From Pengzhenrongella frigida (lineage in GTDB: Bacteria > Actinomycetota > Actinomycetes > Actinomycetales > Cellulomonadaceae), in the NCBI RefSeq assembly GCF_004168625.1, contig NZ_SDWW01000033.1:1-53958 (forward strand): DNA of 53,958 bases, written 5' to 3'. Shown piece by piece: positions 1 to 53,958 of the stretch. The position numbers were made by a program, and so were the translations under genes. The notes below the pieces were generated by a model, which saw only the letters and a list, made by a program, of their open reading frames with translations, had not been told where the DNA came from and did not search any database. Numbering within the stretch: position 1 is the stretch's first letter; the number at the start of each line of letters is the position of its first letter.

Positions 1-2
1 GC

Positions 3-1595
3 GCGCAGACCGTCCTGTGGGCCCTGTGGTCGAGCGCCGACCTGGCCGAGGGCTGGCGGCGGGCCGCCCTCGCAGGCGGGGCCGGCGGTGCCCGGGCGGA
101 CCGCGACCTCGACGCGGTGCTCGCGCTGTTCCGCGCGGCCGAGACGTTCGTCGACCGGCTGCCGCAGGCCCCCGCGCGCGCGTTCCTCGACTACCTGCAG
201 TCCCAGGACCTGCCCGCCGACAGCCTGGCGGCGCGGGCGGCCAGCCGCGACTCCGTCGCCGTGCTCACCCCCGCCGGCGCGGCCGGCCGCGAGTGGGACG
301 TCGTCGTGGTGGCCGGGGTCCAGGACGGCACCTGGCCGGACCTGCGGCTGCGGGATTCGCTGCTCGGGTCGCAGTCCCTGGCCGACCTGCTGGCGGGTCG
401 GTCCCCGGATGCGGCCGGCGCCGGCGCGCAGGCCCGGGCCGCGGTCCTCGCCGACGAGCTGCGGTCGTTCGCCGTGGCGACCTCCCGCGCCCGCGGCACG
501 TTGCTGGTCACGGCCGTGGCCGACGCCGACGAGCAGCCGTCGGCGTTCGTCGACCTGGTGCAGCGGCCCGGCGACGACCCGGCTGACGAGGAGCGCGACC
601 CGCGCCTCGTGGCAGCGCCGGTGCCGATGGACCTGCGCGGGCTGGTGGGTGCGCTGCGCTCGCAGCTCGAGGGGAGCCTGGCCGCACCGGGGTCCGCCGG
701 GTCCGGCCCAGCCGCCCCCGACCGTGGCGCCGCGCAGCTGCTCGCCCGGCTCGCGGCGGAGGGGGTCGCGGGCGCCGACCCGCGCGAGTGGTACGGCCTG
801 GCCGACGAGTCGAGCGCCACGGCGCTGTGGGCCCCGGACGAGCTCGTGCCGGTCTCGCCGTCGAAGGCGGAGACGGTCAGCACCTGCGCGCTGCGCTGGG
901 CCCTCGAGGCCGCCGGCGGCACGGCGGCGGACGGGACGAGCCAGACGCTCGGCACGCTCGTGCACTCCATCGCCCAGGACTTCCCGGCCGGGACCGAGGG
1001 TGAGCTGCTGGAGGAGCTGGACCGCCGCTGGCGAGAGCTCGGGCTGCGGGACGGCTGGCCCGCGGTCGCCGAGCGCCGACGCGCCGAGCGCATGATCGGT
1101 CGGCTGGCGGAGTACCTCAAGGGTGCGGGGGAGGCGGTGCTGCGCGAGGCGCCGTTCAGTCTCGAGCTCGACCGGGCGCTGCTGCGCGGCGTCGTCGACC
1201 GGCTCGAGGACGTCGGCGAGGGCGCCGTGCGCGTCGTCGACCTCAAGACGGGCAAGCGCGCTCCCAGCGCGACCGAGACGGCCCAGAACCCGCAGCTGGG
1301 GGCCTACCAGCTCGCGGTCGACGGCGGGGCGTTCGAAGGGCTCGCGCCGGGAACCCGGAGCGCCGGCGCCCAGCTGGTGTTCGTCGGCGACATCTCCAAG
1401 GGCCCGACCGTGCGCGCCCAGAGCGGGCTCGGGCCCGAGACCGACTCGCCGACGTGGGCCCGCACGATGATCGAGGGCGTCGCGGTGACCATGGCGTCCT
1501 CGGCGTTCACCGCATGCCTGAACGACCTGTGCCCGATGTGCCCGGTGCGCACGAGCTGCCCGCTGCACGGTGAGGGACGCCAGGTGGTCGAGTGA
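3..1595 (+). CDS. adnA: AdnA-type helicase-nuclease subunit, 3' part only
   Basis: The reading frame is open to the left edge, so only the C-terminal 530 or so residues are present. They carry late superfamily-1 helicase motifs (AGREWDVVVVAG, then ATSRARGTLLV) followed by a RecB-type PD-(D/E)XK nuclease domain with the core VVDLKTGK near nt 1234-1257 and a QLGAYQ motif. One Cys lies before the nuclease (STCALRW) and three at the end (DLCPMCPVRTSC), the 1+3 arrangement that holds an iron-sulfur cluster in AddB-type nucleases. AdnAB is the actinobacterial double-strand-break resection motor, working in the cytoplasm with the next gene's product. The stop overlaps the adnB start by 4 bp (GTGA), so the two are translationally coupled. 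The identification as AdnA rather than AdnB rests on its position upstream and the Cys set. Confidence 0.85.
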   Translation, partial: AQTVLWALWSSADLAEGWRRAALAGGAGGARADRDLDAVLALFRAAETFVDRLPQAPARAFLDYLQSQDLPADSLAARAASRDSVAVLTPAGAAGREWDVVVVAGVQDGTWPDLRLRDSLLGSQSLADLLAGRSPDAAGAGAQARAAVLADELRSFAVATSRARGTLLVTAVADADEQPSAFVDLVQRPGDDPADEERDPRLVAAPVPMDLRGLVGALRSQLEGSLAAPGSAGSGPAAPDRGAAQLLARLAAEGVAGADPREWYGLADESSATALWAPDELVPVSPSKAETVSTCALRWALEAAGGTAADGTSQTLGTLVHSIAQDFPAGTEGELLEELDRRWRELGLRDGWPAVAERRRAERMIGRLAEYLKGAGEAVLREAPFSLELDRALLRGVVDRLEDVGEGAVRVVDLKTGKRAPSATETAQNPQLGAYQLAVDGGAFEGLAPGTRSAGAQLVFVGDISKGPTVRAQSGLGPETDSPTWARTMIEGVAVTMASSAFTACLNDLCPMCPVRTSCPLHGEGRQVVE

Positions 1596-4500
1596 CCCTC
1601 TCCGCCGTCCGGATCGCCGAGCTGCTCGGCCGCGCCGCGCCGACCGCCGACCAGGTCGAGATCATCGAGTCCCCGCTCAGCCCGCTCCTCGTGGTCGCCG
1701 GCGCCGGCTCGGGCAAGACCGAGACGATGGCCGCGCGCGTGGTGTGGCTGATCGCCAACGGCCTGGTCGTGCCCGAACAGGTGCTCGGCCTGACCTTCAC
1801 CCGCAAGGCCGCCGGCGAGCTGGGCGACCGGATCCGGCTGCGCCTGCGCCGGCTCGCCGCGGTGCGGCCCGCGCATGGCTCGCAACAGGGCCCAGACCGC
1901 GGCTCGCATCAGGGCCCCGATCGGGGCTCGAACCAGGGCCCCGATCGGGGCAGTGACCGTCGACCCGGGCTCGACCTCGCCCGGCCGACGGTGGCGACCT
2001 ACAACTCGTACGCGGCGTCGCTCGTGACCGACCACGCGCTCCGGCTCGGCATCGAGCCGACGTCGCGCCTGCTGCGGGAGGCCGGTCAGTGGCAGCTCGC
2101 GACCGAGGTCGTCGAGACCTGGGCGGGGGATCTGGCGACCGACGCCGCGACGTCGTCGATCGTGCAGGCGGTCCTTTCGCTCTCCGGCGCGCTCGCCGAG
2201 CACCTGCTGGAGCCCGACGCGGCGTCCACGCAGATCGAGGCGATGATCGAGGAGCTGCTCGCGGTCCCGGACGCGGGCGCCAAGAAGGGCCCGTACGCGG
2301 CGACCGGCAAGGTGATCAGGTCCCTCGCGGAGCGCGGCCGGCTGCTGGAGCTCGTGATCGCGTACCGCCGCCGCAAGCGGGACGCGGACGTCATCGACTT
2401 CGGCGATCAGGTCTCGATCGCCGCCCGGCTCGCCCGCGAGGTCGAGGCGGTCGGGCAGACCGAGCGCGACCGGTTCCGGGTCGTGCTGCTCGACGAGTAC
2501 CAGGACACCTCGCACGCGCAGCTCGAGCTGCTGTCCGCGCTGTTCGGCGGGGGGCACCCGGTGACGGCCGTCGGCGACCCGCACCAGTCCATCTACGGCT
2601 GGCGCGGCGCGAGCGCGGGCGGGCTCGAGCGGTTCCCGGACCGGTTCCCGGTTCTCACCGTCGACGGTCCGCAGCCCGCTCCGGTGCGGTTCCTGGCCAC
2701 CTCCTGGCGCAACGACCGGGCCATCCTGGCCGCCGCCAACCTCGTCGCCGCGCCGCTGCGCGCGCGGGCTGTCGAACCGGCTGCGTCGATGGCGGCTGGG
2801 TCGATAGCGGCTGCGTCGTCGTTGGTGGCTGCGTCGTCTGCCGCATCGTCTGCGGCTGCGGCGGAGTCGGCGCCCACCCGGGTGCAGGTCCCGCAGCTCG
2901 AGGCTCGCCCTGGCGCCGGCCCCGGTGCGGTGTACGGCGTCTACGCGATCACGATCGAGCTCGAAGCCGCGGCGGTCGCGCGGTTCGTCAAGGACCACTG
3001 GCGCCCGAACCACGCCACCTCGGGGCGCGTGACCGCGGCGGTGCTGTGCCGCAAGCGGTCCCAGTTCGCCGCGCTCGAGACCGCCCTGCGCGCCGCCGGG
3101 CTGCCGGTCGAGGTCGTCGGTCTCGGCGGGCTGCTGCAGACCCCGGAGGTGGTCGACCTGGTGGCGGCGCTGCGGGTCGCGCACGACCCGTCTCGCGGGG
3201 ACGCGTTGATCCGGCTGCTCACGGGCGCGCGGACCCGGTTGGGGATCGCCGACCTGCACGCGCTCGCGGCCTGGGCGGGCGAGCTCGCGGACTCGCGCGG
3301 CGGCCCGCCGCGGCCCGTGCGGGGCAGCGCACCGGCGGCGGAGCCGGAAAGCGCGAAGCCGGAAAGCGCGGAGCGGGACCGCGTGGACCGGGACCTCGTG
3401 GAGGGTGACGTCGTCGACGAACGCAGCATCGTCGACGCGCTCGACGACCTGCCGAGGCGCGGGTGGCGCAGCCGGACCGGGCGGCACCTCACCGACGCGG
3501 CCCACGGGCGGCTGGTGGACCTGGCGGACCTGCTGCGCACGCTGCGGTCGCACACCTACCTGTCCCTGTCGGAGCTGGTGGGCGAGGCGGAACGGCTGCT
3601 CGGCCTCGACATCGAGGTGGCCTCGCGCCCCGGGGTGAGCCCCGGTCGCGCCCGCGCGCACCTGGACGCGTTCCGCGACGTGGCGGTGCAGTTCTCCGAC
3701 GGCGCCGACACCCCGACCCTCGGCGCATTCCTCGCCTGGCTCGACGCGGCGGCCAGCGAGGAGCGGGGCCTCGAGCGGCCGCTGGCCGAACCGGACCCGG
3801 ACGCCGTCCAGCTGATCACGGTGCACGCGGCGAAGGGGCTCGAGTGGGACGTCGTCGCCGTGCCCGGCCTCACCGACGGCGTCCTGCCGTCGACGGCGAC
3901 CTCCGGCAAGCACGGCCCGCGCGAGAGCGGGTGGCTCGGCGGGCTCGGAACGCTGCCCTACCCGCTGCGCGGGGACGCCGCGGAGCTGCCCGTGTGGGCG
4001 GTGGCCGACGCCGTCGACCAGAAGGACCTCGACGTGCGCCGTGAGCAGCTGCGCTCCGCCATCGGCGCCCACCAGGTCGCCGAGGAGCGCCGGCTCGCCT
4101 ACGTCGCGTTCACCCGCGCCCGCCGGGCGCTGCTCCTGTCCGGCTCGTGGTGGCTCGATCGGCAAGATCCCCAGCCGCCGTCGCTGTTCCTGGCCGAGCT
4201 GGTCGACGCCGGGCTCGTGCGCACCGACGGCTGGGCGGATCGACCCGACGACGACGCCGCCAACCCGCGCACGGCCGAGCCGGTCACCCAGGGGTGGCCC
4301 ACCGACCCGTTCGGCCCGGGGGACCGCCGGGCGCACGTCACCGCGGCCGCCGCCGCCGTCGATGCCGAGCTGGCGGCCGGGCGCACGGTCGCCGTCGGCC
4401 CGGATCCGACCTCCGCACCTCCGACGCCCGCACCTCCGACGCCCTCACCGCTGACCCGGACCGCCACGCTGCTGCTCGAGGAGCGGGCGCGGGTGGCCGC

Positions 4501-5116
4501 CCCGGCGGGCGGCGTCGAGCTGCCCGCGCACCTGTCGGCGTCGGCCGTGGTCCGGCTCGCGGCCGATCCGCAGGCCTTCGCGCACGCGCTGCGCCGACCG
4601 GTCCCGCTCGAGCCGTCGGTGCAGGCACGCCGCGGCACGGCGTTCCACGCCTGGGTCGAGCAGTACTACGGCTCGGCGAGCCTGGTCGACGTCGAGTCCC
4701 TGCCCGGCGCCGACGACGACTCGGTGGCCGTCGACGGGAGCCTGGCGGACCTGCGTGCGGCGTTCCTCGCGACCCCCTGGGCCGGTCGCACCCCGGTCGC
4801 GGTCGAGGTCGACATCGAGACGCCGGTGGCGGGCTACGTGCTGCGGTGCCGGATCGACGCGGTGTTCAGCGCGCCCGACGGCGGCGTCGTGGTCGTCGAC
4901 TGGAAGACGGGCCGGCCCCCGCTCGACGAGGCCGCGGCGCGCACCCGGGAGGTCCAGCTCGCGGTCTACCGGCTCGCGTGGTCGCGCTGGTCGGGGCTGC
5001 CCCTCGCCCGGGTCGACGCCGCGTTCTGCTACGTCGGGGCGGGCCTGACGGTGACCCCCGAACGGTTGCTCGACGAGGCCGGGATCGAGGCGCTGCTGCG
5101 CGACGCGACGACCTGA
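1592..5116 (+). CDS. adnB: AdnB-type ATP-dependent DNA helicase-nuclease
   Basis: A 1174-residue UvrD-family helicase fused to a RecB-type nuclease. Walker A GAGSGKT is at residues 37-43, motif II DEYQDT near 300, motif III GDPHQSIYGWRGA near 327, motif V HAAKGLEWDVV near 744, and VAFTRAR shortly after. The C-terminal nuclease core RIDAVF ... VVDWKTG is near 1090-1105. The length matches mycobacterial AdnB (about 1100). It should be the lead motor and second nuclease of the AdnAB end-resection complex. The GTG start overlaps the adnA stop. Two low-complexity inserts stand out: Gly/Gln/Asp-rich 8-residue repeats at residues 96-119, and an Ala/Ser-rich stretch near residues 393-426 between helicase motifs; both look like loop expansions. 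A third charged, Glu-rich stretch lies near residues 585-610. Confidence 0.9.
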   Translation: MTLSAVRIAELLGRAAPTADQVEIIESPLSPLLVVAGAGSGKTETMAARVVWLIANGLVVPEQVLGLTFTRKAAGELGDRIRLRLRRLAAVRPAHGSQQGPDRGSHQGPDRGSNQGPDRGSDRRPGLDLARPTVATYNSYAASLVTDHALRLGIEPTSRLLREAGQWQLATEVVETWAGDLATDAATSSIVQAVLSLSGALAEHLLEPDAASTQIEAMIEELLAVPDAGAKKGPYAATGKVIRSLAERGRLLELVIAYRRRKRDADVIDFGDQVSIAARLAREVEAVGQTERDRFRVVLLDEYQDTSHAQLELLSALFGGGHPVTAVGDPHQSIYGWRGASAGGLERFPDRFPVLTVDGPQPAPVRFLATSWRNDRAILAAANLVAAPLRARAVEPAASMAAGSIAAASSLVAASSAASSAAAAESAPTRVQVPQLEARPGAGPGAVYGVYAITIELEAAAVARFVKDHWRPNHATSGRVTAAVLCRKRSQFAALETALRAAGLPVEVVGLGGLLQTPEVVDLVAALRVAHDPSRGDALIRLLTGARTRLGIADLHALAAWAGELADSRGGPPRPVRGSAPAAEPESAKPESAERDRVDRDLVEGDVVDERSIVDALDDLPRRGWRSRTGRHLTDAAHGRLVDLADLLRTLRSHTYLSLSELVGEAERLLGLDIEVASRPGVSPGRARAHLDAFRDVAVQFSDGADTPTLGAFLAWLDAAASEERGLERPLAEPDPDAVQLITVHAAKGLEWDVVAVPGLTDGVLPSTATSGKHGPRESGWLGGLGTLPYPLRGDAAELPVWAVADAVDQKDLDVRREQLRSAIGAHQVAEERRLAYVAFTRARRALLLSGSWWLDRQDPQPPSLFLAELVDAGLVRTDGWADRPDDDAANPRTAEPVTQGWPTDPFGPGDRRAHVTAAAAAVDAELAAGRTVAVGPDPTSAPPTPAPPTPSPLTRTATLLLEERARVAAPAGGVELPAHLSASAVVRLAADPQAFAHALRRPVPLEPSVQARRGTAFHAWVEQYYGSASLVDVESLPGADDDSVAVDGSLADLRAAFLATPWAGRTPVAVEVDIETPVAGYVLRCRIDAVFSAPDGGVVVVDWKTGRPPLDEAAARTREVQLAVYRLAWSRWSGLPLARVDAAFCYVGAGLTVTPERLLDEAGIEALLRDATT
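1877..1948 (+). repeat. three 24-bp tandem repeats inside adnB
   Basis: Three consecutive 24-bp units start at 1877, 1901 and 1925, each beginning GGCTCG and containing CAGGGCCC, with a decayed fourth unit beginning at 1949. They keep the reading frame and encode the 8-residue unit GS(Q/H/N)QGPDR. The period is a multiple of three, so copy-number change would not break adnB. Confidence 0.9.
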
Positions 5117-5180
5117 CGGCGACGACCTCACTGCGACGACCTGACTGCGGTGGGCGGCAGTGGAACCGCCCGTCAGCGAT

Positions 5181-6128
5181 TCAGCTGGGCAGGGCCTCGT
5201 CCGCGGCTGCGGGGGCCTCGGCCGTGTGGGCGTCGAGCTCCTCGAGCATCTGCACGGCGTCGTCGATGACCTCACGGTCACCGGTCCGCACGCCGTACAG
5301 GAGCCAGCGGGCCAGGGCGAGCTCGCCGGCGAGCTGGGCGCGCTCGGTCAGGTGCGGGTCGGTGAGCTCGGTGCGGCCCAGGTGATAGGCCTCCATGATC
5401 GACTCGACGGCGTACTGGGGTGCGGCGACGAGCAACCAGGCGAGGTCGTCAGCGGGGTCCGCGACCTTCGCGTCGCCCCAGCCGAGCAGCCCGGTGACGG
5501 TCCGGCCGTCGGTGAGCACGTGCTCCGCGGAGAGGTCGCCGTGCACCACGGTCGGCTGGAAGCGCCACATCGCGACGTCCTCGAGCAGCCCCTCCCACCG
5601 GCGCAGCAGCGAGGCCGGGACCTTGCCGGTGCGCGCGGCCTCGTCGACCTCGGACAGGCGTCGTTCGCGGTAGGCGGCGGCGTCGTACGTCGGCAGGCCG
5701 ACCTGCTCGACGAGGTCCACGGGCAGCTGGTGCAACGCGGCGAGGGCGCGTCCGAGGGAGGCGGCGAGGCCGGGTCCGGGGACGAGCGTCTCGAGCCGCA
5801 GCGGCCGCCCGGTGAGCTCGGCGTGCACGACGGCGCGGCCGCCCTCGGGCAGGTGGGCGAAGCCGATCGGACGCGGCACGGCGAACGGGAGGTGTCCGCC
5901 GTCGACCTGCTCCGCGATCTGCTCGAGCAGGGCCACCTCGGCCTCGAGCGCGGCGCCGGCGGCCGGACGCGTCGGGGAGCGGACCACCCAGCGCCGGCGG
6001 GAGGAGTCGATGACGACCGCGACGTCGAAGTCCGACCCGGTGGGGGTCGGGCGGAAGACGTCGACGGCGTCGAGGCCGGGGATCGCGACGGTCGCAAGGG
6101 CGGCGAGCGCGAGGGGTGAACGAGACAC
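5181..6128 (-). CDS. APH-family phosphotransferase (macrolide kinase-like)
   Basis: A 315-residue protein of the aminoglycoside/macrolide phosphotransferase fold. The Brenner-type catalytic loop reads VVHGDLSAEHVL (about residues 200-211) with the catalytic Asp, although His stands where Asn is usual. The metal-binding motif is GWGDAKVADPADDLAW, equivalent to DFG. Family members phosphorylate antibiotics, choline-like compounds or unknown small metabolites; the substrate cannot be read from the sequence. The GTG start at 6126-6128 gives the usual N-terminus. It converges on adnB with a gap of about 65 bp and is divergent from nudC. It lies two kilobases from the antibiotic-responsive whiB7 locus, but homologues are a stable part of this neighbourhood, so resistance is not implied. 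Confidence 0.8.
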   Translation of the reverse strand: MSRSPLALAALATVAIPGLDAVDVFRPTPTGSDFDVAVVIDSSRRRWVVRSPTRPAAGAALEAEVALLEQIAEQVDGGHLPFAVPRPIGFAHLPEGGRAVVHAELTGRPLRLETLVPGPGLAASLGRALAALHQLPVDLVEQVGLPTYDAAAYRERRLSEVDEAARTGKVPASLLRRWEGLLEDVAMWRFQPTVVHGDLSAEHVLTDGRTVTGLLGWGDAKVADPADDLAWLLVAAPQYAVESIMEAYHLGRTELTDPHLTERAQLAGELALARWLLYGVRTGDREVIDDAVQMLEELDAHTAEAPAAADEALPS

Positions 6129-6207
6129 CCGTTCAGCCTAGGTGCCGCTAGCGGGGATTGGGTCGCGTGCGCGTGGCGTGTCCGTGAGCCCGCGTACGGT
6201 GAGGCCC

Positions 6208-7164
6208 GTGGACTGGACCGACCTTCCCCTTGCCCGTGCCACCGTCGACCGCGCCTCCGAGCGCCGGGCCCAGCCCGGCCTCGTCGAGGGGCTGCTCGCG
6301 GACGACACCACCCGCGTCCTGCTCGTGCACAGCGGACTCGTCGCGACCCTGTCCGCCGGGGACGCGGTCGCGCTGGACCTGCTCCCCCCGAGCGCGGTGC
6401 TCCGTCCCGGGCTTCCCGCGCACGGGTGGCTGTACCTCGGGGCGGACGACGCGACGTCGTACCTCGCGCTCGTGCTGGCCGACCGGGGCGCCGAGATCGT
6501 CGACGTCGAAGGGTTCGTGCTGGAGGCCGGGGCCGATCTGGTCGCCGGCCGCCAGTGGTCACAGCTGCGGCGCATCGGCGCGGTGCTCGGTGCGCGCGAC
6601 GCCGGCCTGGCCACCACGGCCCTCGCGCTCGCGGCCTGGCACGAGACCCACCCGAGATGCCCGCGGTGCGGGGGACTGACCGACGTCGTGCAGGCGGGCT
6701 GGGTGCGGCACTGCCCGGCGGACGAGAGCGACCACTACCCGCGCACGGACCCCGCGGTGATCATGGCCGTGGTCGACGACGCCGACCGGATCCTGCTCGG
6801 GCACGCGGTGCAGTGGCCCGAGAACCGGTTCTCGACCCTCGCCGGCTACGTCGAACCGGGTGAGGGGATCGAGCAGGCCGTGCGCCGCGAGGTCGGCGAG
6901 GAGGTCGCGGTCCGCATCGGCGAGGTGAGCTACCGCGGCAGCCAGCCGTGGCCGTTCCCGGCGTCCCTCATGCTGGCGTTCCGTGCCCGCGCCGTGACCA
7001 CGGACATCACGGTCGACGGCGTCGAGATCACCGAGGCCCGCTGGTTCACCCGGGCCGAGCTCGGCGCCCAGGTCACCGCGGGCGAGGTCCTGCTGCCGAT
7101 GCGTGCCTCGATCGCCCGGGTGCTCATCGAAGAGTGGTTCGGCGCCGAGCTGCCCGGCACCTGA
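6208..7164 (+). CDS. nudC: NAD(H) pyrophosphatase NudC (also NAD-RNA decapping family)
   Basis: About 318 residues. An N-terminal NUDIX-like domain is followed by a zinc ribbon with CPRCGG and a later HCPADES. The Nudix box follows: GYVEPGE, then REVGEEVAV, in which Ala replaces the usual Gly near its end. The array SQPWPFPASLM, diagnostic of NADH-specific NudC enzymes, comes directly after. NudC hydrolyses NADH to NMNH and AMP and in other bacteria removes NAD caps from RNA. I chose GTG 6208 because it gives the family-like N-terminus VDWTDLPLARAT behind a GGTGAG at 6198-6203. GTG 6199 and GTG 6142 are alternatives in the same frame. It converges on mrx1. Confidence 0.88.
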   Translation: MDWTDLPLARATVDRASERRAQPGLVEGLLADDTTRVLLVHSGLVATLSAGDAVALDLLPPSAVLRPGLPAHGWLYLGADDATSYLALVLADRGAEIVDVEGFVLEAGADLVAGRQWSQLRRIGAVLGARDAGLATTALALAAWHETHPRCPRCGGLTDVVQAGWVRHCPADESDHYPRTDPAVIMAVVDDADRILLGHAVQWPENRFSTLAGYVEPGEGIEQAVRREVGEEVAVRIGEVSYRGSQPWPFPASLMLAFRARAVTTDITVDGVEITEARWFTRAELGAQVTAGEVLLPMRASIARVLIEEWFGAELPGT

Positions 7165-7179
7165 GCCGGCTCCGCCGAA

Positions 7180-7250
7180 CGCCGAGATCGTCTGTTCGCG
7201 CCGAGGTAGTCAGGCAGAACTGACGATCTCGGCGCGGAAGGACTACCTCG
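7180..7250. repeat. two interleaved inverted repeats between convergent nudC and mrx1
   Basis: A 13-bp perfect inverted repeat pairs 7180-7192 with 7222-7234 (arm CGCCGAGATCGTC). A 10-bp perfect repeat pairs 7202-7211 with 7241-7250 (arm CGAGGTAGTC). The order A-B-A'-B' is interleaved, so both stems can coexist only as a pseudoknot; a third small stem (GTCAG/CTGAC, 7209-7213 with 7220-7224) competes. No T-run follows. It may be a bidirectional terminator or an intergenic repeat family. Confidence 0.75.
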
Positions 7251-7274
7251 CCTCGCGCTCTTGCGGTGCGGCGA

Positions 7275-7547
7275 CTAGTTGACGGCGACCGCGAGGCGCT
7301 TCTGGACCTCGGCGAGCGACGGGTTGGACGCCCACGACCCGTCCGGGAACTGCAGCGTCGGCACGGTCTGGTTGCCGCCGTTGGCCTGCTCCACGAGCGT
7401 GGCGGCGTCCGCGTGCTCCTCGATGTTGACCTCGGTGTACCCGATCCCCGCGGAGTCGAGCTGGCTCTTGAGCCGGCGGCAGTAGCCGCACCAGGTGGTG
7501 GAGTACATCGTGACGGCACCGGCAAGGGGCAGGCTCTGCGTGGTCAA
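7275..7547 (-). CDS. mrx1: mycoredoxin (glutaredoxin-like, CGYC)
   Basis: A 90-residue thioredoxin-fold protein with active site TTWCGYCRRL near residues 17-26 and the cis-Pro motif TVPTLQF near 61-67. CGYC is the active site of actinobacterial mycoredoxin, which reduces mycothiol-protein mixed disulfides in the cytosol. The position between nudC and uvrD2 matches the mycobacterial locus. It is transcribed away from uvrD2, with a 173-bp gap between the two starts that must hold both promoters. Confidence 0.9.
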   Translation of the reverse strand: MTTQSLPLAGAVTMYSTTWCGYCRRLKSQLDSAGIGYTEVNIEEHADAATLVEQANGGNQTVPTLQFPDGSWASNPSLAEVQKRLAVAVN

Positions 7548-7720
7548 GGGGTCCTCGTCTGCGGTCCGGGTCGTGCGCGCCGGTCGGCCCGCACCCGACC
7601 TCGCCGCAGGCCCCGCAGGGCAATCCTCGACGTGTCGCTCAGGTCGAAACCCCGATCGGGGCCCGGATGTTCCCGCGAGCGGACCGCGGGTGTGGGTGGG
7701 GGTGCGGGAGAATGGTCGCG

Positions 7721-9724
7721 ATGTCAGCAGACGAGATCCTCGAAGCCCTTGACCCCGACCAGCGGGCGGTTGCGCTCGCCCTGACCGGACCCGTGTGCGT
7801 CCTCGCGGGCGCCGGCACGGGCAAGACCCGGGCGATCACGCACCGCATCGCGTACGGCGTGCAGAGCGGGGTCTACGCCCCGACCTCGATCCTCGCGGTG
7901 ACCTTCACCGCCCGCGCCGCAGGGGAGATGCGCACCCGGCTGCGGGAGCTCGGCGTCGGCGGCGTCCAGGCCCGCACGTTCCACGCCGCCGCCCTGCGCC
8001 AGCTCAGCTTCTTCTGGCCCAAGGTGGTCGGTGGCGCCCCGCCGCGCATCCTCGAGCACAAGGCACCGGTCATCGCGCAGGCCGCGAACCTGCTCTCGCT
8101 GTCGGTCGACCGGGTGGCGGTCCGCGACCTGTCGAGCGAGGTCGAGTGGTCCAAGGTGTCCCTCGTCACCGCGGACGACTACGTCCGGGCCACGACGGCG
8201 ATCGACCGGCCGGCGCCCGCCGGGTACGACCGGCAGACCGTGGCCCGCCTGATCACGGCCTACGAGGAGCTGAAGACCGAGCGCGGCGTGATCGACTTCG
8301 AAGACGTCCTGCTCATGCTCGCCGACATGCTGAACACGCGTCACGACGTCGCCAAGGCGGTGCGCGAGCAGTACCGACGGTTCGTCGTCGACGAGTACCA
8401 GGACGTCTCCCCGCTGCAGCAGTTCCTGCTCGACCAGTGGCTCGGCGGGCGGGAGGAGCTGTGCGTCGTCGGCGACCCGAGCCAGACCATCTACTCGTTC
8501 ACCGGCGCCTCGCCGCACCACCTGCTGACCTTCGCCACGACGCACCCCACGGCGCAGGTGGTCCGCCTGGTCCGCGACTACCGGTCCACCCCCCAGGTGG
8601 TCGCGCTGGCCAACCGCCTGATCGCCCAGCGCGGCCGGCGCGGCGCGCAGGCGCTCGAGCTCATCGCGCAGCGCCCGGCGGGGCCGCCGGTCGGGTTCAC
8701 CGTCTACGACGACGACGAGTCGGAGGCCGCCGGGATCGCCGCCCGGATCGGGCGCCTGCTCGCCGCCGGGACGCACGCCAGCGAGATCGCCGTGCTCTAC
8801 CGCACGAACGCGCAGTCCGAAGCCTTCGAGCAGGCCCTCGCCGCGGCCGGGATCGGGTACCTCGTGCGGGGCGGCGAGCGGTTCTTCGCCCGCCGCGAGG
8901 TGCGCGAGGCCATGGTCCTGCTGCGCGGCGCCGGCCGGGCCGCCGACGCGGACACCCCCATGCCCGACGTCGTGCGCAACGTCCTGCTCTCGGTCGGCTG
9001 GTCCGAGCGGCCGCCGGCCGCGCGGGGGGCGGCCCGCGAGCGGTGGGAGTCGATGCAGGCGCTGGTGGCGCTCGCGGAGGACCTGTCGGCCCGGCACCAG
9101 GCCACGCTGCGCGACCTCGTCGTCGAGCTCGACGAGCGCGCCTCGGCCCAGCACGCGCCGACCGTCGAGGGCGTCACGCTCGCGTCGCTGCACGCGGCCA
9201 AGGGGCTCGAGTGGGACGCCGTCTTCCTCGCCTCGATGAGCGAGGGGCTCATGCCGATCTCGCTCGCGGAGACGGAGGACGCCGTCGCCGAGGAGCGACG
9301 CCTGCTCTACGTCGGGATCACCCGGGCGCGCGAGCACCTCGAGCTGTCCTACGCGCGCTCGAGGAACCCCGGCGGGCGGGCCTCGCGCCGCCGCACCCGG
9401 TTCCTCGACGGGCTGTGGCCGGAGGACGGCGGGACGCGCCGTCGCGTGGCGGGGTCGGCCCGTCCGGCGGTGGCGAGCACGACCCTGACCGGCGACTACG
9501 ACACCGAGCTGTTCGAGCGGTTGCGCGGCTGGCGCGCGCAGGTCGCGACCGAGACGGACAAGCCCGCGTACACCGTGCTCGCGGACTCCACGATGGCCGC
9601 CATCGCGGAGAAGCGGCCGGCCTCGATGTCGGAGCTTGCGCAGGTCAAGGGCATCGGCCCGGCCAAGATCGACCGGTTTGGCCCGACCCTGCTGGCGATG
9701 GTGGCCGGACCGGTTCGCGATTGA
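7721..9724 (+). CDS. uvrD2: UvrD2-type DNA helicase with HRDC domain
   Basis: A 667-residue superfamily-1 helicase. Walker A GAGTGKTR is near residues 29-36, DEYQDVSPLQQ near 224, GDPSQTIYSFTGAS near 250, HAAKGLEWDAVF near 490, and GITRAREHL near 530. A C-terminal HRDC domain follows (about 595-667, with VKGIGPAKIDRFG). Gene order and HRDC identify it as UvrD2. The linker between motor and HRDC has no Cys, so the tetracysteine zinc-binding segment described for mycobacterial UvrD2 is absent. ATG 7721 is chosen because GGGAG at 7706-7710 is 10 nt upstream; ATG 7712 would leave almost no spacing. The whiB7 leader begins directly after its stop. Confidence 0.9.
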   Translation: MSADEILEALDPDQRAVALALTGPVCVLAGAGTGKTRAITHRIAYGVQSGVYAPTSILAVTFTARAAGEMRTRLRELGVGGVQARTFHAAALRQLSFFWPKVVGGAPPRILEHKAPVIAQAANLLSLSVDRVAVRDLSSEVEWSKVSLVTADDYVRATTAIDRPAPAGYDRQTVARLITAYEELKTERGVIDFEDVLLMLADMLNTRHDVAKAVREQYRRFVVDEYQDVSPLQQFLLDQWLGGREELCVVGDPSQTIYSFTGASPHHLLTFATTHPTAQVVRLVRDYRSTPQVVALANRLIAQRGRRGAQALELIAQRPAGPPVGFTVYDDDESEAAGIAARIGRLLAAGTHASEIAVLYRTNAQSEAFEQALAAAGIGYLVRGGERFFARREVREAMVLLRGAGRAADADTPMPDVVRNVLLSVGWSERPPAARGAARERWESMQALVALAEDLSARHQATLRDLVVELDERASAQHAPTVEGVTLASLHAAKGLEWDAVFLASMSEGLMPISLAETEDAVAEERRLLYVGITRAREHLELSYARSRNPGGRASRRRTRFLDGLWPEDGGTRRRVAGSARPAVASTTLTGDYDTELFERLRGWRAQVATETDKPAYTVLADSTMAAIAEKRPASMSELAQVKGIGPAKIDRFGPTLLAMVAGPVRD

Positions 9725-9766
9725 TCGATAAATACGTTGTGCAGCCGCGACGGGTGCCCCTAGGTT
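9721..9766 (+). promoter_or_regulatory. whiB7 promoter with AT-rich element upstream of -35
   Basis: TTGTGC (9737-9742) and TAGGTT (9761-9766) are spaced by 18 bp. The 16 bases just upstream (9721-9736) are strikingly A/T-rich for this genome, including GATAAATA. WhiB7 binds SigA and places its AT-hook in an A/T-rich minor groove immediately upstream of -35, so this matches a WhiB7-autoactivated promoter. Confidence 0.7.
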
Positions 9767-9834
9767 GGTACCCGTCCTTGTAGGAGGGCCGCGCCGCAGG
9801 GCGTGGGCCCGATCGTGAGAGGTGGTGGAGCGAA

Positions 9835-9987
9835 GTGAAGAACCCGAATCTGACGGCGTATGCGGCAGATATTGCGCACCTCGGTCTGCGTACCCCCGCC
9901 GCCACCTCGAAGCGACCCCTCGGCGGAGCTCTGTCCTCGGACACCTTCGGCGCCGGTCTGGCTCTGCCCCCTGCAGGAACTCGATGA
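9835..9987 (+). CDS. whiB7 leader upstream ORF (50 aa)
   Basis: A GTG start at 9835 follows GAGAGGTGGTGGAG and opens a 50-codon frame ending at TGA 9985-9987, all inside the untranslated leader of whiB7. The peptide begins VKNPNLTAYAADIAHLG. A 14-bp palindrome (9986-9999, GAACTGATCAGTTC) overlaps its stop codon, and the attenuator stem starts 18 nt later. In mycobacteria and Streptomyces, whiB7 is induced when ribosome-targeting drugs stall translation of such a leader ORF and prevent terminator formation. The product itself is probably not functional. Confidence 0.75.
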   Translation: MKNPNLTAYAADIAHLGLRTPAATSKRPLGGALSSDTFGAGLALPPAGTR

Positions 9988-10005
9988 ACTGATCAGTTCC
10001 CCCCA

Positions 10006-10044
10006 GGCCGCGGAGTCCACATCGGAAACCGCGGCCTTCTTCTT
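10006..10044 (+). terminator. whiB7 attenuator (intrinsic terminator)
   Basis: An 8-bp GC-only stem GGCCGCGG (10006-10013) / CCGCGGCC (10029-10036) has a 15-nt loop and is followed by TTCTTCTT (10037-10044). It sits 19 nt after the leader ORF stop and 100 nt before the whiB7 start. The arrangement fits transcription attenuation relieved by ribosome stalling. Confidence 0.8.
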
Positions 10045-10144
10045 GCCCTGAGCCCCTGAGATCCATCGGGGCGGCGAGCGGCCGGTCGCGGATCGCGATC
10101 TACCTGCTCATCGCACCCGAACGGAAATTTCTCAGGAGGACATC

Positions 10145-10513
10145 GTGCGGCTCACCTCGCTGCTCGACACAGTCGGTCAGGGCGGATCCGGTCCCTGGCC
10201 ACCGAGGGCCGCGGTCGACGTCACCGACGACCGTGCCCAGTTCGACCGGCTGATCGCCGGTCTCATCCCGTGCAAGACCGGCGACCCCGAGCTCTGGTTC
10301 GCCGAGCAGTCCGCCCAGGTGGAGCAGGCCAAGCTGCTGTGCCGCGGCTGCCCGCTGCGCGCCGGGTGCCTCGAGGGTGCGCTCGAACGCGCCGAGCCCT
10401 GGGGGGTCTGGGGCGGGGAGGTGTTCGTCGCCGGCCAGGTGGTCGCGACCAAGCGCGGGCGCGGCCGTCCGCGCAAGGTGGTTGCGGACGCTCCCGGGGA
10501 GGCCGTCGCCTAG
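10145..10513 (+). CDS. whiB7: WhiB7, iron-sulfur transcription factor for intrinsic antibiotic resistance
   Basis: 122 residues. Four Cys (IPCKTGDPELWF; CRGCPLRAGC) ligate a 4Fe-4S cluster, followed by the WhiB turn EPWGVWGGE. A C-terminal AT-hook KRGRGRPRK identifies WhiB7 specifically among WhiB paralogues. WhiB7 partners SigA and activates drug efflux and ribosome-protection genes, including itself. The GTG start at 10145 follows AGGAGG (10134-10139). The long leader with its own ORF and attenuator, and the place next to uvrD2, agree with mycobacterial whiB7. The stop overlaps the convergent ThiF-like gene by 4 bp. Confidence 0.93.
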   Translation: MRLTSLLDTVGQGGSGPWPPRAAVDVTDDRAQFDRLIAGLIPCKTGDPELWFAEQSAQVEQAKLLCRGCPLRAGCLEGALERAEPWGVWGGEVFVAGQVVATKRGRGRPRKVVADAPGEAVA

Positions 10514-11613
10514 CGGGTCCTGACCAGGCCGGTGCACCCGCACTCCGGGTGCACCGGCCAGTCCCGCACCCGGGGGACCGTGTCCGGCAGGCCGATCTCG
10601 AACGCCGCACCGCGCGTGCGGGGGCCGGTGCCGTCAAGCTGGGCGAGGACCTGACCGGCGGCCAGGGCGCCCGCGATCGCCGCGAGCACCGACTCCTCGC
10701 CGGCGCCGGCCGGGGCGCGGGTCCCCGCGAGCTGCGCCGCCACCGCGGGCCACCGGCCGTCGGCGTCGGTGCGGTGCAGGTCGAGGCACCGCAGGCACGC
10801 GGAGGCACCCGGCACGACCAGCGGGCCGACCACCACGTCGGCCTCGCGGACCACGACGGACAGGTGCACCACGCTCGTCGACAGCAGCACCCGGCCCCGG
10901 TACGCGTCGGCGGCGCCGTGCTCGACGAGCACCATGACGTCCGGCCGGGTCCCCGGCGGGCCCGTGGTGCACACGGCGGGCGCGACCGTGCGCAGCACCC
11001 GGGCGGCGGCCTCGCGGCGGGGGGTCTGCAGGTCACGCAGGGTGTAGCCGCCGACGCCGAGGTCCGCGGGCAGCACCGGCAGGTCGTCCTCGACCAGCAC
11101 GGTGCCGACCCCGGCCGCCGCGAGCGTGACCGCCATGCTCAGGCCGAGCCGACCGGCCCCGAGCAGCCCGACGGTCCGCTCGCGGCGGCCGGCGAGCAGC
11201 GCGGGACCCGCGCCGTCCGCGAGCACCCGCGTCCAGGTGGCAGCGTCGGGTCCCGTCGCCGGGGGGACGGCGCCGGCGGCCAGCCGAGCCCGGGCGTCGT
11301 CGGGCATGGTCACCTGGGCCTGATCGAGCCTGCCCCGCAGGGCCTCCCAGCGCGCCTCGGTCACCCCGAGGGCCCGGGCGTGGGCGCGCAGCCCCCGGGC
11401 GGTCGCGCCGTCGTCCAGCGTGCGGAGCAGCTCGATCTCCGGGGTGCTCAGGTCGGTCAGCCGGACCGCCCAGCGCGGGTCGGTCCCGATCTGGACCTCG
11501 TCCCGGGCCCGCCAGAGCACCCGCAGACCCGTCCGCAGCCGCACGAAGAACCGCCCCTTCGGGCCGGGTGCGCCCGGCCGCGTCGGCCCGTCGGCCGGGA
11601 ACCACCCTGGCAT
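10510..11613 (-). CDS. ThiF/E1-like protein, TOMM leader-binding type
   Basis: About 367 residues. The middle has a Rossmann-type E1/ThiF nucleotide-binding motif VGLLGAGRLGLS followed by LVEDDLPVL. The C-terminal part has CLRCLDLHRTDADGRWP and a terminal HPECGC, Cys-rich features of ocin-ThiF proteins that bind leader peptides of azol(in)e-modified peptides. No cyclodehydratase, dehydrogenase or precursor gene is nearby, so a peptide-modification role is not supported here; single homologues beside whiB genes are common in actinobacteria. ATG 11613 is preferred over GTG 11664, because the latter lies in the T-rich tail of the terminator of the upstream gene. No clear ribosome site is visible. 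Confidence 0.65.
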   Translation of the reverse strand: MPGWFPADGPTRPGAPGPKGRFFVRLRTGLRVLWRARDEVQIGTDPRWAVRLTDLSTPEIELLRTLDDGATARGLRAHARALGVTEARWEALRGRLDQAQVTMPDDARARLAAGAVPPATGPDAATWTRVLADGAGPALLAGRRERTVGLLGAGRLGLSMAVTLAAAGVGTVLVEDDLPVLPADLGVGGYTLRDLQTPRREAAARVLRTVAPAVCTTGPPGTRPDVMVLVEHGAADAYRGRVLLSTSVVHLSVVVREADVVVGPLVVPGASACLRCLDLHRTDADGRWPAVAAQLAGTRAPAGAGEESVLAAIAGALAAGQVLAQLDGTGPRTRGAAFEIGLPDTVPRVRDWPVHPECGCTGLVRTR

Positions 11614-11666
11614 CGCGGCGCGCCGGCTCGGGGCTCGTCCACAGGCCTTGCCCGGACGGCGCACAA

Positions 11667-11712
11667 AAGGGGCGGCCCGCGGCGTCAGTGACTGACGCGC
11701 GGGCCGCCCCTT
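11667..11712 (-). terminator. strong intrinsic terminator after the zinc-ribbon gene
   Basis: A 15-bp perfect stem pairs 11667-11681 with 11698-11712 (AAGGGGCGGCCCGCG). Read on the minus strand it ends in CCCCTTTTG. It lies just downstream of the small minus-strand zinc-ribbon gene and upstream of the ThiF-like gene, separating their transcripts. Confidence 0.85.
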
Positions 11713-11725
11713 GCGGTGTGGTGAC

Positions 11726-11884
11726 TCAGGCCTTGCCGAGGATCCGGTTCAGCTTGGTGCCGCAGACGGGGCAGATGCCCTTGGCCATCCGGCGGCCGGA
11801 CTCGGAGATGACGACGTCGCCCTCGGCCTCGCGCTTTTCCTTACACTTGACGCAGTAGAACTCGCCCTTGTATGTCTCGGCCAT
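11726..11884 (-). CDS. small zinc-ribbon protein, DUF5679-like
   Basis: 52 residues with two zinc knuckles: FYCVKCKEKRE near residues 9-19 and GICPVCGTKL near 37-46, a single treble-clef-like zinc ribbon. The length and sequence fit the DUF5679 family of small actinobacterial proteins of unknown function. ATG 11882-11884 is chosen over the adjacent ATG 11885-11887 because GGAG is 6 nt upstream. Many residues are charged and there is no membrane segment, so it is likely cytoplasmic. Confidence 0.85.
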   Translation of the reverse strand: MAETYKGEFYCVKCKEKREAEGDVVISESGRRMAKGICPVCGTKLNRILGKA

Positions 11885-12186
11885 CATGTTCTCCGTTCGA
11901 TGTCTGTGCGTCGGTTCGAGGATTCGCCGGCCGACGGCCGGGGCCGAGCGGCCGGATCGGCCGCACGCTCCCGTGCACCGACACGATAGTGGCCGCGTGA
12001 GGTGGTTCGAGTGCCAACTGGTGCGGCGCGCCGTTCGGATCACGCTTCTGGGGGTCGGTTACGCCCGTTTGCGCAGTTGTCGGACGCCGGGCGGGCCGCT
12101 GGCGCACGGGTGAGCGTGGGCCGCGGCGCGTCGACCGAACAGCCAATTGCAGGCACGGGGCACTCCCGCGCGCTAGCGTGCCAAGG
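11885..12186. other. 302-bp divergent intergenic region
   Basis: The region separates the divergent zinc-ribbon and metallopeptidase genes. On the plus strand TAGCGT (12174-12179) ends 7 nt before the GTG at 12187, consistent with a leaderless transcript; TTGCAG (12147-12152) is too far (21 bp) to be a convincing -35. Nothing else is recognised. Confidence 0.5.
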
Positions 12187-12891
12187 GTGAACCCGCAAGA
12201 TCCGGTCGGCCCGGTCGAGGTCCGCCGGAGCCGCAAACGACTCCGCACCGTCACCGCCTACCGGGACGGCGATCGGATCGTGGTGGCGATCCCGGCCCGG
12301 TTCACCCGCGCGCAGGAGCGGGAGTGGGTCCGCCGGATGGTGGGTCGGCTCGCCGATCAGGAACGCCGTCGGCGCCCCTCGGACGACGAGCTGACCACGC
12401 TGGCGGCCGAGCTGTCGGCCCGGTACCTGCGCGGCCAAGCCAAGCCCGTGAGCGTCAACTGGTCGACCAACCAGGGTCGACGGTGGGGTTCGTGCACGCC
12501 CACCGAGGGCACGATCCGGATCTCCACCCGGGTGCGCGGCATGCCGCGCTGGGTGATCGACTACGTGGTGCTGCACGAGCTGACCCATCTGCTGCACGCG
12601 GGGCACGGGCCCGAGTTCTGGGAGGCGCTGGCCGCCTATCCGCGCACCGAGCGGGCCCGCGGCTTCCTCGAAGGGGTCACCTTCGGTGAGGAGCGGCTCG
12701 CCAACCCGGACCCCGACGCCGACGCGGCCGAGCCGCCGGCGGGCGAGTCTCCGCCCGACACGGCCGACGCCGACGAGGTCGCCGATGACGAGGTCGCCGA
12801 CGACGAGGTCGCCGATGACGAGGTCGCCGACGACGAGGTCGCCGATGACGCCGACGACCCCGGCGAGGTCGTCAGCTCCGCTCGGGCCTGA
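12187..12891 (+). CDS. YgjP/SprT-like zinc metallopeptidase (M48-type, DUF45)
   Basis: About 234 residues. The catalytic HEXXH is HELTHLLHAGHGPEFW near residues 129-144, with the downstream His of the third zinc ligand (GHGPEFW), as in YgjP. RRWGSC upstream (near 98-103) is the strand before the active site. The biological substrate in actinobacteria is unknown. The last 40 residues are a highly acidic tail of DEVAD repeats, not part of the enzyme fold. GTG 12187 is chosen because a -10-like TAGCGT ends 7 nt upstream (leaderless type); GTG 12178 is in the same frame. Confidence 0.85.
   Translation: MNPQDPVGPVEVRRSRKRLRTVTAYRDGDRIVVAIPARFTRAQEREWVRRMVGRLADQERRRRPSDDELTTLAAELSARYLRGQAKPVSVNWSTNQGRRWGSCTPTEGTIRISTRVRGMPRWVIDYVVLHELTHLLHAGHGPEFWEALAAYPRTERARGFLEGVTFGEERLANPDPDADAAEPPAGESPPDTADADEVADDEVADDEVADDEVADDEVADDADDPGEVVSSARA
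12766..12840 (+). repeat. five 15-bp tandem repeats encoding (A)DDEV
   Basis: Units start at 12766, 12781, 12796, 12811 and 12826, each ending GACGAGGTC. GAT and GAC alternate in the second codon, so the underlying period may be 30 bp. The frame is kept and a long acidic tail results. Confidence 0.9.
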
Positions 12892-12905
12892 CCTCGCCTC
12901 GCCGG

Positions 12906-12960
12906 GCCGTCGAGCCGTCGAGCCGTCGAGCCGTCGAGCCGCCGAGCCGTCCGAGCCGTC
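12906..12960. repeat. octanucleotide repeat GCCGTCGA between convergent genes
   Basis: Consecutive 8-bp units lie from about 12906 to 12945 (the last with one change, GCCGCCGA), then a 9-bp and a partial unit to 12960. It fills the gap between the metallopeptidase stop and the DUF2342 stop and is not a multiple of three. Confidence 0.85.
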
Positions 12961-14359
12961 AGGCCGGGTCGCTCGGGTCGCGCGGCGTGTCGCCGGGCTC
13001 CTCCCCGAGCAGCTCGGCCAGCGCGCGGTCCATCTCGGCGCTCTCGTCCTCACCCGCGACGCGCCGGGCCGTGTACCCGGTCGGGTCGTCCAGGTCCTCG
13101 GGGGTGGGCAGCAGGTCGGGGTGGCCCCAGACGGCGTCGCGCGCGCTCGGACCGCCGGCCCGGGTGATCTCGGCCCACAGCGTCGCCGCATCCCGCGAGC
13201 GACGCGGGCGCAGCTCGAGCCCGACCAGGGTGGCGAACATCTGCTCGGCCGGCCCGCCGGCGGCGCGGCGACGGCGGATCATCTCGCGCAGCGCGACGGC
13301 GTGCGGCAGGTGGGGGAGGGTCGCGACGGAGGTGACCTCGTCCACCCACCCCTCCACGAGCGCGAGCGCGGTCTCGAGGCGCAGCAGGTTGGCCTTCTGG
13401 GCGTCGGTCGCCTGGGGGGCGAACACGCCGCTCGAGAGGGCGCCCTGCAGGGCGGCGGCGTCGGTGGGGTCGATCGCCCGGACCGCCTCCTCGAGGCTCT
13501 CGACGTCGATCGTGATCCCGCGCGCGTACGCGTCGACGATCCCGAGCAGGTGTCCGCGCAACCAGGCCACGTGCGTGAACAGCCGCGCGTGCGCCGCCTC
13601 CCGCACCGCGAGGAACAGGCGGACCTCTTCCACGGGGGCGTCGAGCCCCTCGGCGAACGCCGCCACGTTGGTCGGGACGAGCACGGTGGCCGCCTCGGTC
13701 AGCAGCGGCAGCCCGATGTCGGTGGCCCCGAAGACCTCCCGGGACAGCGTGCCCGCGGCCTGCCCGACCTGCATGCCGAACACCGCCGAGCCGAGCTGGC
13801 GCATCAGCTGGGACGGGTCGATCGGACCGCCGACCTCCGGCTGCTCGGGCAGCTGGTCAGCCAGCGCCCGCACGAGGGCCGCCGAGAGCGAGGTGGCGAC
13901 GGGCTCGGCGAGCGCGCGCCAGGTCGGGAGCGTGTGCTCGACCCATTCCGACCGGTTCCAGGCACGGGCGACGCCGCCGGCCGGCGGCAGGTCGGTCGCC
14001 GCGTCGAGCCAGAGCTCGGCGACCGAGAGGGCCTCGAGCGCGGTGCGCACCTGGCCGGGGGTGAGGGACGGGTCGCCCTCGGCCACCGCGGCCTGCCGGG
14101 CGACGTCGTGCGCGACGTCCCAGTTGACCGGGCCCGAGCCGGACTCCGCCAGCATCTTCTGGACCTGCCCGAGCACGATCCCGAGCATGTGCGGGTCGTC
14201 GGGCAGGCCGGCGGCGGCGGCCATGGCGGCCGGATCCATGCCGCGCTCCCGAAGCTCCCGCATCGCCTCGTCGGCGTCGGCCCCGAACATCGTGCGCAGC
14301 AGCTCCTCCCACTGCGGAGGCTGCTCGTCGCTGGGTCCGGTCGGGGGTTCGATGTTCAT
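12959..14359 (-). CDS. DUF2342 family protein (putative zinc-dependent metalloprotease)
   Basis: 466 residues, the usual length for this actinobacterial family, variously named zinc-dependent metalloprotease or coenzyme F420-associated protein. The conserved helix reads REAAHARLFTHVAWLRGHLLG near residues 262-282, an EXXH motif rather than a full HEXXH, so catalysis is unproven. The N-terminal third is Met/Gly/Asp-rich and acidic (residues 30-60). ATG 14357-14359 is preferred because AGGAG is correctly placed upstream; an earlier in-frame GTG has none. There is no signal peptide. The gene converges on the metallopeptidase gene and is divergent from the epimerase gene. Confidence 0.8.
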   Translation of the reverse strand: MNIEPPTGPSDEQPPQWEELLRTMFGADADEAMRELRERGMDPAAMAAAAGLPDDPHMLGIVLGQVQKMLAESGSGPVNWDVAHDVARQAAVAEGDPSLTPGQVRTALEALSVAELWLDAATDLPPAGGVARAWNRSEWVEHTLPTWRALAEPVATSLSAALVRALADQLPEQPEVGGPIDPSQLMRQLGSAVFGMQVGQAAGTLSREVFGATDIGLPLLTEAATVLVPTNVAAFAEGLDAPVEEVRLFLAVREAAHARLFTHVAWLRGHLLGIVDAYARGITIDVESLEEAVRAIDPTDAAALQGALSSGVFAPQATDAQKANLLRLETALALVEGWVDEVTSVATLPHLPHAVALREMIRRRRAAGGPAEQMFATLVGLELRPRRSRDAATLWAEITRAGGPSARDAVWGHPDLLPTPEDLDDPTGYTARRVAGEDESAEMDRALAELLGEEPGDTPRDPSDPA

Positions 14360-14437
14360 GGTGACTCCTGGGACAATGGCCGGCACGGGTCCGTCCACGG
14401 TAACCACATCGGACGTCGCGGAAGGGTGCGCAGGGGC

Positions 14438-15531
14438 ATGGCAGCAGGCAAGGTTCGCTCACGGCGCAGCATGGTCGCGGGACGGAGGCGCGAGAACCTC
14501 GCGCCCGGGCCCGACGACGCCGTCCTGGTCGTGGGGCGCGGAACGGTTCCGGCCGCGGTCGGGGCCTGGTTCGCGCGCCCGGCGACGACGGTCGCCCGAC
14601 CTGGGACGTGCGGTACACCGACGAGGTGCCCGCGATCGCACCGCAGGACGGGCTCACCGGGGCCGACGTCGTCGTGGTGGTGATGGACCGGTCCGACTTC
14701 GCGGCCTACACGCGCACACCGGAGGCCGAACGGCGCGGGGGCGGGGTCATCCACCTGCAGCGCACGCTGACCGCGGCCCGGGCAGCCGGGGTCCGGCACG
14801 TGGTGGTGATCAGCTCGGCGATGGTCTACGGCGCCGCGCCCGGGCAGGCCGTGATCACCGACGACACCCCGCTGATCACGACCGACGACGGTCTGGTCGG
14901 CGACCTGCTCGCGTTCGAGGCAGTGGTGACGCGGGGACGACGACGGCGCACACCGCTGGTCACCGTGCTCCGCCCGGCCGCGCTGGTCGGCGAGGGCATC
15001 GACACCATGATCACCCGGCACTTCGAGGCGCCGCGGCTGCTCACGGTGCGCGGCGCGGTCCGCGAGTGGCAGTTCGTGCACGTCGACGACCTCGCGTCCG
15101 CGGCCGAGCACGCGGTGCGGCACGGGCTGGCCGGTGGGCTCACGGTGGGGGCCGGTGACGTGCTCAGCCCGACCCAGGTCGAGAAGGCGTCCGGGCTGCG
15201 CCGGATCGAGCTCGCCCCCGTGACCGCGTTCGGGACCGCCGAACGCCTGCACCGGGTCGGGGTGCTGCCGACGCCGTCGAGCGAGCTCGCGTACACGGTC
15301 TACTCCTGGACGGTCGCGAGCGACCGGCTCCGGGCCGCCGGCTGGGAGCCCGCCTGGACCAGCGTGGCGTGCCTGGAGGTGCTGCTCGAGAGCGGCTCCG
15401 GCCGGCTCGCGGTGGCCGGGCGCCGGGTCGGGGCGCGGGACGCGGCCACCCTCGGGGCGGCCGGGGCGGCGGTCGCCTTCCTCAGCACCGCAGCCGTCTG
15501 GCGGCAGGCGCGAGGGCGGCGTAGGGGATGA
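14438..15531 (+). pseudogene. NAD-dependent epimerase/SDR with an apparent frameshift near the N-terminus
   Basis: The body (14608-15531, 307 residues if started at GTG 14608) is an extended SDR: HVVVISSAMVYGA, then LRPAALVGEG and a C-terminal helix. It lacks the first beta strand and the glycine loop. That missing part is present in the +2-relative frame from ATG 14438, reading DDAVLVVGRGTVPAAV then GAWFA up to about 14578. The main frame then resumes with GDDGRPTWDVRYTDEVP. Adding one base near 14575-14580 would join them into one protein of about 364 residues. Either the gene carries a one-base deletion, or the read has an error. If functional, it would be a nucleotide-sugar or polyol epimerase/reductase of unknown substrate. 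Confidence 0.65.
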
Positions 15532-15538
15532 TCGAGTC

Positions 15539-16741
15539 GTGCCTGAGCAGCTGACCGGTCCCGACGCCGATCCCACCGACGTCGACCGCGCGAAACCCGG
15601 TCCGGCCGATGCCGGATCCGACGTCGACGCCACGGCGGACGCGACCGTGGACGCGGCCGCGACCGACGCCACCACCGACTCGGGGCCGGTGCAGACCCCG
15701 CGCGCGGTGACCCTGAGCGTCGCGGTTCTCGCGACCATGGCGCTGCTCGCGGCCCTGGTCTTCGTGCCGGTGCCCTACGCGGTGGGTGGCCCCGGGCCGA
15801 CGCGGAACACGCTCGGCGAGCAGGACGGCACCCCGCTGATCGAGATCTCCGACGCGCCGACCTTCGAGTCGACCGGGGAGCTGCGGCTCACCACGGTGTC
15901 GTACTCCGGCGGGCCGGGCTACCCGGTCACGCTGCCCACCGTGCTCGACGCCTGGATCTCGGGATCGAAGGTCGTCAGCCCCGTCGAGAACGTGTTCCCG
16001 TCCGACCGGAGCCAGGACGAGATCGACGAGGAGAACGCCGCCGAGATGGTCTCCTCCCAGGAGAACGCCACCGTCGCGGCGCTCGAGGAGCTCGGGTACG
16101 CGGTGCCGGCCAAGCTCGTCGTGGCGGGCACGGTCGACGGCACCGGTGCGGTCGGCGTCGTGCAGGAGGGCGATGTGCTGGTCGCGCTCGAGGGGGCCCC
16201 GGTCGAGACGTACACCGAGCTGGTCGAGGCCCTCGGCGAGATCGCGCCCGGTCAGAACGTGTCGCTCGGGATCGAGCGCGACGGTGCGCCGCTCGACGTC
16301 GAGATCGTCACCGGTGAGCGCGAGACCGGCGGCAGCCAGCTCGGCGTGTTCATCGACCCCGCGTTCGAGCTGCCCGTGGACGTGAAGATCCAGATCGAGG
16401 ACATCGGCGGGCCCAGCGCGGGAACCATGTTCGCGCTCGGGATCATCGACAAGCTCACCCCGCAGGACGAGGTGAACGGCCAGATCATCGCCGGGACCGG
16501 GACCATGGACGTCGACGGCACCGTCGGACCGATCGGCGGCATCCGGCAGAAGCTCGTCGGTGCCCGGCGGGACGACGCGACCTGGTTCCTCGCGCCCGCC
16601 GACAACTGCGACGAGGTGGTGGGCCACGTCCCCGCCGGGCTGCACGTCGCCAGGGTCGCGACCCTGGCCGAGGCCCGCGCCGCCATCGAAGCGATCGGGG
16701 CCGGGGACGGCGAGTCCCTGGCGACCTGCACCGCGGGCTGA
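15539..16741 (+). CDS. membrane-anchored PDZ / Lon-type serine protease (YlbL family)
   Basis: 400 residues. An Asp/Ala/Thr-rich cytoplasmic N-terminus (1-50) is followed by one membrane segment near 55-76 (SVAVLATMALLAALVF), a PDZ domain near 195-265 (GDVLVALEGAPVETY) and a C-terminal Lon protease domain. The catalytic Ser is in GGPSAGTMFAL near 298 and the Lys in GPIGGIRQKLVGA near 342, the Ser-Lys dyad of family S16. No ATPase domain is present. The GTG start at 15539 follows GGGGATG weakly. The protein should cut membrane or extracytoplasmic substrates. The position next to DUF2342 and UPF0182 genes matches the mycobacterial order. Confidence 0.9.
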   Translation: MPEQLTGPDADPTDVDRAKPGPADAGSDVDATADATVDAAATDATTDSGPVQTPRAVTLSVAVLATMALLAALVFVPVPYAVGGPGPTRNTLGEQDGTPLIEISDAPTFESTGELRLTTVSYSGGPGYPVTLPTVLDAWISGSKVVSPVENVFPSDRSQDEIDEENAAEMVSSQENATVAALEELGYAVPAKLVVAGTVDGTGAVGVVQEGDVLVALEGAPVETYTELVEALGEIAPGQNVSLGIERDGAPLDVEIVTGERETGGSQLGVFIDPAFELPVDVKIQIEDIGGPSAGTMFALGIIDKLTPQDEVNGQIIAGTGTMDVDGTVGPIGGIRQKLVGARRDDATWFLAPADNCDEVVGHVPAGLHVARVATLAEARAAIEAIGAGDGESLATCTAG

Positions 16742-16751
16742 GTCGGGTCGG

Positions 16752-17336
16752 TCAGGTCAGCGTCGCGTAGAGGGCGTCCAACAGCCCGGGAACCAGGTTG
16801 GGACCCATCGCGACGGCGTCGTCGGCGTCGTTCGAGCGGGTGCGGATGGCCGACCACGACTCCCCGTTGCGCAGGGCGCCGACGGCGATCCGCACGTCCT
16901 GGCGGTCCGGGTGCCCCATCAGGTACGCGAGCGCGGCGTCCTGGTCGGTGGGCATCGCCTCTTCGGCGGCGGGCGGCAGCACCACCCGCTCGACGGTGAT
17001 CGCGGCCCCCTCCACGCTCGGCGGCCAGGTGATCCCGCCCAGGAGCTCCTCGAGGTCGGTGGCCGACGGCAGGCCCTCCTGCTCGATGGAGGTGAGGTGC
17101 GTGTCGTCGCCCTCGGCCGCGGACACGACCTCGGCGGTCAGCTGCACGGCGAGCTCGGGCGAGGTCGCCAGGGCCCGGGCCGTGCCGACCAGGGCGAACA
17201 CCCGGACCGGCCCGTCCCAGCCGGCGGAGGCGACGTGCCGCTCGATCTCGCGGACGGCGTCGGCCAGCGCGATCTGGGAGCGCGGCAGGACGGGCAGCTC
17301 GGGCGCGGTGGCGGGGTCGGTCGGCTCGGAGGTCAT
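16752..17336 (-). CDS. PPA1309-family conserved actinobacterial protein
   Basis: 194 residues, starting MTSEPTDPATAPELPVLP and containing VFALVGTARAL and RIAVGALRNGESWSAIR. It matches a family known only as PPA1309-like and limited to actinobacteria; no catalytic motif is visible and no signal or membrane segment. ATG 17334-17336 is preferred. No Shine-Dalgarno is visible, so it may be leaderless. It converges on the PDZ/Lon gene with a 10-bp gap and is divergent from the UPF0182 gene. Confidence 0.75.
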   Translation of the reverse strand: MTSEPTDPATAPELPVLPRSQIALADAVREIERHVASAGWDGPVRVFALVGTARALATSPELAVQLTAEVVSAAEGDDTHLTSIEQEGLPSATDLEELLGGITWPPSVEGAAITVERVVLPPAAEEAMPTDQDAALAYLMGHPDRQDVRIAVGALRNGESWSAIRTRSNDADDAVAMGPNLVPGLLDALYATLT

Positions 17337-17446
17337 GGGGATATCGTCGCACCGGGGTGTGGGAACCTCAGACCACGGCGAGGCGTTCACGGGGGAGACC
17401 CGGTACGCCGGGCCACCGCACCGTCAACGACGAGGAACCCATCGCT

Positions 17447-20431
17447 GTGAGCTTCACTGCCCCGCCCCGCCGCCCTTCCGGACCACCACGGGCGCGTAAA
17501 CGCCGCGGCGCGCTGGCGCCCACGCTCGTCGTGCTCGGGGCGATCGTCGTCCTGGTCCTCGTCCTGGCTCAGGTCTGGACCGAGGTGCTCTGGTTCAGCC
17601 AGACCGGCTTCTTCACCGTGCTGCGGACGGAGTGGCTCACGCGTGGGCTGCTGTTCGTCGCCGGCTTCGTCCTGATGGCCGGGGCGGTCGCCGCCAGCCT
17701 GAACATCGCCTACCGCGCCCGGCCCGTGTATGCGCCGTCGACCCCGGAACAGGCGAACCTCGACCAGTACCGCGAGGCCGTCGAGCCGCTGCGCAAGCTC
17801 GTCATGATCGCCGGACCGGCCCTGCTCGGCCTGTTCGCCGGTGCGGCGGCGTCCCAGCAGTGGACGACGATCCAGCTGTGGATGAACGGGGTGTCGTTCG
17901 GCACGAAGGACCCGCAGTTCGGGATCGACCTGTCGTTCTACATCTTCACGCTGCCCGGCCTGCGGTTCGTGGTCTCGTTCCTCATGGCCGTGGTGTTCCT
18001 GTCCGCGATCGCGACGCTCGCGACGCACTACCTGTACGGCGGGATCCGGATCGGCGGCGACGGCCCCAAGACCACGACGGCCGCCCGCGTCCAGCTCTCG
18101 ATCGTCTCCGCGGTGTTCCTGCTGCTCATCGCGGCGAACTATTGGCTCGACCGGTACTCGATGCTGACGAAGGCCGGAGAGAAGTTCGAGGGCGCGTCCT
18201 ACGCGGACGTCAACGCGGTGATCCCGTCCAAGGGGATCCTCGCGGTGGTCGCCGTCGTCGTCGCGGTGCTGTTCCTCGTGACCGCTCGGCGCGGCAACTG
18301 GCGGATCCCCGCGATCGGCGTCGGGCTCATGGTGGTCTCGGCGATCGCCATCGGCGGGATCTACCCCGCCGTCGTGCAGCGGTTCCAGGTCGTCCCCAAC
18401 GCCCAGGAGCTCGAGGCCGAGTTCATCCAGCGCAACATCGACGCGACAAAGACGGCGTTCGACCTCGACGACATCGAGGTCACGCCGTACTCCGCCACGA
18501 CGGACGCTGCGGAGGGCGCGCTGCGCAAGGACGCCGAGACGGCCGCCAGCATCCGCCTGCTCGACCCCGCGATCGTGAGCCCGTCGTTCCGTCAGCTGCA
18601 GCAGAACAAGCAGTACTACAACTTCGCCGACACCCTGTCCGTCGACCGCTACACGATCAACGGCGAGAAGCGCGACACCGTGATCGCCGTCCGCGAGCTC
18701 AACCTCGGCGGGCTCGCGACGAGCGCGCGCACCTGGGTGAACGACCACACGGTCTACACCCACGGGTTCGGCGTGGTCGCGGCCTTCGGCAACACCACCA
18801 GCGTCGACGGTCAGCCCGCCTACTTCGAGGGTGGCATCCCCTCGACCGGCGAGCTCGGGGAGTACCAGGAGCGCATCTACTTCGGGCAGAACTCGCCCGG
18901 CTACTCGATCGTCGGCGCCCCCGAGGACACCACCCCGTGGGAGCTCGACTACCCGGACGACGAGTCGGGCGGCCAGAAGAACACCACGTTCCCGACCGCC
19001 GACATCGACGCCGGACCCAGCGTCGGCAACGCGTTCAACAAGCTGCTCTACGCGCTGAAGTTCGGTGACGAGGAGCTGCTGTTCTCCGACCGCGTCACGT
19101 CCGAGTCGCAGATCCTGTACGACCGTGACCCCCGCGACCGCGTGCAGAAGGTCGCGCCGTACCTGACGATCGACGGTCGGGTCTATCCCGCCGTCGTCGA
19201 GGGCAAGGTCGTGTGGATGGTGGACGGCTACACCACCTCGGACGGCTACCCGTACTCGGCCTCCGCGCAGCTCGACGACGCGACGGTCGACTCGCTCACC
19301 CAGCGGTCGTCCACGGTCGCCGAGCTCGCCCCGCAGACGGCGAACTACATCCGCAACTCGGTCAAGGCCACGGTCGACGCCTACACGGGCGAGGTCACGC
19401 TGTACGCGTGGGACGCCGAGGACCCGGTGCTGCAGGCGTGGCAGAAGGTCTTCCCCGGCACGATGAAGCCGATCTCGGACATCAGCGGTGACCTCATGAG
19501 CCACATCCGCTACCCCGAGGACCTGTTCAAGGTCCAGCGCACCCTGTTGTCGAACTACCACGTCGACGACGCGGGCGACTTCTACACCAGCCAGGACTTC
19601 TGGTCGACGCCCAACGACCCGACGCAGGCGGCCGCGGTCGCCCAGCCGCCGTACTACCTGACGCTGCAGATGCCGGGTCAGGACACCCCGGCGTTCTCGC
19701 TCACGTCGACCTACATCCCGCAGGGTGGCACCCGCGAGGTGCTCACCGGTTTCCTCGCGGCCGACGCCGAGGCGGGGGACGTGGCCGGGAAGCCGGCCGA
19801 GGGCTACGGGAAGCTGCGGCTGCTCGAGCTACCCCGCAACTCGACGGTCCCCGGCCCGGGGCAGGTGCAGAACAACTTCGACGCCAACCCGGACGTCTCG
19901 ACGACGCTCAACCTGCTCGCGCAGGGAAACTCGACGGTGATCCACGGCAACCTGCTGACGCTGCCCGTCGGCGGCGGTCTGCTGTACGTGCAGCCCGTGT
20001 ACGTGCAGTCGTCGAGCGGCACCCAGATCCCGCTGATGCAGAAGGTGCTCGTCGCCTTCGGTGACTCGATCGGGTTCGCCGACACCCTCGGCGAGGCGCT
20101 GGACCAGGTGTTCGGCGGCGACTCCGGGGCCGACGTCAACGACACGACGCCGGACACGGGGCCGGTCGCCCCGCCGACCGACACCCCAGACGCGACGGAG
20201 ACGCCGGCGCCCACCGCGGAGCCCACCACGCCGGCCCCCGATGCGCCTGCGGGCACCGACGCGGGGACCGCCCGTGAACGGCTCGACGCGGCCCTGGCCG
20301 AGGCCAACGCGGCCATCCAGGAGGGTCAGGCGGCGCTCGCCGCGAACGACTTCGCGGCGTACGGCGAATCGCAGGCCAAGTTGCAGGCAGCACTCGAGGC
20401 TGCCATCGCGGCTGAAGCCGAGCTCGGCTAG
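17447..20431 (+). CDS. UPF0182 (COG1615) large membrane protein
   Basis: 994 residues. About seven membrane segments occupy the first 300 residues (first: LAPTLVVLGAIVVLVLVLA). A large extracytoplasmic region of about 550 residues with Tyr/Asp-rich repeats follows, then a Thr/Pro/Ala-rich linker (near 900-935) and a C-terminal coiled-coil-like helix of Ala/Glu/Gln. Function is unknown; the family is near-universal in actinobacteria. GTG 17447 follows GAGGA (17432-17436). It is divergent from the PPA1309 gene and followed by a strong hairpin. Confidence 0.9.
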   Translation: MSFTAPPRRPSGPPRARKRRGALAPTLVVLGAIVVLVLVLAQVWTEVLWFSQTGFFTVLRTEWLTRGLLFVAGFVLMAGAVAASLNIAYRARPVYAPSTPEQANLDQYREAVEPLRKLVMIAGPALLGLFAGAAASQQWTTIQLWMNGVSFGTKDPQFGIDLSFYIFTLPGLRFVVSFLMAVVFLSAIATLATHYLYGGIRIGGDGPKTTTAARVQLSIVSAVFLLLIAANYWLDRYSMLTKAGEKFEGASYADVNAVIPSKGILAVVAVVVAVLFLVTARRGNWRIPAIGVGLMVVSAIAIGGIYPAVVQRFQVVPNAQELEAEFIQRNIDATKTAFDLDDIEVTPYSATTDAAEGALRKDAETAASIRLLDPAIVSPSFRQLQQNKQYYNFADTLSVDRYTINGEKRDTVIAVRELNLGGLATSARTWVNDHTVYTHGFGVVAAFGNTTSVDGQPAYFEGGIPSTGELGEYQERIYFGQNSPGYSIVGAPEDTTPWELDYPDDESGGQKNTTFPTADIDAGPSVGNAFNKLLYALKFGDEELLFSDRVTSESQILYDRDPRDRVQKVAPYLTIDGRVYPAVVEGKVVWMVDGYTTSDGYPYSASAQLDDATVDSLTQRSSTVAELAPQTANYIRNSVKATVDAYTGEVTLYAWDAEDPVLQAWQKVFPGTMKPISDISGDLMSHIRYPEDLFKVQRTLLSNYHVDDAGDFYTSQDFWSTPNDPTQAAAVAQPPYYLTLQMPGQDTPAFSLTSTYIPQGGTREVLTGFLAADAEAGDVAGKPAEGYGKLRLLELPRNSTVPGPGQVQNNFDANPDVSTTLNLLAQGNSTVIHGNLLTLPVGGGLLYVQPVYVQSSSGTQIPLMQKVLVAFGDSIGFADTLGEALDQVFGGDSGADVNDTTPDTGPVAPPTDTPDATETPAPTAEPTTPAPDAPAGTDAGTARERLDAALAEANAAIQEGQAALAANDFAAYGESQAKLQAALEAAIAAEAELG

Positions 20432-20452
20432 GACCTGAAAGCACCCTGCGGG

Positions 20453-20492
20453 CACCCGGTTCGACCCTCGATTAGGAGGGTCGGCCCGGGTG
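20453..20492 (+). terminator. hairpin between UPF0182 gene and tRNA-fMet
   Basis: The outer stem CACCCGG (20453-20459) / CCGGGTG (20486-20492) encloses an inner stem CGACCCTC (20462-20469) / GAGGGTCG (20476-20483). No T-run follows, which is usual for GC-rich actinobacterial terminators. TAGGGT (20496-20501) just after it could be the -10 of the tRNA promoter. Confidence 0.7.
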
Positions 20493-20512
20493 ACGTAGGG
20501 TTGCTTCAGCGG

Positions 20513-20586
20513 CGCGGGGTGGAGCAGCTCGGTAGCTCGCTGGGCTCATAACCCAGAGGTCGTAGGTTCAAATCCTACCCCCGCTA
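20513..20586 (+). tRNA. initiator tRNA-fMet (CAT)
   Basis: A full cloverleaf: acceptor CGCGGGG (20513-20519) with CCCCGCT (20579-20585), D-stem GAGC/GCTC, anticodon stem CTGGG/CCCAG around loop CTCATAA (anticodon CAT at 20547-20549), T-stem GTAGG/CCTAC with loop TTCAAAT. The first acceptor pair is a C-T mismatch and the anticodon stem has three G-C pairs, both marks of the initiator. CCA is not encoded. The gene is the attachment site of the element to its right; everything from 20543 on is element-supplied or shared repeat. Confidence 0.97.
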
Positions 20587-20635
20587 CTTATGAAAGTGCA
20601 GGTCAGAGGCCCTTTCTCCCTTCGGGGAGGGAGGG
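20543..20635 (+). repeat. attL, left direct repeat
   Basis: Starts in the anticodon stem of tRNA-fMet and runs through the T-arm, the acceptor 3' strand and the downstream hairpin (CCCTTTCTCCC / GGGAGGGAGGG). It differs from the right copy at 20606, 20622 and 20631. After it the sequence reads TCTCTTATG, so the tRNA's terminator here lacks the T6 run present at the right copy. Confidence 0.93.
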
Positions 20636-21037
20636 TCTCTTATGTTCGATGTACGCATTTCATCAGCACGGAGCCTCGGGTCCCGGTAGGTCCGTGGGCA
20701 TGACTACTGGGTTTTCCGTGGGTTTTGGGCCCGGACCACCGATGTGGTGCTGATCATTTGGTGCGCGACACGTCGGAAAGCCGGAGCGCTGATGTACGCA
20801 GTATGTACGCAGTTGCTCACGGCGGACCTTTCCGGCCACCCCACGACTCGCACGCCAGCCGAGCGCGACGATGATTCACGGTGTCAAAGTCATCGACCTA
20901 CGACGCCAGTACGGCCAGAGACTGGCTAGGGCTGAATCCAGGACGGCCCTGGGTAGACAGCACCGGCCAACGCCTGCGGGGGCGCTAGCTCAGGTCCAGG
21001 CTCCGTTGCTCTGACCCGGTGTCATCAGGCAGGGACG
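20636..21037. other. left end of the element, no convincing gene
   Basis: It contains three TGTACGCA octamers (separate entry). A 35-codon frame from GTG 20881 to TAG 20988 reads VSKSSTYDASTARDWLGLN at its start; its protein-like look suggests a remnant or a very small gene, but I cannot name it and no ribosome site is evident. An excisionase was looked for and not recognised. Confidence 0.5.
20650..20811. repeat. candidate left integrase arm sites (TGTACGCA x3)
   Basis: TGTACGCA occurs at 20650-20657, 20793-20800 and 20804-20811, the last two spaced 11 bp start to start. The 24-bp block around the doublet (20789-20812) matches 21 of 24 bases of the block at 52847-52870 near the other end. 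Confidence 0.6.
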
Positions 21038-23212
21038 TCATGCCTCGATGGCACGCAGGTGCAGCACCAGCGCCTGAGCCGGCCACAACGGTGGGATCTG
21101 TACGCCCACTTCGGAAAGCATGCTCCCGGTGAGCAGGACGCCGGCCCCGGACATCCATTGCGGTGAGGCCAGACCCTGACGGCACACGCTCGCCTCCTCA
21201 CGCACGCTCAGACGGTAGCGGGTGCGGGGGTCGAGGCCGTCGAGCCGCACGCGCTCCGGCACCGCGTCTTCCAATGCTGCAACTGTCGCGATGCTGAAGA
21301 GGGCTTCGGAGCCATCGGGCAGAACGAAGCCGGTCACGCGCAGTGCGGGATCGACCACTTCCGGGTGAACCACCACGCCGTTGCAGATCACGTGGCGCAC
21401 CTCCTTGTAGAGCTGCGACCAGCGGGCAATCGCCTCAAGCTCGTCGTCGGTGCACTCGAGAAGGTTCCATTCGAAACCGGCCGAGCCCATCAGGCTCGTT
21501 GCCATGCGGTAGGCGAGGGTGGTGTGACGGCCTGAGCTGTGGGCCTCCGCGGGCCCGACATGGCCGCCGACCAGCTCCGGAGGCAGCAGCAGCTGGGTCC
21601 AGCGCTGAATGTCCTGACGCTCGACAGGGTCGTTGGAGTCGCTGGCCCAGACCCGGTCGGTTCGCGAAATGATGCCGAGGTCGGTGCGGGCACCACCGCT
21701 CGAGCATGACTCGACCTCGAGCCCCGGATGCGCTGCCTTCAATTCATCGATGAGGCGGTAGGCGGCCAGCGTCTGAAGGTGACCGCCCGGGCGGCCGTCG
21801 TGCACCGCATCGACGAGGTCGCGGTTGTGGTCCCACTTGATGAAGTCGATGCCGAGCTCGCTGATGAGGGCGTCGATCTGGCCGAAGACGTGGGCGAAGG
21901 CGCCAGGATTCGCTAGGTCGAGCACGTACTGGTGGCGCCACGACAGACCAGGGGGAGGCGTCAGCGCATCGGGAGCGTGCAGCAGCCAGTCGGGGTGCGC
22001 GCGGGCCAGGTCGGAGTCGAGGCTCACCATCTCGGGCTCGAACCACAGGCCAAACTCGAGCCCGAGGCCGTGCACGTGATCGGCGAGCGGACCGAGACCG
22101 TCACGCCACACCTCCGTGTCGACGACCCAGTCGCCGAGCCCGGTGGTGTCGTCGCGCCGGGAATGGAACCAGCCGTCGTCGAGCACGAACCGCTCCACGC
22201 CGACGCGCGCCCCGACCTCCGCGAGGCGGAACAGCGCCTCCTGGTCGTGGTCGAAGTAGACCGCCTCCCAGGTGTTCAGCACGAGCGGACGAGGAGAGGC
22301 AGGATGCTGGGGCCTGGACCGCAGATAGTTGTGGAAGCGCGCGGACAGGCCGTCGTGTCCCCGCGATGACCAGGCGAAGTAGCTCACCGGCGTGACGTAG
22401 CGCTCGCCCTGCGTGAGCCGGATCTCGCCCGCACGCAGCAGCTCACCGGCGCCGATGAGCGTGACGGCGTCGGGCATCCGATCGACGCGGTAGCTTGTGT
22501 CGCCGCTCCAGCCCAGGTGCACGGCCCAAGAGCGCCCGTTGCGATTCCGGGGGATGCCCTCAGATGCGAGGAAGAGGTTGGTCGCGTCATGACCGCTCCT
22601 GCCTCGCCGTGTCTGACGAACCGTCGCGCCGCGGGGCATGTTCGTCGTGTGCGGTGCCTTCTCCCTGGTCCACCGCCCGGAGAACGAGGTCAGGTGGTCG
22701 GCGGACTTCGGCACCGGCAGGACGGCCTCGAGCCAATCGACATCGAGAACTCCGCTGGCGGAGTTCTCGAGCGTCGACGTGAGGGCGACCAGACCGCCTT
22801 GCTCGATGGCCAGCTCGAGTCGCAGGGTCAGCCCGTTGCGCGCGTCCTCAAGCTCAAGCGCGAGCTGCGGCGACGACGACGCGTCGCCGCCCGTGACCCG
22901 CACGGTCGTCCAGTGCGGAAAGACCTGTAAGCCGTCGCGCCGGGCTGACAGAGCAGGCCGGCCGGCCCAGCCGTCTGACTCTTGAGGAACCAGCGGTATC
23001 TGCAACGCCGATTCGGCGGTCTGAGGCGGCGTGACGCGGCTCTGCGCGGCGGAGAGGTCGGCCAGCAGCCCGTCGTCGAGCGGCCCCAGATCCTCGCCCC
23101 AGTGCAGCACCGAGGCGGGCGAATCCTGTTTGTGCTCCAGAACGAGCATGACGCGATCCCGGCTCAGCACACTGAACCGGCGCAATGGCGCGGCGGGGGA
23201 AACGGGCGACAT
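21038..23212 (-). CDS. GH36 alpha-galactosidase
   Basis: 724 residues, normal for bacterial GH36. Order of parts: N-terminal beta-sandwich, catalytic barrel, C-terminal sheet. The catalytic nucleophile is the Asp in FIKWDHNRD near residue 460 and the acid/base the second Asp of VWASDSNDPVERQDIQ near 524. LDDGWF and WFEPEMV are the substrate-pocket strands. It removes terminal alpha-galactose from raffinose-type sugars, galactomannan oligomers or galactinol. No signal peptide, so it acts on imported sugars. A good ribosome site (AAGGA) precedes ATG 23210-23212. It follows the ROK gene by 44 bp on the same strand, so the two are likely one transcript. Confidence 0.93.
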   Translation of the reverse strand: MSPVSPAAPLRRFSVLSRDRVMLVLEHKQDSPASVLHWGEDLGPLDDGLLADLSAAQSRVTPPQTAESALQIPLVPQESDGWAGRPALSARRDGLQVFPHWTTVRVTGGDASSSPQLALELEDARNGLTLRLELAIEQGGLVALTSTLENSASGVLDVDWLEAVLPVPKSADHLTSFSGRWTREKAPHTTNMPRGATVRQTRRGRSGHDATNLFLASEGIPRNRNGRSWAVHLGWSGDTSYRVDRMPDAVTLIGAGELLRAGEIRLTQGERYVTPVSYFAWSSRGHDGLSARFHNYLRSRPQHPASPRPLVLNTWEAVYFDHDQEALFRLAEVGARVGVERFVLDDGWFHSRRDDTTGLGDWVVDTEVWRDGLGPLADHVHGLGLEFGLWFEPEMVSLDSDLARAHPDWLLHAPDALTPPPGLSWRHQYVLDLANPGAFAHVFGQIDALISELGIDFIKWDHNRDLVDAVHDGRPGGHLQTLAAYRLIDELKAAHPGLEVESCSSGGARTDLGIISRTDRVWASDSNDPVERQDIQRWTQLLLPPELVGGHVGPAEAHSSGRHTTLAYRMATSLMGSAGFEWNLLECTDDELEAIARWSQLYKEVRHVICNGVVVHPEVVDPALRVTGFVLPDGSEALFSIATVAALEDAVPERVRLDGLDPRTRYRLSVREEASVCRQGLASPQWMSGAGVLLTGSMLSEVGVQIPPLWPAQALVLHLRAIEA

Positions 23213-23256
23213 GGGATCCTTCCGATCGGCGGGCCAGCATGCGGCCGCGGCCTGGG

Positions 23257-24468
23257 TCAGTCGATAACGAGGACGCTTGCGTGCGGTGCGAGGAAGTGAT
23301 CGATCACCAGATCGGCGGCGCCCTGTGCGGCGATCAGCTCACCCACGGTGGAGGCCACGACCGAGAATGCCTCGCGTGAGACGACGAGCTCGCGGCGCAC
23401 TGCATCCTCGAGTACGGGAAGGAAGGCGGCGCTAAGGCGGTTCCAGGTGGGGCCGCCCAGCACGACGCGGGGGACGTCGAGGAAGTTGACGAGCACGCCG
23501 ATGCCGACGGCGACCCGGCGCGCGGCGCGATCCAGGATGAACGAGGCCTTGGCGTCCCCACCCGCCGCTAGCTCGGTGAGCGTCGTGAATGCGTCGTCGG
23601 TCGCCAGGTAGTCGGTCAGGTCAGGCAGCACCATCAGGCCGGCCTGCACCGCCTGGATGACGAGCGCCTCGGGGACGCACGCTGCGGCGAGTCCGCCGCG
23701 CCGGCCGCTCCAGTGAAGGTCCTCGGCCGTGGGATCGACCAGGATGTCGCCGATCTCGCCGATGTTGTTGCTGGCACCGCGGAGCACCTGGCCCTGGGTG
23801 ACGACGGACGCACCTACGCCGGAGCCGAGATAGAGGAACAGGAAGTCGGAGTCAGCCGATTTGCGTAGTTCCGCGGTGGCGGATGCGGTGACATCCTTGT
23901 CGAGCAGGACCGGCAACCCGGTGGCGTCGTGGAGGTCTGCGCGAAGTCGCACGTCGCGCCACTTGGGCAGCTGGGGTGGGTCGAGCACCACACCGGTGCG
24001 TACGTCGAGCGGGCCTGGCACGGCGATCCCGACTCCCAGCAGCCGGTCACGGTCGATGCCGGCCTCGCGAACCAGACGACCGATGCTCACCGCGATGAGG
24101 GCCGTCATCTCGCCGGGGTTGGTCGCTTGCGGTGTGCGCAGATGCAGACGGTGGCGCACCTCACCGGCGATGTCGAGCAGCAGGATCGTGAGGTGGGCGG
24201 GGTCGATGTGCACGCCGACGGCGAAGCCGCCGCCTCCGTTGACCACCAGGGGGATGCTAGGGCGCCCTCGAACCGCGTCGCCCGGCTCGCTCTCGCGGAT
24301 CATCTCGGCGTCGATGAGACGCCGAGCGATGTTGGAGATGGTCTGTGACGCGAGGCCGGACCTTCGCTGCAAGTCCGCCCGGCTTGTGCCGGGTTTCCGG
24401 CGAATCAGGTCGAGGATGACCGCCTGGTTGTAGTTGCCCAGGCTCAGCAGGTTGCTGCCTCGGAGCAT
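23257..24468 (-). CDS. ROK-family transcriptional repressor
   Basis: 403 residues. An N-terminal winged helix (SRADLQRRSGLASQTISN near 27-44) precedes a ROK sugar-kinase-like domain with VGIAVPGPLDVRTGVV and NNIGEIGDILVD. The Cys-rich zinc motif usual in ROK proteins is replaced by HWSGRRGGLAAACVPEA, so the zinc site is lost. It probably senses a sugar from the neighbouring glycan operon and represses it. ATG 24466-24468 follows GGGGGGTGAC. It is divergent from the binding-protein gene across a region with two similar operator-like sites, and is probably cotranscribed with the alpha-galactosidase. Confidence 0.88.
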   Translation of the reverse strand: MLRGSNLLSLGNYNQAVILDLIRRKPGTSRADLQRRSGLASQTISNIARRLIDAEMIRESEPGDAVRGRPSIPLVVNGGGGFAVGVHIDPAHLTILLLDIAGEVRHRLHLRTPQATNPGEMTALIAVSIGRLVREAGIDRDRLLGVGIAVPGPLDVRTGVVLDPPQLPKWRDVRLRADLHDATGLPVLLDKDVTASATAELRKSADSDFLFLYLGSGVGASVVTQGQVLRGASNNIGEIGDILVDPTAEDLHWSGRRGGLAAACVPEALVIQAVQAGLMVLPDLTDYLATDDAFTTLTELAAGGDAKASFILDRAARRVAVGIGVLVNFLDVPRVVLGGPTWNRLSAAFLPVLEDAVRRELVVSREAFSVVASTVGELIAAQGAADLVIDHFLAPHASVLVID

Positions 24469-24526
24469 GTCACCCCCCACGATCGGACGATCCGGTGCGC
24501 TGACCGCACTCGGACACGTGGTTAAT

Positions 24527-24538
24527 CCTATCGAATGG
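24527..24538 (-). promoter_or_regulatory. operator-like site near the ROK gene
   Basis: CCTATCGAATGG shares the ATCGAAT core and flanks with the site at 24670-24682. On the minus strand it overlaps TAGGAT, a plausible -10 of the ROK gene, 59 bp before its start, so binding would be autoregulatory. Confidence 0.5.
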
Positions 24539-24624
24539 AATGGCTTCCGCGTGGTCGGTGAGACCACCTCGGTTCGGTGAGCCGCGGTGGACGTACGCAG
24601 CCACGTGCGGCCATCGGGCAAGGT

Positions 24625-24682
24625 TTGACAGGTCGCTCCTCCTGACCTAACGTCTGGACCACGCTTTATCCCATCGAATAGG
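24625..24682 (+). promoter_or_regulatory. promoter and operator of the ABC/glycosidase operon
   Basis: TTGACA (24625-24630) and TAACGT (24648-24653) have ideal 17-bp spacing. CCCATCGAATAGG (24670-24682) lies about 10 nt past the expected start of transcription and 40 nt before the binding-protein start. A repressor there would block elongation or promoter escape. The ROK protein is the obvious candidate. Confidence 0.7.
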
Positions 24683-24722
24683 CAAAGTGGCCCAGGGGAG
24701 CGAAGCGGAGAGAGGCACCGCA

Positions 24723-26063
24723 ATGAAGCGCACTCGAGCGAGAGCCGCACTTGCCGCCACCTTGGTCGTGGCCGGCGGGCTCACTGCCTGTTCCACTGCC
24801 AGCAGCACCACCGACGGCACCGTCACGATCTCCATCGTGGAGTTCCAGAAGTCCCGCATCGACTCCATCAAGAAAGTTCTCCCCGGCTTCGAGGCGGAGA
24901 TGAAGAAGCAGGGGAAGGACATCAAGGTCACTCTCGTGGCCGACGTCCTCACCGACGACCAGTTCAAGACCAAGCTCACCCAACAGCTCATTGCGGGGGA
25001 GGCGCCCGACGTCATCGACATGGGTGACAGCCTCGTTCCCGGCTTCGCCGGCGCCGGCTACCTGACCCCGCTCGACGACTACCTCAACGAGTGGGACGGC
25101 TGGGACCACTACTTCCCGCAGTTCAAGGAGGCGATGGTCCGCCAGGACGGGCACATCTACGCCCTCGTGCACGACACGCAGGTGCAGAACCTCTTCTACC
25201 GCAAGGACATCCTCACGGAGCTCGGCGTCGACACCAGCCAGCCGGATACCTGGGAGGACCTGATCGCTCGCCTCGTCACCCTCAAGGAGAAGACGGGCGG
25301 CACGCCGATCGTGGTCCCGGCCGGTAGCGCCTGGGGCGGAAGCACCTGGACCGAAGGGTTCCTCCCCATCCTCGGCGGCACCGATACGGACTTCTACAGC
25401 CTCGAGACAGGCAAGTGGGATCTGGAGAGCGACGGCTGGGCCGCCGTCTTCGACCTGTACGGCGAGCTCTATGCCAAGGACCTCCTCCCGGTCCAGGACC
25501 TGGAGAACCCCAACCCGTGGGAGCCGACCAAATACGTCAAGTTCCCGGCGGGCGAGATCCAGGTCGCCGCGCAGGGCACCTCGGGCTGGAAGTTCGACTG
25601 GGGCACCAACGGTGCCGCGCCCATCCCCGAACTTGAGACCAAAGTCGACACCTGGCAGTACCCGGCGCTCCAAAGTGGTGACAAGCCGTTCGGCTGGAGC
25701 GGCCTCGGCTCCAGCTTTGCCATCCCGGAGAAGTCGCAGCACAAGGACGAGGCGATGCTCCTTGCTCAGTACCTCTCGAGCGGTGAACCGCTCGCCGAAC
25801 AGCTCGTCACCTCCGGAGCTGCTTCCCCCCGCGACGACCTCGCTGACGTGAAGCCCTACGCGGACGAGCCAAAGCTCCTGCAGGCGGGAGAGGACCTGGC
25901 GACCAGCGTCTACGTGCCAACCGGAGACGGTTCCGAGCAGATCGCGCAGGCGGTCGCGTCTGCCACCGAACTCATCATCTCTGGTGAGGCAGACGGCGCC
26001 CAGGCGTATGCCGCGTTCGTTGAGGACGCGACCGACCTGCTCGGCCCGAACCTGGTCAAGTAG
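24723..26063 (+). CDS. ABC transporter sugar-binding lipoprotein
   Basis: 446 residues with a type II signal peptide: positive N-terminus KRTRAR, hydrophobic core LAATLVVAGG, lipobox LTACS with Cys near residue 23. The rest is a family-1 extracellular solute-binding protein (DDQFKTKLTQQLIAGEAPDV; FYRKDIL; TWEDL). It captures an oligosaccharide at the cell surface for the next two gene products. ATG 24723 follows GAGAGAGG and gives the signal peptide directly. It is the first gene of the operon and its stop overlaps the next start by one base. The substrate is unknown; the glycosidases downstream point to galactose- and mannose-containing oligosaccharides. Confidence 0.92.
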   Translation: MKRTRARAALAATLVVAGGLTACSTASSTTDGTVTISIVEFQKSRIDSIKKVLPGFEAEMKKQGKDIKVTLVADVLTDDQFKTKLTQQLIAGEAPDVIDMGDSLVPGFAGAGYLTPLDDYLNEWDGWDHYFPQFKEAMVRQDGHIYALVHDTQVQNLFYRKDILTELGVDTSQPDTWEDLIARLVTLKEKTGGTPIVVPAGSAWGGSTWTEGFLPILGGTDTDFYSLETGKWDLESDGWAAVFDLYGELYAKDLLPVQDLENPNPWEPTKYVKFPAGEIQVAAQGTSGWKFDWGTNGAAPIPELETKVDTWQYPALQSGDKPFGWSGLGSSFAIPEKSQHKDEAMLLAQYLSSGEPLAEQLVTSGAASPRDDLADVKPYADEPKLLQAGEDLATSVYVPTGDGSEQIAQAVASATELIISGEADGAQAYAAFVEDATDLLGPNLVK

Positions 26064-27004
26064 TGTCCTCGGTCACCGAGATGCCCGTTTCGGCAGCGGC
26101 GGCAACGCGGCCGCTGCCGAAACGGCGCGGCCGATCCAACAACCGGCCGCTGCTCCTGCTCCTGCTCGGCCCGGCCGCCGTGCTGATCGTGCTGTTCATC
26201 GTCGGTCCGGCGTTGTACGGCATGTACCTCAGCTTCACCAACACCCAGCTCACCGGGTTCGCCGCCCGCGACCCGAAGTTCGTCGGTCTCGACAATTACG
26301 TCTACCTGCTGAACAACGCGGACTTCCTCGGCTCGCTCGGGCACACCGGCGAGTTCGTGCTCTACTCCGCGATCATCGGTCAGACCGTTCTCGGGATGCT
26401 TGCGGCGATCCTGCTCAGCCGGCCCTGGATGCGCGGCAAGGGAATCATCGGCGCTGCCGTCCTCATGCCGATGATCGTGCCCGAGGTGGTCGCCTCGCTG
26501 ACGTGGGCGAGCGTGCTGTCCAACAACTCCTCCGGCACTCTGAACCAGCTGACAGGGATCTTCGGTGTTCCACCGACGGCCTGGCTCCAGGTGGTGCCGA
26601 TGGCTTCGATCATCGTGGTCAACATCTGGCGCGGCATCGCCTTCGCCATGATCATGTTCCAGGCCGCCCTCGAGGACGTCCCGGTCGAGCTTATCGAGGC
26701 GGCCAGGATCGACGGAGCCCGTGCCATGCAGGTGTTCCGGCACGTCACGCTCCCCCTTATCCGTGGCCCGGTGTTCCTCTATCTCCTGCTGACCACGATC
26801 AGCACGGTCGGCGCCTTCGGGCTCGTCTACTTCCTCACCCAGGGAGGCCCCGGCGGTCAGACCCAGCTGGCGGCGATCTACATCTACGAACGTGCGTTGC
26901 AGTTTTCTCAGGTCGGAATCGGAAGCGCCGCTTCGATGATCCTCCTGGTCATCGTGCTGGTGCTGGGCTCGGTCTACCTACGGCTCGCGAAAGTGGAGGT
27001 GTGA
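26063..27004 (+). CDS. ABC sugar permease, MalF/UgpA-like
   Basis: 313 residues, about six membrane segments (first: LLLLLLGPAAVLIVLFIV near 30-47). The EAA loop that docks the ATPase is EAARIDGARAMQVFRHVTLP near 210-230. GTG 26063 overlaps the preceding stop. It pairs with the next permease. No ATPase gene is in the operon; actinobacterial carbohydrate importers commonly share a multipurpose MsiK-type ATPase encoded elsewhere. Confidence 0.92.
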   Translation: MSSVTEMPVSAAAATRPLPKRRGRSNNRPLLLLLLGPAAVLIVLFIVGPALYGMYLSFTNTQLTGFAARDPKFVGLDNYVYLLNNADFLGSLGHTGEFVLYSAIIGQTVLGMLAAILLSRPWMRGKGIIGAAVLMPMIVPEVVASLTWASVLSNNSSGTLNQLTGIFGVPPTAWLQVVPMASIIVVNIWRGIAFAMIMFQAALEDVPVELIEAARIDGARAMQVFRHVTLPLIRGPVFLYLLLTTISTVGAFGLVYFLTQGGPGGQTQLAAIYIYERALQFSQVGIGSAASMILLVIVLVLGSVYLRLAKVEV

Positions 27005-27005
27005 G

Positions 27006-27899
27006 ATGACGACCCTGGCCAACCGTGCTGCCTCGCCGCAGACAGCTGCTCCCGTTCGCCACACGCGGCGACGTCGCCTCACTGCGATCGATCTCGTGCA
27101 GCGGGTGCTGGGCTACACGCTCATCGTCATGCTGGCGCTCTTCTGCCTCGTACCCTTCGCGTGGGTGGTGCTGAGCGCCGTCGATGCGAATGCCGGGCCG
27201 AACGTGCAGTGGCCGACGGTCTCGATCGAGAACTTCGTGAACTTCTTCACGAACTCCGGTACCCCGCTGCTGCTGCTCAACAGCCTGATCATCGGGATCG
27301 GTGCGACGGCACTCAACCTCGTGCTCGGGCTCGCGGGCGGATATGCGCTCGCCCGCTTCCAGTTCCCCGGTCGCCGCATGTTCATGTTCAGCATTCTGCT
27401 GATCAGGGTGATCCCCGCGCCGGCCACGATCGTGGCGCTTTACCTGATCCTCGTGAAGCTGAACCTCACGAACTCACTGTGGGGGCTCATTCTCGTCGAA
27501 GCGGTGCTCCAGCTGCCGGTGACTCTCTGGTTGCTCAAGGGGACGATCTCGGCCGTGCCGATCGAGCTGGAGGAAGCAGCCTGGGTCGACGGCAGCTCTC
27601 GCTTCCAGGCGATCTGGCGGATCGTGCTGCCCCTCGCCGGACCTGGGCTCGGCGCCGCGGCGATGCTGACGTTCCTGGGCGTGTGGGGCGACTTCCTCAC
27701 CCCCCTCGTGATGCTGCAGCGCCAGGAGCTCTACCCACTGTCGATCGGGCTCTTCCGCGCCTTCAGCGAGCACAACCAGGTCGACTGGGGCCTCCTCGCC
27801 GCCAGCGCGATCGTCTACGTGGCGCCGCCGGCCGTGCTGTACGTCTTCGTGCGCAAGCACCTGCTCCACTCCAGCCTCGGCGGCGCCATCAAGGGCTGA
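27006..27899 (+). CDS. ABC sugar permease, MalG/UgpE-like
   Basis: 297 residues with about six membrane segments (first: YTLIVMLALFCLVPFAWVV near 37-55). The EAA loop is EEAAWVDGSSRFQAIWRIVL near 191-210. The start ATG 27006 follows GGAGGTG, one base after the preceding stop. It forms the membrane channel with the upstream permease. Confidence 0.92.
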   Translation: MTTLANRAASPQTAAPVRHTRRRRLTAIDLVQRVLGYTLIVMLALFCLVPFAWVVLSAVDANAGPNVQWPTVSIENFVNFFTNSGTPLLLLNSLIIGIGATALNLVLGLAGGYALARFQFPGRRMFMFSILLIRVIPAPATIVALYLILVKLNLTNSLWGLILVEAVLQLPVTLWLLKGTISAVPIELEEAAWVDGSSRFQAIWRIVLPLAGPGLGAAAMLTFLGVWGDFLTPLVMLQRQELYPLSIGLFRAFSEHNQVDWGLLAASAIVYVAPPAVLYVFVRKHLLHSSLGGAIKG

Positions 27900-27965
27900 A
27901 CCTCGACCTTCGGTCGCCGGGTGGCCGACGGTGTCGCTCGGCCTTGACTCTGAAAGGAACTCTTC

Positions 27966-30686
27966 TTGTCTTCGAACGACTGGGTCTTCATCCCGCACAC
28001 GCACTGGGATCGCGAGTGGTACGAGCCCTTCCAGGTGTTCCGCTACCGCCTCGTCACGGAGCTCGACCGGCTGATCGAGACGGCGGAGCGCGATCGGGAA
28101 TTTCGATTCACGCTCGACGGACAGACGGCGGCCATCCAGGACTATCTGGAGATGCGGCCCGAGAATGAGGCACGCGTGCGAGGGCTGGTCGAGTCCGGCC
28201 GACTCGCGCTGGGGCCCTGGTTGATCCTCCTCGATGAGTTCCTCTGTACCGGCGAGACGATCGTCCGCAATCTCCGGCTCGGGGTCGAGGGCGCGACGGC
28301 CCTGGGCGGCGCCATGGCGGTCGGGTACCTCCCGGACATGTTCGGGCACGTGGCCCAGATGCCTCAGATCCTCAGGCGGGCCGGGATCGAGCACGCGGCC
28401 CTCTGGCGCGGCGTCCCGGCCTCCGTCACGGGCCACAGCTTCTTCTGGCAGGCCCCGGACGGCTCGACGATCCGCACGGAGTACCTTTTCGACGGGTATG
28501 ACAACGGCCTCGACGTGCTACTCGTGCCCCTCGAGATCGGCCGCGCCCTCGACGACTACGCCCAGGCGACGGAGGGGCGTTGGGGCGACGATCCGATCCT
28601 CGCGATGGCGGGGACCGACCACACTGTCCCGGATCCCCGTCTCGGCGAGTGGCTGCGGCGGGCCGCACGGCATGACCGGACGATCGTCGTCGCCACCCTC
28701 GAGGAGTACGTCTCGAGCCGCCCCGTCGATCCCTCGGCGCCGGTTGTCCACGGAGAGCTGCGAAGCCACGCCCGGGGGAACATCCTCCCGGGTGTGCTTT
28801 CGGTGCGCCGTTCGTTGAAGCAGATGATGGCCGGTGCCGAGCGGGTGGTCGATCAGGCCGAGCGCCTGGCCGCGCAATGGTCCGCGTCGAGCCCCGACGA
28901 GTTCCTCACCGTGGCCTGGCGGAAGATCATCGAGTCCACGGCGCATGACTCGGTGGTCGGATCCGGCACCGACGAGACGAGCGATCAGGTCCTGGCCCGC
29001 CTCGCGGAGGCAGGCCAGATCGGCCGTGCGGCCCGCGACGGAGTCCTAGACGGCCTCGCCGCTTCGGTGCCGACGTCGGGCTACTTCGTCGTCAACCCGT
29101 TGCCGAACCCCTGCGACGTGATGGCGGCCGTGCACGTCGAGATGCCCGACGACGGTGGAGCGCTGCGGGCCACGACCGCGGACGGCTCGGAGCTGCCGAT
29201 CCAGGCGCTGACGACGGCTCCGACCGTGCTCGGCGACGAGACGATGGACGCCTCTCAGCTGGACCGGGTGCTGCGCCGCATCCACCGGCGCGAGCTCTTC
29301 GGCCGACAGATCGCCTCCTATTCCCTCGAACCCGGCACCCTCGCGTTCCGGCTGGCCGAGGTGGCTACCGAGGAGCCCTTCGACCTGCTCGAGCTGAGGA
29401 GTCACGTGGCCTCCGCGACACGTGCTCGTCCCGGCAGTTGGCGCGTCCTGACCACGACCGCCCCGGTCACGAGCGTTCTGGTCACGGTGCCCGTGGCGTC
29501 GTCGGGCATGACCGCCTTTTCCGTGGTTTCTACCGGCGGATCGATTCCCGTGCCATGCCCTGAGCAGCTCCCGGGGAGCATCTCGAACGGAGTGCTGCGC
29601 GCGAGCGTGCGGGACGATGGAACGCTCGACCTGGCTGACGGCGAAGGGGTGGTGCTGACCGGACTCGGGCGGCTCGTCGACGGCGGTGACCGGGGCGACA
29701 GCTACAACTTCGCGCCGCCCGCTGACGATCTGCTGGTCGACGTCCCGACCATCGTCACCTCCGACGTCCTCGAGGAGGGGCCGGCTCGATGGATCCTGCG
29801 GGTGGTCCGGACCTACGCCGTCCCGCTCTCCCTTGCGAGCGATCCGGATCGACGCAGCCGAGCCACGGGTCCGCTCGTCGTCGAGACGCTGGCGGAGCTT
29901 CGAGGCGGTGAGCCCTTCCTCCGCCTCACGGTGTCCTTCGTGAACGTCGCCCGGGACCATCGCACGAGGCTGCACCTTCGGCTACCGGACGCCGTCACGA
30001 CGTCGGCCGCCGAAGGTCAGTTCGCCGTCACCACGCGAGGCTTGGCCGGCGAGGGAGGGTGGGGAGAATACCCGATCCCTACCTACCCTGCGACCTCCTT
30101 CATCAGCGCCGGACCGGTCACCGTGCTGCTGGATCACGCCACCGAGTACGAGTTGGTCGACGGCGGCCGCGACCTGGCGATCACCCTCCTGCGCGCCGTC
30201 GGGTCCATGAGCAGAAACCTCCATCCGCTCCGCGACGAACCCGCCGCGAGCGAGATCGCCGTGCCGGGCGCGCAGGCGTTGGGGGAGACCGTCACCGGCC
30301 GATTTGCCGTCCTCCCGTCCCGGGCAGGCTGGCATCCGGCCAAGGCCGTCCTGCTCGCCGAACGGTTCCGCAGCGAACCCCTCGTCCGCCGCGGGACCGC
30401 CTCCACGAGCACAGCGTTGCCGGCGCCCTCCACCGGTCTCAGGGTGGACGGCGACTCGGTCGCCGTCTCAAGCGTCCACCGAACGGCAGCGGGGGTCGAG
30501 CTGCGGATCGTGGCCATGGGCGACTCACCCACCATCGCCACGGTCACCGGTGACTTCACCGCCGCCACGACGGTCACGCTGCTGGGTCACCCGATCTCGG
30601 ACGTCACCTCGCCTGGCCGCTTGGAGATTCCCTTGATGCCCTGGGAGATCCGGAGCGTCGTGCTCAAGGAAGGGCATTCCTCATGA
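27966..30686 (+). CDS. GH38 alpha-mannosidase (MngB-like)
   Basis: 906 residues. The GH38 zinc-binding start HTHWDREWYEPF is at residues 11-22, the catalytic nucleophile Asp is in GYLPDMFGHVAQMP near 122, and a later zinc His is in STAHDSVVGSGTDE near 323-336. The C-terminal half holds the beta-sandwich domains. Length and the very N-terminal HTHWD resemble the bacterial MngB subfamily, which cleaves mannosylglycerate or alpha-mannosides. No signal peptide. The start is TTG 27966 behind AAAGGAAC; no ATG or GTG fits the HTHWD N-terminus. It overlaps the beta-galactosidase start by 4 bp (ATGA). Confidence 0.9.
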   Translation: MSSNDWVFIPHTHWDREWYEPFQVFRYRLVTELDRLIETAERDREFRFTLDGQTAAIQDYLEMRPENEARVRGLVESGRLALGPWLILLDEFLCTGETIVRNLRLGVEGATALGGAMAVGYLPDMFGHVAQMPQILRRAGIEHAALWRGVPASVTGHSFFWQAPDGSTIRTEYLFDGYDNGLDVLLVPLEIGRALDDYAQATEGRWGDDPILAMAGTDHTVPDPRLGEWLRRAARHDRTIVVATLEEYVSSRPVDPSAPVVHGELRSHARGNILPGVLSVRRSLKQMMAGAERVVDQAERLAAQWSASSPDEFLTVAWRKIIESTAHDSVVGSGTDETSDQVLARLAEAGQIGRAARDGVLDGLAASVPTSGYFVVNPLPNPCDVMAAVHVEMPDDGGALRATTADGSELPIQALTTAPTVLGDETMDASQLDRVLRRIHRRELFGRQIASYSLEPGTLAFRLAEVATEEPFDLLELRSHVASATRARPGSWRVLTTTAPVTSVLVTVPVASSGMTAFSVVSTGGSIPVPCPEQLPGSISNGVLRASVRDDGTLDLADGEGVVLTGLGRLVDGGDRGDSYNFAPPADDLLVDVPTIVTSDVLEEGPARWILRVVRTYAVPLSLASDPDRRSRATGPLVVETLAELRGGEPFLRLTVSFVNVARDHRTRLHLRLPDAVTTSAAEGQFAVTTRGLAGEGGWGEYPIPTYPATSFISAGPVTVLLDHATEYELVDGGRDLAITLLRAVGSMSRNLHPLRDEPAASEIAVPGAQALGETVTGRFAVLPSRAGWHPAKAVLLAERFRSEPLVRRGTASTSTALPAPSTGLRVDGDSVAVSSVHRTAAGVELRIVAMGDSPTIATVTGDFTAATTVTLLGHPISDVTSPGRLEIPLMPWEIRSVVLKEGHSS

Positions 30687-33600
30687 CGAAAGACTCAAGC
30701 GGGCCGACGGCGATTGCCTACCTCACGGACACCGGACCGAGCTCCGGCCTCCGGCGGCGTGCGCGGTCGTGGCTGCACTCGGACGCACCGGCCCTCTCGC
30801 TCGACGGTAACTGGCGGTTCCGGCTCCTGGCGGGTGCCCCGGGCACATTCGGTGGCCGGGGAGTCCTGCCCCCGGGCGAGTCGGTCGAGGGCGTCGCGGC
30901 GGTCGACTTCGACGATTCGGCCTGGGACACCCTCGCGGTGCCGTGCCACTGGGTTCTGCAGGGGGCCGGTCGCTACGGGTCTCCGATCTACACCAATGTC
31001 CAGATGCCCTTCCCGCAGGATCCGCCGAATCCGCCCGACGAGAACCCGACCGGGGACCACCGGCGGACCTTCACGCTGCCCGCCGGGTGGGTCGATCCGA
31101 ACCGGAACGAGGCGGTCGTCCTCCGCTTCGACGGCGTCGAGTCGCGGTACCGGGTCTGGGTCAACGGCGAGCTGATCGGCGTCGGCGTCGGCTCACGCCT
31201 GGCGCAGGAGTTCGACGTCACGGCGGCCGTCCACGAGGGCGAGAACCTCATCGTGGTGCGCGTGCACCAGTGGTCGGCGTCGACGTACGTCGAGGACCAG
31301 GACCAGTGGTGGCTCCCGGGAATCTTCCGCAGCGTCTCCCTCCAGGCCAGGCCGATCGGGGGTCTCGAGGACGTGTGGCTCCGGGTGTCGTTCGACCGCC
31401 AGACGGGAGCCGGGATCGTCGATCCTGAGATCCGCGCCTCCGGTCGCTCGTTCCCGGTGCAGTTCCGCATCGCCGAGCTCGGCGTCGACGTCACCTGGCA
31501 ATCACCGGCCGACGTAGGTCCGATCGCCGTCGGCGGGGTCGAGCCGTGGTCCGCAGAGCAGCCGCGCCTGTACGACGCGACGGTGACGAGCGGGGGAGCG
31601 GCCGAGACGATCTCGATGCGGCTCGGCTTCCGCACCGTCGAGATCGTGGGCGATCGCTTCCTGGTGAACGGCCGACGCGTCGTTCTGCACGGGATGAACC
31701 GGCACGAGACGCATCCGGATCGCGGCCGGGTCTTCGACGAGGAGTTCGCCCGTCGCGACCTCGAGATGATGAAGCGGTTCAACGTGAACGCCATCAGAAC
31801 GTCTCACTACCCGCCCCACCCGCGGCTCCTCGACCTTGCCGACGAGCTCGGGCTCTGGGTGATGCTCGAGAACGACATAGAGACCCATGGCTTCCACCAC
31901 GGCGGCGACCGAGACGAGTGGCTCGGGAATCCCAGCGAGGACCCCGCCTGGCGCGATGCCTACCTAGACCGGATGGAGCGGGTGGTCGAACGCGACAAGA
32001 ACCACCCGAGCATCGTCATGTGGTCGCTCGGGAACGAGTCGGGCACCGGGAGCAATCTTGCGGCCATCGCGGCGTGGACGCGCGCCCGCGACGCCGGGCG
32101 GCCCATCCACTACGAAGGCGATCGCGCCGGCGACTACACCGACGTCTACTCGCGGATGTACCCGTCGATCGCCGAGACGCAGAGCATCGGGGACGACTCG
32201 ACCTCGCTCTTGGACGGCAGCTCCGGGGCGGAGTCGGCACGGCAGCGGTCCAAGCCGTTCATCCTGTGCGAGTACGTCCACGCCATGGGAAACGGCCCCG
32301 GGGGAATCGACCTGTACGAGAACCTCGTGGACCGCTATCCGCGGTTGCACGGTGGTTTCGTCTGGGAGTGGCGCGATCACGGCATCCGGACCCACACCCC
32401 CGACGGCACCGAGTTCTTCGGCTACGGCGGCGACTTCGGCGAGGTGGTGCACGATGGACCGTTCTGCATGGATGGGATGGTCCTCTCCGACGACACCCCG
32501 ACGCCGGGGCTCTTCGAGTTCGCGGCCGTCGTGGCGCCGATCCGCTTCTCGTTCGGACGAAGCGCGGACGGCACCCGCACCCTGACCGTCTCCAACCTCC
32601 GGCACTCGGCCGACACCTCGGACCTCACCTTCCGGTGGCGCGCTGAGCAGGATGGAGCCCGGACGGAGTCGGGCGAGCTGGCGGTGAACCTGAACGGCCG
32701 ATCGCTCGAGGCCGGGGCGGCGGGCGTCGTCACCCTTCCCGCCGTCACAGCCGCGACCACGGGGGAGACGTGGCTCACCGTCGAGGCAGTGCTCGCGTCC
32801 GACGCACCATGGGCGGCCGCCGGGCACATCATCGCGGCGGCACAGCTCGACCTCACGCCGCCGACCGCGGAGGCACGCGCCGGCCGTCCGCCGGTCCCGC
32901 TCAGCACAGCAGCCGTCCATGGGGACCCCTCGGGTGTCGTCGACCTCGGGCCGGCCACCTTCGTCGACGGCCGGCTCGTCGGGCTCGCAGGCCTGCCCGT
33001 GTCGGGCCCTCAGCTCGAGCTCTGGCGCGCTCCGACAGACAACGATGGCGGCTCCCACCTGGGCAGCTACGACCTCGGTGACCCGATGGCGGGCCGCGGG
33101 CTCTCCGTCGAGGCGCCCTCGTATGCGTCCACATGGCGACGGGCTGGTCTTGACAGGCTCGTGCGACGGGTCGTGGAGGTCTCGCTCCTCGAGTCGCAGA
33201 TGCGGATCCGCACGCGCTACGGCGCTGCCGACACCAGGCCCGCCGTGAGCCTTGAGGAGACCTGGAGCTTCGAGGGGAATGACCTCTGGCTGCGCCTCGA
33301 CATCGAGCCCACGTCGCGGTGGGACCTCATCTGGCCCCGCATCGGCGTGCGATTCGACCTGCCCCGATCCGTGGACGAAGCGTCGTGGTTCGGCACCGGA
33401 CCGGGCGATTCGTACCCGGACTCTCGGCGAGCGGTTCGGGTCGGCCGGTTCTCGGGCTCGACCGACGACCTCACGGTCCGGTACGCCCGGCCGCAGGAGA
33501 GCGGCCACCGGAGCGACCTCCGGTCCCTGACGCTGTCCACCGGCGGTGCCCCGTGGCTGACTGTCGATGCCGTTCCGGACGGCAGGGGACGGCGACCTGG

Positions 33601-33799
33601 CTTCACCCTCGCCCGCCACACCGCTCAGGAGGTCGATCGGGCGCGGCACCCGCACGAGCTCCCGGAGCCTACGGCGTCCTACCTCTACCTTGACGCCGCT
33701 CAGAACGGGCTCGGATCGCGGGCGTGCGGACCGGACGTCTGGCCCGACGCACTGCTGCGGCCGGAGGCCAGGTCGCTCGTCCTCAAGTTCACCGCCTGA
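30683..33799 (+). CDS. GH2 beta-galactosidase (LacZ type)
   Basis: 1038 residues, close to the 1023 of E. coli LacZ. Domains in order: sugar-binding jelly roll, immunoglobulin-like, catalytic barrel, immunoglobulin-like, and the large C-terminal beta-sandwich. The acid/base Glu is in MWSLGNESGTGSN near 451, the nucleophile Glu in FILCEYVHAMGNGPG near 530. DRNHPSIV-type context is present as DKNHPSIV. It removes terminal beta-galactose in the cytoplasm. Placed between two alpha-mannosidases in one operon, it is more likely part of heteroglycan breakdown than a lactose system, and no lactose permease is present. Confidence 0.93.
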   Translation: MTKDSSGPTAIAYLTDTGPSSGLRRRARSWLHSDAPALSLDGNWRFRLLAGAPGTFGGRGVLPPGESVEGVAAVDFDDSAWDTLAVPCHWVLQGAGRYGSPIYTNVQMPFPQDPPNPPDENPTGDHRRTFTLPAGWVDPNRNEAVVLRFDGVESRYRVWVNGELIGVGVGSRLAQEFDVTAAVHEGENLIVVRVHQWSASTYVEDQDQWWLPGIFRSVSLQARPIGGLEDVWLRVSFDRQTGAGIVDPEIRASGRSFPVQFRIAELGVDVTWQSPADVGPIAVGGVEPWSAEQPRLYDATVTSGGAAETISMRLGFRTVEIVGDRFLVNGRRVVLHGMNRHETHPDRGRVFDEEFARRDLEMMKRFNVNAIRTSHYPPHPRLLDLADELGLWVMLENDIETHGFHHGGDRDEWLGNPSEDPAWRDAYLDRMERVVERDKNHPSIVMWSLGNESGTGSNLAAIAAWTRARDAGRPIHYEGDRAGDYTDVYSRMYPSIAETQSIGDDSTSLLDGSSGAESARQRSKPFILCEYVHAMGNGPGGIDLYENLVDRYPRLHGGFVWEWRDHGIRTHTPDGTEFFGYGGDFGEVVHDGPFCMDGMVLSDDTPTPGLFEFAAVVAPIRFSFGRSADGTRTLTVSNLRHSADTSDLTFRWRAEQDGARTESGELAVNLNGRSLEAGAAGVVTLPAVTAATTGETWLTVEAVLASDAPWAAAGHIIAAAQLDLTPPTAEARAGRPPVPLSTAAVHGDPSGVVDLGPATFVDGRLVGLAGLPVSGPQLELWRAPTDNDGGSHLGSYDLGDPMAGRGLSVEAPSYASTWRRAGLDRLVRRVVEVSLLESQMRIRTRYGAADTRPAVSLEETWSFEGNDLWLRLDIEPTSRWDLIWPRIGVRFDLPRSVDEASWFGTGPGDSYPDSRRAVRVGRFSGSTDDLTVRYARPQESGHRSDLRSLTLSTGGAPWLTVDAVPDGRGRRPGFTLARHTAQEVDRARHPHELPEPTASYLYLDAAQNGLGSRACGPDVWPDALLRPEARSLVLKFTA

Positions 33800-33858
33800 T
33801 CGCCACGACTTGAGAGCGGATGCTCCACGTCGCAATGAAGTCGCAATGAAGGAGTCCC

Positions 33859-36800
33859 ATGCCTGAAGCACGCCAGAAGAACAAGCTCACGCAGATCGAA
33901 GAGCGCATCAGGCGATTCGTCGGCGAGCGGATCGAGCCCCAGCTGTATCGCGCCCGGGTCCCGATGGACGTCACCCACCGCGTCGTCGGGGGGGAGCCGG
34001 TTTCGTTCGAGGTAGGAACGTCCGGAGAGTTCGCACCCCTTCCCGTCGGGTCGGAGTGGGGCCGGGCGTGGGACACGGTCTGGCTGCATGTTCGCGCGAC
34101 CGTGCCCGCGACGTGGGGGAATGGGACAGCGATCCGTGTTGGGACAAAGCTTGAGGCAGTCATCGACCTGGGCTTCACGGAGGCCGGGCCCGGTTTCCAA
34201 GCGGAGGGCATGGCGTTCTCGCTGCAGGGAGAACCGCTCAAGGGACTCTCGCCATGGAACCACTACGTGCCGCTTTCGGGCGATGCCGGCGAATCCGTTG
34301 ATCTTTGGGTCGAGGCGGCGGCGAACCCGAATGTCGCTGGGTCGGACGTCGTCAACTTCACCCCGACTCCGCTTGGACTATGGGAGACGGCGGGCGAGCA
34401 GCTGCGCTATCGCCTAAAGGTCGCCGACATCGCCCTTCTCGATGAAGAGGTGTACGAACTTGTCCAAGACATCACCGTTCTCACCGGCGTCATGGAGGAG
34501 GCGGCCAGCACGAGCCCTCGGCGCTGGCGCATCGCCGGAGCACTCGAACGGATGATCAACGTCCTCGATCCCGACGACATCTCCGGAACCGCCGCGGCGG
34601 GCCGGGCCGAACTGCGCGCGGAGCTCGACAAGCCGGCCAACGCCAGTGCTCACACCGTGTACGCCACCGGGCACGCGCACATCGACTCGGCCTGGCTCTG
34701 GCCGCTGCGTGAAACGGTCCGGAAGTGTGCACGGACCTTCTCGAACGTCCTCGCGCTCATGGACACCGATGACGACTTCATCTTCACCTGCTCGTCGGCC
34801 CAGCAGTTCGCCTGGATCAAGCAGTTCTACCCCGCTCTGTTCGAACGTATCCGCAAGCGGGTCGCGGAGGGTCGGTTCGTACCTGTCGGCGGAATGTGGG
34901 TCGAATCGGACACGAACATCCCGTCGGGTGAGTCTCTCGTCCGGCAGTTCACGTTCGGCCAGCGCTTCTTCGCCGAGGAGTTCGGCGTCCAGTGCGAGGA
35001 GGTGTGGCTTCCAGACAGCTTCGGCTACTCCGGAGCACTGCCGCAGATCGCCGTCGGCGCCGGGGCTAGGTGGTTCTTCACGCAGAAACTGTCGTGGAAT
35101 CGCGTCAACCGTATGCCGCACAACACGTTCCGCTGGGAGGGTCACGACGGCTCGACCCTGTTCGCGCACATGCCGCCGATCGAGACGTACAACGCCCAGC
35201 TCTCGGCCGCTGAGCTCGGCTATGCGGAAAATGGGTTCGCCGACCACCTGTCGAGCTCGATGTCCCTCGCGCCGTTCGGCTGGGGAGACGGTGGAGGTGG
35301 GCCCACCCGGGAGATGGTGGCGGCCGCGAGGAGGTCCGCGAGTCTCGAGGGGATCCCCCGGGTGACGATGAGCTCGCCCGCCACGTTCTTCGCGGCAGCG
35401 GAGGCCGAGAATCCGGAGCCGGCGATCTGGAAGGGGGAGATGTACCTCGAGCTGCACCGGGGCACCTACACCTCCCAGGCGCGGACGAAGAAGGGCAACA
35501 GGCTGTGCGAATCGCTTCTTCGCGAAGCGGAGCTGTGGGCCGCGACTGCGGCCGTTCGCACCGGCAGCGCGTACCCGTCCGAGGTCTTTGACGAGGCGTG
35601 GCGAAGCGTCCTGCTTCTTCAGTTCCACGACATTCTTCCGGGGAGCTCGATCGCCTGGGTGCACCACGAAGCGGAGGAGACCCATGCCCGGGTGGCGGCG
35701 ACCCTGCGCGCCTCGATCGATGCATCGCTCGCAGCGCTCGCCGGCGAGGGGAATCAGCTCCTGCGCTTCAACGCCGCGCCGATGCCATTCGAGGGGATCG
35801 CGGCGCTCGGCGCAGGTGCCCGCCGCCCGCTCGCCAACACGCCCGTCGTGCTTGAGCGGCGTGAATCGTCCATCGTGATCTCCAACGAGCAGTTGCGCGT
35901 GGTCATCGACGAACACGGCCTGCTGGTCGCTCTGGACGACCTCCGCAACGACCGGAGCCTGTTCACCCCTGACCGTCCGGGCAACCTCCTCCAGATCCAT
36001 CGGGATCTCCCGACCGAGTGGGACGCTTGGGATCTCGACGACCACTATCGCCAGACCGTAACCGACCTGGATTCCGTTGCCGAGGTCACTATCGCGACAG
36101 CCGACGAAACGTCGGTGACCGTGGTCGTTCGGCGTAGCTTCAACGACTCGACGTTCGAGCAGCGGATCACGGTGTCCCGAGACAGCGACACGGTCTCGAT
36201 CGAGACTGACGTCGAGTGGAACGAGCGCGAGAAGGTCCTCAAGCTCGCATTCCCGCTCCGGCTGGATGCGTTGGAGTCGACGTCAGAGACCCAGTTCGGG
36301 CACGTCGCGCGGCCGACGACGACCAACACGAGCTGGGAAGAGGCGAAGTACGAGATCTGCGCGCACCGCTGGTTGCACGTGCGCGAAGGTGCCTACGGCG
36401 TCGGCGTCGCCAACGCGACGGTCTATGGCCACGACGTCGTCCGCGACCGCGACCGCAGCGGACCGATGACAGTGGTCCGCGAGACCTTGCTCCGCAGCCC
36501 CCTGTTCCCCGACCCAGAAGCCGACCAGGGCAAGCATTCGTTCGTCACCGTGCTTGCGCCTGGCGCCGACATCCTCCGAACGGTGTCACTCGGCTACGAG
36601 GTGACCTTCCCCCTGCGCGAGCTCCTCGGGCACGCCGACGTGGAGCCTCTCGTGCGCATCGACGGAGAAGGTGTCGTGGTCGAGACGGTCAAATTGGCCG
36701 ACGACGGAAGTGGCGACGTCGTCGTTCGCCTTTACGAGTCGCTCGGCCGTCGCGGCCTCGCTTCTGTTCAGGGCAACTTCGTCTACTCGGCCGTGCTGCG

Positions 36801-36933
36801 AACAGATCTACTCGAAAAGCCCCTCACCGATGCGTCTCAATCGGAATCTCTCACCGCACCCGACATATTGCGGCCCTTCGAGCTCGTCACGCTGCGATTT
36901 GTTCGAGCAGACAATCCAGAGGGGGGATTCTGA
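33859..36933 (+). CDS. GH38 alpha-mannosidase (long, Ams1-like type)
   Basis: 1024 residues, with an N-terminal domain of about 260 residues before the catalytic part, unlike the upstream GH38. The zinc site begins GHAHIDSAWLWP near 271-282, the nucleophile Asp is in WLPDSFGYSGALP near 385, and the second zinc region is QFHDILPGSSIAWV near 590. This architecture resembles the vacuolar/cytosolic alpha-mannosidase subfamily that trims free mannooligosaccharides. ATG 33859 follows AAGGAG. It is the last gene of the operon. Base composition looks slightly lower in G+C than the inositol genes downstream. Confidence 0.92.
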   Translation: MPEARQKNKLTQIEERIRRFVGERIEPQLYRARVPMDVTHRVVGGEPVSFEVGTSGEFAPLPVGSEWGRAWDTVWLHVRATVPATWGNGTAIRVGTKLEAVIDLGFTEAGPGFQAEGMAFSLQGEPLKGLSPWNHYVPLSGDAGESVDLWVEAAANPNVAGSDVVNFTPTPLGLWETAGEQLRYRLKVADIALLDEEVYELVQDITVLTGVMEEAASTSPRRWRIAGALERMINVLDPDDISGTAAAGRAELRAELDKPANASAHTVYATGHAHIDSAWLWPLRETVRKCARTFSNVLALMDTDDDFIFTCSSAQQFAWIKQFYPALFERIRKRVAEGRFVPVGGMWVESDTNIPSGESLVRQFTFGQRFFAEEFGVQCEEVWLPDSFGYSGALPQIAVGAGARWFFTQKLSWNRVNRMPHNTFRWEGHDGSTLFAHMPPIETYNAQLSAAELGYAENGFADHLSSSMSLAPFGWGDGGGGPTREMVAAARRSASLEGIPRVTMSSPATFFAAAEAENPEPAIWKGEMYLELHRGTYTSQARTKKGNRLCESLLREAELWAATAAVRTGSAYPSEVFDEAWRSVLLLQFHDILPGSSIAWVHHEAEETHARVAATLRASIDASLAALAGEGNQLLRFNAAPMPFEGIAALGAGARRPLANTPVVLERRESSIVISNEQLRVVIDEHGLLVALDDLRNDRSLFTPDRPGNLLQIHRDLPTEWDAWDLDDHYRQTVTDLDSVAEVTIATADETSVTVVVRRSFNDSTFEQRITVSRDSDTVSIETDVEWNEREKVLKLAFPLRLDALESTSETQFGHVARPTTTNTSWEEAKYEICAHRWLHVREGAYGVGVANATVYGHDVVRDRDRSGPMTVVRETLLRSPLFPDPEADQGKHSFVTVLAPGADILRTVSLGYEVTFPLRELLGHADVEPLVRIDGEGVVVETVKLADDGSGDVVVRLYESLGRRGLASVQGNFVYSAVLRTDLLEKPLTDASQSESLTAPDILRPFELVTLRFVRADNPEGGF

Positions 36934-37538
36934 GAAGAGCGCACGAAGCGGATGGCGGCCCGGACCAAGTCCCGAGCCGCCTTCTCGGCTACCTGGGTCG
37001 TCAGGTGGTCCGGAAGGTGCGCTTGGCGAGGCCGATGGACTAGCCGGCGATGAGCACGGTCGCGGCCGCCGGTGCCCGAGGCGAGCGCCGGCCGCAATCT
37101 CGTGGGCAGCGGACCCGGTCGGCCGCCACGACGAGCGAGTCGAAGGTTCGGGGACGTCAGCGCCCCCGCATCTTGGCGGCCTATCGCGCACCGGTAAGGT
37201 CCGCAGGGCGGTTCCCGGTGCCGCTTGCCGAGCGGGCGGTCGCTGCTCTCCGGGTACACGACGTCGCGTTCATCCTCGAAGCGCCGGACGCGCTCTAGGG
37301 CGGAGTCGGCGTGGCCATCGAAGGCGCGGACCCACGGGTTCTCGCCGTGGCCGACCGGGTCGCCGCCGACCCCGAGCGGGCGGATCTGGTCCACGCGTTC
37401 ACTGAGCTCGGGCTGATCTGAGTGGACCGACGGGTCGGTGGCGCCACGGTGTCAGCGCCGCGGCCACCGCCCCCGTCGGCACCCGAGCCAGCCACACAGC
37501 GCGGTGATCGCGGCGGACCGCCTCCTGCGGGGGAGCAG
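36934..37538. other. 605-bp junction between the two cargo modules, no intact gene
   Basis: No frame with a good start and codon pattern spans it. Short protein-like fragments are visible on the plus strand, for example VAIEGADPRVLAVADRVAA ending at TGA 37421, and a minus-strand stretch containing VAEKAARDLVRAA near 36970. They look like remnants of genes lost when the modules were joined. No terminator or insertion-sequence ends were recognised. Confidence 0.55.
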
Positions 37539-38648
37539 CTACGGGGCTGGGACGATGATGTCGCGGACGAGGGCGTCCAGGTCCGCGTCGGCGGCGAGGA
37601 ACTGCCGCAGCGTCGTGCTGCACGACCCGAAGTTCTCGAACTCCTCGATCGTCATGCCGTCGACTTCGAAGGCTCGGACGAAGTCGGGGATCTTCTCCAG
37701 GGCCTCCAGGATGCGGGAGTCGACCTGCTTGTTGATCCGCGAGACCGGCTCGATGCCGCTCGAGTTGAACTTCTGCTGCCACGCGAACGGCGGCGAGACG
37801 ACGAGGTCGCCGCCGATGAGCTCGCTCCACTGCATGTGGTTGCGGAATGCCGCTGACAGTATCCGGCTGCGGTAGCCGCGCTCGGTGAACACCTGGTAGC
37901 CGCGTTTGAGGGCTGCGACGCCGGCCCACTCGAGGTAGCCCGGGTCGATGGTGAGCTTGTCCCGGGTGACGACCTTCTTGAGCCAGTCGTCCAGGCGCCC
38001 GCCCATGATCGTCACGACTGGTCCCATCCGGGTGACGTCTAGGCCCTCGGCCTCGCGGCGGATCAGGGCGCGTTCGATGGCCTCGCCGACGGCGACCGCC
38101 TGCGGCACCGTGAAGGAGACCGTGGCGTTGATGCTGACGCCACGGTATGTCGCCTCTTCCATCGCCGCGATGCCGGTCTTCGTGGCGGGGATCTTCACGA
38201 TGATGTTCTTCGCGAGGGCGTCGAACTCGACGGCCTGGGCCACGAGGGCGTCCTTGTTGCGGTGCAGGCGCGGGTTGGTCTGGACCGAGACGCGACCGTT
38301 GCGACCGGCGTACTTCTCGAAGATCGGCTCGAGCAGCTTCGCGGCCTCGACCGTCATGTCCTTGACGGCCTGCCAACCGATCTCGGCCTCGCCCGCCGTG
38401 GGCATCCGCTCGGCGATCTCGCGGATGCGCGGCCCCCAGATCTCCGGGTGCTTCTTGATCGTGGTGTAGGCGATCACCGGGTTGCACGTCGCGCCTACGC
38501 AGCCCCACCGCATCGACTGAGTGAGCTCCAGCGGGTCGGCGGAGTCGTTCCACAGGACGGTCGGCGTGGTCTGAGTCATCGCCAGGAGCGGTGAGTCGGC
38601 GATCGGGTTCGTGGGCTGGGGCTGGGGCTCGGTCAGGGTCTGGGTCAC
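37539..38648 (-). CDS. transaldolase-family protein in the inositol locus
   Basis: 369 residues of the TalB-like barrel fold. GATCNPVIAYTTIKK near 52-66 and the Schiff-base strand NIIVKIPATKTG with Lys near 152 are the family signatures; INATVSFTVPQA follows. Transaldolases move a dihydroxyacetone unit between sugar phosphates. Which substrate applies here is unknown; the gene is divergent from a tautomerase gene and shares the inositol-locus promoter motif. The GTG start at 38646-38648 has GGGAG nearby; an internal Met at residue 24 is an alternative. The first 25 residues are Pro/Gln-rich and not part of the fold. Confidence 0.82.
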   Translation of the reverse strand: MTQTLTEPQPQPTNPIADSPLLAMTQTTPTVLWNDSADPLELTQSMRWGCVGATCNPVIAYTTIKKHPEIWGPRIREIAERMPTAGEAEIGWQAVKDMTVEAAKLLEPIFEKYAGRNGRVSVQTNPRLHRNKDALVAQAVEFDALAKNIIVKIPATKTGIAAMEEATYRGVSINATVSFTVPQAVAVGEAIERALIRREAEGLDVTRMGPVVTIMGGRLDDWLKKVVTRDKLTIDPGYLEWAGVAALKRGYQVFTERGYRSRILSAAFRNHMQWSELIGGDLVVSPPFAWQQKFNSSGIEPVSRINKQVDSRILEALEKIPDFVRAFEVDGMTIEEFENFGSCSTTLRQFLAADADLDALVRDIIVPAP

Positions 38649-38743
38649 GTGATCTCCCGGGGTGGGTCGGCAATCCCGGATCGTGACGCTCCTCGGTGAG
38701 CGAGCGGGGCCGAAAGAACTAGTAAAGCCCTCGTCCCGAGGGC

Positions 38744-38783
38744 TGTCAACCGTATGTCCTGACAATCGAACAAATGATAGAAT
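38744..38783. promoter_or_regulatory. divergent promoters with shared 10-mer (transaldolase/tautomerase)
   Basis: On the minus strand, TGTCAGGACA (38764-38755), a 5-nt gap and TTGACA (38749-38744) form the transaldolase promoter. On the plus strand the same 10-mer overlaps the -35 region of the tautomerase, whose -10 is TAGAAT (38778-38783) after a 17-bp spacer. An inverted repeat AGCCCTC/GAGGGCT (38726-38744) lies next to it. Confidence 0.65.
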
Positions 38784-38828
38784 CCTGGTTTCCACGACCA
38801 CCCCTGCACTGCCCCCAGGAGGACCACC

Positions 38829-39218
38829 ATGCCGCTTGTCCGCATCGATCTGCAGCAGGGCCGGTCCGCCATCGAGGTCCGCGCGATCGCCGACGCCGTC
38901 CAGGACGTCATGCTCGCGGTGTTCGCGGCGCCCGTGGGCGATCGCTACCAGATCATCACGGAGCACCCCCGCGGTCACCTCATCGCCGAGGGCTCCGGGA
39001 TTGGGATCGAACGCAGCGACGAGCTCGTGATCATCCAGGTATTCCACCAGGGTCGCACCACCGAGCAGAAGACCGCGGCCTACGCAGGCCTGTTCCGCAT
39101 CCTCGCCGAGCGGACCGGGCTGGCGTCCGGTGACCTGATCGTCTCGATGGTGGAGAACACGAAGGAGGACTGGAGCTTCGGTGCGGGTCGCGCGCAGTTC
39201 CTCACCGGCGAGCTCTAG
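38829..39218 (+). CDS. tautomerase-superfamily protein, malonate semialdehyde decarboxylase-like
   Basis: 129 residues, beginning MP so that Pro becomes the N-terminal catalytic residue. By my recollection of Pseudomonas pavonaceae malonate semialdehyde decarboxylase (MSAD), it aligns without gaps over at least residues 1-80: GDRYQIITEH matches NDRYQTVTQH, and near the end VENTKEDWSFGAGRAQFL matches VENSDADWSFGRGRAEFL. Counting from Pro1, Asp37 and Arg75 are kept but Arg73 of MSAD is Gln. Malonate semialdehyde is an intermediate of myo-inositol breakdown, so the fit to this locus is suggestive, but the Arg73 change leaves the reaction open; related members are hydratases or tautomerases. ATG 38829 follows AGGAGG. 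Confidence 0.75.
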   Translation: MPLVRIDLQQGRSAIEVRAIADAVQDVMLAVFAAPVGDRYQIITEHPRGHLIAEGSGIGIERSDELVIIQVFHQGRTTEQKTAAYAGLFRILAERTGLASGDLIVSMVENTKEDWSFGAGRAQFLTGEL

Positions 39219-39284
39219 CCCGACCGGAGCCTTCGTCTATGGTGCAGGACGGCGGCCGCCTGCCCGCGGGGCGGCCGCGGCGCG

Positions 39285-40034
39285 CTACTGCGCGAACAGC
39301 GTGGTCGAGAAGCTGTAGCGCGAGGCCCGGTACACGTGGACCCCGTGCTCGATCGCCCGGCCGGCGGCGTCGTAAGCGGTGCGCTCCATCGTCAGCAGTG
39401 CGGCTTTCGGCTTCTCCTCCAGGATGCGGGCCTCGGCTGCCGTGGCGATGCGGGCCCCGATGTGCTGCTGTGCCATGTGCACCTCGATCGCTCGCGTGCG
39501 CAGGGCGGCGTAGAGACCGAGCTCTGTGAGCTCGTCGTAGGTCGGGGCGATCTCGAGCGACAGCTGGTTCGTCATCAGTGCGAGGGGCTCGCCGTCGGCG
39601 AACCGCAGGCGTCGCACGGTGACGACCTCGGCGTCGGCCGGGATCTCGAGGAGGTCGGTGATCTCGGGGGTCCCGGGACCGACGGAGTACTCGAGCACCT
39701 TCGTGGTCGGCGTGCGGCCGCTTCCGGCCAGGTCGTCGAAAAGGCTCGTGAGGTCGACCTTGCGGCGCACCCGGACCGGTGCGACCTGGGTCCCGACGCC
39801 GCGCTTGCGCACGAGCATGCCCAGCTCGACGAGCTCCTGCAGGGCGCGTCGCGCCGTCGGACGCGACACCCGCAGCCTGCCGGCGAGCGCGATCTCGTTC
39901 TCCAGCCGCGCCCCCGGTGCGAGCTCTCCGGTCTCGATGCTCTTCTCGATCGCTTTGGCCATCTGGTGGTACAGCGGTACCGGGCTCGACCTGTCGAGGT
40001 CGATCCGCAGCATCCTCGCTGTGTCGCTGGACAT
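39285..40034 (-). CDS. GntR/HutC-family regulator (UTRA domain), likely inositol regulator
   Basis: 249 residues. The winged helix reads PLYHQMAKAIEKSIETGEL then RLRVSRPTARRALQELVELG (about residues 19-72), followed by a UTRA ligand-binding domain to the end. It is divergent from iolC, like IolR of Corynebacterium glutamicum, a GntR protein that represses inositol genes. As I recall, IolR's published site is KGWCHTRACA, and TGTCCTGACA at 38755-38764 fits it exactly. So this protein is the best candidate for the shared 10-mer in the locus. ATG 40032-40034 follows GAGGAAC. Confidence 0.85.
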   Translation of the reverse strand: MSSDTARMLRIDLDRSSPVPLYHQMAKAIEKSIETGELAPGARLENEIALAGRLRVSRPTARRALQELVELGMLVRKRGVGTQVAPVRVRRKVDLTSLFDDLAGSGRTPTTKVLEYSVGPGTPEITDLLEIPADAEVVTVRRLRFADGEPLALMTNQLSLEIAPTYDELTELGLYAALRTRAIEVHMAQQHIGARIATAAEARILEEKPKAALLTMERTAYDAAGRAIEHGVHVYRASRYSFSTTLFAQ

Positions 40035-40185
40035 GTTCCTCGAATCTCTGGTTGACCGAACAAACGGGTGTGCCGTGCGTGCCTAGGGACATCATTGCCG
40101 AACTCAAGGACCGGCGTGAGGCCTGCGAGGCCGCGTCGCGTGCGGCCCTCGGCTCGAATGCTGTCAAGCCTACGTGATGTCAGAA

Positions 40186-40206
40186 TGTTAGGACAAAGAT
40201 TTGACG
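40186..40206 (+). promoter_or_regulatory. iolC promoter, 10-mer plus -35
   Basis: TGTTAGGACA (40186-40195), a 5-nt gap AAGAT, then TTGACG (40201-40206). The -10 is not clear. The layout is the same as at three other promoters in the locus. The 305-bp gap to the GntR gene has no other recognised element; the leader to iolC is about 100 nt. Confidence 0.65.
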
Positions 40207-40339
40207 TTGGGCTTGGTTGTAGTGCAGAGTCCTCCGTGAGGCAATGGTGAGGCGCAGATCGAGCCGATCAGCGCGAACCACCATCGCCCCGCTCGCCCAG
40301 CCGGGCGATCCCCAACGACGAGGAAAACCAGGAGACGCT

Positions 40340-41326
40340 GTGCTGCCACAGGTAGAGGTCGTCACCATCGGCCGGTCAGGGGTGGACATCTACCCCCTGC
40401 AGACCGGGGTCGGTCTGGAGGACGTCGAGACGTTCGGGAAGTTCCTCGGCGGCAGCCCGACCAACGTCGCCGTCGCCGCCGCGCAGCTCGGCCGCTCGGC
40501 CGCGGTCCTCACCGGGGTCGGTGCCGACTCGTTCGGCCGGTTCGTGCGCCGCGAGATGGTGCGGCTCGGCGTGTCTGACGAGTTCGTGATCACGACGCCT
40601 CAGTTCGCCACCCCGGTCACCTTCTGCGAGATCTTCCCGCCGGACGACTTCCCGCTGTACTTCTACCGCCAGCCGAGCGCTCCCGACCTGCAGCTGCGCG
40701 CGGAGGACCTCCCGATGAGCACCATCCAGGACGCCAAGCTGTTCTGGGTGAGCCTCACGGGACTGTCCGAGGAACCGAGCCAAAGGGCGCACCACGCAGC
40801 GCTCGCGGTCCGCAACGGTGCCCGGCACACGGTGCTCGACCTCGACTATCGGCCGATGTTCTGGGCCAGCGCAGCCGAGGCGACCGACCAGGTCCGCCAG
40901 TGCTTGGAGAAGGTCACTGTTGCGGTGGGCAATCGTGAGGAGTGCGAGATCGCCGTGGGCGAGACCGAGCCCGACCGCGCGGCCGATGCGCTGCTTGAGG
41001 CGGGTGTTGAGATCGCGATCGTCAAGCAGGGCCCGAAAGGGACGCTGGCCAAGACCCACGACGAGCGCATCGTCGTGCCCCCCACCCCCATCGAGGTCGT
41101 CAACGGCCTCGGTGCCGGTGACGCGTTCGGCGGGTCCCTGTGCCACGGCCTGCTCAGCGGCTGGTCGCTCGAGCGGATCGTCGCCGGCGCGAGCGCGGCC
41201 GGCGCGATCGTGGCCTCGCGGCTCGAGTGCTCGACCGCGATGCCGACCGAGGACGAGGTTGAGGCCGTCCTTGCCGGCACCCCCGTCGCCGAGCTGCAGC
41301 GCTCGCAGATCAGGAGCCCGCGATGA
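40340..41326 (+). CDS. iolC: 5-dehydro-2-deoxygluconokinase IolC
   Basis: 328 residues, PfkB/ribokinase family. The N-terminal GRSGVDIYPLQTGVGLEDVE and GGSPTNVAVAAAQLG are typical of IolC; the C-terminal catalytic motif is NGLGAGDAFGGSLCHGL with Asp near 260. It phosphorylates 5-dehydro-2-deoxy-D-gluconate at C6 in myo-inositol breakdown. GTG 40340 is chosen because AGGAG lies 5 nt upstream (40330-40334). First gene of a tightly coupled set: it overlaps the next by 4 bp. Confidence 0.93.
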   Translation: MLPQVEVVTIGRSGVDIYPLQTGVGLEDVETFGKFLGGSPTNVAVAAAQLGRSAAVLTGVGADSFGRFVRREMVRLGVSDEFVITTPQFATPVTFCEIFPPDDFPLYFYRQPSAPDLQLRAEDLPMSTIQDAKLFWVSLTGLSEEPSQRAHHAALAVRNGARHTVLDLDYRPMFWASAAEATDQVRQCLEKVTVAVGNREECEIAVGETEPDRAADALLEAGVEIAIVKQGPKGTLAKTHDERIVVPPTPIEVVNGLGAGDAFGGSLCHGLLSGWSLERIVAGASAAGAIVASRLECSTAMPTEDEVEAVLAGTPVAELQRSQIRSPR

Positions 41327-42192
41327 CCGCCATCGGCCAGATCGTCCAGGTCCGCGCGCACGAGCCACAGCGCATCGCGGCCGCCCTGCGCGACCGTGTC
41401 CGGGGCGCGATGCCGACGGATCCGGATGCCAAGCTCATGATCATCGCGGCCGACCACCCGGCCCGCGGCGCGCTCGCGGCCGGCGCGGACCCGATGGCCA
41501 TGGCCGACCGGGGCGACCTCCTGGGCCGATGCGTCGAGGCGCTGTCCCGACCGGGGGTGCACGGGTTCCTCGGCACGGCGGACATGATCGAGGACCTCGC
41601 CCTCCTCGGGGCGCTCGACGGGAAGCTCGTGCTCGGCTCCATGAACCGCGGTGGCCTCGCCGGCGCCCGGTTCGAGCTCGACGACCGCTTCACCGGCTAC
41701 GACGCGCGGGGGGTCGTCGCGGCGGGGCTGGACGGCGGGAAGATGCTGCTGCGCCTCGACTATGACGACCCGGCCACGATCCGGACCCTCGAAGCGTGCG
41801 CTCACGGCGTCGACGAGCTCGCCGATGCTGGCCTGATGGCGATGGTCGAGCCATTCATCTCGGGTCGGGTGGACGGTCGTGTCCGCAACGACCTCACGCC
41901 CGACGCCGTCATCCGCTCGATCGCGATCACGTCCGGCCTGGGCCGCACGTCGGCCTACACCTGGCTCAAGCTGCCGTGCGTGCCCGAGATGGAGCGGGTC
42001 ATGGCGGCGTCGACCATGCCGGCCCTCATCCTCGGCGGCGAGGTGTCCGACGACGCCGACGCTGCGCTCGTCGGCTGGGCGAAGGCTCTCGCGATCCCCG
42101 CTGTCAAGGGGCTCGTGATCGGCCGATCCCTGCTGTACCCGCCCGGTGGCGACGTCGCCGCGGCCGTCGACAACGCGGTCGGTCTGCTGTGA
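41323..42192 (+). CDS. Cgl0159-family (beta/alpha)8 protein, probable inositol-pathway aldolase
   Basis: 289 residues, barrel fold with MIIAADHPARGAL near 38-50, VLGSMNRGGLAGA, and AYTWLKLPCVPEM near 207-219, whose Lys sits where class I aldolases carry the Schiff-base Lys. The family is named after a C. glutamicum protein and occurs in actinobacterial inositol loci. The locus has all other iol enzymes but no recognisable IolJ, so I infer that this is the 2-deoxy-5-keto-gluconate-6-phosphate aldolase, giving dihydroxyacetone phosphate and malonate semialdehyde. ATG overlaps the iolC stop, and its own stop overlaps iolB. Confidence 0.8.
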   Translation: MTAIGQIVQVRAHEPQRIAAALRDRVRGAMPTDPDAKLMIIAADHPARGALAAGADPMAMADRGDLLGRCVEALSRPGVHGFLGTADMIEDLALLGALDGKLVLGSMNRGGLAGARFELDDRFTGYDARGVVAAGLDGGKMLLRLDYDDPATIRTLEACAHGVDELADAGLMAMVEPFISGRVDGRVRNDLTPDAVIRSIAITSGLGRTSAYTWLKLPCVPEMERVMAASTMPALILGGEVSDDADAALVGWAKALAIPAVKGLVIGRSLLYPPGGDVAAAVDNAVGLL

Positions 42193-43094
42193 ACCCGCTC
42201 GTGATCCGCGCCGGCGAGACCGCGCACGACGACGTCGCGGTCGACGTGACCCCCGAGCGCGCCGGCTGGACCTTCAGCGGCCTGCGCGTGATCGAGCTGG
42301 CCGCTGGCCGGAGCCACTCGCTTGCGACGGGCCCCGACGAGGCCCTCGTCCTGCCGCTGGCGGGGAGCTGCGCGGTCACGGTGGCGGGGACGACCTACGA
42401 GCTCGTCGGCCGCCCGGACGTGTTCACTGCGGTCACTGACTACCTGTACCTGCCTCGCGACACGGTCGCGACCCTGACCTCGGCGGCCGGCGGGCGCTTC
42501 GCCGTCCCGACGACGCGGGCGAGCCGCCGCCTCGAGGTGTCCTACCGGCCGGCGTCCGACGTCGTCGTCGGCCTGCGCGGCGCGGGCAGCGCGTCGCGGC
42601 AGGTCAACAACTACGCACTGGGCAACGACCTGGAGACCGACCACCTGCTCGTGTGCGAGGTGCTCACGCCCGGGGGCAACTGGTCGTCCTACCCGCCGCA
42701 CAAGCACGACGAGCACTCCGAGACCGAGCGAAAGCTCGAGGAGATCTACTACTTCGAGGTCCAGCCGGGTCCAGACGGGCCGGGCTTCGCGTTCCACCGG
42801 ACCTACGCGAGCGGCGCCCGCCCGATCGACCTGTCCGAGGAGGTCCGCAGCGGCGACGTCGTCCTGACACCGAACGGCTACCACGGACCGTCGATGGCGG
42901 CACCGGGCTACGACCTGTACTACCTCAACGTCATGGCCGGCCCGGCCCAGGACGGGGCCTGGCTGATGAGCGACGACCCGGCCCACCACTGGATCCGCGA
43001 GACCTGGGACTCCCAGGTGGTCGACCCCCGGCTCCCCATGACCGCATCCGTTCCTTCCTCCGCCACTCCCGTCACCACGAAGGACACCCAGTGA
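42189..43094 (+). CDS. iolB: 5-deoxy-glucuronate isomerase IolB
   Basis: 301 residues, two-cupin KduI/IolB fold. The metal site is YPPHKHDEHS near 180-189 with EEIYYFEV shortly after; a later GYHGPSMAAPGYDLYYLNV belongs to the same cupin. It converts 5-deoxy-glucuronate to 5-dehydro-2-deoxygluconate. GTG 42189 overlaps the preceding stop by 4 bp and the stop overlaps iolD by 4 bp. The last 25 residues are Ser/Thr/Pro-rich and likely disordered. Confidence 0.95.
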   Translation: MNPLVIRAGETAHDDVAVDVTPERAGWTFSGLRVIELAAGRSHSLATGPDEALVLPLAGSCAVTVAGTTYELVGRPDVFTAVTDYLYLPRDTVATLTSAAGGRFAVPTTRASRRLEVSYRPASDVVVGLRGAGSASRQVNNYALGNDLETDHLLVCEVLTPGGNWSSYPPHKHDEHSETERKLEEIYYFEVQPGPDGPGFAFHRTYASGARPIDLSEEVRSGDVVLTPNGYHGPSMAAPGYDLYYLNVMAGPAQDGAWLMSDDPAHHWIRETWDSQVVDPRLPMTASVPSSATPVTTKDTQ

Positions 43095-45004
43095 GCAACG
43101 ACGCCACGACTCCTGCCGACGGAACGGTCCACCTGACCGTCGGCCAGGCCCTGGTCCGCTTCCTCGCGAACCAGTTCAGCGAGCGCGACGGGGTCGAGCA
43201 GCGCCTCGTCCCGGGCGCGTTCGGCATCTTCGGCCACGGCAACGTGGCCGGCGTCGGGCAAGCCCTGCTGCAGAACGAGGTCGACCCGGCCGACGGCGAG
43301 AACCGCCTCAAGTACTACCTCGCCCGCAACGAGCAGGGCATGGTGCACGCCGCGGTCTCCTACGCCCGCACCCGCAACCGGTTGCAGGCGTTCGCGTGCA
43401 CAGCCTCGATAGGACCCGGGTCGCTCAACATGGTCACCGGCGCCGCGCTGGCCACGGTCGACCGGATCCCGGTGCTGATCCTGCCGTCGGACATCTTCGC
43501 GACCCGCGTGCCGGACCCGGTGCTCCAGCAGCTGGAGGATCCGCGCAGCCTGGACATCTCCGTCAACGACGCCTTCAAGCCGGTCTCGCGGTTCTGGGAC
43601 CGCATCAACCGCCCCGAGCAGCTGATCCCGAGCGCGCTGGCGGCGATGCGGGTGCTCACCGACCCGGCCGAGACCGGCGCGGTGACGATCTGCCTGCCGC
43701 AGGACGTCCAGGCCGAGGCGTTCGACTGGCCGTCCGAGTTCTTCCGCAAGCGCGTCTGGCACGTGGCCCGGCCCGCACCCGAGGCCGCCGCGATCGCCCG
43801 CGCCGTGGCCGTCATCCGGTCCGCGAAGAAGCCGCTGCTGATCGCCGGCGGCGGGGTCATCTACTCCGAAGCCTCCGCCGCGCTGGCAGCATTCGCCGAC
43901 GCGACCGGCATCCCGGTCGCCGACACCCAGGCAGGCAAGGGCGCGATCAGCTTCGAGCACCCCGCCTCCGTCGGCGGCATCGGCTCCACCGGAAACGACG
44001 CAGCGAACGCGCTCGCCGCGCAGGCCGACGTCGTCATCGGGGTGGGCACGCGGTACTCCGACTTCACCACGGCGAGCCACACGGTGTTCCGCAACCCGGA
44101 CGTGAAGTTCGTCAACCTCAACGTGCTCGCGTTCGACGCCGCGAAGCACTCCGCCGAAATGGTCGTCACCGACGCCCGCGCCGGACTCGAGGCCATCACC
44201 GCGGCGCTCGCGGGCTACCGCGTCGGGACCGACTTCGCGGCCGAGGTCGGCACCCGGGTTGCCGCGTGGGCGACGGTCACTGACGAGTGCTACGACCGGG
44301 GCAACGCCCCGCTGCCCGCGCAGACCGAGGTGTTCGGGGCGCTCAACGAGCTCATGAGTGACGACGACATCCTCATCAACGCCGCCGGGTCCATGCCCGG
44401 CGACCTGCAGGCACTGTGGCGCGCGCGCAGCCCGAAGCAGTACCACCTCGAGTACGGCTTCTCCTGCATGGGGTACGAGATCCCCGCCGCGATGGGTGCC
44501 AAGCTCGCCGCCCCGGACAGCGAGGTCGTCGCCATCGTCGGCGACGGCACGTACCAGATGCTGCCGCAGGAGATCGCGACGATCGTGAGCGAGAACCTCA
44601 AGGTCATCCTCGTGCTGCTCCAGAACCACGGCTTCGCCTCGATCGGCGGCCTGTCGGAGTCCCGCGGCTCGCAGCGTTTCGGCACGAACTACCGCATGCG
44701 CGACGACGCCTCCGACCGCCTCGACGGGGCGAACGTGCCGATCGACCTGGCCGGCAACGCCCGGAGCTTCGGCGCCGACGTGCTCGAGGTGCACGGGATC
44801 GACGAGTTCAAGATCGCCTTTGCCAAGGCGGTCGCGTCCCCGCGCACGACCCTCATCTACATCGAGACCGACCTCTACGGGCCCAACCCGCCCGCTTCCG
44901 CGTGGTGGGACGTGGCGGTCTCCCAGACCTCCCGCCTGCCCAGCACCCAACAGGCCTACCTCGAGTACCTGCAGCAGAAATCTTCCCAGCGCCACTACCT
45001 CTGA
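43091..45004 (+). CDS. iolD: 3D-(3,5/4)-trihydroxycyclohexane-1,2-dione hydrolase IolD
   Basis: 637 residues, thiamine-diphosphate enzyme. Catalytic-Glu region YLARNEQGMVHAAVSYAR near 77-94; central Rossmann domain; ThDP-binding GDGTYQMLPQEIATI with downstream QNHGFASIG near 483-510. It opens the ring of the trihydroxycyclohexanedione. GTG 43091 overlaps the iolB stop. The gap to iolA is 32 bp, so all five genes probably form one transcript. Confidence 0.95.
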   Translation: MSNDATTPADGTVHLTVGQALVRFLANQFSERDGVEQRLVPGAFGIFGHGNVAGVGQALLQNEVDPADGENRLKYYLARNEQGMVHAAVSYARTRNRLQAFACTASIGPGSLNMVTGAALATVDRIPVLILPSDIFATRVPDPVLQQLEDPRSLDISVNDAFKPVSRFWDRINRPEQLIPSALAAMRVLTDPAETGAVTICLPQDVQAEAFDWPSEFFRKRVWHVARPAPEAAAIARAVAVIRSAKKPLLIAGGGVIYSEASAALAAFADATGIPVADTQAGKGAISFEHPASVGGIGSTGNDAANALAAQADVVIGVGTRYSDFTTASHTVFRNPDVKFVNLNVLAFDAAKHSAEMVVTDARAGLEAITAALAGYRVGTDFAAEVGTRVAAWATVTDECYDRGNAPLPAQTEVFGALNELMSDDDILINAAGSMPGDLQALWRARSPKQYHLEYGFSCMGYEIPAAMGAKLAAPDSEVVAIVGDGTYQMLPQEIATIVSENLKVILVLLQNHGFASIGGLSESRGSQRFGTNYRMRDDASDRLDGANVPIDLAGNARSFGADVLEVHGIDEFKIAFAKAVASPRTTLIYIETDLYGPNPPASAWWDVAVSQTSRLPSTQQAYLEYLQQKSSQRHYL

Positions 45005-45036
45005 CCGATTCGACCTGAGCAGAAGGACAACTAGCG

Positions 45037-46581
45037 ATGACGATCACGCAAGAAGCACCCACCCCCGCCACCGGCACGGCGCCGACCGCGACGGTCAAGC
45101 ACTGGATCAACGGCCAGGAGACCGCGGGCGCGACGGGCCTGACCCAGCCGATCTACAACCCGTCGACCGGCGAGGTATCCGGGCACGTCGCCCTCGGCGA
45201 CGCCGGCACAGTGGCCGAGGCGGTGGCCGCCGCCCAGGCCGCGCAGAAGACCTGGGGCCGGATGTCGCTCGCGAAGCGCACCACGATCCTGTTCAAGATG
45301 CGCGAACTCATGCTCACCCACGACCTCGAGCTCGGGCAGATCATCTCCGCCGAGCACGGCAAGACCGTCGAAGACGCCCGCGGCGAGATCGCCCGCGGCC
45401 GCGAGACGATGGAGTTCGTCTGCGGCATCAACCAGGCCTCCAAGAGCGAGTTCAGCTCGGACGCCTCGACCGGCGTGGACGTGCACACCCTGCGCCAGCC
45501 GCTCGGCGTCGTTGCCGGCATCACCCCGTTCAACTTCCCGGCCATGGTGCCGCTGTGGATGCACCCGGTCGCCATCGCCGCCGGCAACGCATTCATCCTC
45601 AAGCCGTCCGAGCGTGACCCGTCCGCGTCGATCTTCGTCGCCAAGCTGTACCAGGAGGCCGGCCTGCCCGACGGCGTCTTCAACGTCGTCCAGGGCGGCA
45701 AGGTGGCCGTGGACGCGATCCTCGAGAACGACGGCATCGCGGCGGTGTCCTTCGTCGGCTCCACCCCGATCGCGAAGTACGTGCAGCAGAAGGCCATCGC
45801 GAACGGCAAGCGCGCCCAGGCTCTGGGCGGGGCGAACAACCACGCCATCGTCATGCCCGACGCGAACATCACCTTCGCTGCCTCCCAGATCTCCTCCGGG
45901 GCCTTCGGCTCCGCCGGCGAGCGCTGCATGGCCCTGCCGGTCGCCGTCGTCGTCGGTGACGCCGCCGAGCCGCTGATCGCCGCTCTCAAGCTCGAGGCCG
46001 AGAAGCTCAAGGTCGGCCCCGGCAACGCGGCCGACACCGACATGGGCCCGGTCATCACCCCGGCCTCCCGCCAGCGCGTGCTGGACTTCACCACCGAGGC
46101 GATCGACGCCGGCGCGCGGGCGATCGTCGACGGCCGCGACCTCGTCGTCGAGGGCTTCGAGAACGGGTTCTACGTCGGCCCGACCATCCTCGACAACGTC
46201 ACCACCGACCTGCGCGCCTACTGCGACGAGGTCTTCGGGCCCCTCCTGGTCGTCATGCGGGTCGACACGTACGAGCAGGCCATCGAGCTGGTCAACTCCT
46301 CGCCGTTCGGCAACGGCGCGGCGATCTTCACCAGCTCGGGCGAGGTCGCGCGCGCGTTCTCGGTCGACGTCGAGGCAGGCATGGTCGGCATCAACGTCCC
46401 GATCCCGGTCCCCGTCGGCTACTTCTCCTTCGGCGGCTGGAAGGACTCGCTGTTCGGCGACCACCACGCCCACGGCCCCGAGGGCTTCCGGTTCTACACC
46501 AAGGCCAAGGTCGTCACGACCCGCTGGCCCCACCAAGCCACGGCCGCTGCCGCGAGCATGAGCTTCCCCGGCAACGACTGA
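45037..46581 (+). CDS. iolA: CoA-acylating (methyl)malonate-semialdehyde dehydrogenase IolA
   Basis: 514 residues of the aldehyde dehydrogenase superfamily, MMSDH branch. NAD site GITPFNFPAMVPLWM near 162-176, VGSTPIAKYV, and the catalytic Cys in GSAGERCMALPV near 296. The family converts malonate semialdehyde to acetyl-CoA and CO2, or methylmalonate semialdehyde to propionyl-CoA. ATG 45037 follows AGAAGGAC. Last gene of the operon, followed by a terminator hairpin. Confidence 0.94.
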   Translation: MTITQEAPTPATGTAPTATVKHWINGQETAGATGLTQPIYNPSTGEVSGHVALGDAGTVAEAVAAAQAAQKTWGRMSLAKRTTILFKMRELMLTHDLELGQIISAEHGKTVEDARGEIARGRETMEFVCGINQASKSEFSSDASTGVDVHTLRQPLGVVAGITPFNFPAMVPLWMHPVAIAAGNAFILKPSERDPSASIFVAKLYQEAGLPDGVFNVVQGGKVAVDAILENDGIAAVSFVGSTPIAKYVQQKAIANGKRAQALGGANNHAIVMPDANITFAASQISSGAFGSAGERCMALPVAVVVGDAAEPLIAALKLEAEKLKVGPGNAADTDMGPVITPASRQRVLDFTTEAIDAGARAIVDGRDLVVEGFENGFYVGPTILDNVTTDLRAYCDEVFGPLLVVMRVDTYEQAIELVNSSPFGNGAAIFTSSGEVARAFSVDVEAGMVGINVPIPVPVGYFSFGGWKDSLFGDHHAHGPEGFRFYTKAKVVTTRWPHQATAAAASMSFPGND

Positions 46582-46606
46582 GTCCCGCAGCAAAACCAGG
46601 TGCGTG

Positions 46607-46640
46607 AAAGCCGGCGAGACCTCACCGTCCCGCCGGCTTT
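46607..46640 (+). terminator. terminator of the iolC-iolA operon
   Basis: A perfect 10-bp stem AAAGCCGGCG (46607-46616) / CGCCGGCTTT (46631-46640) with a 14-nt loop, 26 nt after the iolA stop. It ends in TTT. Confidence 0.8.
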
Positions 46641-46697
46641 GGCGCGCCCGGCGCGCGGCTGGTGTGCAACTCACGGTGCGTGGCAAATTAGTCAGAA

Positions 46698-46750
46698 TGA
46701 CAGGACAAAGAGTTGACAGGTCACATCATTCTGAGTTGAATGTAAGGACA
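46698..46750 (+). promoter_or_regulatory. transporter promoter with two 10-mer sites
   Basis: TGACAGGACA (46698-46707), 5-nt gap AAGAG, TTGACA (46713-46718), 17-bp spacer, TTGAAT (46736-46741), then a second 10-mer TGTAAGGACA (46741-46750) near the expected start of transcription. The first site has the same spacing as at three other promoters. The leader to the ATG is about 130 nt. Confidence 0.7.
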
Positions 46751-46886
46751 AACACGTGCGGGCGAGGCTGCCGGTGTGGCGCGGATCTCTCAGAGACGAG
46801 AATGCGGGTCTACGCGTTCGAGCAGCCGCCATGCGCACGCCGCTGCCGGGTCCGGTCACGACCGCCCGGCCATGGAAAGGACGCCA

Positions 46887-48386
46887 ATGACGGCGATCAG
46901 TGATCAGGTGGGGGCAACCTCCGGAACCGGGCAACAAGTCTCGCCCGCCGAGCTCGACGCGTTCTTCGAGACGGGCAAGCCCCTCAAGCCGCACTCCATG
47001 AAGGCGATCGCCCTGGTCGCGACACTTGGCGGGCTTCTGTTCGGCTACGACACCGGCGTGATCGCCGGCGCGCTGCCGTTCATGACCGACACTGCCGCCA
47101 ACGGCGGGCTGGGCCTGAGTCCGCTGACGGAGGGGCTCGTCACCTCCTCGCTCCTGTTCGGTGCGGCCTTCGGTGCGCTGTACGGCGGGCGGCTCTCGGA
47201 CCGGTTCGGGCGCCGGCACAACCTCCTGCTGCTCGCCGGGGTGTTCTTCGTCGGTGCCATCGGCACGGCGCTCGCTCCGTCGGTCGCCGTCATGGTGGCC
47301 GCCCGGATCGTCCTCGGGCTCGCGGTGGGTGGCGCCTCGGCCACGGTCCCCGTGTACCTCGCCGAGATCGCGCCGAAGGAGCTGCGCGGCCGGCTCGTCG
47401 CCGTCGACCAGCTCATGATCGTCTCGGGCCAGCTGCTCGCCTACTCGATCAACGCGGTCCTGGCGAACGTATGGGACGGCCACTCCACCTGGCGCTGGAT
47501 GCTCTTCCTGTGCTCGATCCCCGCGATCGCGCTGTGGATCGGCATGCACCGGATGCCTGAGACCGCCCGCTGGTTCGCGTGCAAGTTCCGCTTCGGCGAG
47601 GCCGCCGAGGTGCTGCGGAGCACGCGACGCCCGGGCTACGACCTCAAGGGCGAGCTGTCCGAGATGCTCAACGTCGCGCAGGAGTCCAACGCGAAGCGCG
47701 AGGGTGGTTGGGCGGACCTCAGGACCCCGTGGATCAAGCGCCTCGTGATCATCGGCGTCGGCATCGCCGTGCTGCAGCAACTCACGGGCGTCAACACGCT
47801 GATGTACTACGCGCCGACCATCCTCACCGAGACCGGACTCGGCACCAATGCCGCGCTCACCGCGACGATCGCCAACGGCGTGGTCTCGGTCATCGCTGCG
47901 GTCGCCGGGCTGTGGCTCGTGGGTCGCGTCCGCCGCCGCAACCTGTTGATCGTCGGTCAGATCGGCATCATCGCGTCGCTCGCCGCCATCGCGACCACGT
48001 TCGGGCTCCTCGTCCAGCCGAGCCTCGAGGCCGGCACCACCCCGCCGGCGTCGAGCTCCTACACCGTGCTCGCCTTCATGCTCTGCTTCCTGATCTTCCA
48101 GCAGGGCGCCGTCTCGCCGGTGACCTGGGTGATGCTGTCGGAGATCTTCCCGATGAAGATGCGCGGCTTCGGCATGGGCCTGGCGGTGTTCCTCATGTGG
48201 ATCGCCAACGCCATCATCACGTTCAGCTTTCCGCTGCTCATCAGCACCTTCGGGGGCACCGGGACGTTCCTGGTGTTCGCCGTGGTCAACGTGGGCACCG
48301 TCATCTTCAGCTGGCGGATGGTGCCCGAGACCTCGCACCTGACGCTCGAGGAGCTCGAGGAGGAGTTCCGCGACAGCAGCGTCTGA
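46887..48386 (+). CDS. MFS sugar-porter, probable myo-inositol:H+ symporter
   Basis: 499 residues, twelve membrane segments. Sugar-porter signatures: GGLLFGYDTGVIAGALPF near 48-65, GRLSDRFGRRHNLLL near 97-111, PETARW near 224, QQLTGVNTLMYYAPTI near 296-311, and a C-terminal PETSHLTLEELEEEF. The position in the inositol locus and the shared promoter motif make inositol the likely substrate (IolT role), though the family also carries xylose and glucose. ATG 46887 follows AAGGA; upstream in-frame starts lack a ribosome site. Confidence 0.88.
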   Translation: MTAISDQVGATSGTGQQVSPAELDAFFETGKPLKPHSMKAIALVATLGGLLFGYDTGVIAGALPFMTDTAANGGLGLSPLTEGLVTSSLLFGAAFGALYGGRLSDRFGRRHNLLLLAGVFFVGAIGTALAPSVAVMVAARIVLGLAVGGASATVPVYLAEIAPKELRGRLVAVDQLMIVSGQLLAYSINAVLANVWDGHSTWRWMLFLCSIPAIALWIGMHRMPETARWFACKFRFGEAAEVLRSTRRPGYDLKGELSEMLNVAQESNAKREGGWADLRTPWIKRLVIIGVGIAVLQQLTGVNTLMYYAPTILTETGLGTNAALTATIANGVVSVIAAVAGLWLVGRVRRRNLLIVGQIGIIASLAAIATTFGLLVQPSLEAGTTPPASSSYTVLAFMLCFLIFQQGAVSPVTWVMLSEIFPMKMRGFGMGLAVFLMWIANAIITFSFPLLISTFGGTGTFLVFAVVNVGTVIFSWRMVPETSHLTLEELEEEFRDSSV

Positions 48387-48394
48387 CCGCGCGA

Positions 48395-48436
48395 GGCCCG
48401 GACTCCGACGTCGATCAGGGCGTGGGCGTCCGGGCC
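48395..48436. terminator. hairpin between convergent transporter and LacI genes
   Basis: A 9-bp stem GGCCCGGAC (48395-48403) / GTCCGGGCC (48428-48436). The right arm lies inside the 3' end of the LacI gene, so it could stop the transporter transcript; there is no T-run. Confidence 0.45.
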
Positions 48437-49437
48437 TTGCGGGGACCGGGCCGCGGGGCCGTCGAGCCGCGCACGACGAGGTCGGGGTCGAGGCGCACGG
48501 TGCGCCCCGGCTCGCGGCCCTGCATCCGCTCGGTCAGCAGAGCGAAGGCCGTTCCGCCCGTGCGCGCCCTCGGCTGATCCACCGTTGTGAGGTCGAACTG
48601 CGGCATCGCGGCGAGCCGCGTGTTGTCGTACCCGACGACCGACATCTCGCCCGGGATGTCGATCCCGGCCCGGGAGAGCGCGCCCATCGCGGCGATGGCG
48701 GTGACGTCGTTGTGGGCGAGCAGGGCGGTGGGCCGGTGGGCGAGGGCCAGGATCAGCGCGGCGGAGTCGCCGTCGGCGGCCACGTCGGCGACGACCCGCG
48801 CGCCGAGCCCGGCCGCGTCCATGGCCGTGAGGTACCCCGCGCGCCGGTCCAGCAGGAGCGGCTCGGACACGCCGGCGGCGACGTCGAGGTACGCGATGTC
48901 GCGGTGGCCGAGCGCGAGCAGATGCTCCGTGGCGCGCCGCGCGCCGGCGGCCGAGTCGTTGTGCACGAAGTCGACCCCGACGGCGGGCACCGGGAAGCCG
49001 ACGACGACCGTCGGGACCTGCCGCCCGATCGCCGCGAGCGCCGCGCTCGCCTGCAGCGGCGAGACGATGACCAGACCGTCGACCCGCAGCTGCAGGAACA
49101 TCTCGACCGCGTGGGCCTCACGGGTGGGGTCGCGGCGGCCGTCGTTGAGCAGCGTCGTCAGCCCGGCAGCGGCGGCCGCGTCCTGGAGGTGCGCGGCGAC
49201 CTCGCTGAAGAACGGGTTGGCGACGTCTTGCAGCACGACGCCGACGAGCCCCGTGCGACGGCGAGCGAGGTTGGCGGCGGGCGCGTTGACGCGGTAGCCG
49301 ATGTCGAGGGAAGCCTGCAGGATCAGCTCCCGCGTGCTCTCGGCGACCTCGGGTCGTCCCGAAAGCGCCATCGACACGAGCGCGCGCGAGACCCCTGCAC
49401 GCGCGGCAACGTCCGCCTGGGTCGGGAGTCGCCGCAT
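48415..49437 (-). CDS. LacI-family transcriptional regulator
   Basis: 340 residues. The N-terminal LacI helix-turn-helix reads PTQADVAARAGVSRALVSMA near 5-24 with hinge APAANLARRR near 52-61, followed by a periplasmic-binding-like sensor (VVLQDVANPFFSEV; DFVHNDSAAGA; VVGYDNTRLAAMPQFDLTTV). It may control the divergent iolG operon and perhaps the transporter, alongside GntR. ATG 49435-49437 is chosen with AGGA 8 nt upstream. The effector is unknown. Confidence 0.88.
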   Translation of the reverse strand: MRRLPTQADVAARAGVSRALVSMALSGRPEVAESTRELILQASLDIGYRVNAPAANLARRRTGLVGVVLQDVANPFFSEVAAHLQDAAAAAGLTTLLNDGRRDPTREAHAVEMFLQLRVDGLVIVSPLQASAALAAIGRQVPTVVVGFPVPAVGVDFVHNDSAAGARRATEHLLALGHRDIAYLDVAAGVSEPLLLDRRAGYLTAMDAAGLGARVVADVAADGDSAALILALAHRPTALLAHNDVTAIAAMGALSRAGIDIPGEMSVVGYDNTRLAAMPQFDLTTVDQPRARTGGTAFALLTERMQGREPGRTVRLDPDLVVRGSTAPRPGPRKARTPTP

Positions 49438-49503
49438 GGGCAAATCCTAGGTCGACGCGGCCGGAGGCCGGTGTCGACACGCGAATCGGCGGCATTTGAG
49501 CGT

Positions 49504-49548
49504 ATGTCCGGACATGAATTTGACGCGCGTCAAGTTCCTCGGTAGACA
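49504..49548 (+). promoter_or_regulatory. iolG promoter with palindromic 10-mer
   Basis: The palindrome ATGTCCGGACAT (49504-49515) contains TGTCCGGACA (49505-49514), then a 5-nt gap, TTGACG (49520-49525), a 17-bp spacer and TAGACA (49543-49548). The 10-mer to -35 spacing is identical to that at the transaldolase, iolC and transporter promoters. Confidence 0.7.
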
Positions 49549-49617
49549 TAGGTCCAGGTTCTCCGGCGATCGCCGAGGAGCTTCGCGCGACCTTCAAGGA
49601 AGAGGGGTACCTCGCCC

Positions 49618-50637
49618 ATGGTCAACATCGCCATCATCGGGGCAGGACGCATCGGTGCCGTGCATGCAGCAACCGTCGCCTCGCACCCAGGTGCTCGGCT
49701 CGTGCTCGTCGCCGACCCGTTCGGCGAGAACGCCGCGACCGTGGCCGCGAGGTACGGTGCGCGCTCCACCACCCAGGTCGCTGAGGTCTTCGCTGCGCCA
49801 GACGTCGACGCCGTCATCATCGGCTCACCCACCGCGACCCATGTGGACCACATCATCTCCGCGGTCGGCGCCGGAAAGGCCGTGCTGTGCGAGAAGCCCG
49901 TCGACCTCAGCGTCGTGCGGGTCGACGAGTGCCTTGCCGCGATCGCCGGGCACGAGAGCTCGGTGATGATCGGCTTCAACCGCCGGTTCGACCCGACGTT
50001 CGCCGAGGTCCACGATCGCGTCCGGGACGGGGAGATCGGCGCGCTCGAGCAGCTCACCATCATCAGCCGCGACCCGGCGGCCCCGCCCGCGTCATACATC
50101 GCCGGATCCGGCGGGATCTTCCGCGACATGACGATCCACGACTTCGACACCGCGCGCTTCTTCCTCGGCGACATCGTCTCGGTCTCGGCAGTGGGCCAGC
50201 ACCTCGACGCCGCCATCGAACGCGCCGGCGACTTCGACGCCGCCGTCGTGACCCTGACCGCCGCGAGCGGCGCGGTCGCGACGATCATCAACTCCCGTCA
50301 CTGCGCGTCCGGGTACGACCAACGCCTCGAGGCGTTCGGCCCGCGCGGTGCGCTCGAGGCGGTCAACCACCTCGCGACGTCGGTGCGCTCCTCGGGCCGG
50401 GGCCAGTCCTCGGCCGCCGGGCCCTACCTGGACTTCTTCCTCGCGCGGTACGCCGAGGCGTACCAGCTCGAGCTGAGCCACTTCATCGACTGCGTGACCT
50501 CGGGGCTGGCGCCGTCGCCGTCGATCTTCGACGGCCGCGCCGCCCTGGTCCTCGCCGACGCGGCGACCCTCAGCGCGAGCATCGGAGAGCGGGTCGCCGT
50601 CACGACGGCACCCGAGCTGATCGCCACCGCTCGCTGA
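49618..50637 (+). CDS. iolG: myo-inositol 2-dehydrogenase IolG (Gfo/Idh/MocA family)
   Basis: 339 residues. Rossmann start NIAIIGAGRIGAVHA at 3-17, CEKPVDL near 91-97, and the active-site region GGIFRDMTIHDFDTARF near 163-179 with the conserved Asp and His of IolG. It oxidises myo-inositol to 2-keto-myo-inositol (scyllo-inosose) with NAD, the first step of the pathway. GFNRRFDPTFAEV and LEQLTIISRDP are typical of IolG rather than other family members. It forms an operon with the IolE-like gene 40 bp downstream. Confidence 0.9.
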   Translation: MVNIAIIGAGRIGAVHAATVASHPGARLVLVADPFGENAATVAARYGARSTTQVAEVFAAPDVDAVIIGSPTATHVDHIISAVGAGKAVLCEKPVDLSVVRVDECLAAIAGHESSVMIGFNRRFDPTFAEVHDRVRDGEIGALEQLTIISRDPAAPPASYIAGSGGIFRDMTIHDFDTARFFLGDIVSVSAVGQHLDAAIERAGDFDAAVVTLTAASGAVATIINSRHCASGYDQRLEAFGPRGALEAVNHLATSVRSSGRGQSSAAGPYLDFFLARYAEAYQLELSHFIDCVTSGLAPSPSIFDGRAALVLADAATLSASIGERVAVTTAPELIATAR

Positions 50638-50677
50638 ATACGCCAGATCCAACTCGACCGACGCAAGGAGACTTTCC

Positions 50678-51541
50678 GTGAAGATCGCTGGAGCCCCCAT
50701 CAGCTGGGGCGTGTGCGAGGTCCCCGGGTGGGGCTATCAGATGGCACCGTCGAGGGTGCTCGCCGAGATGACGGCCGTCGGGCTCGAGGCGACCGAGTTC
50801 GGTCCCCAGGGCTGGCTCCCGCCGGCGCCCGTTGAGCGCGCCGCGGCGCTTGAGCCGTACGGCCTCGCCGCCGTCGGGGCGTTCGTTCCCGTCGTGCTGC
50901 ACAACCCGGACCACGACCCGCTGCCCGCCGTCAGCTGCGAGTTGGACAGCTTCGAGGCGGCGGGCGGCGACGTGCTCGTGCTCGCCGCGAACTCAGGGCT
51001 CGCGGGGTACGACGAGCGTCCCGTGCTCGACGAGCAGGGGTGGGCCACGATGTTCGCCAACCTCGACCGCCTCGTCGACCTGGCCTCCTCCCGCGGCATC
51101 AAGGCCACCCTGCACCCGCACGTGGGCACCATGGTCGAGAAGCGCGACGAGGTGCTCCGCGTCCTGGCGGGCTCCAAGATCCCGCTGTGCCTCGATACCG
51201 GTCACCTGCTGATCGGCGGGACGGACCCGGTCGAGCTCGTGGCGACCTTCGCCGGTCGCATCAACCACGTGCACGCCAAGGACGTGCGCCTCGATCTTGC
51301 CAAGCGTGTCCAGGCGGGCGAGCTCACGTACACCGAGGCCGTCCGGGCCGGGATCTACGTCCCCCTCGGCGAGGGCGACGTCGACTTCGCTGCCATTGTG
51401 ACGTCGCTCGACGCCGCAGGCTTCGACGGCTGGTACGTCCTGGAGCAGGACACGATCCTGGCCGGCGAGCCCGCCGACGAAGGCCCGGTCAGGGATGTTC
51501 GCTCGTCGATCGCCTACTTGCGCGGCCTGAATCTGGCCTGA
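50678..51541 (+). CDS. TIM-barrel protein, IolE-like inosose dehydratase
   Basis: 287 residues of the AP-endonuclease-2-like sugar isomerase fold. IAGAPISWGVCEVPGWG at 3-19, LHPHVGTMVEKRDEV near 143-157, LCLDTGHLLIGGTDPVEL near 169-186 and INHVHAKDVR near 192-201 give the metal-binding Glu/His/Asp set. IolE dehydrates 2-keto-myo-inositol; it is the only step otherwise unassigned in this locus, and the HPHVGTMVE strand resembles IolE. IolI or IolH isomerases share the fold, so the assignment is by context as much as by motif. GTG 50678 follows AAGGAG. Confidence 0.78.
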   Translation: MKIAGAPISWGVCEVPGWGYQMAPSRVLAEMTAVGLEATEFGPQGWLPPAPVERAAALEPYGLAAVGAFVPVVLHNPDHDPLPAVSCELDSFEAAGGDVLVLAANSGLAGYDERPVLDEQGWATMFANLDRLVDLASSRGIKATLHPHVGTMVEKRDEVLRVLAGSKIPLCLDTGHLLIGGTDPVELVATFAGRINHVHAKDVRLDLAKRVQAGELTYTEAVRAGIYVPLGEGDVDFAAIVTSLDAAGFDGWYVLEQDTILAGEPADEGPVRDVRSSIAYLRGLNLA

Positions 51542-51704
51542 GACCTCCGGGCGGGGGCCGCTATCCCACTTATCAGTTATCGACGCCGTCAGCCGCGCGA
51601 GTGTCTGGCAGCGATCGGTGGAATTTGTTGCACCTTCCAGAAGTCACGCTGCAATCAGCGACGACCGTGACTTTGGCGCGACCCAAGAGTGCATTCAGAA
51701 GCGT

Positions 51705-52829
51705 CTACGCGTCGCCCCGCCGGCGGATGATTTGGAAGGCGGCGAGGGCTTTGATGTCGGCGTCGGGCAGGGTGTGGAGGTATTTCTGGGTGGTCATGAT
51801 TTGGGCGTGGCCCATGCGTTCCATGACGGATTTGAGGTCGGCGCCGCCGGCGAGGAGCCAGGAGGCGTGGGCGTGGCGTAGGTCGTGCATGCGCACCGGG
51901 AAGTCGATGCCCGCTTTGGTGACGGCGGGCCGCCAGAACCGGGTGTTGAACGTCCCGCGAGACAGCGGCTGCCCGTGGGCGACCTCGCGGGAGGGGAACA
52001 GCAGGTCGTCGCGGCCCAGCCCGAGGGCGGCGATGCGGTCGGCGAGGGTGTCGAGCAGATCCTGAGAGACATGAAGTATTCGGGTCTGGTCGTTCTTGGG
52101 GTAGGGCTTGACGATCATGCGCTGGCCGGTGGGGGAGTCCTTCTTGGAGACCTCCACGATGGTCTCCTCGATGGTGATCGTCCCGCGGAGGAAGTCGATG
52201 TGTCGGGGTCGTAGTGCGACGAGCTCGCCCCAGCGCAGGCCGGTCTCGATGTCGGTGAGCAGCAGGGCATGGAAGCGGGCGGGCATGGCGGCCACGACGG
52301 ACTCGAACTCGGTCGGGGTCAGGATGCGGGTCTTCTTGAGCACGACCTTGGGTAGCTCGGTGTTCTCGCAGGGGTTGTAGGCGATCATCCGGTCGCGTGC
52401 CGCGCGGGCGAACACGGAGTGCAGCATCACGTGGTACTTCGCGATGGACCGGGGCGACAGGCCGTGCTCGAGGGCGTGGGTGACCCAGGCTTGGACGGTG
52501 GTGGGCAGTATCCGGGCCACGCGCATGTGCCCGAAGTAGGGCACGAAGTGGTTGCGCAGGTACGACTGGTACCCGGCGCGGGTGGTGACCTCGAGGTGCC
52601 GGGAGGGCAGCCAGACCTTCACCGCGTACTCCTCGAACGTGATGCGCCCAGCGGTGGGGTCGATCCAGGTTCCCTGCGCGACGGCGTCTTCCTGGCGGTC
52701 CGCGGCGCGGCCCGCCTCGCGCTCGGTGGCAAAGGTCCCGGCGGAGCGGGTGCGCCCGTACGGGTCGCGGAACATCGCGGTGTACCGGGTCTTGCCGTCG
52801 TCGGCTGTCCGCCGGATCACCCATCCCAC
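51705..52829 (-). CDS. tyrosine recombinase (integrase) of the element
   Basis: 374 residues: an arm-type DNA-binding N-terminus (RRTADDGKTRYTAMFRDPYG), SAM-like core-binding domain (about 70-165), then the catalytic domain with Arg in DIETGLRWGELV near 196, the HXXR box MHDLRHAHASWLL near 313, MGHAQIMTTQKYLH with the nucleophile Tyr near 348. All catalytic residues are present, so it may be active. GTG 52827-52829 with GGAGG upstream is chosen over longer frames. It lies 158 bp inside the right repeat and reads inward; two TGTACGCA sites sit just upstream of its start. Confidence 0.93.
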   Translation of the reverse strand: MGWVIRRTADDGKTRYTAMFRDPYGRTRSAGTFATEREAGRAADRQEDAVAQGTWIDPTAGRITFEEYAVKVWLPSRHLEVTTRAGYQSYLRNHFVPYFGHMRVARILPTTVQAWVTHALEHGLSPRSIAKYHVMLHSVFARAARDRMIAYNPCENTELPKVVLKKTRILTPTEFESVVAAMPARFHALLLTDIETGLRWGELVALRPRHIDFLRGTITIEETIVEVSKKDSPTGQRMIVKPYPKNDQTRILHVSQDLLDTLADRIAALGLGRDDLLFPSREVAHGQPLSRGTFNTRFWRPAVTKAGIDFPVRMHDLRHAHASWLLAGGADLKSVMERMGHAQIMTTQKYLHTLPDADIKALAAFQIIRRRGDA

Positions 52830-52850
52830 AGCGCCACCTCCGCGGGCTGA

Positions 52851-52869
52851 TGTACGCACAATGTACGCA
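52851..52869. repeat. candidate right integrase arm sites (TGTACGCA x2)
   Basis: TGTACGCA at 52851-52858 and 52862-52869, start to start 11 bp as in the left doublet. They lie 22-40 bp upstream of the integrase GTG, so binding could also repress the integrase gene. Confidence 0.6.
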
Positions 52870-52986
52870 GACGCACCTGGAAAGAGGTGGACCCGGGCGA
52901 ACCTCGACGGTTCAGAAGTGGCCTCTGACCTGCGTGTATGCTGCAACTCACGTTAGCAGGAGCGTGGCCGGATGCAACGTGGCCCC

Positions 52987-53079
52987 GGCTCATAACCCAG
53001 AGGTCGTAGGTTCAAATCCTACCCCCGCTACTTATGAAAGTGCAGGTCAAAGGCCCTTTCTCCCTCCGGGGAGGAAGGG
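52987..53079 (+). repeat. attR, right direct repeat
   Basis: A copy of the tRNA-fMet 3' part from the anticodon stem onward, with the downstream hairpin. It cannot form a tRNA because the acceptor 5' strand and D-arm are missing. The mismatches to the left copy are at 53050, 53066 and 53075. Confidence 0.93.
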
Positions 53080-53086
53080 CTTTTTT
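53053..53086 (+). terminator. ancestral tRNA-fMet terminator, now at attR
   Basis: GCCCTT-TCTCCC pairs with GGGGAGG-AAGGGC, and T6 follows at 53081-53086. This complete intrinsic terminator probably served the tRNA before integration; the left copy has changes in the stem and no T-run. Confidence 0.8.
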
Positions 53087-53091
53087 GTTTC

Positions 53092-53111
53092 CGTAAGCAG
53101 TTCGTAAGCAG
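53092..53111. repeat. doublet CGTAAGCAG x2 beyond attR
   Basis: CGTAAGCAG at 53092-53100 and 53103-53111, start to start 11 bp. It resembles the TGTACGCAG doublets inside the element and begins about 26 bp past the end of the core repeat block (53065), as TGTACGCA does on the left (20650). Confidence 0.55.
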
Positions 53112-53721
53112 AGGACTGCGGAGGATCCTGGCGGAGATCGGGGGACGTCGGCGGATCTTGGGCGGGAAGTGTCGCGGCTCACAGGGGGTCAGGTCCGCGA
53201 TGTTCCAGCCGAAGTCGATCCCGTGCAGCGAGGCCAGACAGGGGTGATGTGTAGGGCTCTGTCGTCGGCGCACCAGCACCTCGTAGACGCCGTGCTTGAT
53301 CGGGCGGTACTCGTCGCCGCAGGAGACGGTCTGATTCATCAGTCCGACCAACTCGCGCTCACGGCGTAGAGGTCGCCACCGCGCTGGTCGAGCTGGGCCT
53401 GGTCCCGTGCGACAACGCCACTGCCGCTGAGCCTCTATGCCCCATGTGTCGCCCTTGAGCTGTGATCGCTGCGGCGACGAGCGCATTCCCAACCATGTCC
53501 AGCACGGCGGACAGGTCCAACAGTCATGGGGCGGCCTGGGCACTCGTCAAGCCCCTGGGAGTGGTGTGGCGCTTGGCGTGATCTTCGTGCTGGTCAGGCT
53601 GTGAGGGCTAGTGGCTGGTCGGTCGCCTCCGTGGTGTCGGGGACAAGGTTGCGGCGGGACTTGGCCAGGACGTCCAGGGGTTGGTCCACACTGATCGCAA
53701 GCACACTCGACGGAGGACCAG
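53112..53721. other. 610-bp stretch beyond attR with no convincing gene
   Basis: The only long frame (minus strand, ending in the attR terminator) overlaps the repeat and lacks a plausible start, so I do not call it. A short minus-strand stretch (VSCGDEYRPIKHGVYEVLV near 53330-53270) looks protein-like and may be a gene remnant. Nothing else is recognised. Confidence 0.5.
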
Positions 53722-53904
53722 ATGCCGGAACGCACGCACTTCGACTCGCTCGACGACGCAATGGCTGCACTCGGCGTCCCGCTCGAGAGCCGAGCGCTCG
53801 CACGTGCGCTTACGCCCAACGTCCCGTCGGAGATCTGGATCCCTGCGAAGAGTCCCTACATCGCAGTGCGCCCACTCGGCGTGTCGACGCTGAGTGAAAA
53901 CTGA
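53722..53904 (+). CDS. small hypothetical protein, possibly cut by an insertion sequence
   Basis: A 60-codon frame, ATG 53722 behind GGAGGA (53712-53717). It begins MPERTHFDSLDDAMAALGV and contains VPSEIWIPAKSPYIAVRPL. No family is recognised and there is no signal or membrane segment. Its last codons and stop lie in the first bases of the IS21-like end, so the original protein was probably longer. Confidence 0.55.
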   Translation: MPERTHFDSLDDAMAALGVPLESRALARALTPNVPSEIWIPAKSPYIAVRPLGVSTLSEN

Positions 53905-53958
53905 CCCCCTGGCGCCGGGCGAAAATTGACCCCCCTCGCTGAGAGTGAGGGAGTGATC
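53894..53958 (+). mobile_element. left end of an IS21-family-like insertion sequence (partial)
   Basis: Two repeats, TGAAAACTGACCCCCT (53895-53910) and CGAAAATTGACCCCCCT (53920-53936), 25 bp apart. Multiple GAAAA(C/T)TGACCCCC repeats are typical of IS21-family ends in actinobacteria. GTG 53953 behind GAGGGA could be the first codon of the IstA transposase, but the window ends there. Confidence 0.6.

Follow-up and report, generated by a model that had tools for sequence, protein, structure and literature searches.

How a large block of sugar and inositol genes came to lie directly downstream of an initiator tRNA gene in Pengzhenrongella frigida, and whether it forms a mobile unit of its own, is the question raised by this locus. 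Judging from the window (the whole stretch of DNA analyzed, 53,958 nucleotides) and from related genomes, we estimate a probability of roughly 85% that the block belongs to an integrative island, here called island A, which sits in the initiator tRNA gene and takes the tRNA-proximal place in a stack made up of three or more elements.

The island is bracketed by a direct repeat of 93 nt, with the left copy at 20543..20635 and the right copy at 52987..53079 (both on the + strand; start-to-start distance 32,444 bp). Both copies are 97% identical (90/93) with base 64 as the first mismatch, so that the repeat claimed in the original prediction, identical through base 63, holds at its coordinates. 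The left copy consists of the tRNA 3' part and an element-type terminator and rebuilds an initiator-type tRNA-Met(CAT) at 20513..20587 (+), which was recognized by a tRNA call and by Rfam (tRNA match at 20513-20586, 63.5 bits). We take this tRNA to be the initiator on account of the GGG:CCC anticodon stem and the unpaired position 1, both readable in the sequence and presumably the hallmarks of this class. The right copy contains a half-tRNA and again an element-type terminator, and is the probable junction between island A and a second element B. Genome-wide, three copies of the 93-bp sequence exist: besides the two of the window, contig C103 carries one at 86% identity. Only the one at 20513-20587 is joined to a tRNA 5' half. 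A search of the same genome with a 17-base pattern and up to two mismatches returned these three copies and one two-mismatch site on C93. On this sequence evidence, 20513-20587 is the sole full-length initiator tRNA gene found in the genome, and the repeat alignment together with the genome-wide copies agrees with the earlier view that the left copy restores the 3' part of tRNA-fMet while the right one is an orphan half-tRNA.

Adjoining the right copy, a tyrosine integrase of 374 aa is encoded at 51705..52829 (-), which appears intact as predicted: the frame is open from the GTG at 52829 to 51705, Pfam reports Phage_integrase with 9.9e-26, and what we take to be the catalytic residues can be read in the translation. 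A half-tRNA was detected within 400 bp upstream of close homologues of this integrase at 24/26 and 13/14 usable loci, two sets that overlap in organisms, and in 0/25 cases upstream of distant integrases; the half-tRNA is missing at three loci with a close integrase (L123, L133 and L077). By this genomic context, the integrase clade is linked to the initiator half-tRNA. Furthermore, a motif search revealed five copies of the predicted arm-type site ATGTACGCA in the window (about 0.025 expected per strand), all of them near the inner edges of the two repeats: a single site at 20649..20657 and pairs spaced 11 bp apart at 20792..20811 and 52850..52869 (all +). These matching sites tie the two island ends together. 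The same architecture, built with different arm motifs at either end, is present in the relatives G001, G004 and G016 and in Actinotalea lenta; arm sites, integrase and relatives rule out a repeat that arose by chance. An assembly artefact or a simple duplication of the tRNA region, with no integration event, might be considered since the assembly consists of 126 contigs and the window reaches a contig end. However, the private arm sites match at both ends with the integrase adjacent, the one-contig genome G004 has the same architecture, and repeated int-att units occur in G067, likewise a one-contig genome, so that we regard an artefact as very improbable.

In detail, the island would have integrated through tyrosine-integrase recombination into the host initiator tRNA gene, within the half that runs from the anticodon to the 3' end, with strand exchange in a core of about 45 bp. 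As the island carries its own tRNA half and terminator, the essential tRNA would remain whole. Excision of island A may be possible in turn, and cargo and integrase may have arrived together. Taken together, the repeat, the intact integrase, the arm sites and the catabolic cargo bear out the predicted site-specific integration into the initiator tRNA gene.

The right end of the island is probably not the edge of the chromosome. Behind position 53079, two GTAAGCA motifs (53093..53110, +), which probably serve element B as its left arm sites, match the sites upstream of a second integrase on contig C103, and there the sites of a third element follow. These foreign sites make island A one member of a probable stack. 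The original prediction had expected an empty site from the joining of 20542 with the sequence after 53079; such a junction would not be empty, as the sequence from 53080 onward resembles another element's left end. That a single island borders directly on the chromosome at its right is therefore unlikely; the terminator type, the foreign arm sites and C103 speak against it. Probably at least three elements (A, the island, as well as B and C) are stacked at the tRNA with island A closest to it, A and B having related integrases of their own and all three sharing a common core site with different arm-type sites. As C53 and C103 are separate contigs, we infer both their contiguity and the order A-B-C. 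The stack is further supported by repeated int-att units in G060, G062, G067, G074 and G137 and by six orphan half-tRNAs in G070. The GTCAGAGGCC-type terminator was also detected in G002 and G003, with no close integrase found in either, so that the terminator alone is no proof of occupation, or remnants are located there. A comparison of the right flanks between relatives by tblastx gave only short and weak matches for the chromosomal side, and the downstream DNA of G004 yielded in the part compared one 1.7-kb match on C49 of our genome, which does not establish synteny.

The cargo is sugar and inositol metabolism as predicted: the 20 island ORFs scanned with Pfam encode sugar and inositol genes with regulators and transporters as well as the integrase. 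The sugar block starts with a GH36 (alpha-galactosidase-type) glycosidase (21038..23212, -) and a ROK-family regulator (23257..24750, -), followed by a solute-binding protein (24687..26063, +; longest ORF, start uncertain), two ABC importer permeases (26063..27004 and 27006..27899, both +), a GH38 glycosidase (27966..30686, +; below the cut-off of the mannosylglycerate hydrolase model), a GH2 beta-galactosidase-type glycosidase (30683..33799, +; under the equivalog cut-offs), a GH38 alpha-mannosidase-type glycosidase (33859..36933, +) and a transaldolase-like protein (37539..39047, -; below all NCBIfam cut-offs). GH38b was found in 97/297 sampled genomes of the order at E<=1e-250 with full-length matches at most 56% identical, and this search gave no clue to a donor.

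The inositol block comprises a GntR/UTRA regulator (39285..40034, -), IolC (40244..41326), a Cgl0159-like protein (41323..42192) that has no NCBIfam match and may perform the aldolase step, IolB (42189..43094), IolD (43091..45004), the IolA/MmsA semialdehyde dehydrogenase (45037..46581) and an MFS sugar porter (46776..48386), all on the + strand, a LacI-family regulator (48415..49443, -), IolG (49618..50637, +) and an IolE-type protein (50678..51541, +). IolC, IolB, IolD, IolA/MmsA and IolG are above their NCBIfam cut-offs; with B, C and D the block counts as an inositol cluster by the published definition of at least three of iolB, iolC, iolD and iolE in 10 kb (PMC9430895). The pathway can be called complete, as originally proposed, if the divergent IolE-type protein is accepted, which scores only 166 bits where the curated cut-off is 290; similar proteins score 151-170 bits in four other members of the family and 165 in G004. 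The cargo would confer regulated uptake and breakdown of substrates that are probably galactosides, alpha-mannosides and myo-inositol. The package seems less unusual than first thought, as an IolD homologue occurs in 113/297 order genomes (E<=1e-200; at most 79% identical outside the family) and sister elements carry other cargo.

The island has a G+C content of 0.686 and the left flank one of 0.741; a Mann-Whitney test on 1-kb windows (31 in the island, 20 in the flank) gave p=5.2e-7. A prophage was rejected, as no phage families were found among the 20 island ORFs (Pfam) and all 1842 phage records matching the integrase are below 60% identity (best rows about 30-33%). The same applies to a plasmid origin with 538 matching plasmid records (all <60%, best rows about 27-31%). 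Relaxase, replication and excisionase families were likewise not detected among these ORFs (Pfam). With no recognized transfer or excision-factor gene, island A would move only with help. It is quite possible, if on balance doubtful, that the island is what is left of a larger element, conjugative or mobilizable, whose transfer genes were lost after integration, since sister elements with related integrases contain a TrwC relaxase (G001) or a relaxase and a coupling protein (G004), but no fragment of a transfer gene was found among the 20 scanned island ORFs.

The left flank is syntenic in six relatives, and the DNA right of the tRNA differs; a clean empty site was not found in the genus. Islands at this tRNA differ in cargo (catabolic, metal handling, restriction-type and conjugation-type), as judged for the sister islands from composition-based gene calls of which 20/29 were scanned in the G001 island, 4/5 in A. 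lenta and 6/7 in C103, and from ORFs of at least 180 aa in G004, G035 and G016 (28, 30 and 49), with 25 of 39 families listed for G035/G016. In G004, the same inositol genes lie downstream of the same tRNA; their DNA identity is 83-88%, compared with 80.6% for the core flank. They stand in swapped block order, 21 kb past the half-tRNA copy and outside the bracketed element. This partly agrees with what the original prediction had named as evidence against itself, namely the same genes at this place without the repeat, and cargo and integrase may thus differ in history. Rather tentatively, one could assume that the cargo or, at a minimum, its inositol block had already been present in a variable zone downstream of the tRNA, and that elements integrated around it and were partly deleted, which would produce the bracketing; cargo and integrase would then have arrived separately, and the integration at the tRNA would be unchanged. 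The inositol cluster of G070, which adjoins a half-tRNA with arm sites and lacks an intact close integrase as immediate neighbour, also fits this possibility. On the other hand, the block in the window is located between ends that share private arm sites, and it is absent from the islands of G001, G016 and G035 and from the bracketed G004 island.

A further lead comes from the integrases themselves. It is nearly an even bet that the initiator-tRNA integrases of the family are modular, in that the catalytic part keeps the tRNA core and the N-terminal domain of about 60 residues, which presumably binds the arms, is swapped together with the arm sites as a cassette. Among 20 non-redundant integrases, with the arm register set by hand, N-domain similarity was related to arm similarity when catalytic similarity was allowed for (partial r 0.386, 5/5000 permutations), and the relation was absent in the reverse test (r -0.059, 2914/5000). 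The eight integrases with GTGGGC arms form a single N-domain clade (support 0.976) and are scattered over the catalytic tree. Between L118 and L110, 275/296 residues agree in the catalytic part versus 24/56 in the N-domain, and the DNA identity of L112 and L111 jumps near codon 60. The arm-binding domain PF14657 matches the integrase of island A weakly (E 0.16, 12.1 bits, below the cut-off of 22.3). Under the cassette model, stacked islands would get private addresses and each could be excised alone. Arms are not always private, as coexisting elements of G074 have near-identical TGTGGGC arms.

Parts of this picture resemble known systems. The Dehalococcoides ssrA islands are likewise tandem, with metabolic cargo and 3'-end repeats downstream of a single-copy essential RNA gene, and members without transfer genes possibly moved by accretion; their recombinase is of the serine type and their target tmRNA, whereas island A has a tyrosine integrase, arm sites and the initiator tRNA (PMC3146451). 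AICEs also combine tyrosine integrases with tRNA genes, and the members of tandem pairs at tRNA-Lys in Frankia excised both singly and jointly. A tRNA-Met gene, which the passage does not specify as initiator or not, holds one Frankia AICE. Unlike island A, in which none were recognized, AICEs encode functions for transfer and replication and in most cases an excisionase (PMC3218068). Integrases of cluster K mycobacteriophages share a common attachment core with differing arm-type sequences, as in the related Pixie and Tweety, and N-terminal substitutions were proposed to follow the arm-type sequences; these are small substitutions in phages, whereas the initiator-tRNA integrases apparently exchange the whole N-terminal domain (PMC3203893). 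Inositol clusters of Actinobacteria encode the same enzymes as island A, with the core order C-B-D-E in 28% of positive genomes, and the genes of Propionibacterium freudenreichii are termed a genomic island though part of the core genome; unlike for island A, the passages on these clusters describe no tRNA repeats with an integrase around them (PMC9430895, PMC4437456). A description of this initiator-tRNA island array was not found in the literature searched, in which subscription journals are thinly covered.

The essential initiator tRNA thus appears as a hotspot in a family including Cellulomonas and Actinotalea, at which islands of varied cargo pile up, and the arrays lend themselves to studying how elements share one attachment site. 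Whether such sharing limits multiple elements was posed in the AICE survey (PMC3218068); should arm sites be swapped together with arm-binding domains as a cassette, this question would become testable with few reporters.

The original prediction had placed island A (20543-53079) between two copies of a 93-bp direct repeat, and we recovered both, at 20543-20635 and 52987-53079, with 90 of 93 positions identical. The only tRNA that ARAGORN and Rfam detected in the window is Met(CAT) at 20513-20587, which the left copy completes. In the whole genome (4.3 Mb in 126 contigs, among which the 53,958-base window is contig C53) the repeat occurs three times, twice in the window and once on contig C103 (86%), and a 17-base pattern searched with up to two mismatches returned the same three copies and one site on contig C93. 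Among these copies the 5' half of the tRNA is present at 20513-20587 only, and the assembly therefore shows a single initiator gene; the right copy is a half-tRNA. The predicted intact integrase beside the right repeat was likewise confirmed, with a reading frame open from GTG at 52829 to 51705.

Relatives of this integrase were found at E<=1e-100 in 19 of the 221 genomes of the family search. A half-tRNA lies within 400 bp upstream of close homologues at 24 of the 26 loci that were usable out of 27 given and, in a second set sharing organisms with the first, at 13 of 14 (18 given), compared with 0 of 25 for distant integrases. The three close-integrase loci devoid of a half-tRNA are L123, L133 and L077, and at L123 and L133 the integrase match starts well within the protein.

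The motif ATGTACGCA occurs five times in the window, always on the + strand (20649, 20792, 20803, 52850 and 52861) and never on the opposite strand, against a chance expectation of 0.025 per strand (mean of 40 samples, order-1 Markov model). The sites lie at the inside edge of the left repeat and, at the right end, upstream of the integrase gene, a placement expected of arm-type sites. The left end (20649-20811) comprises a single site close to the repeat, with a pair of sites some 140 bp deeper in the island, whereas most sister elements have one close pair. The same design at both ends recurs with different motifs in related genomes, namely ATGTGGGC in G001, GTGACCGCA in G004, GTACGCA in G016 and TGCACGCA in Actinotalea lenta, all with 11-bp spacing within pairs, and in a weaker form in G035.

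A compact GGCCCGGACC...GGTCCGGGCC terminator directly follows the tRNA in four genomes (G014, G027, G049 and G053), and the same kind was seen at 8 of 21 right-hand copies compared. The GTCAGAGGCC type stands at the tRNAs of G001, G004, G016, G035 and A. lenta, all with a bracketed island. As it is also found in G002, G003 and G025, outside this set, and most remaining genomes compared have other terminators, terminator type is supporting evidence only for occupation by an element. In the window the right copy carries the element-type terminator (GTCAAAGGCC), followed by the only two GTAAGCA sites of the window (53093 and 53104). Contig C103 encodes an integrase with 78% identity to that of island A; upstream of it come two GTAAGCA sites, next a half-tRNA and last two ATGTGGGC sites, the sole such pair in this genome at up to one mismatch. 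The simplest reading of these sequences is a stack in the order tRNA, A, B and C, with B and C as further elements. At least two integrase-attachment units share one contig in G060, G062, G067, G074 and G137, and G070 has six orphan half-tRNAs and one tRNA (contigs C3, C4, C11 and C41). In its workings such a stack would resemble two systems that also occur in tandem, the ssrA islands of Dehalococcoides and the AICEs of Frankia. By structure island A is a tRNA genomic island, and on the transfer-gene criterion, applied to 20 island ORFs, it falls outside ICE, AICE and IME.

A comparison of 20 non-redundant integrases showed that residues 1-56 vary with the arm motif, unlike the catalytic part. 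In two pairs of integrases from relatives, L118/L110 and L112/L111, identity steps up near codon 60; the catalytic parts share 275/296 and 243/299 residues, and N-terminal domain and arm motif differ in both pairs. The Pfam arm-binding model matches the integrase weakly and below cut-off, and the name "arm-binding" is therefore based on position, arm sites and this correlation, for which the arm register was fixed manually and the permutation test accounts for relatedness via a covariate only, which makes it a lead and not a proof. An exchange of the N-terminal domain together with the arm sites may have occurred, at slightly less than even odds (about 0.45); the odds are lowered because near-identical arms coexist on different elements in G074.

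The first cargo block of island A encodes GH36, a ROK regulator, ABC importer parts, GH38, GH2 and GH38, and the second a transaldolase-like protein, GntR, IolC, a Cgl0159-like protein, IolB, IolD, IolA, an MFS porter, LacI, IolG and an IolE-type protein. The claim of a complete inositol pathway holds for IolB, IolC, IolD, IolG and the MmsA model, all above cut-offs; IolE scores below, and the aldolase step is assigned tentatively. A candidate for this step is the Cgl0159-like protein (41323-42192), which has zero NCBIfam matches and whose gene separates iolC from iolB both in the window and in the family inositol clusters fetched. The transaldolase-like protein (37539-39047) scores weakly against known transaldolase models, and its gene adjoins the inositol cluster's GntR gene, as it also does in G004, G070, G073, G144, G220, G221 and G223.

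Sister elements carry other genes: a DNA methylase and a ResIII-type protein in A. lenta; TrwC relaxase, radical SAM, sulfatase, RND pump and transposases in G001; relaxase, coupling protein, helicases and DNA methylase in the bracketed island of G004; and abundant metal-handling genes in G035 and G016. On C103 a metal ATPase, ArsR and ChrB lie left of the integrase; on the far side of the third half-tRNA copy, a TIR-domain protein (6899-8011) is encoded, perhaps for defence, by element C.

The same genes at this place without the repeat would have spoken against the original prediction, and here the picture is mixed. The cargo of island A was not found in the islands retrieved from G001, G016 and G035 or in the bracketed island of G004, except for family-level transporter and regulator matches (~30-35%), and the inositol genes of G004 lie outside its bracketed island, 21 kb past the half-tRNA copy, as two inositol blocks whose positions are exchanged relative to the window, and with 83-88% DNA identity to it (core flank 80.6%). 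This block swap (G004 C1 774643-788813 vs window 37542-51529) has the pattern of a circular permutation. To the right of that cluster lies a 1.66-kb sequence (G004 C1 ~796953-798619) with 16 more genomic copies at 88-94%, probably a transposable element.

IolD was detected at E<=1e-150 in 16 of the 221 family genomes, and iolG/iolE follow mmsA as in the window in G220, G221, G223, G144 and G230. IolD lies 91 kb from the tRNA in G004, 1.9 Mb in G144 and 2.5 Mb in G223, and the two are on separate contigs in 10 of the 15 other IolD-positive genomes; in one IolD-positive genome, G030, a search for a full-length initiator match returned none. In G070 IolD is on a contig carrying half-tRNAs, and an inositol cluster stands to the left of the half-tRNA copy at C4 23028, where the arm sites read GGTATGC. 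These locations place inositol genes in this hotspot in at least three genomes, and cargo and integrase may thus have separate histories.
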